Part shown: piece by piece, positions 1 to 64,000 of the stretch | How the letters are laid out: the number at the start of each line of letters is the position of its first letter | How positions within the stretch are numbered: position 1 is the stretch's first letter | NCBI GenBank assembly: GCA_903813345.2 | Contig: CAIIXF020000004.1 | Coordinates: 8,812,196 to 8,876,195 of the forward strand | Reading direction: 5' to 3' | Length of the DNA: 64,000 bases | Origin: Owenia fusiformis | Lineage: Eukaryota; Annelida; Polychaeta; Sabellida; Oweniidae | Notes under the pieces: generated by a model | What the model was told of the DNA's origin: nothing | The model's input: the letters and a program-made list of their open reading frames with translations, nothing else | Databases searched by the model: none | Translations under genes and position numbers: made by a program

Positions 1-163
1 ATCCCTACCTCTTATCCAAATATGTTATTAATTAATGAAACATAACAGTATAATATTTGGATTCACAAAGTTGTATGGCAATTCATAAGTGTAAAAGTTG
101 CCTCTGGAGCATTTTTTTGTAGGAAAAAATGATGAAAAAAAGTTAAATATTTTAATTTGAAGT

Positions 164-264
164 ATGACCTGAATCGATTGCAAACTTCATATTTGCACAT
201 CTGATGTGATATACCATTTATGTCATATTGTGAAATTATTTAATTTGCAATCGATTCAGGTCAT
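164..264. repeat. short hairpin element with perfect 21-bp arms
   Basis: Positions 164-184 and 244-264 are perfect reverse complements (arm begins ATGACCTGAATCG), separated by 59 bases. This is a compact inverted repeat, probably a tiny MITE or a structured non-coding element. No coding content. Confidence 0.7.
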
Positions 265-897
265 AGTGTATTTTAGCTATTTTTGTAAAAATCAATAGAA
301 ACCAATGGCCTCCATTGGAATCTGATAAAATCAACATGTTAAGTCAATGGATCACATCCAATGTCAAGTCAATACACCCTTGCTGAACCTAATGACCCCA
401 ACCTTAGTCCATGTGTGTCCAAACGCTTCAATATTTTCCAAGTATTATGTGACATTGTATTCTTCATGTTACACCTGAAAACGATTCATTCTGTTCATGG
501 GGAAATCATAATGGAGAGTGCACTGGATCCTTTATTTCCTAAAATAATAAAAAAATGACACTTTTAAAGTGGCTGCTGATGAGTACACCAGGCTATTATA
601 CTTGTTTTTGAAACATACATCTAGCGAACCACGTGTGGGTATCGGAATTGTATTATAAATGGCGTAGATTACTAAGCAAATGTGAGTAGTTTACTCAAAG
701 GAGTGGTATCGATGTGGTGACGTTTTTGAACACGTGTTTCTCTTAAATCAGCCTTCAAAACATTCTGAAAATTTTACACATTGTCAATTTAATGGCCACA
801 TTTTGGATGGTAACATTATAATTTGAATTACATATAATTATATACTTTTCTTTATATTGTTTAAGAAAACACATCAGACACTTCTTTCGTTCTTGGT
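265..897. other. gene-poor stretch upstream of EF-hand gene A
   Basis: No exon or repeat recognised. A TATAAATG at 654-661 on the plus strand is a possible but weak candidate for the promoter of EF-hand gene A, whose coding region begins 1.7 kb downstream; genes B and C have their TATA box 1.3-1.4 kb upstream of the start codon, across an intron. I could not define a convincing non-coding first exon here. Confidence 0.3.
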
Positions 898-1779
898 ACA
901 CTCCCCTCCATAAGTTTGGCAACCTTTTTTTCCCATTGAACTACGTGTTAAAGCCTCTTTATGTTTGAATTTTTATTTACTTAACCGGCGATGAAATAAG
1001 TTATAATATTGATGGAAACGTAACTTGACTTTATTTCCAATACTTCCAAATTTTCTCAATTTTTTTCCTCAATTACAATAGGTCGAAAATTTATGATAAA
1101 GATGACTTTTTGAAAATTGGCATTCCCATGTAAACCAATGGGAAATGGAGGGTTCGGGGCAAATCAGAAATTAGGATATATTTTCAGTAAAAGAATCAGC
1201 AAAAAATATTTTCATATAGAAAATTGAATTGTCTAACTTTTTTTACACTAAGTGTTTAGTTTATTTGATGAATATTAAAGTTACAGCGCTTCAAAGTCAT
1301 GATTGAAAATAATTTTTCGCCTCCTGTGTTATTTCAATGGGAGAGGTTTTTTGAAAAACAATTTTGACTTTAAAGCCCTATAACTTTGTTGAACCTGAAG
1401 AAACATATCAATTTTTTGTTAAATAAAGTTAGCAAATTCAATTACCTGCCTAACTCGTATTTTTTGCAAGGAGTCGGATGGATGGATATTCTGTCATATG
1501 ACTTGCGGCAAACCTACCATTTCCCATTGGTTTTTACATGGGAATGTCGATTTTCAAAAATTCCTCAAATTCATTATCAATTTTCGACCTATTGTAATTG
1601 AGGAAAAAAATTAAGAAAATTTTGACGTATTGGAATTAAAGTCAAATTACGTTTCCATCAATAGTATACATGTAAGTATTTAAATCGCAGGTTAAGTAAA
1701 TAAAAATTCAAAGGTAAAGAGGCTTTAATACGTAGTTCAATGGGGGGAAAAGGTTGCCAAACTTATGGAGGGGAGTGTA
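898..1779. mobile_element. non-autonomous inverted-repeat DNA element (~0.88 kb)
   Basis: The left end (ACACTCCCCTCCATAAG at 898) recurs inverted at the right end, finishing at 1779. The arms match for roughly 290 bases with scattered differences. No transposase frame survives; the short open frames inside are chance. A copy of the left half lies at 60431-60715 and a worn relative near 45590-45650, so this is a dispersed family. Confidence 0.85.
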
Positions 1780-2236
1780 TCATATGTTCGGAAGAAAATG
1801 AAATATCTATCCGAACCTCAGTGGAACAAAACGACATAAATACAACGTGTTTAGGTCTCTCAATATTTTAATTGTACAAAGAAAAGTTTGGTTGATTTAA
1901 AAAAGTATCTTGTAAAATAAAAGGTTAATCTGAATTTTTTATCTATTTTTGAGGTTTTGTTTTACGTTTTTGCGTACTTTTTGTTAAATCAATCAAACTT
2001 TCCTTTGTATAACTATAATATTGAGAGGTCTAAGAAAATGTTGTATATGCTATATTGTTCCAACAAGGCTCGGAAAGACATATTATTATATTCTCAAGAA
2101 GTGGTAGAAAGGAACAAAAACAATTGCACTAAAACAAAATATATTTAACAAAAACAGTAAATAAAATACATTTTAATAATGTTTGGATTAAATTGCCAAT
2201 CAGTCAACATTACATAAAGGACCGTGTTTTTTACAG
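1780..2236. other. AT-rich spacer before EF-hand gene A
   Basis: Nothing recognised except that it ends in a pyrimidine-rich TTTTTTACAG at 2227-2236. By analogy with genes B and C this is the acceptor of a 5'-UTR intron, so the leader exon carrying the start codon would begin at 2237. Confidence 0.4.
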
Positions 2237-2351
2237 AATGTTTTCAATAATTGGTTTAAGAGAAAAACATTGTTGAATTCAGTTCACCATATCGATACCT
2301 ATCCTTTTAACCATCATGTTTTCAATAAGCTCGAGACACAACTCACCCAAG

Positions 2352-4151
2352 ATGAAGTTCCAAGTGGTACTTTTGATCGCTCTGATGTCTACAGCTATGT
2401 TGATGGACAGCTGCGATGCATGGTTTTGGAGAGACTTGTGCAGGTAAGAAACAAATCAAAATGTTGAGATGGTTGTTTACCCGAGAAATATTCAAAGGCA
2501 AAAAGGGAGATCAAATTGACAATTCTCCACGTTTTTTTGTTGTGTCTCTATTATTTTTTAGCTCGAGCTACAATTTAATAGCAGTTTTTAGCGTAAAAGG
2601 TCAAGGTGATTGGATGTTAAGGGGAAAGTTATGATAGTCGGAAGTTGATGCCAATAAAATTTAGAAAATACCTACATAGTTACTTTGTATCTAGATAATG
2701 TAAAATTGGTAAGTTTAAGTATTGGGGATTAAATGTTCTCCCCAACTTTCTTTATTTCATTTAAGCCAAGCGATGTTGACTATCTTATGAATTCTAAAAA
2801 AACTAGATTCTTCTAGATTTGTAGTTGGGAAGGTGTGCACAGTTACAGGGTGCGCAGTCACTGGTCCAATTGGATGTCGCGTTGCCATAACTTCTTGTAG
2901 TTGGGGATCTACAAAAGTGTGCGGAAAGCGAAAGCGACGAGAGTTAATGAAGGTACAACTATCAACTTAACTATTAAATCAAATCAAATAACGAGCTTCA
3001 TTGACTTAGACAGAAGTATTTTTCATATGTGTTCTTAGCTACTCGAGCATATCTTTTTTATTTTGACATATCTATATAATTTTAGAATATTTGCAGAATC
3101 GGCACAAATAATGATTTTAATCAAAATGGTAAATGAATCGAGTGTAAAACTACTAGGCAAATTAAATAATTAATTAGTTTACAATAAGTGTTGTATTATC
3201 TTCAAGAAAACTCTTGAGAAAGATGATCACCTCATTCCATTGCCTGCACTCTTCGAGGCGTATGATATGAACGAAGATGACAAAATTTCCGCGCAAGAGC
3301 TGGCCCTCACAGCGGGAATAGATGAATTCGAGACACAGAACGTTGCGTTTCCCCTTTGTGACACCGATGGTTAGTTCTACACATAGATCAGTGTTTTCCA
3401 GTTTTCAAAGAAAAAATAACAACCATGAAAATGCAATTTATATAATCATTAGTAGGTTAAAAAAAATTGTAAAGAAATAAAACATAAGCATGGTAAACAT
3501 ATTTTAAACATTGAAAGCAAAAAAGTTAATGTCGCGAAACCTGATAATGTCGGTTATTGTAACTTCTGAGATACCATGCCAAGTGATGGAATATACCCAT
3601 TGAACTAGAGTAAGACTTTATTAAGTTTATGAAAAAGTAATTTTGTATGACCATTCATAGGTTTTTTAAAAACAACTGACATAGTAATATTGATCGCTTG
3701 TAGGGGATGGCTTTTTGTCTCGCAAGGAATTCATTAATTCCCCACTTATGTTTGAAGACATCAGGGACATCGAAATGGGTAAGACTATTGTTTCTGCTCT
3801 ACGCCACGTGTTGTTCACTGTGTCTGTGTATCTAACAACATTTCCATTCTCACATTTCCTCATCTCATCCTTATAAATAGTATGGTGTTCCCTCTAGATC
3901 ACTTCCCAGTCTAAAATCTAGAATCTTATCGACGTCCCTCTTATTAATTAATTTGCATGCATAAAAATATTTAAGGCATGAGGCAAACATGCATATTTTA
4001 TACAATGGACTTAATATGTTAAATTGGTATTATTGCAGAGTACAGAGAAATTGCTTCGGAGATGAAAGGTGATGTTGATAATAAGATATCGTCTATCAAT
4101 GCACCCGATGACCCATCTGTTAAATCAACCAAAGATAAAATTGCGGCATAA
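2352..4151 (+). CDS. secreted six-cysteine / EF-hand protein, copy A (5 coding exons, 192 aa)
   Basis: Exons 2352-2443, 2817-2952, 3207-3369, 3704-3778 and 4039-4151 join in phase with GT-AG introns to 192 codons. Residues 1-23 are a signal peptide ending CDA. Residues 24-66 form a basic domain with six cysteines (30, 38, 43, 51, 58, 66; spacing C-x7-C-x4-C-x7-C-x6-C-x7-C), followed by GKRKRR at 67-72, a likely furin/convertase site with a Gly in the amidation position. Two canonical EF-hand loops follow, DMNEDDKISAQE (96-107) and DTDGDGFLSRKE (128-139), then a polar tail. An AATAAA sits at 4347-4352. The cysteine spacing, EF-hands and exon lengths 136/163/75 are shared with copies B and C, but this copy lies on the opposite strand, 33 kb away, with a shorter N-terminal basic segment. 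Function is unknown; secretion and calcium binding are strongly implied. The start is chosen because it opens the signal peptide and aligns with the paralogues. Confidence 0.9.
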
Positions 4152-4346
4152 CCATAACATTATATTTGGTCAATAAGGCGTTTATGAAGAGAGTGAATGA
4201 ACAAACAACCAATCAGGGGAAATTAAGAGTGACAGATAAATACAAATTATTCAGAACTGTAGAGACTTTTTCTTGATTTTGCCTAAACAAATACGCTTTT
4301 TAAGAACAAATTGAATGTACCTTGAAGCTATCATGACATTTAAAAA

Positions 4347-4352
4347 AATAAA
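4347..4352 (+). terminator. polyadenylation signal of EF-hand gene A
   Basis: AATAAA about 195 bases after the stop codon, within the A-rich run at 4341-4353. It is the first such hexamer downstream of the gene. Confidence 0.6.
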
Positions 4353-4446
4353 ACTCCCGATATTTTGCTTTGTACCAACTTTGTGTCAATGTCTATGGTC
4401 TATGGTACCCTAGAATTTTTGGAAGCCTCGCTTAGTCTTAGTTTAT

Positions 4447-5325
4447 GATTAATTAATGCACCCATATGCCTTTATTTATGGATCTGTCATCTGTCTAGTC
4501 ACAAAATAAAGCCGGAATTGCAGAAATGTTAATATTTTTTTTAATATTTTGATTTCATGTCTGCTTTTGATTTTTCGAAATGATTTTTGTTGATTGGGCA
4601 GTCTAGCTTTGTATAAAACCTCGTACCCACGTACGTTGATCTTGACAGAGTCATTGAAGGGTGTTTAAAGATTATTATTCATTATCAGTTTCTGCTTACT
4701 TACAGAGTAAATGGTGATAATGATCTTTTTATGAAGCGGGGAAGCCATGGTCAAAACATTCAGAAATAAACATAATAGAACTCATAGTAAGCATTAAAAG
4801 ATCAATTAGAAGCATTTAAAATCGAATCAAAGGTAAAATATGAATAATTGAAATATCCACACACGGACGTCACAGAACACACTTCCGGTTTTATAATAGA
4901 TAATTTTACCAATCAAAAAATGTTTTTATGAATTTGTCCGTTATCTGCTTAAATATGGTATGTATACTTGCGTTGATTGTTAAATTGCCAAATAGGTAGG
5001 TTTAAGCAGATGTCAAAGTCATTTGATCTCTTCTAAGAAGCAATATTTTGTCACTTGTCTCTCCCGGAATTCCTCAACATCTTTGCAATGCCGGCTATAT
5101 TCTATGGCTAGACAGTTGACAGATCCATAAATAAAGACATATGGGTGCATTGATTCATCTATAATTCAACATAAACTAATATTAAATAACTTCTAATAAT
5201 CTAATAATAATTCTAATAATCTTCTTAATAATTTTTAAAATTGAACCCTTCAAAGACTGTATCATGTCCCACGTACGTGGGTGAGGGTAGGTGGGTGCGA
5301 AGTAAGTTTTTTATACAAATCCATA
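4447..5325. repeat. interleaved inverted repeats
   Basis: Segment 4447-4530 is repeated inverted at about 5083-5167 (shared TTTATTTATGGATCTGTCA). Segment 4605-4670 is repeated inverted at about 5250-5325 (shared CCCACGTACGT and TTGTATAAAA). The order is A-B-A'-B', so the two hairpins interlock instead of nesting. Probably transposon ends rearranged by a second insertion or an internal inversion. No gene. Confidence 0.7.
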
Positions 5326-5874
5326 AGTGTTGATAATCATAGATGTATGTATACAACCATTCAAAATTACCAAGTGCTAAAAGTATATGAAAATATAAGA
5401 GGAATGAAGCAAGTGCTGTTTTTTATTTTTATCTAATTAGCTACTGTATGTATGAAATAAATGTATATTACGTATTGTATAAACTATACAGCTGATGTAT
5501 ATGTTACAAACACCATATAACAAACATAAAGAAATAGAAATGTTATAAAAATGTCAGAAAGATTTTTCAGTCATTTAAATTGCCCATTTTCAAAATCTTA
5601 ACGTAGAAAATGATGTCATAATTAACAGGCAAGGTTCCTTCTACACGGACTTTTCTGACAAATATAAAAGTAATCTATGATGTAATATGAGAAATTATGA
5701 TGTTTCGAAAACGTTAATAATTGACCTTGAATGGAACATCTAGTTATATGCAATGAAATGATACACCCTGGTCGATTATTTTAATACAATTTGTTTTGTA
5801 ATCATATAGCATACCGTCACAAAATGAAATTATTACGAAGTAACATTTATATAAATTAACATGATATATAGAGG
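5326..5874. other. AT-rich spacer
   Basis: No exon, RNA gene or clear repeat seen. Confidence 0.4.
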
Positions 5875-6936
5875 GTGTCCGGAAAGTAAAGATACAAATG
5901 CTCTTGTTTCAAGAGATTTACCTGTTTTGAGATGAAATTGCTCCAGAATGTAGAATGACATTATAACAATATATCCTACAACTGTCATGACTTTTAGTCT
6001 TAAAATAAAAAAGTTATGGTTGTCATGGTAACGGGAGTTGAGGGTATGTGGAGCAACGTCACAAGTGTGTTTTACAAATCTCTTTCCTGCTCATCAGATC
6101 TTGGCACTCCACCATATATTACATCAAATTATGTACCACAACAGCATAAGGATTAGTACTGTTACATTATTTGATCACTTCATATTTCTACTTTCATTGA
6201 ATATTCAGAATTTTCCCTATTATCTTAACATTCTTGGTGAATCTTGGCCTGCGATTCATAAACTTCACAAAACCGCTGCTGTCCATCCCTCAGATTGCTG
6301 ATAACATTGGCTTCCAGCTGAGTCTCATTTTGTATGTTAAACTTCTTACAAATATTGCTTTCAGATGGTCATTAAGGTAGAAGTCAAAAGAGGCTTTATC
6401 AGGTGAATTTAGGACATTGTATAGAAAGGTTTAATGTCAAGACACTCCATTGTAAGAATTATTTTCTTTGCTTTGTGAATTGGTGTATTATGGAGATACA
6501 ATATTGACTTTCCTACTAATCCAGGGACAGTTCTTCTAGGTACTTGTATATAATATTTCTTTGATTATACTGGTTAGTGACATAAACTAGTTCTGATGTG
6601 TAACAATGACATCATTATATAAAAAACACTATGGCATCAATAATACAATATTAAACAAAGCAAAACACTGATAGAAAATACAACAACAAACACTGTTTTA
6701 AATGGTTGTATTTTAGCAATTTTTCGCATTTTAGCAATGTTCTGGAACTGCTCCGCATACCTCTCACACCCGTAACCATAACAACTGTAACTTGAACACA
6801 TTTAGACTACATGTGATGAAAGTTGGTAGATATATTGTAATAATCTTCCTCTACAATCGGTAGCAATTTCATTTTAAAAACCCCAAATCTCTTAAAATAA
6901 GAGTATTTGTATCTTTACTTTCCGGACACCCTGTAC
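5875..6936. mobile_element. mariner-like DNA transposon remnant (~1.06 kb)
   Basis: Inverted ends of about 190 bases begin with AGGGTGTCCGGAAAGTAAAG at 5875 and close at 6936, flanked by TA. Read on the minus strand from about 6560 to 6230, broken frames give fragments such as YLHNTPIHKAK and DFYLNDHLKAIF, which look like the C-terminal catalytic part of a mariner/Tc1-type transposase (compare the usual HDNAxxHxAK block). At least one frameshift and several stops make it inactive. The plus-strand frame at 6038-6301 is a shadow. Confidence 0.75.
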
Positions 6937-8106
6937 TATTTGAAATTCTAAAGTCAAAGCATGGTTAAAAACATAACTCTTAAACAGAAACATAGTGGAA
7001 TAAATATTCAATCAGTGTGGTAAAGTTGATGTCTCGTGCAGGAATCTAACTGGGCATCGTCTGCTCCAAACTCCAAAGCTGAAGCCCTGACCCATAAAGA
7101 CCTAGCCAATACAGCTGAGACTATAGTTGGAACTTGTTTTCGAGGTTCATTACAGTTGGTTTAAAATATAGATGCGTTAAATTTGATAGTGGATATGAAG
7201 ATCAACCGGCTTAGCGGGAAGTGCATTTTTGCAGAAAAAAACATTGTGTACTTCTGTTAACTAAATACATGTAATATAGCATTAATGATCTTGTAAGTTG
7301 GATGAAGATGTAAAAGTATATGTCCAAATATTGCGATTCATTAAAGGGTCAAGCTTTAATAATAGATTCCATATTACATCACACATAATCATCAATGCAC
7401 GAATGGCGTTATTTATTGTGAATTCGGGTCATTGTTCAAATGTTATAAGTGCATGTTCATGTGTATGCCTATGCCCTTAAGTGCATGCCTATGTTAAGTG
7501 CATGGCCAGAACATTTAGGTATGAATCTGCCCACAAATAGCCATGCTTGTTAGTAGTATTACACTGGATATTTTGTGTGTCATCCTTCTTCAAGTTAATG
7601 AAAGTCATGTTACCTCCATTAACAAGTCTATTGGGGTCAGGTTCCAATTCTACAATTAAGCAGATTAATGTGTCAAATTATAAATATGAAACATTTGAAT
7701 AACAGAATTCCAAATAATATTGAAAATATATGAATACATACAATATGTAATTGAAATGAGAATTTCAACATTGAAACTGTTGCGAAAATTCACAAATCAC
7801 AAAATACAATTGCCTGCATGCTGCTTATGAAATTAATGTTAAGAAATTCAGTTTGACACAATTATGAACTTGGCAACCTTAAAACACAGTGTTTTTCCCA
7901 AGATTGATTCTCAACTTGAAACAAATTCTAATTTTATCTAATAATTTTGAGTGTTTTCAAGCACTAAAATTTAAATAATCAATTAAAGCTAAACAATAAA
8001 GGCAATCATTTTCCTATATAGCCCATAATGTGGAAGATGTTATAAACTTTATTTCGATGAAATAATGTATAGTTATACAATATGTTCAGGCAAAATATCC
8101 ACTTAC
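6937..8106. other. spacer left of the last visible Ig exon
   Basis: I looked on the minus strand for the exon completing Ig domain 4 and found none. A slightly less AT-rich patch at 7040-7150 is open in one frame on each strand and follows a CAG acceptor-like site on the plus strand; it could be an orphan exon or transposon debris. TA-rich elsewhere. Confidence 0.35.
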
Positions 8107-11100
8107 GCGACACAGGTCTACCATTGATGAACCAGAATATCTGTGGAGTGGGTATACCATCAGCTATACACACATATGTGGCATGTCCTCCCTCAATAGC
8201 TTGGATATTCTTAGGTCTGGTGTCTGGACTACGCCAATATGGTTTAGCTGGAAAATATTTCATTCAATCTCTTCATCAAGTTTTTCCCTGCAAGTTGATA
8301 AAAATACGTTTTGGTTTCATCACATGTATTACATGTACAAGGGGCGATCCATATATTATGATAAAAATGCTATAATTTTGTGATTTTTTCACATATTCCT
8401 CTCATTTTTTTCAGAACATATAGACTAGTACAGTATGTAATTACGCATGGTAACCTGTATTTAGGGTAGGCAGGTCAGTTAAATCATGACACATGAAATA
8501 GATACATTTGTTTATTTAATCGTTCCTCGGTACCTATTTTAAGCACATCAAATGCACATTTGGGTCATTGTCAACTTTTGGTTGAACTGTTCCAAACCGA
8601 TGTTGCCCTTGTTTGCTAATTTCCACAGTTTGGATAGTTCTCTCTTCATAAATTGCAACACAAGTTATTAGAGTTCTTCTTTGTCTGTGAGCTCTTCTTG
8701 CAACCAGATTGTGGATAATCTTCAACGAGTGACCATACCTTCCTTAAATTTACAATACTACCTTGGAGATTCTTGGAGCAGATATACTGTAACACCTTGT
8801 CCATATACTCTATGAGCCCGCGTATGTCTCTGATAGTGTCCTCTTACTTTTCTTGATAGTCTCTGTTTATCTCACACTGCATCAGCTACACTAGCCTCAT
8901 CTGACATTTTGATTTTTGGTGTGTCTCATGTCATGTAATGCCAATTGGGCCATTCTGTCATACACTACTATTATGAGCTGTTGTGATGTTATAGTGAGCA
9001 CAATTAAACATGTTTAGCAACAAACATTGAGCAACAATACCAGATTTTTAAAAATGCTTTAAAATGACTAAAACAACAAGTTATTTTCATATTTTATGGG
9101 TTATGATTTAATTGACCTGCCTACCCTCAATGCAGGTTACCATGGCAACAATATCTCTAAATTAACTCAAGTTGTAGTAATACTATTTTAGTATTGTATG
9201 TGTGATTGTTTTATATCTATATGTTCTGAAAACTAGAGGGATATGTGAAAAAAATATAAAATTAGAGCTGTATTTTTTATCAGAATATATGGATCGTCCC
9301 TTGTACATTACATAACAGAGTATTATATATGTTTCCCTGCATTCAAGGAATCTATTAAACAACGTTTAAATATAAAATTATATGAAAATCAAGTGAATAA
9401 CTTTCGTACCTTCCACAACCAATTCGAAAGATTTTCTGAATGGAATATCAGTATTTTCCCCAGAACACTCATACTGCCCAGCATCATCATATTGTACATT
9501 TTCTAAGACAAGTTCTTGACCAAAACTGTCCAATCTGGATCTTGGGGGCATTACTTTGCCTTCCAGACGATCCCACGTAGTGTTTGGGGTAGGCCTAAAA
9601 AATAATCAAATCTTAAGTTGAAAATTTGCATTCATATTACGTTATATGTAACATTTAGTAACTAGTAGAATATTATACACTGATTTTGATATTAAAGAAG
9701 ACAAATGTATGAATTTGTAGTCAAGGTTGTAAACAGGTTTCATATAAAGTACGCGTACGCTAACTATAAATCCTGAACATTTCTGTCATTATTCTTATCT
9801 CCCTTGTATAACATGATTGAATCTCGATGTTTTGTCACTTAAAATTAGATAATAATTGCCATTCACACGTTTGAAACAAGAGGACATCATAAATTAACGT
9901 ATACGTACATTCAATGGTTAAACAATTGAAGAACTCATTTTACTGATCGACTCATGAGGTCGATTAAAATGTTAATTTAAAATAATACTCCGTCCGTTCC
10001 TTATATTTTCTACATCGTTTTCATGTAATTCGTCAGGAATCTGATATCTTGTATCCTGGCTAGCTACATAACTTACATCCCAGAAAAGATACATTTCGCT
10101 CTATGGGTTGTCCCCAAGAGAGCCACTTGAGCTGTTGGAGAAGCCCAACGAAGACTTGCACTTCGTGATTGAATCGTATCTAAGAAGTAAGTGAAAAACA
10201 TTACTCGTCACCATATTCAAAAATTGCAATAAATCGCTAAATAGCTTTAAAATATTGTTGAAGTTCAATTTTGAGATTTTGAGATTTTTCAGAGGTTTGT
10301 ATTTTTAACTAATATTTTACTCTATATAATGGAATACTACCGAGTCAATGCATTGGACGAGAAAACAGTAAATATAAACGTTTGAAAACCACAGATTCCA
10401 AGTTGCATGCTGCAATGATGCAAGGCGCGCAGTTAATGATCAAAACAATCCAGAAATGAATAAATAAGTGAATTGTATTGTACCCCCCATTGGCTCAATG
10501 ATGGCATCTTCTCCATGAACAAAAGCTTCGATGAATTTATTGTGCACAGTACAGACATATTTGTTTCCATCCCGACGATCCTTTTGAAGAACATTGGCAA
10601 AGTGTAGCCTTCCTGGAAGACAAAGTGATACTCATTTGGCACAGTGTTTCTATCGTTGACTGCAATTGTGCTATCATTAACATTCCCAAAATAGCAAATA
10701 CCATAAACAAACCTGTGACATTTTTCACCAAACCTGGTCAAATATGCTAATATTTCATGATTGTTTTTTCTCTTTTTCCAGGCGTGACAAACCCTATTTT
10801 CAAACTGCGGTGCAGTGGCCCTATTCGCCAAGCGACACTTAACATACCTGAATGATCCATTGTTATTCTTGATGTGGTATTGAGCGGTTCAAGCCTGTCT
10901 CCTGGCTCTACTATGGACCAGGATACCTCCGAGGATGGATAACTGCGTGGGGGAACACAGTTTAATGTCAGGGGGCTTCCAACATATGGCCTGTATACTA
11001 TTGGGTTATCCCGCTGGGGAAACCTTTCTAGTACTGAAATTAAAAACATTCATTCTGCACACATAGTTTCTCTGTTCATTGCGATGACTGGATTTCCAAG

Positions 11101-13084
11101 TGTTTGGCCCTTTCCACTGTTAGATGGTATCTCTGAACTTGATTTAGTCTTTAACACAAAGAAAACTTTTTGACAACAATTCGGATGATAAAATGAACAG
11201 TGGAAGTGTCTCCCGGAAGGAAAGAGTATTACTCTACTGAGCTGTAAGCCATAGTAAGGGTAGATCTCAACCACTGACTGCACTTAATATCATGAGATAT
11301 TTTTAGTATTTTTCATATTCACCTTGGTCGATTCTTTGAGAATCATGTGACCCTTATAGTATTTATTATAATGAACAATTATTTGCGATTCACAACCGAG
11401 AAGGCAAAACTCATATTTGATATAGTCATTAAAACATCTGTTGGACATTTAAATTAGTTTAAACTAGTTTTGTACCTGCAACTCTAAAAACTATTTTCTG
11501 ACTTAGAGATTTCCCATATTGATTCTCTGCGATACATTGGTATGTGCCCTCATCTTTCTCAATGGGCGTATTGAAGATCAGAGTTCCAGAACCTGGTTGT
11601 TGGGTAATACGCCCATCAATACCACTAGCATCAAAATAGTTATCGTCCAATAGCCACTTGTACCTTTTGATGGTGAATTAAAGAATTTGGGTGCAATTAA
11701 GAAAATATCAATCTCTAATTTGGTGTGATTAGAAAAATGCTAAATATTCTAAATGGGTGTATAAAGGAAATATCAGAATCTCGATAGGATGGAGTTCGTC
11801 GACTGGGTGCATCGACTATTTGCTTCGAGGCAAGATCACTGTGTATACATACTGTGGTTGGGGAGACCCTGAGGCTATACACCTCAGTTCTATACGCTCA
11901 TCTGTTTTGAAAGCAACTTCCTGAGGTGGTTGTTCTAGAATAAGTGGTGGAACGGTATCTGAAACGAAAACATGTTGAACATGAGCAAGATTTTTATACC
12001 AAAATACAAAAGTTGGTAACTTAGGTATTGCAAAGGTTATATGAGATTTATAATATATTGCAGATCTTTTCGAAGATATTTCATTTGAGATTGTACAGAG
12101 TACTATATTGGTATGTCAATTGTATGCTTTGCTTGAAATTTGGTCATTCCCTATAGAACCAATTTGGCCTAGTCTAGAATCAAGTAAAAACAAACATTGC
12201 GTCTTATATGGTACTTAATACTTGTAACTAACAATGTTGTTCTGGGATATACAAGGGCCGATCAAAAAGTTTCTTACCGTTGGCTCTAGATTTCATGATA
12301 AGAGGAGTTGGATGCTCAAACTTTTACATGAGACAGGGTAATAAGTCTGCTTGAAACTGTGGGAGTTTCATATTAATTGGTTCATTGGTAGTGACACACT
12401 CAATACACATTTTCAATGATTAAGTAAGGTGGAGCAGCGTTTTTTATAAAAAAAATGTACAAAGCAGCAGTTTTGGACTTTTCTAACACTAAGTAATGTC
12501 ATCTGTCAACAGACTGTAGTAGTAATCATGTTTAAGTAGTTGTTATGTCTAATATTCACCCTCCTTCAAAATATTCACTCCCAGTTGCAATGCACTTCCT
12601 ATAATTGTCCACCCAATCCAAAAACACATGTTTAGGACCTTTGTATGAGAGGTTGCAAACGATGTCGGTAAATTTACAGAACCACAACTGGGCAGATATT
12701 TTATATATAATGCTGCTCCACCTAACTTAGTCATTGAAAATATGTATTGACTCTGTGTCACTACCAATTAACCAATGTATATGAAACTCGTACAGTTTCA
12801 AGCAAACTAATTATTCTGTCTCATGTTAAAGTTTGAGCATCCAACTTCTCTTATTATAAAATCTAGAGCCAACGGTAAGAAACTTTTTGATCGGCCCTTG
12901 TACTTCATATGTAACAAATTACTCATAATTAAAGATATCATCGATCATTTTAAATTACACATAAATAGATTCTTCATATACATCATGCGTAACATTAATC
13001 ATGTAATATAATGCACAATATGTATATCGACTTACTTGAATATGTTTTTGCTAGACAAGCTAATAATATGACTACTTTCAACAT
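8107..13084 (-). CDS. L1CAM/neuroglian-like cell adhesion molecule, 5' part (8 exons, 362 aa, incomplete)
   Basis: Minus-strand exons 13036-13084, 11853-11958, 11476-11663, 10848-11033, 10484-10612, 10077-10179, 9410-9594 and 8107-8247 join in phase with GT-AG introns. Residues 1-16 are a signal peptide (MLKVVILLACLAKTYS). Ig1 (about 17-114) has Cys 43, Trp 55 and YQC at 93-95, with the L1-type GRITQQPGSGTL strand. Ig2 has LNC, a V-S-W core, ITMDHSG and YVC. Ig3 has AKC and DAGQYEC. Ig4 starts with YVCIADGIPTP and stops at exon 8. Two exons per Ig domain with phase-1 domain boundaries is the arrangement known for the L1 family. Such proteins are neuronal or epithelial surface receptors with six Ig and several FNIII domains plus an ankyrin-binding tail; everything after mid-Ig4 is missing from view. 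Introns hold two TA-flanked transposons. The start is set by the signal peptide. Confidence 0.93.
8338..9303. mobile_element. TA-flanked inverted-repeat transposon in Ig-gene intron 7
   Basis: Ends CAAGGGGCGATCCATATATT (8338) and its inverted near-copy ending at 9303, flanked by TA on both sides. Arms match for about 65 bases. Minus-strand fragments inside (near 8910-8560) are open for short stretches separated by stops, so an old transposase is possible but not identified. The ends resemble those of the 12252-12900 element. Confidence 0.85.
12252..12900. mobile_element. mariner-like non-autonomous element in Ig-gene intron 1
   Basis: Inverted arms of about 190 bases; the outer 40 bases (starting CAAGGGCCGATCAAAAAG) are identical, flanked by TA. 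On the minus strand the stretch ending near 12548 encodes FLDWVDNYRKCI followed by a YFEGGEY ending, matching the known C-terminal end of mariner transposases (W..RW.KCI...G.YFEG). Only this fragment remains. The near-identical arms suggest relatively recent activity. Confidence 0.9.
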
Positions 13085-14937
13085 GCTGAAATTTTCACCT
13101 CAATCCTCTACCGAACACCTGTAATTAACCAAAACAAAGCATTCAATTTCGTTCATTTGGTTCAATATAGCGTGCTACCATTAGTAAAAAGTAACGTGTT
13201 CTACATAAAGAAAAAATTTATTTGCGGTAACAGTAAAATATTTAATATATTTAGTATACGTGAATGCATTCAGCTAACGCAGACGCAAAATTTAATGTAC
13301 AAATTACTCAAATCATAAGCGGAAAAACAAGCTTATAACCTAATAATTGAAGTAAACATGTGGTGCTGTAATAATGTATTTCATATGTTAAAAACGATAT
13401 TTTGCTAAGTTGAAAATAAAGAGATTTTGAAACGTAAGAAGTATGAAGTCATGTACGCCACGAATCGTAATTTCACTATCATGCATGCTCTGACCTAGAC
13501 AGTCAAAGATACTTCTATAAAGAATCAGAGAAAATTTTGATACCAATACCAATACCAATAACAAATTCGGAGAAAAGCGGGAGGAAATCGGGATTTACAA
13601 AATAACCAGAGGGAGAATAATCAGGAGAAAATCGGGATTGCTCTTACTATAACTTTACATTTATGGATGATGGAACATGTTGCATCCTGGGAATATACAC
13701 GTCACATCCAGTGGTGAATATAAAACAGATGATATGAATGACAGATATTTCGGGAGCTACCATGATAAATCGAGGCGTTTCATTAAGAAATCGGGAGCCG
13801 TGAACGAAAAATCGGTATCGTTTAAAATTGGAATCAATGAAAAATCGGCCAGTCTCAATAAAACGGGAGTTTCTAACAGAAATCCAGAATAGTTTTCTTA
13901 AAAATCCTGGTTTTCGAAAATCTGGGTTTTGAGTGAAAATCGGAATGAGCACTAAAACATCAGGATAATTCCCGAGTTAATTCAAGATTTGGCAGGAAAG
14001 TGGTTGAGAAATATGGATCGAACCCAGCCGTAGTTTTCACCTGATGACCATTGTGAATCGAATGTTTGTGTTTTATGGATAATGAGGACGGCTTTGCGAA
14101 TGAATATTGGCCATTTTAGTTGCCTATGGACTTCGAGATTCGATTTGATCAATCGCACATCATTTTAGACTGAATGCTTTATCTTTAAAGAGTTCTAGTA
14201 TTTTCAACTATTTTTGATGTAATGAGTATTGTTCAATTTTTCTTCAACATGTATTGTATTGACTTCGCTATGAATGAAATATACCTTGGTGTTCTGGTCC
14301 TGGATCGTGATATTGAATCTCGTTTCGAGGGAGAAGCAGGAAGCATTATGTGTTAAAAACTTTTCAAACTAGATTATTAAAACAATTCAAAATTACACCT
14401 CCAAAAATATACAGTTTGAGCCCAAAACTCGTTACTTTTTTATTTCGATAATAGTCTTATTAAAATGCATCGATTTTAATGAGGTCTAGAGCAGGATGTG
14501 CGAAAATCAATTTTACAATCGTTTCTGATATGGGATAACAAGATTTATGGTTACTAGAAAAACTACATAAAAAGGCATCTGTAAAAGCATATATTCATGA
14601 TAAGGTTGCAAAGTGTAAGAAATGTAATTTGAAGAAAATATTTGAAGGATGGCGGACAAGTTGTCTGTTGTTGTTGTTGTTGTGTGAATCATCCACATAG
14701 AATGTTTGCATTGTTAAAGTGTTAATGAGAGTGAAAGTTTTGCTTACAGTTATAACAGTATCTTATTTGAGAGAAATGTTAGGTGCAATTCTGTGAAACC
14801 CTATTGTAAATAGTCATTGTATTTAAGCTACATTTGTACACGTGTACATATAATCAGATTATAGTTTGTGTAATCATTGAGGAAGCTGGATAAGGAGCAA
14901 ATTCATAACGACTATGACACTCCCTAGTTAGGCCTAA
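13085..14937. other. upstream region of the Ig gene with degenerate repeats
   Basis: No exon recognised. At 13541-13560 there is a short TACCAA repeat. Between 13560 and 13960 the motif AAATCGGGA and variants recur at least seven times, giving misleading open frames on both strands. At about 13995-14005 (minus) a GGTTCGATCC resembles a tRNA B box, possibly an old SINE. A GTT repeat lies at 14663-14681. Confidence 0.4.
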
Positions 14938-15250
14938 TACAGGGTGATCAATAAATAAGGTAAAAGTATCTGGTATTTTGTAAATATTGGTCCAAACATA
15001 CTGACATTTGTTCAGAATATACCTTGTGCATTTCTAAATTAAAACATATAAATACATAACTTCTGCCATCTGATTGGTTAATATTATAGTTACCATGGCA
15101 ACTAGAGTCAGGGGTACCCAGGGCAATTTCAATGCGTCCAATTTGAACAAAAAATAATAAAAGCACATATTTTTCGAACTGAAAAGAAATAAACGTGGAT
15201 GCCAGCATTTATTGTTTTAATACTTTGTTTCTATTGTTACATATTTTCTT
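14938..15250. mobile_element. possible single-ended DNA element fragment
   Basis: Begins ACAGGGTGATCAATAAATAA directly after a T, matching the style of the ACAGGGTG- ends seen at 5875, 30848 and 57194. I found no inverted partner, so this is probably a broken element. Confidence 0.4.
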
Positions 15251-16426
15251 GCAAATTTGATGTTTGATGTTACCAAAAAGACAAATATATAATGAAAACT
15301 GATGTGACCATAGAAAGTCTATGACACAGGTCAATGATTAAAAAGCAATACCCATAGAAAAATTTTGATGAGCGCAAAGAAGAAGAAACCAAGAGGCCCG
15401 CAAAACGTTTCACATTGCACCGGGATAATACTCCGTCTCACACTGATATACTTACGGTATAAACCATTGAAGCACTAGTTGTATTAACAAGTTGTATTTC
15501 TTCATCAAATTCTCATTATAATCAATATTAATGTACATCACTGTATACGCATCAGGACTTCAAATTATATAATTAAGTATTATAAGGAAAATATAATGTA
15601 AGCTCTTACCTTAAAATAAACGCATATTTAACCTAACTTACGGATGTTTATAAACCTTATCAGCTCTTATCTTTGATCTACTTTTGCTATGATTCAATAT
15701 CATTCAACGCCATCTGAAGGAGTGGTATGACGCACTACTCGGTGATATAATTTTCGCAAGTAGGACTTTCCTGACTTTTTGTACCATTGAGATGCATGTT
15801 GAATTGACAAAGTTCAAATTATAATTCCTAAAAATCTCAGCCCATCGATTTTCAAAGAATTTCAGAGAATACAGCAAAACATCTCACCTTCATGTCAAAA
15901 GATTTCAACAAAAATATCCGACGAAAATCAAAAGTTCTGCTCTCTAGCATATTTCGAGTGCCAAAACGTCATCATATTTGTGTACATTGATCAAATCACC
16001 ACTACCAAAGTCATCCATCCGCATAAAATAGTCCCAATTATTTTACCATTCACTGTTGTGATCACATGTTTTCCAGTAATTCTGGGCATTATACGTCAGC
16101 AAATTAGAATATTCTATCCAAAGATGGTGCTGTAGTATACCATTTAAGTCCTGAAACAGATTTTTAATTCACCTTTCCACAAAGTAAAGAAAATCGATTT
16201 CCGCTGCACTGATTGACTGTATGCAAATGAGCGCAATCGATGACGTCAATGAGTTAAAGTTTTGATGATTTGGTAGATTACATAATGTATACGAATATTT
16301 TGAGATAATTGCAACAAAAGACTTTAGTTGTACAAAGCAGTAAATATTTGTAATTAAAAATTAAATATGGACGGGACACGTTCATTCCGATTCTTACATA
16401 ATTTGATTTAATTAATCTTTTGATAG
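15251..16426. other. gene-poor stretch
   Basis: No exon or repeat that I can support. Confidence 0.35.
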
Positions 16427-18222
16427 ACTAACACCCCAGTCACATTTGTCGCACGGCGGCCGCAAGTCGACCGCAGATCAATTAAATCACTGAATTTCTG
16501 CGGCGAGCGTAGAAAAACTACGCTCGCCTTGCGGCCTCCGTGCGGCGTGTGCAGATTTTTACAGGCCCCAGGGAAGGCGTAGAAATTATAACTCGGAGTT
16601 ATAATATTTGTTCATTTCTGAGGTCCCCGTAGAAATCAACTGGCTCAACAAGATTGAATCATTATTTGTCAATGTTTCACGATCACTTTTCATTTGATAT
16701 TACATCCTAGCACTATGAATAACATTTATGAATGTAAATAAAATGAAAAAAGTATTATTTATCAACAGAAATTTAAAATTCACCGTGCGGCTGCCGTGGG
16801 AAATGTGACTGCAAAAGTATGAGAGCGCAGAAATACTGCGGCGAGCGTAGAAAAGCAACTGGCCGCAGAAATGATAGACCGCACGGCGGCCGCAGGAAAT
16901 GTGACTGGGGTGTTAGTATACGGATCAGCCTCATCCAACTCATGCGATTGTAAACAAAACAAAAAAATGTAAAAATGAACAAGCAAATCAATAAATTTCC
17001 TGACCGTGTACCTATTAAATGGCTCTTACGTAGCATCATAAATTCACCGTAACTGCCATTCGCACAAACTAACTGAAATACGAAAAAAAAATATTTCGGA
17101 CATTTTGTTAATCGGGATCCCATCCCAATAGTACAAATTAACAAACGTTTTCAAAAGCATGAATTTATTAAATGGTGACTATTACTAAGATTATTTGACT
17201 ACGAACATTTTTTCCAGTTGCCATTCCAGTAAAACATACACTCAATGTACGGCCGCCTTAAAGCAAATATGATGCAAAGGCTTAGATGTAATTACGCCTA
17301 GTTAAATGACTTCAATCCACAAAACGTCGCCCGGGGTCGAGAATGCTCATGGGCTTATTTAGAAGAAAATGTGTTCATAGATGTTCAAATTACGTATGCG
17401 ATGGCGATTGGAGTGTTACCTTTTGATTACAGCGATGTTAGCATGTACACTTGTCCATAGTACAATGATATCGTATGATACAGGCTTTCATTAGACAATA
17501 TATGATGACTTCAAAGAGTAAAATTGTAAGGTGGAAATGACATCACAGAGCAATTCATATGAATACAATTACATTTCACGGTGAACCAACGTGGTATTTA
17601 ATCTGCTTCTTTATTCGGTACATTAAATATTCCATAAATACCAAATAAAACAAACAATTTACCAAACGTTGCCCAATTTATCGTATGTAATCATCTATAC
17701 AATTTATATTCGCTAAATAGTTGCACATGTTCTTTGTGTCGGCGTTCACATTTGATATTTATACATGTATTTGTGTGATGCAGCGAATCAATTTTGTTTT
17801 CCTTTACGCACGTATAATTCAATTAATTATTTGTACATTCGGTATTTAAATTATTTATATTCGGTCAATACCGAATGCTACATTCGATAAATTTCGTTAT
17901 TTTTCGATAGTTTACGAGATTTAAATGTTATTCATAGTGCTAGGATGTAATATCAAATGAAAAGTGATCGTGAAACATCGACAAATAATGATTCAATCTT
18001 GTTGAGCCAGTTGATTTCTACGGGGACCTCAGAAATGAACAAATATTATAACTCCGAGTTATATATAATTTCTACGGCGACCCTGCGGCCTGTACAAAAC
18101 TGGACACGCCGTACGGAGGCCGCAAGGCGAGCGTAGTTTTTCTACGCTCGCCGCAGAAATTCACCGATTTAATTGATCTGCGGCACTTGCGGCCGCCGTG
18201 CGACAAATGTGACTGGGGTGTT
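16427..18222. mobile_element. fold-back transposon with long GC-rich inverted ends and an internal third terminus
   Basis: The left arm starts TAACACCCCAGTCACATTTG (16427) and runs to about 16735; the right arm is its inverted copy from about 17930 to 18222. Arms are rich in CGGCGGCCGC-type sequence in an otherwise AT-rich region. A further inverted terminus ends at 16920 (GACTGGGGTGTTAG), so 16427-16920 also forms a complete pair of ends. The middle (17.0-17.9 kb) has no transposase. A related end occurs at about 54510-54560. Confidence 0.88.
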
Positions 18223-18869
18223 ATTTGACATATAAAGCCAGGTATAAAAGCTTGGACTTATAAATCATAACAACTGTGATCTCAATCAAATCAAAATTAA
18301 ATTCAAAATGCGATACTGGATGAAAGGAGAAACACGAAACAAGTTATGCATCTAAGTACTTGTTTTGTTTAACAAATACAAGAGAGGAAATACAGACAAA
18401 AATAAACAAAGGTTAACGTTCCATAGATATTTGAAACGTACACATTTTACAACAATATCAAACTGGACAGGATCTATTTTGTTGAAAACTAATAATGAAG
18501 ATAATATAAAATGTACAAACATAAGCATCTCAGTCCACCAGTGTGACTGTTAGAAACATAAAAAGGTAGTGTACACAGCAAAACTTGGTAGATTGAACAG
18601 TAAGTTAGTTGCAATCAATAAAACCTTCCAAAACGTTACATTGCAAATATAGCAAGATTGTGTATATACAGTGAGACTTGACTGATTGGACAGTAGTCAC
18701 GTTTCAGAACACCACAAATACATCCAAGAGATCCAAGGGTAGGTATAATCAGTCAGGAGTATTGGATGAATGATAATACAGAGTAACCTAATGTGGAAGG
18801 TTAAAGATTCTCGCAATCTTTATCCAATCAGCGTTTGCGAGTGTGTCGGCTCACGTATAAAAGGCGAAT
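18223..18869. other. gene-poor stretch
   Basis: AT-rich with loosely repeated TTGATTG-ACAGTA phrases between 18580 and 18710. No exon seen. Confidence 0.35.
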
Positions 18870-19170
18870 CCATGCAGGGGTATGGTTTACTTTCTGTCTC
18901 AAAACCCCTACGTACGATTTCATGGTATTTACTACGATTAGTGTATACGATTTTGATATTATGTACACGATTTCTAAACATGTCGATAAAATCGTATACG
19001 AACGAGAACGACGTTTATCGTAGATAAATGCTAAACGCATTGACATATCGTATACTATTTATTAGTTAACTATACATATTTTTATCTAGTTCGTATCGGT
19101 TATATTTGCTACGTTAACATCGAAACCACTAAGGATTTTTTGGGGGTATACGATTACATAATCGTAGCTA
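18870..19170. repeat. CGTATACGAT-motif repeat, left copy
   Basis: Dense in variants of the palindrome ATCGTATACGAT. Its left edge (ATGGTTTACTTTCTGTCTCA, near 18883) is found inverted near 31390-31420, so the two blocks face each other across 12.5 kb. Open frames on both strands here are by-products of the palindromic composition. Confidence 0.65.
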
Positions 19171-19414
19171 TACTTAGACACAGCCGCCAGTCCTTGTGTA
19201 TGTATTCGTCTATCTATTATAGATGTCACTTCGATTCAGTTGAATATTCATAGACCTCGATTGCATCCCGAAGGGTCCGCAGTATCTTGACTTTCTCCTT
19301 CGAACTTTAGATATCGAACCCATAAATCTATATTGTTTTGGCAAGGAAAACTGAGATTTTCTTTGGTATAAAAAGTACATGAGTGGTGCTTTATAAAGAT
19401 GACACATTGCGTAA

Positions 19415-20128
19415 AGGAGGAGGGGAGTTAGCGCAACCGATTTTGGACAGTCATATGTTTGATTTTGGCCATTTCCTGGGGATTTAAAAAGGTGCATATG
19501 TTAGGCAAATGCATTACCTCCAGGAAAATCACTTCTAGAGACGATGAAATAATTTCGACTTTGAGACAGGGTAGATGCAAACAACCCACCCACATGTTTT
19601 TTCTAAAATGTTTTCCTGATTTTCAACCCCTTCCATCCTTGCTTTTTTAATTTTTCTTGCATCAATATGTTGAGTTTTGACACACAGTTAATCCCTTAAA
19701 AGGAATAAATGATTCCTTTTAGATAAAGTGGAAAACAATATTTCCCATGTTATTTTCCCATAGGAAAAATCATTGCTTTCAGCTAAGTTTGGTCACCCAT
19801 AATGGGTATCTTTAAAACCCCTGATGGAATCACTTATTCCTTTAAAGTGGTTAACTATGTGTCAAAATGCAACATATTGATGCAAGAAAAATTAAAAAAG
19901 CAGGGATGGAAGGGGTCGAAAATTAGGAAAACATTTCAGAAAAAACATGTGGGTGGGTTGTTTGCATCTACCCTGTCTCAAAGTCGAAATTATTTTATCA
20001 TCTCTAGAAGTGATTTTCCTGGAGGCAATGCATTGGCCTAACATATGCAATTGTTTAAATCCTCAGAAAATAGCCAAAATCGAACATATGACTGTCCAAA
20101 ATCTGTTGCGCTAATTTCCCTCCTCCTT
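19415..20128. mobile_element. inverted-repeat element (~0.71 kb)
   Basis: Arms 19415-19690 and 19855-20128 are inverted copies (shared GGAGG blocks, GACAGTCATATG and TTGAGACAGGGTAGATGCAA). The short open frames 19459-19650 and 19802-20041 are the two arms read in mirror, not genes. Confidence 0.85.
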
Positions 20129-22560
20129 TTTGTAAAGTTTACTTTTCAGTTTTAATTTGAAAAACGGTTTCTCCTTGGCTAAACTTATTTACGACCTCAT
20201 TTGAACTGTTTTTTTTAATATGAAGATACACCTGAGTGGTCTTTCACATTGTACATTTAGCTTGCTTTTTGATCATTTTCATTCTTTTCCAAGCTTAGAT
20301 TTGTTATTAGTTATGAATATGAATGTCTTCGGGTTTAGGGTCAAACACGCTTCTTACATGTTGCTTTGTTTATTTATATTTGGGTGAAACGTTTCCCCAA
20401 AGTAAAAAGTCACTATTACATTACAAAAGGTCTAGGAGTACAGCCTTTATCACAGGATCGTTTCATATCATACTTTATATACCACCTTATCCTATTTGTG
20501 ATATGTTTCAACAATTATTTAGTGGTCATTCATTCAGAATCAGTACAAGTATGGAATGCGCATCGGCTCGCCTCGAGGGCTATCTTATAAAAACACTTTG
20601 TCGGTGGTCTTCCGACAGCTACAGGAGGTACATCCGAACTCTTGCAAATGTTACCTAAGATGCCCAAAAAGAATTGACTAAGTCACGCAAGTCTTTGTAA
20701 ATGTACATTGTATATAATAATAACCCACTTTTGACATTTGACTGAAATCATCAGAGTGTTGATCACCAGTGTGAATAATATTGATATTCTTAATGTCATG
20801 GTTAGATCAATCCCAAATGGAATGTAGCAATGATCGTATCATGTTTTATCACCTAACCTACAAACCCAAAATCAATCAACTTCTATTACAATAACCCAGA
20901 TGCGAGTAGAAATAATCTTGATTTACGTCATTAAAAATTCAAAACTCAGTGAAAGTAATATCATATTTGAAATCTACATGTAAAATTACATCTAGAAATG
21001 TGGTTTTAAAAAGTGTTTATCAACTTTGAAAAATTAATTTTCTTTGAAAATGTGACTTCTAGCTCGGGGAGATTCCCCATAGACCCCATGCTATAAAATC
21101 ACAAAAAATGAAATATCTTTTCTTTTAGTGGACAGATAATATTTTGCTTTACTGGACATATTTTCATTAGTATAAGTATCAGGCACATAAGTGTTATGAA
21201 AATTGAGCCACTTAAATTGATAATATTCAAGTTTAAGGGAACTTTCTTATATACCTGCCATGTTAATTGACCCGAATCAGCCACCTGGTGGTGAAACTGG
21301 TAACTACCTACTCGCATTTGGGTAATTGGGGTTTTCACTAAAAAAATTATCGGTGAAATATCTGCTTCGCACATGGTTTGGCAATTATTCATTTCAACTC
21401 ATTCTTCCCCAACTGAAATTCATTACATTTTAATGATATATCAGATGCTTCAAGATAAACCAGTTCATAGTATTCAATTATCCCGGGTCAATTATGTAAA
21501 TAAACATCGCTTTCTATGTACATAATTGTCTTCAATTTCAAACATTCATGTTCGCAACGCGACTTATCTAGCTGATAAGACAATCACGGTCCCGCAGGGC
21601 CACAGTTCTGCAGAGCTGGCTGGAGGACCCCGCGCATGGTCTCAACTCTAGCACCGATTGTCTCCTTAGCTATCATTTTTCAATGTACATTCTTTGAGGC
21701 ATAGGGAATAAAGCCAATTAATAGTTGATTGTAAATATTTGTATTCAGAATTGATTGTTTCGTTGTCAGAGATAAAGAACTTATTTTAGTAAGTTTGGTT
21801 TATGGATAACGAAATAAACCACGCCTACTTAACCTTATATTGTTTCTAATTGATTGTTTTGTTGTTAGACATTAAATATGCACTAAGGCATAATCACTCG
21901 GATACTCATCACAATCATATCCAGCAATCGTAATGTTAAATCGGACATCACCTTATCTCCTAACTGGTACTATTACTGAGATTTCCTATCAACACTTTAG
22001 TCTACTAAATTATTGTTTAAAACTCATATATGTGAGCGTTAATGCAGGGGCATTTCATACAGCCTATAAACACCGCCCTTTCATTAAATGTGTTTTCTGG
22101 TTTCCTTAATTTCGCCAATTTCTTAAGAAATTGATGGATAATTTGAAGATTATATGATCAGACACATAAACATGGCATATACCACATAAGTTTCTCATAT
22201 TTAGTTGTTGTTTTTTAGTTGCTGTTTTTTTTGTTGAACCATATATTACGTACATGGATAACGTATTTTATTTACAAGTAGGCTGCATCTTGTATTAGAC
22301 CAACATAGCATCAAGTTTCACTAGAGCTGCTTAGAACACTTCTTATCAGATGTGTTGACAGCTCTCCTGATAAAGAAAGTGACCGGAGATTTCTGGATTT
22401 GATTCTGATTTCAACTAATATTAATATGTTCTTCGCAAGAAACTAACAAAGTCATGGTTGCTCATAATGCGGCATGACACTTAACGCTAGGATCACGTAC
22501 TATAATATTCTAGCTGCCAAACTAAGAATGCCCTTGGCCTTCCCAGTCCCGTCAGACACT
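20129..22560. other. gene-poor stretch with a dispersed repeat and a GC-rich patch
   Basis: 20895-21065 is a diverged copy of the repeat at 44745-44915 (shared ATGCGAGTAGAAATAA and ACATCTAGAAAT). At 21570-21672 lies a GC-rich patch bounded by imperfect inverted copies of AGACAATCACGGT. No exon recognised; open frames at 20323-20658 and 21099-21392 lack splice context, motifs or signal peptide. Confidence 0.4.
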
Positions 22561-23120
22561 TCTTAGGGAGGGGGGGGTGTGGTTTTTACTAAAATGAACT
22601 TTTTGCGGCATATTTGGGTCGATTACCCCCCAAAATGGCCCAAATTAGCCTATTCTGTTGTATTTTAATTGGTTTTATATTTTGTATGAGAAAGGGAAAA
22701 CATTTCCTTTTGGAGGAGGGGAGGGACAGAGGGAGAGGAGTGCCTCATTCCTCTGGAAATGTTATCAGTTCAGGATGCTACATGGATATTTCTGGGGACT
22801 TTTAATGTGTTTTAGGGTTTTTTTTTTGGGGGGGGGGGGGGGGTACCAGAAAGGGAGCAAAGGTTAGTCCCCTCTCTCCAAAGCATTTTTCCATATTAAT
22901 GTGCTATTTGATGATGTTTGGGTACTTTAACAGTGTCTGAGAAAATAAATAAAATTCAGAATTTATTTCAAATGTTTTTGGAAATGCGAGACTCCCTTTA
23001 GACAATTTTGCTATTTGGTGATTTCTAGGCACTTTCAAAGTGTATAAATCAATAAAAAAAGATTGATAGAAATTTTTTTTTTGAGGGGGGGGGGGAGGGG
23101 GTGAGGGTCGCACCCATCCA
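22560..23120. repeat. poly-G-containing degenerate repeat
   Basis: Long G runs at about 22567-22576, 22828-22842 and 23086-23100 in purine-rich surroundings. TGCTATTTGATGATG at 22900 is echoed by TGCTATTTGGTGATT about 108 bases later, so a unit was duplicated. Confidence 0.55.
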
Positions 23121-23676
23121 ATCTGACGGGCCTGCCTCTGTTACATAAAAATAGTGATCTGTACTCATAGAACAGAACGCATCTGCTGCGTTATTTCAAC
23201 CCAGGGAGGCCATATGATTACTCCTGTGGCATATGTGATCTGCTTGTCCTTCTAATGACCCCACAAGGCAGGGCAGGATAAACTGGCCGAGATACTAGAG
23301 AAGCTAAATATAGTCTTGATGTTGCATAATACAGCGAAATTAAACTCTTAATGTAGTTAGGCTGGCACAAGGAGTATGCTCATGGTAATCCATTAGCAAT
23401 TTCAAATTGGACACTGGATTCTTTGATCTTGAGTATCATGATCATAACGACTCTCCATATTTGCATATGACAACTCACTGATCCGTTAGCACATCCCTCA
23501 TTCAAATGGCTTTATTCATTTTTTAATTCAGTATTATGGATTGTTCACGTGAAATACCATTGAACCTACGCTTCGTGCAGAGTCTAGTTAGAAACTACGA
23601 AGTTTTACGCTAAAGGGTACCTTGGACCAAGGATGACAAACTATCTTTCGACTTTCCTCAGAAACTTGAGTAATGT

Positions 23677-24199
23677 TTAAAGGCCCAGTACAAAGATATA
23701 GCCACTTTGGCTTATATTATGATCATAGTCCTACCAAATGCTATCAAAATGCACCGTGTGAAACTTATGTAATTTCAAAAAGTGATTTTGAATGACGTTT
23801 TTGTTCGAAAAACTGTCAATTTATTTCTAATAAAATTCTAGTTCTCATTGAATCTAAAGGTACAACGTAATTAAAAACGTGATAAAAGCTATTCAGTCTA
23901 TAGTATAGGCCAATAGTATTGGTTTGTTTTGAAAGCTTGGCAAACTTAGAAATTATGTATGCAAGAAAAATTTGAAAAGACAGTTTGCCACCCGAGTGAC
24001 ATCACAGCGTTTCACTGTGACATCACGAAGTTATGCATAATTATGCATAAAATTATGCAAAATTATGCATAATCATAGATTGAATGGTTGAAGAATATGA
24101 CTTTTGCGTGATCTATTCAATGATTTAAAGTCATGAAAAGTAATATTTGAATGATTTAGCTATATTTTTAACTTTGCACGGGGGGGGGGGGGCTTTAAA
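23677..24199. mobile_element. small element with a poly-G tract inside its terminal repeat
   Basis: Left end TTTAAAGGCCCAGTACAAAG (about 23677) and right end CTTTGCACGG, a G run and CTTTAAAAC (to 24199) are inverted relatives. Inside, 24032-24077 holds three to four copies of the palindromic phrase ATTATGCATAAT. Confidence 0.6.
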
Positions 24200-25000
24200 A
24201 CATTAAATATTTCTACCTCATTTGTATTTACCTTTGCCTTTTGATCATTCTGTAATGTATCACTTAGAGTGATCTGTAATTCATATTTCTACCATCAAAG
24301 GAGGGAGCCCTTTCAACGCGACAATTATACTAGTAAATCCATTCTAAAATGTTTCTACTATTTTGAGCCAGATATAATTGTCCAGCTGAAGGCATCTGTT
24401 AGTTATGTAATTATATCCCTGGCTAACCTCAAAACTATACTGCACTCTTGACCCATGTCTAGTACGTCCATGGTAAAACCACGTGTGTGTATTAGACGTC
24501 CGGGGTTAGACGCATCGACGAGACATTTTATATATTTGGAATAAGAACAGAGACTCTTCTTTTAAAAGTTAAAAAGTACAGCAAGAGACGATGGTATTAG
24601 ATGATTGATAAACAGTGTAGAAACTGGCTCTCCGGACTCGTAACACTAAACCAAGTGCGTAAATTAGATCAATGAACAATTCTTTGGAGCAATTGATAAT
24701 TTAATAATTAATAATTTTCATGAGTGACTATACTGTACCGAGCAAAATTCGAAGAGATAACGGATCGTAGCAGGTACCATTGGTGAGGAAAAATAAATTC
24801 CAAAAGAGATTACAATTACATTCAAGAAGACAGAGAAGGAGCAAACTTTAAAGCTGTATAACCTTATGCTCCGATGGATAGTGCAGTAGTTGTATCGTCT
24901 CATATTAAGGTGGGTAAACACTTCAATTCATTCTCATTTAGTTTAAAACTTTAAACGTAAAAAACTTTACATATCCACACAAACTTATTCACTTATAGCA
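24200..25000. other. gene-poor stretch
   Basis: A short frame beginning ATGGATAGTGCAG near 24872 ends at an AAG-GTGGGT donor-like site; it is only 12 codons and could be chance, or a first exon for the array that follows. Confidence 0.25.
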
Positions 25001-27990
25001 TACCATGCGATCTGTTGATAGCAGAGGTATAATATCAATAGCAACATTTTTCTTTTATAGGTCAAAGTTGCCTGTACCAAGGATGTGTATCGATTCTGTC
25101 AACATGTATATCTTACATAAATATTGATATTTTAAATATTAATTTTTAATGCAATAATGATAATTATCTAACCTATCTCAAGCTCATGTGTCCTAAGTTA
25201 AGAACAGTATGCATCTTTAATAATAGTTCAGTTTACTTTTAACATTTGTTCAATTTTTGCTGATTTAATTCTAATTGTGACTCGTTCTGTATATTTGTCA
25301 TTTATTTTCACAGGAACACTAACTAGGATTATTCTTTTATAGGTCCAAAAGCGAGGATAATACTATGATAATGATGACCTAAATTAATACAAATATTATG
25401 TTTCACATGTTACTTTCTATATATTCAAAATAGCATTAGAATTGCCCGAGCTTTATCGATTTAGAATAATTTAAAAGTAAAATCAATGAAAATAATAATT
25501 TAGTTTATTTCTACATCTCTACATTTTCGCTGTTTTAGTCATATATTGTGACGCTTTCTGTATATTTGTTTTCTTTTCTCAAGAACACTAACCAAATCAG
25601 TTATTTTACAGGGGCATACGATATGGCTATAAAATACGATGATGGCGATAGAAATAATACAAATTCCTAATGTGAATTCCGCGATTTTTGTAAAAGCATT
25701 TAATTTGCATAATACACGCTAACAGATATTTTTCATATTTTGTTAATAGTAATTAAAAAGTCTTATCGTGAATTACACGTTAGTATAGTTTAAAAGTACA
25801 TCTATTATTTTTTAAGCTTTATCCAGAATTGTTATGTACATATAACATGTATAATATATACTAACTTATACATTTCTTCTGTAGGTCATAAGTGTCATAT
25901 AGTTGAATACATAAATTATATATTCATGTAATGTTATGTTTAACTGTCATTTGTTGTTTCATTGTTATTTACCCACGTCGGACATCTTGATTCACAACGT
26001 CTCAGTTCATGTACAATGTACTTCATGTATAAACGTATGTAATAACGTATATAACCGTGCGTCCTTTCAGAGACATGTTTTATCAGTCTTTGGTCCTTTT
26101 AAAAAGTGTCTGCATGGTTATATTTTGACTACATTCTTATTTGTTAACAGCTCTACTAACTACCTTCCTGTCTTCACCAGACTTCACCTAGACTAAATCA
26201 TTAATGGTACATGCATATTATTCTGCTGAAAAAACTAGATCTGTAATTAACAGCAAAGCACTACATACAATAATCCTAACCTTTGTAATCTTTCTTTCCG
26301 TTGTCATGATATCACCCTATATTAGTTATTCTAACTGCCAATATTTGTCAGTATTTAATAAGGATTGTTATGTTCTTTTGTAATCATAATCCATTTATGA
26401 GATTTATGGCGCATGTTTTATAATATAGTGTGATATTCATACAATATTTTCCAAAACAAATATTTCTTAATTAACCGTACAGACACTTTATATGTGGATT
26501 CGATCATCATGATAATCCATGACATCTCATTTCTTCTCAGCCCTGTTTCAGGTGAAACAGAAAGATGCTATGAGTATCAGAATGGGATTCGATCAATAAA
26601 TTCAACTTTTATGCTAAATGTTTCGTCTCTCTTAACTTCACTCGTTCATTTGGTTCGAATTCTCGAGGTCTTGAACTTCGAAATTCTTGTTTCACATCAG
26701 CTTGCGAACTACGCACCCTTCTCCAACAATTTAAACCCCCATAATGATAATATAAACGTAATATTATAAAGGTTGGTGTAACGTAGTACATGTATCTTTG
26801 GAAATATTTCCAGGTAAATCGTTGTACTACTGTACATTTGGCCCTGCGAAGAAAACGTTGATCTTATCTAAATCTATATTGTTCAATTACGATGTATTTT
26901 GATCCTGCAGCATGTCCGAAGAAGATTTTCTATCTATGAATTTGCTATCGAATTTAGTTTCAAATTATCTAGAGTCTATTCTATTGTATTCTAACCTTGT
27001 TTATCAAATTCGTCTTTGGTTAACATACATTTTGGAATATTATTAAAGTATGGTCTATATAAATAATGATTAATTCCAATATATCATTTTTATTTTTACT
27101 TATATACGTTTCTTTTATAGGTCAAAAAGGGATGGGTGTTTAATATATATAATGTTGACAACATAATACATCACTTATTATTTCCTATAATCTAAGATAG
27201 CATATGCTTTGCTTTCATATTGTTTTAGTTTTGTGTCAGTATTTGTTCAACAGTTTTAAAATATATTTTGTATTAGTTAAAATTAATGTTTAATTAAAGA
27301 GTACGTCTATCTAATGAATTAATGATTTGATTAATTATAAAGAGTTATTTCAGATTTGTTTTGTTGTATTTACTATGCTATGTAAATTTATATTAATATT
27401 CTTCTCAGTAAATAAGGCATTGCACACTAACTTACCCACATTTCTTTTATAGATCAAAAAGGTGATAAGTGTTTAATGTTGACTACATTGAGCTGAACTG
27501 AACATATAATCGGACATAGAATATGATTTGCATTTTATCTAGAGTCTATTATATTGTATATTGAATTCTAATATAAGTCTTGTTTGTCAATCTTTGCTTA
27601 AAAATTTGCACAAAATACATTTTGAAAAAGTTTAACCTTAAAATACTATAAAAATACGTATATCTTAATAATTAATATTTTGATTAAATTTTGACCAAGA
27701 ATTAGTTTACGTTTGGCAAGATATATTTGATGATTTTGTATTAACGCGCACAATAATAACACATTAATCTACATACATTTCCCTTATAGGCCAAAACGGT
27801 TATGAGTGTAAAGCATATTATTTGCTTTCAATTTGTCTTGAGTGTATTGTTTTATGTTCTTAGCTTGATCATCAATGTTAATTCATCCTTATTTTGTTTT
27901 TATATTATGTTTAGAAATTAAACCACGGGCAATCTTTGGTTTATAAAGTCTTATAAACCAATGTTTGCTCCGTCTTCCTTTATTGTATTT
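25000..27990 (+). repeat. diverged tandem array with repeated 3' splice-site-like blocks
   Basis: At least seven units, about 270-340 bases where adjacent, each contain a CTAAC or similar, then a T-rich tract, then TATAG or CAG and a GTCAAA-like start: junctions near 25060, 25342, 25612, 25884, 27120, 27452 and 27790. Units 25240-25345 and 25520-25615 align well (shared TTCTGTATATTTGT and AACACTAAC). This may be a decayed satellite-like duplication or an array of very short exons. A terminal exon-like piece at 27987-28035 reads DEDIEGTSKNRDV then stop. Confidence 0.5.
26507..26586. repeat. left member of an inverted pair with 30018-30106
   Basis: An 80-base block (contains GTGAAACAGAAAGATGCTAT) is found inverted at 30018-30106 with 8 extra bases in the right copy. 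Confidence 0.75.
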
Positions 27991-28689
27991 CCAGATGAGG
28001 ACATTGAAGGAACAAGCAAAAACAGAGATGTGTAATTACAAATACTGATATTCACCAATCATGATTAGGAAGTACATTGAGAATCACATATTCGATGGAA
28101 GATCAACTTCAATGTTGGGTCGAATTACCTAGACGTACCACAATTATATTTTGGAAAAAATCCCACAACGCTGCAATCTATAGTAGAAAGCTTGACAGAT
28201 TGGAACTCTGATTTTAGGAATAGTATGTACATGTGTATCATTGATCATCATGTTATCGCTGTACTATGGCAGCATCGTGAAAATGTACAATACTAATGGA
28301 AAAGGAATGACAATGAAAAGTGAAATTCTTAAATCAAGTGCTTAGATGAGTTAGGAATGTGTTCAGTCTTGAAATACGTTAATTTATTTTACGAATGTAA
28401 TTCATGTATTGTACTTCAGTTGTATGTAACTTATTTTTGAATCAGACAAATCAGACATATATACAGTAGAAATTAAATTCAGCTTTTATGCTTGAAATTC
28501 AATGTATGAAATTGTAGTATAAAAAATCGTATGTCCTTCATCGTGTGCACTTTTCGATATCTATCATCAACTCATATCGTGTAGATGAACTTTGATTGAC
28601 ATGTCCATTGAAGGGATAAAATCGATCTCAATGTTATCGATTTCATTGCAATTTTTGTTTCTTAAATCGTATACGTTTTTCTTCTTTAC

Positions 28690-29300
28690 ATTTCGACGGT
28701 TTTCTATATACGATTACATAACTTGATATCGTGTAATTAACTTGAACATGTCAACTTGGGATGACAAGATGTCGTCACTATTAGATTTCATACAACGATT
28801 TTATAATATGTACTAGTATACGATTATAAAATGTCGACGATTTTCTATATACGATTACATAACTCGATATCGTGTACTATACGAAGTTTTATGTATACGA
28901 TATTATAAAATTTCGACGATTTTTCCACATCCGATTACGTAACTCGTGATCGTGTACTGTTCGAAGTTTTATGTATACGATTATAAAATTTCGACGATTT
29001 TCTATATACGATTGCGTAACTCGATATCGTGTACTTTACGAAGTTTTATGTATACGATTATAGAATCTCGACGATTTTCTATGTACGATTGCATAACTCG
29101 ATATTGTGTACTATACGAAGTTTTATGTATAGGATTATAAAATGTCGACGATTTTTTCACATACTATTACGTAACTCGTGTGTCTAGGGGGGTTAAAAGG
29201 GCTTGTAGTTGGACTAGCCAATTTCATGTATACGATTACATAATCTTGATCATTTTCTATATACAATATATACGATTACATAACTCGTTGTCGTGTTCTT
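28690..29300. repeat. 77-79 bp minisatellite of CGTATACGAT type
   Basis: Unit starts at 28836, 28915, 28993, 29070 and 29147, each beginning GACGATTTT and containing TATCGTGTACTATACGAAG variants; partial units flank both sides. It belongs to the same motif family as 18870-19170 and 31090-31425. Confidence 0.88.
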
Positions 29301-29375
29301 AAATTGGGATGGCTTGATCCAATAGAGGATGTCGCCACTACTACATAGAGAACGCAGGATAAACATCTAATGATT

Positions 29376-29985
29376 CAGGGCGTCAAATAAGTCTGTTCTC
29401 CCCCCTTAACTCTTATATTTCTAAAGTTATCATACTTTCCATATATCATTTTAAAGCTTATTGAAAATGCTGATCACTCTAAGAAAATTAATAATGAACT
29501 CTTCCTAATAGAATTGCTACAATGTTTCTTGAAAGGATGAAGTTGACCATTGATTGCGTCAAAAAGAGTAAAATTACCAGGATGATGAACGAATGGTGAA
29601 AAGTTGATACTGCGATTATTTAGGACAGGGTCGAAAAAGCTAAACCAGAGGAGAAACTTCATAGCCACGATACATTGCTCAAATGTATCATGAAAGCTTT
29701 TAGAAACTTTGAAAGTGCAACACCCCTGTTTGTGAACATTTTTGAATCATATCCTTGTAGAATCGAGACTGTCCAAGCTGCTTTGGGTAAACATATTAAC
29801 TATTAAGAATGTGAAATAGGAACATCAGTAAAAATGCTCTTAAAAGTTTGGAATTTAACCAATCTCTCTGAAATATGGTGTGTGGTCAGCAAATTAAATT
29901 CCCTTTAAAATGGTATATAAAAACCCTGTGTTATGTCTAAATTTAAAAAGTTAAGGGGGGAGAACAGACTTATTTAACGCCCTGT
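29376..29985. mobile_element. inverted-repeat element (~0.6 kb)
   Basis: Ends CAGGGCGTCAAATAAGTCTG (29376) and the inverted near-copy closing at 29985. No intact transposase; a short minus-strand frame inside (29474-29668) has no recognised motif. Confidence 0.85.
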
Positions 29986-30017
29986 ATGATCGAAAAGCAA
30001 TTTATAGCTGAGAAATA

Positions 30018-30106
30018 ACCATTCTGATACTCATAGCATCTTTCTGTTTCACCTGAAACATCATCTCAGGGCTGAGAAGATTTGAGATGTCATGGTTTTT
30101 CATGAT
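30018..30106. repeat. right member of an inverted pair with 26507-26586
   Basis: Inverted copy of the 26.5 kb block, lying just outside the 29376-29985 element. Confidence 0.75.
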
Positions 30107-30847
30107 GAGTAATAACTGAAATCGCGAAGTAATGGGCATTAGTAAAGGTCATATATTCCATGAATCATAAAATCAACGTGTATTGTAGTTATTTTCTTTG
30201 TAATATGGCTTTCTCCAAAACTGAAGGAAATAAAGAATCATTTCAAACATTGATTTCCTTGTTCTTTTATTGTGATGTCATTTATTAAACGTCTGATCAT
30301 CTTCGAATTCCATGTTATTATTGTATGTATATGTACACTCACTCACTGTGGGTTGAACTAAAGAATATAAAAAAATATATATTTTCTGAAATTAAGATTG
30401 ATTTGCGTGTTAAATCATTATTATACTGTCCCATTCCATGCTTATTATACTGTCCCATTCCATGCTCATTTTCTGATCAGTCCAGGCCAATCACAGATCA
30501 AAATGTAGTCTTATGATCCCACAGTGAAGCAATATTATGATCCCAATATTATTTCTTGCTTAATGGGGTGTCATTTAACGCCCTTGTTGTCTGTCTGAAA
30601 ATAACCCTCCCATTCTGCATGCACTGACTAATTATTGGGACAAAGAGAGTGAGAGCGTTTGATGTTTCTTCATCTTGGTGCAAGAAAACTCGACTATTTA
30701 TTTCGATGCACGTGCCTCTTCTAATCTTAGTACCTGGTTCTGTCTGTTACTTCGTCATGTGTTACTGATCATATACTAGTATTCCCCGACGAACACATTG
30801 GTCAAAATATCCATGACTGCACAGCTATCTATATATAACCTATTATG

Positions 30848-31011
30848 CAGGGTGTCCCAGAACTCATGAGAATCTTTTGGGAGGTTTAATACATGCCTGA
30901 AAACCACCTAGAAACATTTTACCTCAATTCATGTTTAACCAGTTTGACTAGTAAATCTACCGTTTAACTTACACCTCTCATACATTTCCATGAGCTGTGG
31001 GACACCCTGTA
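30848..31011. mobile_element. 164-bp MITE
   Basis: CAGGGTGTCCCAGAACTCAT at the left and its inverted relative ending CACCCTGTA at the right. The internal arms are imperfect. Too short to encode anything. Confidence 0.85.
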
Positions 31012-31089
31012 CCTTTAATTTATAAAGCGATATTAACTGGCCTGTAAAGAATGATTCAATTATTATGTACGTACAGTGACATCTTTCTA

Positions 31090-31425
31090 TACTGAGCCGT
31101 ACTACATCTACACGATATAATCGTATAGAAATTTCAAAAATATTCTACGTTTAGAATTATACAAGATATACACTACACGTCAATTAACAGCGTTTGAAAA
31201 CGTACACGTTTTTATATACATGCATTTGTTAACCTACACCAGAAATATTCCCAGGAAATGAATTCTTATTTTATACACATCGTCTTTAAGCGCCGTATAC
31301 GATTTATAAAGGTCACGTTATAAACAACGAGTAAAGTTTTTCTAAAATCGTATACGATTTTACGATTTAGACTCGAAAATCGTATCGAAAAGGTTTTGAG
31401 ACATAAATGATGCCATACAGGGGTG
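31090..31425. repeat. CGTATACGAT-motif repeat, right copy
   Basis: Rich in ATCGTATACGATTT variants, ending AAAGGTTTTGAGACATAAAT, the inverse of the edge near 18890. Confidence 0.65.
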
Positions 31426-32255
31426 TATGAGGTACTCGAATAGGAAAGAGCTCATGGTCAATGTTTACACATGTTTGGAGTTATTGAAGAAAATGTGATA
31501 TGGGTGTGGTTCCGAATTTGAAGTCATTGCTGGAAAATATGATTATAATACGTGAAATTATATCTATAAATACAGCACTAAAAATAACAGTACACATGAA
31601 GTACATGTATGATTGTGTTCAGAAATGTTTGAAACCCTTACGGAAAATTCTGTCTGCATTTTGTCACCATTGCTCTTTCTTCCCGCATTCTAGTGCTGTT
31701 TGAATGAATATATTAATTAATGAATTTCTAACTAAAATATATCACATTTTTTATAAACCACAAACATTTAGATCATAAAAAGTTTTCAATACTTGAGTGA
31801 GCACGATATGCAAGGGTTACTAAGTTGACACAGTAAATGACCACTGATATTGTGTTAGTCCATGCACACAGCGTATTCTGCTAATACACATTTGCTAACA
31901 CCCCTCACTTTCATAGTGAAGTGACTAATTGGTTTATGTTTACGTTTTAATGTGTTTTGGGTTCCTTGTTACAGCAAGGGGGCCAGTAAAGTAGACTAAC
32001 ATGTTTGCATGGCAAGTTTTGATAGAATATGTGAGACACTTTAACGGTATGTTAGTATGTAGGTATGTTAATGGGAGGTCAAATATCGCTGCGCTGTAGT
32101 GTACTACAGACGTCCTAGCGATTTCATACCATGGAATATAGGTTTGTCTTGACTGGATAGGGTCGGGGAGAGATCAATTAACGTAATTTTTATATGTGAT
32201 TGAAAATATGAAACGGTATAATTAGATTTTGTTGTTTTAAGGTTAAACCGCAAGA
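31426..32255. other. gene-poor stretch
   Basis: No exon or repeat that I can support; the open frame at 31500-31703 has no motif. Confidence 0.35.
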
Positions 32256-32383
32256 ATAACTCATCCCCTAGACAACTCATCCCCTGGACAACTCATCCCC
32301 TAGACAACTCATCCCCTGGACAACTCATCCCCTAGACAACTCATCCCCTGGACAACTCATCCCCTGGACGACTCATCCTTTGG
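32256..32383. repeat. 16-bp minisatellite, eight units
   Basis: Eight consecutive units of ACAACTCATCCCCTAG/GG; the last two bases mostly alternate AG and GG, giving a 32-bp higher-order unit. Confidence 0.95.
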
Positions 32384-33040
32384 CATGTTTGAGTAATTTA
32401 ATGTAATATTATTAATTCATATATTATTCAAATGATTAACACGATCGTCGATTTAATACCACACTTTTGTTACGTAAACAAAACTTTAAAAATGGTTAAG
32501 ATCTGCACTTCTAACTCTTTCCATTTACATAACAATGGTAAGGTATTAAAGCGACGATTCTGTTGTCTTCTGACTGACAAGTAAACAAAGACTTTCTGGA
32601 GGGGAAATCTGAAAAATTGTTTAAAAAACAATATATACGATATTATTACTATGGTATTAATCTGTAATTTGTTTTGTAAATATTTACCTTTAATTTTATT
32701 TTTAATATACAATTTCAATATTAAATTAACATTGATTGAAGAAGCTCCTTTGATGTCATAAGCTCCTTTGATGTGATTATATGTGTGTTGTTCATAGTTC
32801 AAATATTCTTTCATCCAAAGATACTTTTTTCACAGCAGTCACAGATGAAGTTACTGAAGTTCATGTTTCAAAATTATGCATATTTTTTGTTATGAAGTAT
32901 TAAGTCATGTAATATAAGGACAAAATATGAAAGTTTTAATGGCACCGTTTGACCATTTAATTTGTGTCAATAAAGTGAAAAATAATATTTAGAATGATTC
33001 AAGGTGTATTTAATAAAGTAATTTGACTTCATGTGATAAA
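32384..33040. other. AT-rich spacer between the two minisatellites
   Basis: About 660 very AT-rich bases. No exon recognised; the minus-strand frame 32470-32814 is composed mostly of Ile, Lys and Asn codons as expected by chance. Confidence 0.4.
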
Positions 33041-33212
33041 GGATGAGTTGTCTAGGGGATGAGTTGTCTTGGGGATGAGTTGTCCAGGGGATGAGTTGTC
33101 TAGGGGATGAGATGTCCAGGGGATGAGTTGTCCAGGGGATGTGATGTCCAGGGGATGAGTTGTCTAGGGGATGAGTTGTCCAGGGATGAGTTGTCTAGGG
33201 GATGAGTTGTCT
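33041..33212. repeat. 16-bp minisatellite, inverted relative of 32256-32383
   Basis: About eleven units of GGATGAGTTGTCTAGG/CAGG, the reverse complement of the left array, with a few substitutions and one single-base deletion near 33185. Confidence 0.95.
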
Positions 33213-34657
33213 GTAAGCCCTGCCCTCTACCTCAGATACGCAAACAGTGTATTTGAAGGATTTGATCGATTCAATACTAATACTTAGAATAGATTTCTTC
33301 GAAATTGATATATTTTGAATTTAAATACCCTCTCGGTCAAACAAACAAATGCCGGTTTCGAAGAAACGGGAATTCTACACCTATTCCACCACATATCTCC
33401 CATTCTAGCGCGTCTATCACTTCAATAACTTTTTACATTGTCATAACCATTTGAATTCTGGCAGAAACAAGAAAATGCAAGATTGTTTTTATTTCGCTGA
33501 TTCATTTCGACGTGTTCTAAAAGTAACGAAAGAGAGTGCTCGTTGATTTGGCCTGTTGCGCTTCGCGTTGTGTATCCATTGTCCAATATAAAGTCGAAAT
33601 TTCGCACAACGTTTTTAGCTCAACGTGATATGGAGGATTGACTCCCAGAATGCAATGTCGATATTCTTGTCATATATGTGTTATGACATTGACCCCATTA
33701 TCGCGTGGTCATGTCACGATTATAAAATTCAAAATCAAAACGTCCGCCATTTTTTCACTTTAAAATTTGAGTCGGGAGTTTTTGTCTTATTTCGAAACAA
33801 AACAATCAAAAAATGATCAAGATATTTCTTCAAATCTTTTGGATCGCTGATTATAAATTTATAGTCAGTTAATTATAAAATCGGAAAATTAAGTCATTTT
33901 CAATGATGTCGTCGATCAAGGTCAAGGTCGGATATCGGATATCGATGCATTCTTGGAGCCAATCCTCCTTGTCAACGTATTTAAAATCCGTATCACATTC
34001 ACAAGATAACATATATACGATATGGTTGCGGATACGTTTTAGCTAACCGTTGTGTGAAACCTCTCCATTACTAGAGGACAGTTTTTGAGAACAGCTTAAA
34101 ACAAATTAATTAAAAGTCAGATCAATTAAAATCAATAAAAGCAATTAATTGGAAGCTTCATATTTATAAATCACAACTTTGAATAAGACAGCCAACATTT
34201 AATCATGCAAAACAAACACATACTATTTGTATCAATATTTTAAGCATTTATCTATCAGTAGTTAACCCTAAATTGACTTCATAGAAATACACTATAAACA
34301 ATTTATATTTAAACAATGATAATGTTCCTTTAACAACATGAATCAATGACGGTGAAAGTTCCGACCTCGCGATCCAAGGTTTAACAACGCGAATATTGAT
34401 TCATTAGTCGCGAACTACTATTGCTCCCTCCAAAACATATTTCTCCACTCGCGAACGGAGTCCTCACATCGCGAACCACAAAACTGTGTGGTTATGGGTG
34501 TCGGTTATTGTGTGAATTTAGTTCCAATCCATCTTAGTCTTGTGGTGAAAGCTTAAAAGAACAACCTGTTATTCCCAACCTGTTGATTGCAGGTATCGAT
34601 AAACGGTCCAGTGCTAGTGTTTATAAATATTACACAGCTAATGAGATTCTTGACCTT
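33213..34657. other. gene-poor stretch with a CGCGA cluster
   Basis: No exon seen. Between 34366 and 34480 the core CGCGA occurs five times (also near 34812 and 34840) in an otherwise CpG-poor region. Confidence 0.4.
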
Positions 34658-35499
34658 AGGATTTACTATAGCCTTGCCCAAGTCGGTATTTTTTTACTTA
34701 TCTGATCTTGAATCATTACCGCCTTGTACAATCCAATACATCTCCGCTGTTATTATGCTGAAATATTCAACGGTTTCGAGATTTCCATAATACATACGCT
34801 ATCAGGGGTATCGCGAAACCTTATTGATTGACAGATATCGCGTGAACACGACGTGTGACTTCAGGCTGAATGACCAATCAAAACGTTATCAGGTTGAGCT
34901 GCATAAACAAAACAAACTTCCCATCTACGACTTGAAATTCCATGATCTGATCGAGTGTTTCGTTATAGTAACAATATATTACGTTATTAAATGTACATTT
35001 GAAGGTAAGAGTCATTAATATTAATTAAATCATGCGATTCAATGTTGATTTAAAACTGATTTCGCGATGAAAATGCACGAAGACCTAGTCGTAACATGTT
35101 GTCGTTGATCGGTGATTGAATCTCAGCCTACATGTTCAGCGATCGTTTCAACGTTTATTGTTGAAATCTTCTCACCTTTGGTTATCCGATCGATGCCCCG
35201 GCATCCACTAAACTCTCATTGATATTTATCTGATAAAATATTTGTATTTTCATGATGAATTCGTGCTCAGATTCGTGCAAGATTTATTCGTGAAAAGTCC
35301 CGGTGAAAAGTGTACTTGTTTTTGACCGTGCATAATAATGAGCTAACGCTACAGGGCCGTCGTTGATTGGTCAAATTTTACCGACTTCAACAAACTGTCG
35401 GTAAAGCACGTGGCTTTCTCTTTGGTACAAGGCGGTCATAATAGAAATCAAGATAAGTAAAAGAGACCGACTTGGGCAAGGCAGGCTAGATTTACTACA
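34658..35499. mobile_element. inverted-repeat element (~0.84 kb)
   Basis: Ends share CCTTGCCCAAGTCGGT, TTTACTTATCT and ACCGCCTTGTAC in inverted order. The interior at 35130-35260 resembles 44650-44760 (TTGTTGAAATC...TCTGATAAAATA). Confidence 0.85.
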
Positions 35500-36300
35500 G
35501 TCTACTACAATGTTTATTTTGATATGTTAATTTGGTCTATCCTTGACCTTCATTCAACTCGAAAACTTTTCAAAATAGAGCGCAGTTTTTGGCAATCTGA
35601 GCATTTTCCCAATACAAAAGAATATGAATGACTTCAGGTCGACTTTTGTTCGTTTCTAAAAAAATTTAACACTAAGGGAGCGCGCACCCTTGGCGCCACC
35701 TCATAGATCATGATCATGAAGGCAGCGTTCATTTGAACAGCGAATCCTGTATGAATCCTGTGTTCAGTGATTTGGTTCACTTATTTTGCTGTGCAAATTG
35801 ATAAGAACAATAATGAAATCTAAAGTCAGGTTTGAATTTCTGTGAATCGATAGTTGATTATAAGAAATTTGAACATTTGAAATTTGTTGGAACTTATTAT
35901 TATTATATATCGTTGACATCAGTTGAAGTCGATATTAACAGTAGTTAAGTTACAGGAACTTGTAAGAATTGGTTACAGACGCCGAACGTCGACCACCAAA
36001 CATCAACCGCTGAACGTCGAAAATCAGCCACCGAACACTGTCCACAAAGAAGTTGGAGATAAAGACATAATGTCACCACTTCTGGTGATGACATTATAAA
36101 AACCAATACGAATGATTTAAATCTAATAACGAAAGCATTGAATTTGTTTTTTCTATAATGAATTTTATTCATACTATTTATTAATAAGTTCTAGGATACA
36201 GTTTAAGTATTATGGAACAATTTTAAAGCGACTTAAGCTAGATTTTTCCCGTGAATTGAGATACATAAATCTCTTGCTGTCTTCTTTTTAAGGCCAATAT
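35500..36300. other. gene-poor stretch
   Basis: No exon or repeat that I can support. A short run with spaced GAACGTCGA phrases lies at 35980-36040. Confidence 0.35.
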
Positions 36301-36364
36301 GAGTCACAATTATAAATCAAATACACGCTTTTTACCCAGCTAGAACGAGAATTCGATTGATCTG

Positions 36365-37062
36365 CAGTGACCAAAGGAGCAAGTAGCTTATTGCAAACAA
36401 TTTCAGACGGTTATATCTTGGATTATGAATATTTTCTGACAATGAAGACAGGTATATCTTTTAGATCCATTCATTATATGAAAGAAAATTGTTTACAGTA
36501 ATAATAAAGTAAAAAAAAACTCGGAGATATTTAACCAGAAATCAAACCATCAACACACTTTTCAAAGTTGTTGACCTTCACCAAAATTGCAATAATTTTT
36601 TACATTGTTTAATGCATTACTATTCTTTATTTTAATATATCAGATATGTCTTGAAAGAAAAACTTAATTGCTTTAAGATAAGTGTTCCCCATGTTATTTC
36701 TCCATTGAAAAACCTCATGCTATCCATTGTTGTCGGTTCATTTTGGTCATCCAAATTCAATATCCTTAAAGTCCCTGGAGCAATGGATTTTTCCTTTTAG
36801 GAAATCGAACATGTCTCAGAGCAATCTAATTATACATTCATCAATATAATAAAAGGTCAATATTTTTGTAAAAGTATGTTGATTGGTCCATTGCCCCATC
36901 AATATCACTTAGGTCTGATTAACTTAATTATCATTATATATACTTGTCTTGAAGGCATTGGAGGGACCTAAGAGATACATCCATGTTCATGATCAGAAAA
37001 TATTCATAATTCAAGTTAGTATCGTTTGAAATTGTTTGCGATAACCTACGTGCTCCTTTAGG
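36365..37062. mobile_element. inverted-repeat element
   Basis: Arms 36365-36475 and 36960-37062 are inverted (shared GCAAACAATTTCA and TTATGAATATTTTCTGA). The centre (36680-36800) resembles the centre of the 19415-20128 element. True outer ends may extend further. Confidence 0.7.
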
Positions 37063-37560
37063 GAAATAAGGGTTCTAATAACTGTTCCCTAGCCAATAGT
37101 TAATTATTTGAAAACGTCCGATTTTATAATAATATGTATATACAATGTTGTCACAATCAATATTATAAATTGCAAGCTTTAATTGTAAACTTAATCTTGT
37201 TTTGGTTTATAATTAGATCTTCTTATAATAATCAAGTGATTCCGTACACGTAACCAAGCGTACAAATAGGCGATGCAGTATCTATAATTTTGACCTAAGT
37301 GTAAAACAGGCTGTGTAAAAGTTTTTAATACAGTGTAAATGACTTTCCCTTGGTTATAAAGTGATCAAGTACGAACATGTTGGCCAAAATTGTAGATATA
37401 CACCATGAAGTCATTTCGATTTTACGTCGTGTAATTATTACGGAATGCATACTATTCAGATTGCCTATTACGAAAAGAAAAATGTTTTAAGGGCTATTTC
37501 GCAAAATACAGTTATATGAAATATGACTGGAGAAGATTCGTCTCAAGCTTGTCATATATG

Positions 37561-40500
37561 TTACATCTCTTGTTGGTTCTTTGGCGCCCCGTCTTCATCG
37601 GAGGCTTTTGACTTATCCACGGCACGTTCACCACCATCTTCTGCAGATTTAGCAGACGTGTTTCCGGATCCCTCTGTATCTGATGTTTCAGCGTCTGTTT
37701 TCTTTTTCATTTCTTCAGCCACCTCTTTGCGTTCTGAAAAAAATTAAATCGATTAAAAGCATTACGTAGATGTAATTTATAAGTCCAAGATTTTACAGCG
37801 TTGCTCACATGTGGAAAATTATTAATTGATTCTCTTTGGAAGTTCAATAAACAGAAAATTTCTAACAGATTTTCCAAGATTCATCCAAAAGGTAAACGCT
37901 ATCTAAAATTACTTAACTACATGACTCGTTCTATCAGAATTTGACAGCCCGTTTTATTCAGAATAACGTACATTTTAAGTAATAATGAAATGAAATTAGA
38001 TGCACAATTAAACCTCATATTAATACATGAATTCAGTATTGCCCCTTATTGATCGGATCAATTGTCCTTGGCCAAAACCGATCGAAATGCTTATTTGAAA
38101 TCGTTGTATAGACTTGGAAGTTTTGCTGAATTTTAACGAACAGTCAAGCAATGTTCTGGTCAGCCAAGATACTCGAATGATAATGTCCAAACTTGTCATA
38201 CTTCTCGAAAGGATGATTTGAAATCGTTGTATAGACTGGCAGAATCTCTTGCTAACTTTAAATGGTCAAGTACTGTTCTGATTGGTCAAGGTCGTGTACA
38301 CTGTTCTGATACTGGAATGACAATGCCCAAAGTTATTATACTTACCCATTTCGATGTCTTCAGGGTCTTCAAAGATGAGTGGGGAATTAATAAACTCATC
38401 GTGAGACAGGAAGCCGTCACCTGGAACCAAACGATATAATTTCTTGAAAATAGTTGAGACTAACCTATATTCTGTTGTACTGTGTATGTACTCTAGATTA
38501 TATTAAGTCGTTCCTTGCTAAGAACTCGGGCAACCACCCTCAGTGTTGCTGCACACAATAATTCCATTGTTAATGGATACAAATAATGGAATTCTGCGCT
38601 ATGGGCTGATGCGAAAACATTATAAACAGTCAAAATTGATGGTGTATAATTAATGTTTCAAGTTTATTAAGTGGTTCAACTAACCAACTTCTCTCAAAAA
38701 CAAACAATGGACGACAAATGTATCTTTACAAATCAATCTTCAAAACCAAATTACGAAGGTTAAAGACAATCTCCCGATTAATTATTCTCATTTTCAAAAT
38801 ATATGGGATGAATACGTAAATACTATTTTTTAGTTTGTAGATTTGATGTTGATAATAATTGATCATTCTGTAAATTGAAAATTATTCCCTCATGTTGTGT
38901 GTGGACCAATCCGATGCTTGGTGTAACATATACGTACCATCGTCGTCACATAACGGGAACACCACATTAAGTGTCTCAAGTTCGTCCATCCCCGTAGCTA
39001 GAGCCAACTCTTGTACAGAAATTTGCTCGTCGTTATCCAGGTCATAAGTTTCAAAGAGAGCTGGTAATGGGATGAGGTGGTCACCTTTCTCCAAAGTATC
39101 CTACAATCACCGTTATGAAATGGATAACCAAGACCCAAGACGAATTGTTTATCTAACTTAAACCACACAATGGGCACTGACTCTTATCAAAAGGTTAGTG
39201 GTCCATGATCCAATTTTAATATTGGTATTGTTGACGTTTTTTGAAAATGAATTTTTCAAAATAAAGATTTTTGGTTTTCTATGACTGAAGTTTTGCACTT
39301 AACAAGATAGCACGTATCGCGAGAACCCATTGAAATCAATGGAACGCCTAATTATCGTATCCGTTGTTCCCTCTCCAAAAGAGGAGACGCGAAAGATTTT
39401 CCTTATAAGGTCAAAATATTTCCCATGATGCAGTTCGCGGATGAACAAATTCATACTTCCTTGTTTTCCCCATAGGTTTAATATGGGGATTTTCACACCT
39501 ATTTTTCAATTGATATACTCGTTCATATTTCCTTACGGGAGTACGGGAAAATTCTCAAAAACGATTAATCTCCTATTAATCTTAATACCATATGGTATAA
39601 CATATATTTTTTCATTGTTTTGATCCTTGGTGGGATGAAAACGATGATTGAAAAGTGAGAAAATATTCCGGAAGAAAAGGTCACGTGATTAGTTGACTAG
39701 TCGCCATATTGGAAAAAATAATTTCATTCGACTTTCAACACTTTCATTCCGATCTTACCGCACTACAAACTGCAACATCGACGCAACAACAGAATAAAAG
39801 CACTCATCTTCAAATTGCATTATAGAGTTACGTTGAAAACCCATGCACAAACAACTGAGCGGTTGGCCAAAGAAGACATGTCGCTATTATCTAGGTTAAT
39901 CGGTTCAGTGTCCGAAAGCATATCTATAGTACTCGATTCCGAATTTATTGTTCATTGTACAAGCTTTTTTTTTATTATAATCGGTAAACTGACCATTAAC
40001 GCAATGTCAAAGTACAGTACTTCCGATGGTGTCTCTGCTTTGTTTAGCGTGCGGTTGTATAAAACTGCGTAGTTTGTTTGATTTAAAACGCAAAAAGCTA
40101 CGCAAAATGTATCGTTGTAAAATATTGACCAATTAAATGTTGTCCTTTTTTAGGGCCTTGTAAGTATATATTTTCGTACCTTCTCGATTAAAGAGCGAAC
40201 CACGAAAAGCTTAATTGAATAATCTGAATAATCTAATAATTGATAATAATTTATCCTCGATTATCATATATCAAGATGTACTGCAAATAACAATCAGCGA
40301 TTTAGAAAAAGGATAAATTCTTGACTTAGTAATATTCTAACATAATTTCGGCCATGTTATGCCTAGCAACCACATAACAAAGGAATGTTGAAAACTTGGG
40401 ATTGGGAGAAAATAAGAAAATTATATCTAACAGGAGAAGGTTTTGATTATAATTCTGATGTCTCAATTTACATAAACATGCAATAACATGCAAAAAATCC

Positions 40501-41549
40501 AAGGGTACTTATCAAGTAGTTTTGGAGAAGAAACTGTTCTCAAATTTGTGAAGAGAACGCGATTTGCGATTTTTTTGTCTATGAACTGTATTTTACCTTT
40601 TAACATTCATAAGACTATACAGTAGAAGCTCGATTTTCATGAATTAAAGCATGTTGGAAAGAACAAATATACTAAAAAGAGCAACAATTATGAACGTGTT
40701 ATCTCTATAGCATTAGAAACAAGGTAACTATCTCATGATTTTCATTTGCTGGCATTAACTTCCTTCTTCGAAAATATCGCCCCTCTACCCCAAATTTCTT
40801 ATGTCATGTAATTGTGGCTAAAGGTTAAACAATAACAGAGGCACCAAAAATTGACCCCCTCACCCTGCAAACATTAAAGTTAAATAATTTGTGCATACCT
40901 CGACTAATTCCCGTCTCCTTCTTCTACCGCAAACTTTTCTGCTTGCCCAGGAACAACCATATCTAGCAACTACACAGCCATATGGACCCGCATATGTACA
41001 GCCAACAACCCTACACACCTTTGAAACTGCCCATCTGAAAGAAGCATATTATATTTGGTTGATCCCATTATTTTAAATTACTGTTCCTGCTTATAATCAA
41101 AGATGCGAGAAAATAAATGCACTAGATGAATATCTGAAAATTAGAAAAATCCATCCAGCCACGACCAAGGAAACAAGTCTCAACAAAAAGATTCTAAAAT
41201 AATTACTACGGTTGTTAGAACACTATCTGAATTGAATAATGTGAACCAGATGACCAAGATGTTTGTGGGATAAACAAAATAGTCGGTTAAAGATGTTAGA
41301 ATTAACCCTTGGCCAATATTATATATCTACTTTCAGGACCTACTGCCCTAGGCCAGAATATGGCTTATTTTGGCTAAATATTTCTTATTAAAAGTGAGGG
41401 GTCACTTATTAAGCTCCTCACCTGCATATCGGGGCTTTAACTACCCTCCATACACGTCGGAACCGTACCCTTAATCTCCACGCATCAGAACTGTCCAACA
41501 GCACCGCAGCAGACACCAAGGCAATCAAAAGGATAACGTGGTACTTCAT
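37561..41549 (-). CDS. secreted six-cysteine / EF-hand protein, copy B (5 coding exons, 224 aa)
   Basis: Minus-strand exons 41422-41549, 40899-41034, 38938-39100, 38346-38420 and 37561-37733 join in phase. Residues 1-23 are a signal peptide ending DSSDA. Residues 24-78 are strongly basic, beginning with a Trp/Arg/Val-rich segment, and carry six cysteines (42, 50, 55, 63, 70, 78) in the family spacing. GRRRRR follows at 79-84, a likely processing site. Exon 3 supplies EF loop DLDNDEQISVQE and the start of DDDGDGFLSHDE, completed by exon 4. Exon 5 encodes a 57-residue Ser/Glu/Lys-rich tail ending NQQEM. A TATA box and non-coding exon lie upstream. Very close to copy C: the six-cysteine domain differs at only a few positions. 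The protein should be secreted and calcium-binding; its activity is unknown. The first Met of the signal peptide is used as start. Confidence 0.93.
38096..38340. repeat. tandem duplication next to exon 4 of gene B
   Basis: 38096-38218 and 38219-38340 both begin GAAATCGTTGTATAGACT and stay alignable for about 120 bases. The second copy runs directly into the splice donor of exon 4. Gene C has a single counterpart at about 49030-49160. Confidence 0.75.
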
Positions 41550-41891
41550 TTCTACCCAGTTACAAACAATTCATTCGCACTGTGAAAAGAAATTGCCAAT
41601 TTAAATAATACATTATCATCTAAATTGGTATGTTATTTAGAGCAGTTGCGTATAAACAAAAATTTATGAAAGCCATGCTCATCAAAATTAGCCTGTAATG
41701 CAGTACAATGGTACGTTAAATAACCATACAATGTATTGACTGTAAGTAAGTTTAACTGTAAGTTAATATACCGCTACATTTAATTGTCGCATGCTGTATT
41801 GAGATTTCAGTGAAGTTTTTTTATATTATGAAGTGACATCTAGAGTAAATACGATTTATTTGTTACATTATTCATTGATATCTAATCGTAA

Positions 41892-42690
41892 TGACGTGTC
41901 GCAAAAAGGTCGCGCACGCATTGTTACACATTTTGTGGCGTAATCCAGAGGATCCTCGCTTTTAACATGATAGAATGTGACGTTTTTGAGAAAAATGTAC
42001 ACACATGAAAATCCTTTCGTCCTCCACATTTACCTCTATATCTCAAAACATTTTAGACGAATAACTCTGATATCATATATATATTGTTAATGGGCTAGGA
42101 GCATCATAAAACACGAATCAATTGATTTTTTAGGTGAAATAAATATAAGTGTTGCTGTGCTTGAAAATAGGCGAATGGCGTAAATTAGCCCTATTTTAAT
42201 GAATTTTGAAAACCTTTCGTCCTCCACTTTTCCACATACAACAGAAAACACATACTTTTGCGAACAAAATCAACTATTTATTAATAAACTAGAGTTTAAG
42301 AGCAAAATAATCATGTATGATTTATTAAAAATTGATCTCGTATTTTTTGTTTAATGTAAAATGTTGAAGGTAACAAAAAATGAGCAAAAAAGGTCGCTGT
42401 CAACATATTCTGTTTTTCAAACTCTATGACGTCACAATATGGGACGCTAACTAAAATTCAAAAAATAATTCAAAATGTAACTTGTCAACAGGGGATATTT
42501 GCCAGATGTTTTGGTAAAAAAGAACGCGCAAGAATTGTGAACGGAGTGTAGATGATCTAAAAACCTCATCGAAACAGCTTTAAAATGATATATAACTTTA
42601 ATTAGAATACTATTTTATAATCCGGGGAATCAAAGTTACATTCACGCGATACCCTTAAAAACAAATGCGCCACCTTTTTGCGACACGTCA
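41892..42690. mobile_element. inverted-repeat element in the 5'-UTR intron of gene B
   Basis: TGACGTGTCGCAAAAAGGTC at the left and its inverted copy at the right. CCTTTCGTCCTCCAC occurs twice inside, about 200 bases apart. No transposase. Confidence 0.85.
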
Positions 42691-42830
42691 ATGTAAACGA
42701 TCGATGTAAAACATAAGTCTATAAAAAGCATTACTTAACAATTAGACAGAAATATCAAACAACAAAAATACTACAACATTTAATATGTACTTATTTATCA
42801 CTTTGTCTTTCAGTCCAATTAATTACTTAC

Positions 42831-42910
42831 CAAATAAGATATTTATCATCGGCTTGAGTCCAGGTCTTTCTGAGTTATGTCGTTTTCCTTGATCTTCGAA
42901 ACCGATAAGG
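42831..42910 (-). other. non-coding first exon of EF-hand gene B
   Basis: It ends at a consensus donor (TTTG-GTAAGT, exon boundary 42831) and starts about 30 bases after a TATA box. It pairs with the acceptor TTTTCACAG just above 41579, which begins the leader part of the start-codon exon. The exact transcription start is inferred. Confidence 0.65.
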
Positions 42911-42932
42911 TGGTGTTCAATAAATACACGGG

Positions 42933-42940
42933 CTTTTATA
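42933..42940 (-). promoter_or_regulatory. TATA box of EF-hand gene B
   Basis: TATAAAAG in the context CCCTATAAAAGCCC. Gene C has CCCTATAAATAAC in the corresponding place, which supports both. Confidence 0.7.
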
Positions 42941-42949
42941 GGGCTTTGG

Positions 42950-44640
42950 AACCGATTCCCGGAATCATATCGATTGGTTTGATCAGGAAATCATGAGAAC
43001 CTGACATTAATTCCACGAATTCTGTCTGGAGACCAATTATGTTTTAAGATTTTTTAATTTTCGCCACTCCTTTTTATGATTGTATACTCAAAAAAATTAA
43101 TTATATGCTTGGAATGCTTGGAATCATAAAATAAAAATAAAGCTGGTACAATATACTTGAGATTTTATGTCCTTTGCTGTTTGAGTACACCAAATGTTAT
43201 ATGCAGACATTAATCTCATAAAAAGCCCTGGTTTCTACATTGTTGAAAATTTCTGATCAAATTTGATGCCGCGGATATTAATTTGATTAATGCGTTTTCA
43301 TTATTTGATCAATACCTTGCCCTAGCTTATAATGGCATTTTCATTCTACACAAACCAGGTATCCTCTGTATCAAAAGTATTTTCCTCTTGAGAAAACCGT
43401 AAATAACTATAGTAAATGGCAAGTAAACTTTTTTTTAACTTGATGAAACGTTTCAGACATAATTAAGGGTATATCATACGCATTCTGTAAAAAATTGATG
43501 ACAATTTACAATTACTCAAAATATTACATATAGAACATAGTACTTTGGCTTTGTACAAGTTGGTGACGTCTTTACATTAAATTACCAAACTGATTACCAA
43601 AACCAGACTGCTTTGTAAATGAGTCTTTCTATATAAAAATATAATTATGAGCAGATTGTGTTGTTACATATTCTCTGAATGTATTTATACATTTTATTAA
43701 AATCCATTGAACATGTTACATACTACTCTTAAATCTTTCCTGCTCAAAGTTTTGAGGAATTCAGAAATAGGTCATCACAATAAGCACTGTATGTTATCAT
43801 TGATATATCACGGCGATGCATTATGATTCAGAATTATTGCAATATAAAATGGAAATAGGATAGATTCAGTACCAAAATCACATGTACATCACGAATATCT
43901 AGAAGATAACCCTATGAGACAATCAAATCGACACATTAGTCACAAGATCATACTAATTGATGTAATTGGGCAGGAAAGGGGTAAGTATTAAGGAAATATA
44001 GCACAATACTGAACAGTAATGCAACAGTGTTTTAAGACCCAAGTGTACGGACTTTTGCATTGTTATCACACAGATTTCAGCAACACCTTTATTTTATGAA
44101 ATATACAATTGTCACGAACAAGATTATTTGTCAAGCTTGTAGCATATTCTGATTGCTCATAATTAGCATTTTATATAAACTTTTGTCCGCTTAGTTTTAC
44201 CGGGCAGCCGGATTTTAGTCAGTTTGGTATCATAAGGTAAATTTGATGTTACAAACTTGTTTAAAGTCACACCAGTGATTTAGGTTTATTTTATGTTCTA
44301 CATGTGGTATTTTGAGTAAAAAAAACAATCAATCGTCTTCAAATCTTTGCATAATGTGTATAATATTATGCCTTACATTATATGTGACAAGTATTATGAA
44401 GTTCATTGGTAATTTACAAAATTTATTTTAGATTTTCCTTAATATGACATTGTATATAAATGTATTTTAGAGATCAATTTGAAGTTTGAAGTGGTGTAAA
44501 TGTAATGTGTAAAATAGCATCTTTAAATTAGTTTAAAAATCAGTTCAAGCCAGTTGTAAAATCGTGAAACTTAAAAGTTGGAGAATCTCATACAAAAGAA
44601 CATTCATAGGGTTGGTAAAAATATGGCAAAATGGTTCATC
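42950..44640. other. gene-poor stretch upstream of gene B
   Basis: No exon or repeat that I can support. Confidence 0.35.
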
Positions 44641-44915
44641 TTAGGCGATCTATTTCAACGTTTCTTGTTGAAATCCTCTCAGCTCCTGCTTTCCAATCAA
44701 TGTTCACTCATCCACCAAAATCCGGTTGATATTCATCTGATAAAATAGATGCGAGTAGAAATAAATTTGATTTACGTCGTTAACTATTAAAAATTCAGTC
44801 AAAGTGATGTCATTTTTGAAATCTACACGTACAAGTACATCTAGAAATATTGTTTCGAGAATTGTTTATCAAGTTTGTAAATTTAATTCTTTTTTAGAAA
44901 TGTTACTTCTAGTAC
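44641..44915. repeat. dispersed repeat related to 20895-21065 and 35130-35260
   Basis: Its left half matches the interior of the 34.7 kb element and its right half matches 20.9 kb, so the three are pieces of one element family; this copy joins both halves. Confidence 0.7.
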
Positions 44916-47760
44916 TTCTAGTTCTGTACTATGATCGACGGACGGTCGCCGTAGAATAGATGTTAGTTAAATGTTCGGTATGAATAGAAACCAAAACTAC
45001 GTGTTTCCATTTTGTAAAATAGAGACACCTCAGCATGGGCTCAAATTAAATTAGGTTTTATTTGCTCATTGTGGTTTTGGTCTTTTACATCAATAATAAA
45101 AGAAGAATCTGTCATATTATGCATCGGCCATGACTCATAGAATCTTGTTCTTTATTCATTTATTATATTATTGGATGTTTTGTTCTAAATATGGTATTCG
45201 ACACTATGAATTTGCAGATTAATTTTGGATTTCCAAGAGGCCTAATTTAATGTATGTACCCTTGATAAAGTTAGCAACATTTTCCCTATATAGATTTACG
45301 TGTTTGAAAAAGACTCTGTATCTTTTTATTTCTATTTTCATAGCCTGCAATTGGTAAATGACAGTCGCATAAAGTTTTACTTTGAGAATAGCATGACGTC
45401 TTGATATACACGAGGCTGTTAATACTTGAATGACCTTTTCCAAAAGTACATCAAATTTTTCATCATTTTTTGTTTTATTGCAGTTTATTTTGTTTTATTG
45501 CATTTTAGGAAATAGAGTCAAATTGCATCTCCGCCTTTATTATCAGTATTTTCTTTGCAGGTTATGGAAATAAAAAGTCAAACATAGAGGAGCTTAAACA
45601 CTTATAAACCTATAAGGGGAATGTTGCCAAACCTATGTAGGGAAGTGCATCGCTTATTAAAATATTTACAAATCAAACAATGTTTTTTAAGAAAACTAAG
45701 GTATTTCGAAGAAACTATATATTGCATGTGGAGTTCGATAAACTTTGCAGAACTAATATTTGATCATATACTGTACTTAGAGAATGAATAGATGATTTCC
45801 ACACTTTGAAAAAAGTTGGCAATCAATATTGATTTTACGTTCTTTAGAAATAAATTCGATTAAACATTATATTTGTTGACATCCTGGTTTAATTTTTGGT
45901 TACTTGATTCATTGAATTCGATTCGATTTTGTACTAAACACAAGTTAGCTCCATTTAAGGATGTCTTCAAAATCAGACTTAATAAGACTTGACAACAAAA
46001 TCAAAACTACGTACAATATTACGATTAATCATCCATACACCTGTATATATAATATATAAGTAAAAATAAGAAGAACTAATAAAATACGTTTGAAAATCTA
46101 AACATGTTTCTTTATTCCTCAGTAGATTTTTCAGAAATGAGAACAAGAGGTATACAGGTAAGTATGACGTAATATTAATATAATTAATTAAACGTCATGG
46201 AAACCAATAAACAATTTATTTGTTTAGTTTTGGTTTAAGATATATACGCTTATATAGGTACCAATAAACAATTTATTTGTTTATTTTTGGTTTAAAAATA
46301 TACAGGTAAAAAGGTATATGACGTAATATTAATACAATTAATTATTGTCAGTAGTATTTATCCATCACGTACAATTATATAATAAACAATTTATTTGTTT
46401 AGTTTGGGTTGAAAATGTTAATACAATGATTTTCCATGGCGATTCTTTGTTCGATATCGTCTCCATGATATTTAAAAAAATTTAAAATTATAAAAAAGTA
46501 TAAATATATATATATACATGCTAGTATCCCACACCCTTGGGAGAATTTTATGTTTTTTTAATCTATTGAAAGTACCAATTCATCAACATATATTTTGTCA
46601 ATATAATATTTCGTCACTTTGAGTTTAAATTTTTAAAATCCTTCCCGTTAAGATAACGTTGACAGCATAAGATAAATCTGTTTTGTCAAATCAAGCACGT
46701 TCTTGTCAATGTCTCGAAAAAATAGACTGTATTCCAACGGAGTTGACGTAGTTCGGCTTTTTAAAGTCTCAGTTGGGTGATCACGAGGTCAAAATACAGT
46801 TTATACAGGTTCAAATTGATCAATACACTACCTACGGGTCAATTCAGGTATAATCTATGTAACTATTTCAATGAATTTATATGTTCTTTTCTTCGAATTC
46901 CAAGAAGATGTCAAAGGTCACATCACGATCAGAACTAGTTGAAACGTGCTGTGAGAGTTTATATTCACTTGACGTGCTAATAGAGTACATGTATCTCTGT
47001 AATACAAATGATCATAATACCGGTCTCAGGGCTTTTTTCTTATTAATTCTTATTTAAAGGTTTTACTATTTTTTCTCAATATTAGACTGCCGGTGTAAAA
47101 GTATTTTAGGTCTTCCCGAAATGTTGCCATCTGGACCATTATCTTTAGTAAAATTGGCCCGAGGGACATCTACTACCTTTATGTAAGAAATATTGTCCTA
47201 TAGATAGGATAAATGGTCCAGTTAAAACCTCAACATACAAGGTACATGTACAGTTTTGATGCTTGAATAAAAATGTGCAATGTTTATGCAGTTTGAAAAC
47301 GTATGTTTGGTGGATTTAATTGTAAACTGTTATTACAAATATGTAATCTTTTGTACACATCGATCTTGTCACACTTTCTATTAAAAAATTGCAATACATA
47401 TTTGTTAAATATTAATAGAATATAAATATGTTTAACAATATTCGGAATGGTCTTTATACGTACACGTAACTTTAAGATACTAAATACTTTTAAATACAAA
47501 ATTTTAGAATATCGACTTCGCCCTGATGTCGAAAATGATACAATAAACATGTTTATATCAATGTCAATCAATGTCCTTTTTTCAATAATGATCTGATACA
47601 AACAAGTAGATCAGCCTCATAATTAAACGAACCATATTGATATTGAAACACATTACGTCCTTTCTACAGAGGAATACATATTATCAAAAATGTATATTAC
47701 GAGAAAGTTCCATGCTGGGTCACTTCAAAATATTAATCTAAAAGATTAGTATCCAATATT
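44916..47760. other. gene-poor stretch with small repeats
   Basis: 45590-45650 is a worn relative of the 898 element end. 46140-46420 has three copies of AATAAACAATTTATTTGTTT, two with a preceding GACGTAATATTAATA block. An AT dinucleotide run lies near 46505. A small hairpin around CTGGACCATT lies at 47130-47222. No exon seen. Confidence 0.45.
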
Positions 47761-47802
47761 TTATATTGTTTACACCCCTTGTTTGTTCGTCGGTACGGCG
47801 TC

Positions 47803-50563
47803 TTAATCGGACGCTTTTGACTCGTCCGCAGCACTTTCACCCCCATCTTCTGCAGATTCAGCAGAAGCGCCTTTTGATTCTTCTTTATTCGACGTTTCGG
47901 TGTCTCCACTCTCCTTCATTTCTTCAGCAACATCTTTGTGTTCTGAAATAGTGCCAAATAAACAAATTGATTAAAAGCATTCGAGTGTTATTTGAGTTGG
48001 TCATCATTGGTTTTAAATTCGCTCTGGAAGTTCAGTAAATGGAGATTTCAAACAGTTTTTCCAAGACTTGTATAAAGGGCAAACACCAGAGTTTCAGATC
48101 CTGAGGAAAACATTTAGTATGAATGGCAAGTATTTTTGAAAAGGAGAACCCCCGATAAGGAGAGCTTTTTAGAAGGACATTGCTTTTTTATTCTGGATGT
48201 GAAGTTTAACACTACATCAGAGATGATCTTAAATATTAAGTGATCTTAGATATTCCCCAAAACAACTTGTGTGATATAAAAATTGCTTTTTAAGAACATT
48301 TTTTACAAGTCAATGAACTTGTTTTTTAAGGTTAGACTCTTTATTTGTGGTTAAATTTTTTCCCTGGGGTTATATCCAGGTTTATATCATATGTTTGCGC
48401 GGGAGATACACCTGAAAGCTCCTGATTAAAGTTTTAATTGGAAAAACTTTTGAACGTTTTGGAAAAACTTCTCTTTATTTGACAAAAAATGTGGTTATAA
48501 AAGGGGATGTAAAGCTACAAACAAATTAGTTGAGCGAGAGAAATCATTCTGAATACTACGAGTTTCGGGACCATGTCATATTCGTACGAATGGCAAGTAT
48601 TTGGAAATTATTTTTCGTATTTGTCAAATTACTCCTAAAATTATAAGTATACGAGTGGGGATCTGAACCTCTGGCAAACACAGTCTCAATTCAAAATCAC
48701 TTTTTATTTTTGGAATTGTTTCGTCATAATCCAGCTTTTTATCATACATCTTTGTAAAACAAAATTACCTAAGCCTAAGATCATTCATATTTTAAAACAG
48801 TTGTGATTGAAGAACCTTTACTGTCTGTTTTGTGAAGTGTTCAATATACTGTTAACATGAGAGACAGGACTGTAAACACCCTTTCATAGATTCTTTGGAT
48901 CGGAATGAAATTCTATAGTTAAAAGACCAGTGTTGATAAATTGATGAATTAAATGAGTGGAGATTTTAACAACAATCGAAAATATTAATTCAGTCTTATG
49001 CTGTTCATATTATATTAATTCATTGGTCTTGGTCAAAACCAATAGTTTTTGTATAGACTAGGAGTTCTTTAATTTTCTGAAATATAATGAATAGTAAAGC
49101 ATTGTTCTGATTGGTCAAGAGAATGTACAGATATGTAAATAAAAAATGTCAAAACGTGCACTGCTTACCCATTTCGATGTCCTCGGGGTCTTCAAAGATG
49201 AGTGGGGAATTAACAAACTCCTCGTGAGACAGGAAGCCGTCACCTGGAACCAAACAATGGTATTTCCTCAAAATAGTAAGTAATAGTTAACCCATCATGA
49301 GTGGACTATTCATTTAAATAGCTGGTTTCTTGTTCTTGGCCAGAATAACTCGGGCAACCACATTCAGTTAAGCAACAAACAATAATAGAAAAGTAAACTA
49401 GCCATACAAATAAATTAGATTTGCGAGCATGAAAATACTCTCGAAGAAAATATATTGGATAAATACGTCCTGTGGCATATTAAAAGGAGAATATTTGATT
49501 GTTTGACTTTTCTAATAATAGATCCTTCAGTTTCTTCAAAATGTTTGCCTTAGGTTGCGGTTGGTCCAATCTGATGCTAAAACATACACTTACCATCGAC
49601 GTCACACAATGGGAACGCAACATTCAGCGTTTCTAATTCATCCATCCCTGTAGCCATGGCCAACTCTTGTACAGAAATTTTCTCGTCGCCATTCAGATCA
49701 TACGTTTCAAATAGAGCTGGTAATGGGATGAGATGATCGTCTTCTCCCAAGGTCTCCTGCAATTGAAATTACAGTAGGTGATAACGGTTATTATCGGAAG
49801 ACATGAGTAGATCCCAAGCCTTATATGGATCTATCACATGACATTATAATTGAAAAGGTGGACAGAAGTAAGTTGGATTCCTTTATGGTCCTATATGTCA
49901 GTTGTGGATCTATCACATACATGTAGATATCATGTGACCAAATACCAATTTTGAACTTTTGGAAATCTTTTCCCTGGTTATAGTTTATAACGTGCATATA
50001 CCGGAAGTCCACTTTCGGAACACGGGCGTGTCAGGCTTTTTCAAAATCCATTAAAAGCAAAAATTGTTTTAAAGGACATCCGTTTACCTCAACCAATTCT
50101 CTTCTCCTTCTTCTACCGCAAACTTTTTTGCTTGCCCAAGAACAACCATATTTTGCAACTACACAGCCATATGGACCCGCATATGTACAGCCGACAACCT
50201 TACACACCTTCGAAACTGCCCATCTGAAAGAAGCATATTAAGTTTGTTTAATTTCCATCTACGTAAATGATCCACTATGAATGACTGTACGTGATAAATA
50301 TGTATACTTGAATACGGGTCGATGAAATCCTATGTTTTCTATCGTCCATTATAATCAAAATGAGGTGTCAAAATATATGAAAACGCGTTTTGATCTAGAT
50401 TAAAAAAGTGAGTTGTCACTCTTCAAGCTTCTCACCTGCACACTGGGGATTTAATCGCCCTCCATACACGTCGGAATCGTATCCGGACCCGCCACGCATC
50501 GGAACTGTCCAACAGGACCGCAGCAGACACCAATGCAATCAAAAGGATAACGTGGTGCTTCAT
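47803..50563 (-). CDS. secreted six-cysteine / EF-hand protein, copy C (5 coding exons, 213 aa)
   Basis: Minus-strand exons 50436-50563, 50088-50223, 49594-49756, 49169-49243 and 47803-47942 join in phase. The signal peptide is residues 1-23. A basic segment and six-cysteine domain (Cys 42, 50, 55, 63, 70, 78) are followed by GRRRRR (79-84). EF loops are DLNGDEKISVQE (108-119) and DVDGDGFLSHEE (140-151), both with acidic residues at positions 1, 3 or 5 and Glu at 12, so calcium-competent. The acidic tail ends KASD. Compared with B, the tail stops 11 residues early because the codon after the shared GAT is TAA where B has GAA. An in-frame Met two codons upstream (50569) is possible, but alignment with A and B favours 50563. 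Exon lengths are identical to B except the last. Intron 4 holds an inverted-repeat element. Confidence 0.93.
48070..48682. mobile_element. inverted-repeat element in intron 4 of gene C
   Basis: AAACACCAGAGTTTCAGATCC at the left is matched inverted by GGATCTGAACCTCTGGC at the right; GAATGGCAAGTATTT occurs near both ends in the same orientation. Arms are short and diverged. Confidence 0.55.
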
Positions 50564-50694
50564 CCTCATCCAGTTACGGGTTTTTATGATTCTGTGAAAA
50601 TAAAGGAAAAACGATTGTATCATTCAATCATGACATATAAATTGAACTGAAATAAAAATGCATGAAATATATGTACATTAACATGTTATATAAT

Positions 50695-50845
50695 GCACTG
50701 ACATCTGAGTTAAAGGCTTCTATGATGCATTGAATTGACATTGTTAAGCAATCGTTACGTAATGCGTTGACATCTGAATTAACTGTTACGATCATATTGA
50801 CATCAAAATTAAATACTGAAAAATACATTGACATCTTAATTAAAC
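50695..50845. repeat. short diverged tandem repeat in the 5'-UTR intron of gene C
   Basis: Five occurrences of TTGACATCTGAATTAA variants spaced 27-37 bases apart. Confidence 0.55.
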
Positions 50846-51724
50846 GGTTATATCATGTAATCAAATTTAAACGATAAAACAATTTGAATAATGTTTTTAA
50901 ATAAGGAATTAAACGTTTAGAAATTGTAATTAATTTATTCTTATAATTTCAAAGGAAAAATGAATCAGTTGTTGAGAAGAAGGCCGAAACTTGGTAGACA
51001 CTCGATTTACATAGTCGATTCCCACACTGAATTACTATGTTCTATTCAGAATATGTCCAAAGATTGACGTAGCAAAATGTCATTTTCAACTTTATTAAAC
51101 ATGGCGTATTGTAATTATTTCGGTCTAACACAACTTTTGATTTTCTTTGACTTACACAGTTTAACGGTCGGACAGTTATCTCAGAGTCAAATATCTCCAG
51201 TTTGAAATGTTTATCTATGAACAAAAAGGGAATACGAAAAAAATCTCCAGTTTAACACATTTTAATCATATCAATGCTCATATTTATCGTTTTAATTATC
51301 AATTTCAAAAATGCATTCGTATGAATTGTGGATGTAAAGATGCAATTCAAGACCCAATTCTCAGTTAATAGTATGATGGTATGCCTACACTGTTTTCAAG
51401 ATAAACGTTTACGAGAGTGTCATATACCGCTGAAAGTTTCATTATTATAGGTCAAGGTATGAATTGATTTAATACATAAGAGAGGATAAACTATTTTCAA
51501 GCACAATATATAAAAAAATGATGTTGAAGAAAAAAATCAATTCAATATACACAATTATTTATTTTTTCCTATTTATAAATTTTCGAATGTATTCATGCAA
51601 TATTATAAAATAAAAAAATGATGAAACATATTGGTTTAAATATCTCTCGATAATAATTTTAGATGTTTCAAATAATAGACATGTATAAAATAATAATAAA
51701 AATAAAATAATAAATAAAACGTAC

Positions 51725-51798
51725 CAATTATATCGCAAGGCACCATGCAACTCAAAGATTCTCGCTCCTTCAAGTCTCTTCCGATTCTTAGATTTGAT
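51725..51798 (-). other. non-coding first exon of EF-hand gene C
   Basis: It ends at a donor (AATTG-GTACGT, boundary 51725), about 30 bases after the TATA box; the partner acceptor is TTTTCACAG above 50591. It contains an upstream ATG. Position and layout match gene B. Confidence 0.6.
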
Positions 51799-51823
51799 AT
51801 GCAGATTTTAATATATTAAATGT

Positions 51824-51831
51824 TATTTATA
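51824..51831 (-). promoter_or_regulatory. TATA box of EF-hand gene C
   Basis: TATAAATA preceded by CCC as in gene B, at the same relation to a donor site. Confidence 0.65.
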
Positions 51832-51839
51832 GGGTTTAA

Positions 51840-54727
51840 CAAGGAAGGTTTTTCCGCTTGACCAGTACTGACCACTGGCTACCTAGAATCGAGTTCATAG
51901 GGCTGACCAGGAAGTAACTACACCTGGCCCATCGAGTTGTGACATTTCTCCTTTTTGGGACGCACCAGGAAGTGTTTGCAGTAATGACAGGGTGTTTTCT
52001 CGAATTGTTAAGATTGTCTCACGCTTGATATCACCTACCTGTATGCTTGAATATTAATTTTAATAAATTTTGGCAGGTATTGCCTGCAGCAATTTCAACT
52101 GTCTGAAGCGGCATTAGTTGTGAAAATTATCGTTTTTCAATGAGCTATAATTCGACTGGTCATTCTGAGTAATGCGAAATATAGCGTGCATTGAAGTCCA
52201 CTAAGAATAAATAACTAATTGCGTATTCATCCTTAAATGATAAACTATATTCGAAATTTAAAGTTTTTGAAATAACAATATACAAGTATGGGATGTTCTG
52301 AGGTGTAGTGCACGTGTTTATTACGTCACCTAGCAACTTTGTTGTGACCGAACACACATTTATATTTTCAATAAAAAATGTTTGATACTTTCACCTTGAA
52401 TGCAATGTAATTAGGATATGATAGTTTGTTCAAACTGTATATAGCTGTTAAGCCCCGCCCCCCCCCCCCCCATCGACAATGTAGATTCGAAAGCTTGTTT
52501 AATTGAAGACATATTGAAACGAATTTGTTTCTTAAAATAGCGAGCCTCAAATCTGCAATCTGCTTTATTCAAAATATACATTTAAAGATTCTAAAATCTG
52601 AATGCAATTATGGATTAAAAAATAATCATAGTGCAAAATAAACATGTCCCAGAACATTTAACTAAGAAGGAAGATGATGGAGAAGGTAGGTCTTAATCCG
52701 ATGTAATTTTTTTAGTTAACAATCTCATATGATGAAACGATAAAATAATCTAGATTTTCTCATTGGTGTCCTTGGTAATAACATTTTAGCAGACACGGTC
52801 TCTGCTGTCAGCTTTTAATCCATATTTCAAGTAATCAGACAGCGATCTAAACAGCCAAACTTGTTTACCTGATTTATAAAAAAAGTTTTAAACTCTATAA
52901 AAATGCATTTTACAAAAGGAACAACAATAAGATGTAATAAGATAAATTGTATTTACACGTATAGTGTTAACATAAGAATACATTTTCAGTGACTTTATCT
53001 TCGGAGATACACTATCCCTAAACACAAAGCCCGGCTTAGGAAAAACGCACATTGACGCGTTTTAACATCCATCGTCTATCCATGGTGACTTCAGTTCAGT
53101 TAGTTCAACCTGGCAAAACCCATATATTCAAGCTAAGGGTCAAGTTGTCATTCGTGATGAATTCATTGAAAAATTGTGCCAAACATTTTCTAGATTTAAG
53201 TGTACGCATACTGTATCTTGAATATAATTCAGAGAACACCTACGATTTTCAGGTTAAACTTTTATACACCATAAATGGTAACCCTTGGTACATTTCTCAG
53301 AATTCAACGATTATTTTGAACTTCCCTAAAATTACTGCTAAAATAAAGATTGGCGAAAAAGTTAAATCCAATTTAAACAAATCCTGAATACACAAAACCT
53401 TTGTTGACCAAGCTATTCATAGATTCATCTGAATACAGTGTGTAAAAAACACGTTGATGTGAAAGCCTGATCAGGATTTGATAGAAATCGCACATGAGTT
53501 CAATGTAGTTTATTTTTTATCTCACATAAAATAAATAACGGTATTTGCTATGATTGAACTATTTTACCATCCTGTTTCATGATCAGACATAGAAAATATG
53601 TGGAATGAAACACTGTTACTAAACGGTTGGGCAAATGAATGGGTTGTACCAATGAGTGGACAGTACCAATGAATAAGTATAGTGACAATGCAATTGATGG
53701 GTTGAACCAACAGTTGGTTAATGCTATTTCATAAGCAGATGAGTAAACATTTAGATTAATTGTAGCCTAGGCTACCTATAAACGTATTTCTTACTGCGTC
53801 ATCAAACCATCAACATTAGCAACGTTATACACAGGCTGTTAACAAGGAACGATGTAGTGTTCAAAATAGGCAATGAATAGTCTATCTACAAGCCTCTGCG
53901 AGCCCCCCCCCCCCCCTCTACCTGACTATGTACAGCTTATCACACGTGTTGTAGTGACGAGGGGATCACAAGGGCTTAGCTAGACTAGGCAATGTATTTT
54001 ATTCTTTAACTTCTTTTGTGCAAACATTCTACGAAACACATTTGGTAATGGTAAAAACCTATTTTATAAAGGGTTGTTTATTTTTCATGATATTTGGAAT
54101 TCCTCTTTCTAAAGTGTTTGTATGTTTCTTAACATTTGAGCCAGAATCCGTATAGATGGCAGATAACTTATTTTCCCTGGCAGGTAGTTCTTAACACCAA
54201 GCTCCTGTAGTTCATGTGTAAGTAGGTTCTGGGGCGATATAAAGATGGCAGCACCATTACAATATAGATACACATAGATCGATGCCATACCATCTTTGTT
54301 CAAAAACTATTTCGATCAACCTTAGCCTATGTATAACTACATACATCAAATTAATGTAATGTTTCTTTTCTGAATCAGGAAAACCTCAGCCACATTTGAC
54401 CTACGGCAACCGTGTGAAGGGCGTAAATCGAGAGAAATATGTATTATAAAATCTGAGAGTAACGAGATAAGCAGTACCGTATGTAGATTTTATATATAAC
54501 GATTTTGTGAAGCTACGGCCCCCGTACGGTCGCCGTAGAGCAAATGTGACAGAGGCCTAATTACTGACATGTTTAAAGTTTCGATGTCATGAGCTTTTTG
54601 GATATTTCCATTGACATTTAATTTAGAAGATTTTTGGCATGTTGAAGTATACGATCAAACTCATTGAATCGTTCGCCATCTATTGACAGTTTTTATAGTC
54701 AATTATAGTTACCAAGTTCATAGTTAA
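51840..54727. other. gene-poor stretch with poly-C tracts
   Basis: Poly-C runs at about 52457-52471 and 53905-53917. An end related to the 16427-18222 element (GTACGGTCGCCGTAGAGCAA) lies at 54523-54560. The open frame 53052-53387 shows no signal peptide, domain or splice context and is probably chance. Confidence 0.4.
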
Positions 54728-55308
54728 CCCTACTATCACACCAAACTAGTTCTCACTACGTTCTCGAAAACGGGCTTAAACTGTGCACGAACGGATTTGA
54801 CGTATTAAGAACCCACTAAGAACCGTTTGGGATCTGTTTACAAACTTCATAAAATTACTAGAACGAGTAGGTCCTCCAGCACTTAGAGCATGCTCAAAAT
54901 TTTCTGGTGATCGTCAAAACGTTGCCAAATCGGTTTTAAACTGTGTGCGAACTGAATGAACGTAGCTACAACGTTCTACGGTCTGTTTACGAACTTCATG
55001 GATTTTCCCGGACGGGGTATGTGATTTAGAATTTTGAATCGATTCAAAATTCGATGGCGACCATACCGTTCTGTAATCAGGTCATGATGACCTTCTAGAC
55101 TAAGGGACGGTTTATACTACGTTGCACACCGACGTGGTGCGACCTGAACGAACTGCGAATGAGATGGACGTATTGAAAACTGTTTATGAACGAAGTAGCT
55201 AATTATTTTAGACATATATCCCGACCGCAGCCAGATTGAGCCCGTTTTACGACGTTTTCGTAGGACTGGCAAGAACGGATAAGAACTAGTTTGGTGTGAT
55301 AGGGGGGT
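54728..55308. mobile_element. inverted-repeat element (~0.58 kb)
   Basis: CTATCACACCAAACTAGTTCT at the left and its inverse at the right, with further pairing of CGAAAACGGGCT/AGCCCGTTTT. Left flank is TTAA, right flank TAAG, so a TTAA target is possible but not exact. Confidence 0.8.
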
Positions 55309-57025
55309 AAGTATCGTTTTATACAACACGCTATACCATCGTCATCCTTTTGTAACACGGTACATATTTTGTGGATATATATAATAAACGATGTGGTTAA
55401 CATTTAGATGCACAGTGTTTTTAAATCTATAAGTTTACATGTATCGACATTTTTAGATGTTACGTGGATTTATGGATACCTGAAATACGCTCCAACAGCG
55501 TTTTTTCACACAAACGGGTATCGGCATTATATGTTTCATAAAATTGACATGTTTGCGAAAAAATAGCTCAGAAGACAGCAGAATCGTCAATTTAATTCCT
55601 CACTTAAGTTACATAAACGGTTTGGGTTAAACGTGCAGATCTTAACTGTTTTTCGAAAAACCGTTTATGTTAAAAATGTCGTGGGAATTCTGCCTACAAC
55701 GTGTGAAATAAGGAAAAAAGAAAAATCGTACCTTCGATGTTCCGACATTTTGTTACCAAAACGAACCGTTTCGGTAACCAGCGTAATCGAGTGGATCATC
55801 AGTGAAGCACGCTGCATTGCATACGACTCCCAAAACCAATTTAGATATATGGAGTATATTTTGAACCAACACACCATTTTAAAAACAAAAACGCCATGGT
55901 TAATTAATGACCCTTATAAGTGCATCTTGCTATTCTTACTAAATATACAAAACTCTATGAAATTATCTCCCCTTAAAAGTTTAGCAATATAAATTTTCAT
56001 TGGAGGTCATAAGAACCCCTATCAATGACGGACTGTTAATTAATTTTGTTCCTTAATTGTTCGGAAATGTATTACGACTATGCAAGACAATAAACCGGTT
56101 GAAAAACAGAAAAAAGGTTGTCAACCCGTTTGAATTGAATAGCGCCACATTTGGACCGATTTGTTGTACATATAGGCCTTGTCCAGCTCATTTGGCGTCT
56201 ACATTTTATTAAAGACTTTTTTTAAATTCGGAAAGAAGCGTAACGTGGTAAAACGACATTTTGTCGGCATTTATGACAGAAATTAGATACGATTGTATAA
56301 TAAAGAACATGCTTTAACTCCACGTGATTTTAGGGGAATCGATTTTCATACTTTTGGAAGTGTTTGATAAGAAATCACACACTTCAAACAAAAAAAGCAT
56401 ACCGTTTCCCAAACTATTGATTTATTCACGATTAAGTCGAACAACTATTTCAGAAATTGAAGAAATAAAGTATATTTTCATCACTGCGATGGCCTTTCTT
56501 TAGTTGGTTTCCTTTTCAAATCACTCTAAAAATATAAACAGATAGAGGAACACATGCTAACGTAAGAATGGGCTTAATGGAATAATTATTCGAAGCTAGA
56601 AAGGGGGATGGAATTGAAGACAAAATGCAAGAAACAACAATTCAATGAATATCAGTATACTAAATAAATCTGTTTATGTCCATTAAACTAACACAAATCA
56701 CGAAGAGGTGCATTTTTTCTAATAATCAATGTGATATCCGCAATTACTAGTATTAGAATTTAAATGCGTATTGTAAAAGTGCAAAAAGCTTAAAAGTGTG
56801 TATTTCCTGAATCACGTTAATCCTGTCCTGTATGACATTTTCGAACAAAGGATGCTATAAAATCGACGTTTATCTCTGATTCTGGAAATATGTAGTTTTC
56901 ATTTTACTACCAAAAAAGAAGTTACTAAAAACACTTGACTGACGTTCGGAGTTTGGCGTCAAGAGGCGCGTTTGATGATCCTACGTATATTTAACTTACC
57001 ATTGTGTGTACATGCAATCTGGCAT
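55309..57025. other. gene-poor stretch, with likely 3' UTR of the coiled-coil gene at its right edge
   Basis: The open frames at 55633-55992 and 55665-55877 are mirror frames without motifs. On the minus strand an AATAAA lies at 56421-56426, a candidate polyadenylation signal for the gene above. Confidence 0.4.
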
Positions 57026-59350
57026 TTATGTAGCAACGCATATGCCGCTCGGACTACACACTGCATTCTCTACACAACAATCATCAGCCGAACAAGGGCC
57101 ACCCACCTCTATTCCTGAAACAGATACAGGTAAATAGTTAAATGTGAATTAAATCGATAGATGGCAGCAATGACAATGGTATGAAATATATGTACAGGGT
57201 GACCCAAAAAATGCAACCCTCCATTTCTTCAATATTTTTCTTGAATGGAGGTTTATTGTTCTTAAACAACCATAACTCTATCAATATAAGACTATGATTA
57301 TTAAAACTTTGCCAGAGGATCCCACATTGAATGAAGTCCTTGTGTGCCAAATTTCAGAGCAATTTACCTGCATTTAAGAAAAATATTGAAGAAATGGAGG
57401 GTTGCATTTTTTTGGGTCACCCTGTACAATTTAAAAGAAGTTTTCTGCGGTTCTTTGTAAACAAAATTTGGTGTAAAAATATTAAGAGATAAATTATATA
57501 TTAAAGAAGACGATATTGATTTCTTGCAGAGGGATATTAAAATCAACGTTTAAATATATGACATGGTTGCTTTGACATGTATTCATATTTCCCGAACAAT
57601 TATTTAATACCATGTGTCCACATTTTATATGTATAAGGATATGAGACACACAAATATTCAACTCATGCTTAAAGAGTTTATTGCACTGTATATCAATTTT
57701 CTTTTCCTATCGAAATTATGTAAAACGTGCTCCCCTGAATCAATATAGATGCTCCACAGGCGTAACAACCCTAAGACTTACCTATAATGGACGAATAAAG
57801 AAGTATAAAAATGCCCATCTGAATTTTGTTATATTTATTCTCCTTGGAAAGAGAGAAAATGGCCTTGAACCTAGATTGCACGCGCGATCTGAAGTAAGCC
57901 TACGTGCAATGTATTTCTGATGTACAAGAATAATCTAATTGTACATCCCGTATTGCACCAATCAATCGAAATATTGTAAAACAAGCATATTACTAAATTG
58001 AGTAAAAGGAAGTGCTTTAAACAAAAATTTCAAAATAAGCTCAGTTTCATCACAAGGGCGCCGGGGATTAGTATTGTGTTAAAAATTAAATCAACATAAT
58101 ACTCCCATCGCCAAGGCCCCGATACAGTGTGAATCTGACCTTATGTAAGCGAGGTATTATCGGGCGTGTTCATTCAGGTGTTGTAATAATCGCTCGGAAT
58201 CGCAGCTCTGTCACGGTGAATAGAGGAGACACGATTCAAATTCAAATTGGTTTTAGCCTACTTCAAACGTATTCCGAGTGAACACAATCAGGGGGTCCAA
58301 ACATTGTGAACTATTTATTCACAATTACAGGAGTGAGCGTGATAAGCTCTACTCAAAATGTATTATGAGTGAACTCAACATGGGGGCCTAAACATCGTCA
58401 ACTATTCATTCATAATTACAGGAGTGAACGTAACCAGCTCTATATTCATGTAGTCTAATGTGCCTATGTAGACGTCATCGTAGGCTCATGAATATAGAGT
58501 TCAATTGATCGAAACCGAAACAACACGTTCACTGAAGTGTGATTTATTAAGAACAACAAACGATTATTTGTGTTTTTATATTCTAATTCATTTTCTTATG
58601 CTATGATGAAGTTTATTCAACGGGAGTCGCAATTATTTATATATACCGTACAATAAACACTTTAACAAGTAAGAACTCTATAAAATCTATATGTTAAGTA
58701 TTCTGACCCTACCGACACCGCGTGCTGCCATCTATTCATCGATCACTCTATTTAACTACTAAGTACATGTATATACAAGGAGGGTTGACTCCTCCTCCTC
58801 TTCAATATTTTCCAACAATGAAATTGTCAGAATGTCGTTATTTTCTGGAACTAAACTGACTTTAAATAATAAATAAATAATCAACAGTCCAAAAAGATTC
58901 GAACCAATATATCGATCACTTTTTGTGTGTTTTGATTTTTTTATTTGGAAATAAGACCAACATTCGCGATTCTAATTCTGAAGTGAATAATTGGCGACTG
59001 TTTGAATTCGAATCTTATAATTGCGACTGGGAGAATATCTAGTTGGAACCCTGGGAGCCTATCCTCCTTGAAGTATATAGCAAATTGTAGGTTTATCTTT
59101 CCTTACCTCCCATCGCCGCTTCAATACTTTGAATCTGACTCTTCATATTTGTTTGGCTGCTGATCAAAGACTCGACTGCATTCTTGATTGAATCAAGCGT
59201 GCCAGATAAATTTGCAATTTGATCATTCATCGCTTTAAACTGCTTTTCTGTTTCCGATTTCGTACATTTATTATCCTGAGCCGTCACAGATGTTGTCAGA
59301 TGTCCTACGATTACGCCACAGCCGAAAAGTGCTAAGAGAATTGCGTTCAT
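57026..59350 (-). CDS. small secreted coiled-coil protein with cysteine-rich tail (2 exons, 110 aa)
   Basis: Minus-strand exons 59107-59350 and 57026-57114 join in phase 1 with consensus sites (GGAG-GTAAGG donor, TGTTTCAG acceptor). Residues 1-24 are a signal peptide (hydrophobic core ILLALFGCGVIVG, cleavage after VTA). Residues 30-80 are a heptad-like helix rich in Gln, Ser, Asn and Lys with regularly spaced Ile/Leu/Met, predicted coiled coil, free of Pro. Exon 2 encodes a tail with GGPCSADDCCVENAVC and two further Cys-spaced residues to the end; with Cys 29 there are six cysteines outside the signal. The tail looks like a small disulfide knot of the kind ending many secreted invertebrate proteins, but I cannot name a family. 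A TATATATA lies about 95 bases upstream of the ATG. Oligomerisation through the helix is inference. Confidence 0.78.
57194..57425. mobile_element. 232-bp MITE in the intron of the coiled-coil gene
   Basis: ACAGGGTGACCCAAAAAATG and its inverse at the right end; a further internal inverted block (GGAGGGTTGCATTTT) and AATATTTTTCTT. Flanked by T/A. Confidence 0.92.
58257..58497. repeat. 91-bp tandem duplication followed by a hairpin
   Basis: 58257-58347 and 58348-58438 are two copies (shared ATTACAGGAGTGA and GAGTGAAC). Immediately after, CTATATTCATG at 58440 pairs with CATGAATATAG ending at 58497. Lies within the intron of the coiled-coil gene. Confidence 0.75.
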
Positions 59351-59440
59351 CTTGTCAGTTGTCTCAGCAATTTAGTATTAAACAATTTAAAACAAGAATT
59401 ATTGGAATGCATACTTATTAGCATTAACAAATATCAGTGG

Positions 59441-59449
59441 TATATATAC
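59441..59449 (-). promoter_or_regulatory. TATA box of the coiled-coil gene
   Basis: TATATATA about 95 bases before the start codon, leaving room for a 5' leader of about 65 bases. Confidence 0.5.
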
Positions 59450-59690
59450 ACATCTGATTAAACATTGACAGTAAATATCATACATTAATATATGTTTGTC
59501 TGGCATTGTACTAATGGAAATTAGATGCAATATTTTAAACCTGCTCTTGCATTTTGCATGTTGAGCGTGATGCTATTAATATAAATTATATTATATTAAA
59601 TTCATACAGATTTGAGATATTGTATTTTGTATATTCAAGAACTTTACTTGCATGTGACAGAAGGTCGTCATTGTTGCTTTGCAGTATATA

Positions 59691-60415
59691 ATTGCTGGAA
59701 TTACACCACAAAATCCGCTATTTAAAACGTTTTAGTGGAAGGCGTCTTACAAAATCGCCATTCTGATTACACCAACATTTCTAAAGCGTCTTAGGAATTA
59801 TGTTTTGGAATTACACCTGTTTTTTCTAAAACGCCTTTCGTGCACTTTTAACGATGTATTTATGGATAATATCCAGCATATATGTATATGTACATCTCCT
59901 GTAAATGTATTCTTTTTGCATCTAAGACAAAACTGATCTTCCATAATTTGATTAAAAATGCATGACATTGCATAATTTTTATTTATCTTTTATTAATTAT
60001 GAGAAAACATAATAAAAAGGTAAAAGAAAAATATGTACGTATATTCTCTGAAGATAACACTTGATTTCGATGAGACCTGGCGACCATCATCCATTTTTCA
60101 ATTTAGATATAGTAGCCAGATAGCAGCGTGACCGGATGTCTCATCATGTATCAAATGTTTCAAATGTATCAAATATTTCGTTTAGGGCAAATGTTAAAAA
60201 CTAGTAAAAACCCGGGTTAGGCGTTTTACAAAAACCGATCGGTATTACACCGCACACTTAAAACGCCTAACGACTTATGCCGTTTACTAGTGACAAGGGT
60301 TCTTGGAGTTTTAGAAAAGCGCTTTTGTAAAACCGCAATCGTGATTACACCAAATTCTTAAACCTGGCTAAAACCGAAGACGCTTTTGTAAAACGCCATG
60401 TGTAATTCCAGCAAT
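59691..60415. mobile_element. inverted-repeat element with repeated internal motifs
   Basis: ATTGCTGGAATTACAC at the left end and GTGTAATTCCAGCAAT at the right. Inside, GGAATTACACC-like and AAAACGCC-like phrases recur in both orientations several times, giving subterminal repeats like those bound by some transposases. Confidence 0.85.
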
Positions 60416-60430
60416 TCAGTCGTATACTTA

Positions 60431-60715
60431 CTTACACTCCCCTCCATAAGTTTGGCAACCCTATCTCCCTCATTGGATTACGTGTTAAAGCCTCTTAATG
60501 TTTGAATTTAATTTTATTCACATAACCAGCTTTGAAAATATTTAAAATAAAGGTGTTAATGTAACTTGACTTCATTTCCAATGCCTTTTTACCAATTTTT
60601 TCTCAATTACAATTAAGGTCGAAAATCGATGACAAATTTGATACATTTTTGAAAATTGACATTCCCATGTGAACCAATGGGAACTGATGGGTTCGGGGCA
60701 AATCAGATTTTTGGA
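60431..60715. mobile_element. truncated copy of the 898-1779 element
   Basis: Matches 898-1180 in order and orientation with scattered differences (ACACTCCCCTCCATAAG to GGTTCGGGGCAAATCAG); the right half is missing and replaced by the AATCAA repeat. Confidence 0.9.
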
Positions 60716-60724
60716 TACACAGCA

Positions 60725-61110
60725 AACATTTCTCAATGTTGATTTAACAAAAAATCAACCTTGATTCAACATTGATCTTCTCAAGCATTGAAAAAGCAAT
60801 ATTTGCCCAAGTGTTATTTCAGTGCTGAATCAAGCTTGATTCAGGCTTGAAAAAATCAATGCTAAATCAAGGTTGAGAATATTTTGAGTAAATCAAGGCT
60901 AAATCAATGTTAAATCAAGCTTAAAATAAGCTTAATCAAGGCTGAGGATATTAATGCTAAATCAAGGTTGATGATATTTTGGGTAAAATTATGGTTGAAT
61001 TAATGATCAATCAAGCTTAAAGTAAGCTTAATAAAGGTTTAGGATTAATACTAAATTAAGGACTGATTTAATAATAAATCAAGCTTGAAACAAGCTAATT
61101 AAGTTAGAAG
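60725..61110. repeat. degenerate AATCAAGCTTGATT-type repeat
   Basis: Dense array of 10-17 base phrases such as AAATCAAGGTTGA and AATCAAGCTTGATT on alternating strands, many self-complementary. The two parts 60840-60960 and 60960-61100 are roughly parallel. Confidence 0.85.
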
Positions 61111-61187
61111 ATGTTTAATGCTAATTCTATGTTTTTTTTATTCAAAAACATAATAAACACACAATTTTATCGAAATATATATTATAA

Positions 61188-61193
61188 TTTATT
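61188..61193 (-). terminator. candidate polyadenylation signal of the 108-aa gene
   Basis: AATAAA about 190 bases after the stop codon, just before the AATCAA repeat. Confidence 0.4.
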
Positions 61194-61378
61194 TTCCCAT
61201 AACTTATTTACATTGAATTTAGTATGTAAGTACTACTAGTATATCTATTTGGCCTGCTCGCTATCTCTGCGATTCTCTCTTTAAGTATTTGTGTAACAAA
61301 GGAACACATTTGTTTTGGAAATGATCAGCAGTCTCTATAATATTGTCAAAGTTGCAGCACAGAAGGATATACTACAGT

Positions 61379-62607
61379 CTATTCGTCTGAAGTCCTTGTA
61401 TTTGTCATGGCGATGGCTTCTGTTTGGATCTTTTTAAGGTCCTCCCATCTTGTGTGGTAACTGGAATTATGAATGTCCTATACATTAATACACTGTAAGT
61501 ATAATATTGTTTACCAATATTATTACAAAATTATGCATAAGCCTTCTACCTATTATTACTTATCATGTTATCTTTATTACTTTTGACTCAATGTGTAGAC
61601 TTCAAAGGTAAAAAAAAAAAAATTTATCAAGTTCAATAATTTTGAATTCTATTACCATTGGAGTAAGATTGCTGGCATATAGGGCACCATATATAGGAAT
61701 TACAAAAGTTGTATTTATTAGAAGTGTGTAAATTAAATAAGTTTAAAAAGTCCATATTGCCCATTTACACTTACCGTTGAGCAACTCCTTTGACATCCTC
61801 AAAGAAGGATGTTGAATCCTTTAGGCCTTTGTTGCCTTCTACACTTTCCCATAATTGGGACATATCTGTTGCCTTCCTCTGAAAGAAGTATTTGATTCCA
61901 TATTCAAAATGCCCTTTGTATGCACCATTCAGAAAAGGAAAGTGAATGCTTCCACGCTCTCAATGTCTATCTATACATTTGTTGACACATTCAAAGAAGT
62001 TATTTCACATTAGGCCTACTTTTCAAATTATTGTTAAACATGTTAAATGTTCATTGTTAATTAACTGATTCTTCAATGGATAAATTAACTAGATCACCTA
62101 TAGGCTGTATAGTGTATAGTACCCCAGACAACTTCAATGGAACAACTATTCTTCTTGAAATTTTTAAGATTCATTCTGGAGGCAATTTCCAACATGGAAA
62201 ACTGTATTTTATTGACACTGAAGTGTTTTTAAAAAAAGCTATCAAAATCATAAGATTATGAATTTTGATACAATATTTAATTTACAAGTTGGAAATTGTC
62301 TCCAGAATAAATCCTGAAAATGTCAATAAGAATGGATGTTCCATTGCAAATATAGATTAAAAACACAACTGCATCATTGAAACTGTTCTAATAATTGTAT
62401 TTTCCAATGCTATAATACTCACCATTGCCATGAGGCATTGCTGCACATCCTCTTCTGAAGAGGTGCCAGTTGGAATGTTACTAAATACAGCTCTTCTTAG
62501 GTGTAGTAATGTTTTACCCTGCATATGCTTGCCCTTTTGGTGCATCTTAATTGTGAATTAATCAATTAATTTGATAAATCAATACATACCTCGTGAAAGT
62601 TGTTCAT
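61379..62607 (-). CDS. hypothetical 108-aa protein, four coding exons
   Basis: Minus-strand exons 62590-62607, 62423-62545, 61775-61878 and 61379-61460 join in phase with GT-AG introns to 108 codons. No signal peptide. The body is polar and helical, with an acidic stretch (SSEEDVQQC) and a Trp/Phe-containing segment (SQLWESVEG, SFFEDVKGV, RWEDLKKI). I do not recognise the family. Phase-consistent joining of the three main exons and consensus donors make chance unlikely. Less certain are the six-codon first exon (MNNFHE) and the exon 2 acceptor; an alternative acceptor 27 bases further in is possible. An AATAAA on the minus strand at 61188-61193 could end the transcript. A further upstream exon is possible. 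Confidence 0.6.
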
Positions 62608-62919
62608 AGTTTAACCATCCTTTTGGGTTTTTGCTCCACCCCCACAAGCTTTTTGTTGTTATAACTGATAACAGTTACCTGAAAATATAGTTTTCTATGA
62701 ACATTGGCAGATTTGCTTACCATAATAGTTAATGTAAATTAAAGTTCGAAATAATATCTTTGAACAGAGAATTCAGTTTGCATACACAAATTGTTTATAA
62801 TATTTTAACAGGGGCCAAAAGTTAATATATAATGCTAGATTATTTTGTCTCAGTTAGGGTTGACATATTTACAATTTCATTATAGCCCTGTGAGGAAGCA
62901 TAGGCTATTAACATGTTGA

Positions 62920-63312
62920 ATTGGTGATATGACATGAGGGCATAATAAGGTTATGAACATGGTAGCATGATGAAATGAATGGTGATATAACATTGGGGCA
63001 TGATGATATAAAACAAACATGGTGATATAACATGGGAGCAGGTAATATGAAATGAACATGGTGACATAACATGGGAACATGGTGATATGAAATGAACGTG
63101 GTGATATAAAAGGGTACATGGTGATATGAAATGAACATGGTGATATAACATGGGATCATGGTGATATGACATGAACATGGTGATATAACATGGGAGCATG
63201 GTGATATGACATGAACATTGTGATCTAACATGGGAACATGGTGATATGAAATGAACATGGTGATATAACATGGGAACATGGTGATGTGAAATGAACATGG
63301 TGATATGACATG
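62920..63312. repeat. 19-20 bp minisatellite with a 40-bp dimeric unit
   Basis: Alternating CATGGTGATATGAAATGAA and CATGGTGATATAACATGGGA subunits, most regular from 63050 to 63312 and worn to the left. Long His/Ser/Tyr/Pro-rich minus-strand frames here come from the repeat and are not genes. Confidence 0.95.
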
Positions 63313-63407
63313 GGGGCCAATTCCAACGATACGCTGAATAAGCAAAATAAATTATTATTAGCCTAGATTTCATAAAACTGTTAAAACGTTTACTCTACGC
63401 ACCTAGC

Positions 63408-63541
63408 CTAAATAGCTAATCCCAGTTGCATTCCACATTGCTGATACATGGCCCTCCATCCATTGATTATGTAATTATTGTATTCTTCACTGCCTTCACT
63501 CCTCATGATATGCCAACATCTGACCAATGCCAACATCAAGT
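63408..63541 (-). CDS. terminal exon of an unidentified minus-strand gene
   Basis: After a TTTTATTTTATAG acceptor, a 134-base exon in phase 2 gives 43 codons and a stop. It includes RCWHIMRSEGSEEYNNYI and GWRAMYQQCG, a balanced, protein-like composition in contrast to the surroundings. No upstream exon is visible before the window edge. It may belong with the 108-aa gene next door if a donor exists that I cannot see. Family not recognised. Confidence 0.45.
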
Positions 63542-64000
63542 CTATAAAATAAAAAGGTAGCCTAGAAATATCACTCAGAAATTACATTTTGGCCAGGATT
63601 TTGGCCCATGTCTGGCTTCATTCAGAAAACGTTATGCATTGCAGATTATAAATATCTTTTTTAAAACTCCAAAGAACTAGCCTATGCCCTGGACTTTTAA
63701 GACAAGACTTAGTTTCAGTGACTTTGAAAATTTTTTTTCAATTTCTCCTGAATTTATTTTTAGATCTATCTTTGAATTTCACCCTAGCCTATCCCATAGA
63801 GCCTATCTGGTATTTGAAAGTCTTCTATATAATAGGTGCACCTAACATATGCTCATTTATTCATAACAAAACAATCAAATATATACTTACAAGTGAAAAT
63901 TGTAGACAGATGGCAGAGACTGGCACAGAAATCAAAATTTAAAATATGTGGCTTCTCAAACTTCCTGTATGAGTCATAGAATGTGTGACGTCATAGGTCA
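63542..64000. other. right edge of the window
   Basis: The plus-strand open frame 63718-63942 has no recognisable motif. Nothing else supported. Confidence 0.3.

What the first reader, a model, noticed from the sequence alone, without database searches (positions are those of the whole stretch)
2352..50563. A three-member secreted family joining a cationic six-Cys domain to EF-hands, with a processing site between
All three copies encode signal peptide, basic six-Cys domain, Gly plus 5 basic residues, two canonical EF-hands and a charged tail. This layout resembles cationic peptide precursors with an acidic pro-part, except that here the acidic partner is a calcium-binding EF-hand pair. I know of no described family with this combination. 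A host-defence or matrix role is inference.
Basis: partly seen in the sequence, partly recalled or inferred. Interest (0 to 1): 0.8.

Follow-up and report, generated by a model that had tools for sequence, protein, structure and literature searches.

The report
Secreted cationic-peptide/EF-hand precursor gene family
Three related genes in this invertebrate genome encode secreted proteins in which a small, positively charged, cysteine-rich peptide is joined by a likely cutting site to an acidic calcium-binding part; the layout resembles the mussel antifungal peptide mytimycin, but the peptide part is different and belongs to a larger family in this genome.

Summary
Three five-exon genes (g1 +, g2 -, g3 -) encode a signal-like start, basic six-Cys domain, Gly plus five Lys/Arg, two EF-hands and a charged tail. 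EF-hand_1 passes its Pfam cut-off in all three; the six-Cys part has no Pfam match and no significant solved-structure match. dN/dS is mostly well below 1.

That no such layout is described is wrong: mytimycin, a mussel antifungal, has signal peptide, Cys-rich peptide, dibasic site and acidic EF-hand extension (PMC8004829). Its 10 to 14 Cys array is not this one; homology could not be tested.

At least 17 loci in the genome share the plan. Types B, D and C' have C-x7-C-x5-C-x7-C, type C adds a Cys to each arm, the window type A has a longer Cys-bearing loop. The link of type C to the others is the weakest.

Best reading: precursors of hairpin-like cationic host-defence peptides, held inactive by a calcium-binding EF-hand pro-part and freed by proprotein convertase. 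Expression, cleavage, calcium binding and activity are untested.

The parts
2352..2443 (+). g1 exon 1: signal peptide and start of the mature part (first Cys)
   Evidence: ATG, donor gtaaga, phase 2
2817..2952 (+). g1 exon 2: Cys 2-6 and CGKRKRREL
   Evidence: also found by search of the genome
3207..3369 (+). g1 exon 3: EF-hand 1 (DMNEDDKISAQE) and start of EF-hand 2
3704..3778 (+). g1 exon 4: rest of EF-hand 2 loop (DTDGDGFLSRKE)
4039..4151 (+). g1 exon 5: charged tail and stop
41422..41549 (-). g2 exon 1: signal peptide, basic stretch WRLRVRFRRVWRVVK, first Cys
40899..41034 (-). g2 exon 2: Cys 2-6 and CGRRRRREL
38938..39100 (-). g2 exon 3: EF-hand 1 and start of EF-hand 2
38346..38420 (-). 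g2 exon 4: rest of EF-hand 2
37561..37733 (-). g2 exon 5: charged tail and stop
50436..50563 (-). g3 exon 1: signal peptide, basic stretch WRVRIRFRRVWRAIK, first Cys
50088..50223 (-). g3 exon 2: Cys 2-6 and CGRRRRREL
   Evidence: modelled as a hairpin with modest, uneven confidence
49594..49756 (-). g3 exon 3: EF-hand 1 and start of EF-hand 2
49169..49243 (-). g3 exon 4: rest of EF-hand 2
47803..47942 (-). g3 exon 5: charged tail and stop

Best explanation
The genes encode prepropeptides of cationic, disulfide-bonded host-defence peptides. Shown by sequence: the secreted layout, the opposite charges of the two halves, a Gly plus poly-basic site between them, coding constraint on both halves, and a genome-wide set of loci with the same plan and related Cys frames. 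Inferred: in the secretory pathway, where calcium is high, the EF-hand pair binds Ca and folds; it holds the basic, aromatic and amphipathic peptide (in g2 and g3 WR-x-R-x-RFRRVWR-x-x-K) by charge and, calmodulin-like, through an exposed hydrophobic face, and keeps it inactive. A furin/kexin-type convertase cuts at the basic run; carboxypeptidase trimming would leave Cys-Gly, which can be amidated to Cys-amide. The freed hairpin-like peptide then acts on microbial membranes or walls.
For: Layout and splice signals. Charges +3.7 to +12.7 against -16.0 to -33.8. EF-hand_1 over Pfam cut-off in 3 of 3. dN/dS 0.20-0.38 in the cationic part in 6 of 6 pairs, 0.06-0.12 in the EF pair in 4 of 6. Same plan in types B, D, C and C'. 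Profile comparison of signal plus cationic part: A with B/D E 3.7e-14, A with C E 1.4e-8, B/D with C E 2.2e-6. Known precedent with reported antifungal activity: mytimycin (PMC8004829; PMC3210125 passages). Polychaete BRICHOS AMPs show that a chaperone-like pro-domain is an accepted AMP strategy (PMC6780910 and PMC6265681 passages).
Against: No expression, proteomic or activity data. The cationic part matches no Pfam family and no solved structure significantly. The g1 and A5 mature parts are only mildly cationic (+3.7), C' is near neutral (+0.8). Two of three type B genes have Ser instead of Gly behind the last Cys, so amidation is not general; type D has only a lone Lys near that place. No NF-kappaB site enrichment in 1.5 kb before the ATG of g1, g2 or g3, though in g2 and g3 a probable upstream non-coding exon means the promoter may lie elsewhere. 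EF-hand 1 lacks the position-6 Gly. In single-protein searches the link between type C and the rest is weak: an A query finds four C loci at E 0.03-0.93 and the C and C' queries list no A, B or D locus.
Confidence: 0.55

Rival explanations
1. Neuropeptide or peptide-hormone precursors: the Cys-rich peptide is cut out, amidated and signals; the EF-hand part is a co-secreted calcium-binding piece.
For: Cys-Gly followed by a basic run is an amidation-type signal. A snail gene that encodes putative neuropeptides plus an EF-hand region is cited in PMC8398477 (Bogdanov 1998, reference title only seen).
Against: Strongly basic long N-terminal stretch in g2 and g3, many divergent paralogs, Gly missing in two of three type B genes; hormones are usually more conserved (recalled).
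Confidence: 0.13
2. Uncleaved secreted matrix, mucus or tube protein: the basic Cys domain binds polyanions or cross-links and the EF-hand pair and acidic tail bind calcium.
For: The acidic, Ca-binding half is typical of matrix proteins; SPARC_Ca_bdg scores weakly, below its cut-off (g1 E 0.0011, 19.7 bits against 22). The EF pair is the most constrained part in 4 of 6 pairs or close to it.
Against: Gly plus a five-residue basic run is kept in 5 of 5 type A genes and N-I-G-R-K-R in 7 of 7 type C genes, as cutting would need; the opposite charges of the window proteins split exactly there.
Confidence: 0.15
3. Secreted toxin-like or deterrent peptides of a gland, using the same precursor plan.
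For: Cys-rich, cationic, multi-copy, with processing sites; type C scored with a conotoxin model at E 0.92, not significant. Spider cytolytic-peptide precursors have linkers said to resemble part of an EF-hand of recoverin (PMC7889660, one passage).
Against: No match to a toxin family; the organism is not shown to be venomous; the long basic Trp/Arg stretch fits membrane-active peptides better (inference).
Confidence: 0.05

Closest known systems
Mytimycin (MytM) precursors of Mytilida
   Same: Signal peptide of 23 aa, Cys-rich and usually cationic mature peptide, dibasic site, acidic C-terminal extension with EF-hand, multigene family, non-coding first exon (PMC8004829 passages). In g2 and g3 an acceptor-like site also lies just upstream of the ATG.
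   Different: Mytimycins have 10 to 14 Cys, the array starting with CC (Table 1); here 4 or 6 Cys with no CC. Public MytM gene sequences have 3 exons and 2 introns (PMC3210125 passage); type A has five coding exons. Mytimycins are reported from Mytilida. Homology of the EF parts not testable here (no mytimycin sequence found).
BRICHOS antimicrobial peptides of polychaetes (arenicin, alvinellacin, nicomicin)
   Same: Pro-domain with proposed chaperone role (acidic proregion in nicomicin), convertase-type site, short cationic mature peptide, usually a disulfide beta-hairpin (PMC6780910, PMC6265681 passages).
   Different: Pro-part is BRICHOS and lies before the peptide; here it is an EF-hand pair behind the peptide. 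No BRICHOS match.
Tachyplesin-type precursors (recalled, from no call)
   Same: Signal, disulfide-bonded hairpin, Gly-Lys-Arg, acidic tail.
   Different: Acidic tail is short and unfolded; Cys spacing differs.
Snail gene for putative neuropeptides plus an EF-hand region (Bogdanov 1998, reference title only)
   Same: Peptides and an EF-hand region in one gene.
   Different: No basic Cys-rich domain known to me; not compared by sequence.

Membership tests
Mytimycin family | Signal peptide, cationic Cys-rich peptide, basic cleavage site, acidic EF-hand extension in that order | tested here: met
   Gene models and charges, against PMC8004829
Mytimycin family | Backbone of 10 invariable Cys in the mature peptide, beginning with CC | tested here: not met
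   4 or 6 Cys with spacings 7-4-7-6-7, 7-5-7 or 3-3-5-3-3 against the abstract and Table 1 of PMC8004829
Mytimycin family | Sequence homology of mature peptide or EF-hand part | not testable with these tools
   No mytimycin sequence was found in what I read; Pfam matched only general EF-hand models
EF-hand proteins | 12-residue EF loops matching the Pfam EF-hand models above cut-off | tested here: met
   EF-hand_1 over cut-off in 3 of 3 window proteins; the pair model in 2 of 3
BRICHOS antimicrobial peptides | BRICHOS domain in the pro-part | tested here: not met
   No BRICHOS match at E up to 10 in the three window proteins, nor at E up to 1 in three proteins of types C, B, C' and the L015 ORF
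Antimicrobial peptides (functional class) | Measured antimicrobial activity of the mature peptide | not testable with these tools
   Sequence only
SPARC-type extracellular calcium-binding domain | Match to SPARC_Ca_bdg above cut-off | tested here: not met
   19.7, 14.1, 15.3 bits against 22

The most novel reading that the evidence does not exclude
An unreported superfamily of hairpin-like cationic peptides in this (perhaps annelid) genome in which an EF-hand pair serves as a calcium-loaded intramolecular antidote and chaperone, holding the peptide as calmodulin holds basic amphipathic peptides; with mytimycin it would show that the EF-hand pro-part is an old or repeatedly invented lophotrochozoan device to which different Cys-rich peptides are joined.
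Probability: 0.3. Interest if true: 0.7.

Novelty: new variant of a known kind. Interest (0 to 1): 0.5.

Why it matters
Many cationic peptide precursors carry a disordered acidic pro-part (recalled); a folded calcium sensor in that place suggests a testable, calcium-dependent way of storing and releasing a membrane-active peptide. The loci also give, within one genome, a graded series of related cysteine frames (4 Cys, 6 Cys with one more in each arm, 6 Cys with an enlarged loop) on one precursor plan, which can be used to test how disulfide-rich peptides diversify.

Tried and rejected
Pfam search of the cationic domains: nothing on those residues in the window proteins; only non-significant matches in other types. 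Solved structures by sequence: EF-hand proteins for the whole of g3; for the cationic part alone 3 matches up to E 10, best 0.37, guanine deaminase, taken as chance; type C part 2 matches, best 0.92. AlphaFold2 of exon 2 of g3 with g2 and g1 (45 aa, lacks the first Cys because that lies in exon 1): best model mean pLDDT 77.9, the other four 66.0, 51.9, 50.0, 44.2, pTM 0.34; strands 2-16 and 19-32 and a helix 37-44; PDB fold search: 3 matches up to E 10, best 8.8, none significant. So the hairpin is a lead, not a result. NF-kappaB sites in 1.5 kb before the ATG: strict form 0 in 3 of 3 genes; loose form 10, 6, 2 against 7.2, 4.7, 4.5 expected. Candidate loci C11:11655054, C6:16039460 and C1:33300889 were fetched; no ORF that looked like the family passed my pattern filters, so they are not counted. 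Other weak hits (E 0.2 and above, such as C8:29794423, C8:2891196, C2:34459558, C4:10933253) were not fetched. The generic EF-hand search listed 127 matches, none in the window; 150 of 504 candidates were scored. Rfam and tRNA searches of the window: nothing. Species: 498 Mb with about twelve chromosome-size contigs recalls the annelid Owenia fusiformis (recalled, not tested); three matches to the haemoglobin linker model PF16915 fit, but linkers are reported from ten phyla with the globins (PMC6400237 abstract and passages).
Full report
Observation. The window is G000:C4:8812196-8876195 of a 498 Mb genome. I rebuilt three genes with five coding exons each, GT-AG borders and equal phases: g1 on + (2352-4151, 192 aa), g2 on - (41549-37561, 224 aa) and g3 on - (50563-47803, 213 aa). 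Each has an N-terminal hydrophobic stretch ending near Asp-Ala, then Trp, a basic domain with six Cys, Gly plus five Lys/Arg, two EF loops and a charged tail. g2 and g3 are a head-to-tail pair; g1 is inverted, more diverged, and lacks most of the basic stretch in front of Cys 1. With the fourth copy A4 there are six pairs: dN/dS of the EF pair was 0.06-0.12 in 4 of 6 (one not computable, g1-A4; one, g3-A4, 0.82 from four changes), of the cationic part 0.20-0.38 in 6 of 6, of the tail 0.30-0.40 in 6 of 6, of the signal 0.06-0.46 in 6 of 6; synonymous change is near or beyond saturation in the pairs with g1 (dS 1.0-2.9), and the tail alignment with g1 is gappy. Between g2 and g3, 9 stretches of DNA align and the five best are at the five exons; between g2 and g1, 3 stretches align, at exons 1, 3 and 4.

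EF-hands. EF-hand_1 passes its cut-off in 3 of 3 and the pair model EF-hand_7 in 2 of 3. Loop 2 is canonical; loop 1 has Glu or Asp instead of Gly at position 6, and the loops start 32 residues apart in g3 (read). The EF-hand exons of types A, B and D are each other's nearest relatives in the lists: an A query gives the five A loci, then the three B loci (E 3.9e-6, 1.6e-4, 4.7e-4), with the first other gene at E 0.099; a B query gives B, A (best 6.4e-7) and D (1.2e-4) loci before the first other gene at E 1.88.

Wider family. Genome searches with queries of types A, B, C, D and C' and reading of the fetched loci give 17 loci: A five (g1, g2, g3, C4:12.137 Mb = A4, C12:2.92 Mb = A5), B three (C8:27.88, C4:21.96, C6:14.69 Mb), D one (C6:39.45 Mb), C seven (C10:18.25, C6:16.11, C7:4.49, C1:19.33, C1:1.94, C9:25.40, C12:10.38 Mb) and C' one (C12:10.39 Mb). 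This is a lower bound. A first EF loop was seen in 17 of 17 (in D it has Lys at position 3) and a second EF-hand exon in 16 of 17 (not seen near C6:16.11 Mb); in A5 exon 4 appears frame-shifted, so A5 may be a pseudogene. In type C, signal, cationic part, basic site and EF loop 1 lie in one exon; in A they lie in three. I read the exon border behind D-x-(D/N) of the second EF loop in 13 of 17 loci (ten, three), and all 13 have an intron there; the other four were not printed.

Cys frames. A: 7-4-7-6-7 in 5 of 5. B and D: 7-5-7 in 4 of 4. C': 7-5-7. C: 3-3-5-3-3 in 7 of 7, which is 7-5-7 with one more Cys in the middle of each arm. A 9-row alignment of B, D, C' and C (two of three B and five of seven C genes were given) keeps the four frame Cys in register. 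A profile comparison of A with B/D opens its gap over A's third and fourth Cys (E 3.7e-14), so A looks like the 7-x-7 frame with a longer, Cys-bearing loop. D finds B directly (E 4.2e-7). A with C gives E 1.4e-8 over the signal, the basic stretch and the region of the first two Cys, and B/D with C E 2.2e-6; these are single-pair E-values on shallow alignments and include the signal peptide. Single-protein searches support the link to C only weakly: an A query finds four C loci at E 0.03-0.93, a B query one at 1.36, and the C and C' queries list no A, B or D locus. So A, B and D are one family; C and C' share plan, Cys frame and intron place, but their common descent with A is likely rather than shown.

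From the near-symmetric spacing I infer nested disulfides (1-6, 2-5, 3-4) in a hairpin; AlphaFold2 on exon 2 gives two long strands with the turn at residues 17-18, but with modest and uneven confidence and without the first Cys, and no fold match.

Processing site. All five A genes have Gly plus five Lys/Arg behind the last Cys, all seven C genes N-I-G-R-K-R, one B gene G-K-R and two S-K-R, D has G-T-G-K and C' W-I-G-R. So a basic site is general or nearly so, an amidation-type Gly is common but not universal. Charge up to the last Cys ranges from +0.8 (C') to +12.7.

What is known. Mytimycin precursors have the same order of parts, and their pI falls towards the acidic C-terminal EF-hand region (PMC8004829). 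The authors leave the role of the EF-hand open. Mytimycin is called the only strictly antifungal mussel peptide (PMC3210125 passages). The Cys array and the exon count differ, so these genes are not mytimycins by that test; common descent of the EF part is open. Ten paper searches were made. [quoted passage not shown] I recognised no other EF-hand-linked cationic peptide in the listings; the review PMC6780910 on worm antimicrobial peptides has no occurrence of 'EF-hand' or 'calcium' in its main text. The library holds open-licence papers only.

Mechanism. Best reading: defence peptide precursors whose EF-hand pair neutralises and helps fold the peptide until a convertase frees it. Shown: layout, charge, site, constraint, related loci. 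Inferred: cutting, amidation, calcium binding, binding of the peptide by the EF part, antimicrobial action. The calmodulin analogy (a calcium-loaded EF-hand pair that grips basic amphipathic peptides) is established knowledge recalled, not tested here.

Noticed in passing
L015 (G000:C8:16616618-16616887, - strand): A short secreted-looking ORF with two tandem 3-3-5-3-3-like Cys units, the first followed by CGSKR, similar to the type C peptide (E 6.5e-4 to 6.9e-3 against the seven type C loci), with no EF-hand seen in the 1.5 kb fetched: perhaps the same peptide fold without the EF pro-part.
   Followed up: partly
window 8006-8263 and 11816-12115, - strand: Immunoglobulin/I-set-like exons (E 1.6e-5 and 1.9e-4, below Pfam cut-off) between g1 and g2, probably a cell-adhesion gene.
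   Followed up: no
window 32242-32399 and 33025-33200: The same 16-nt minisatellite in two inverted arms about 700 nt apart.
   Followed up: no
window 62954-63357: A 40-nt minisatellite that leaves long open frames on the - strand, so the ORFs there are probably not genes.
   Followed up: no
window 19404-20138: Inverted repeat with 313-nt arms, 91% complementary, 109 nt apart: a possible foldback or MITE-like element.
   Followed up: no
window 59093-59371, - strand: ORF with a signal-like start and a coiled-coil-like stretch; only weak, mixed Pfam matches.
   Followed up: no
L002 (G000:C12:2.92 Mb): Type A paralog with an apparent frame shift in exon 4; pseudogene or assembly error.
   Followed up: no
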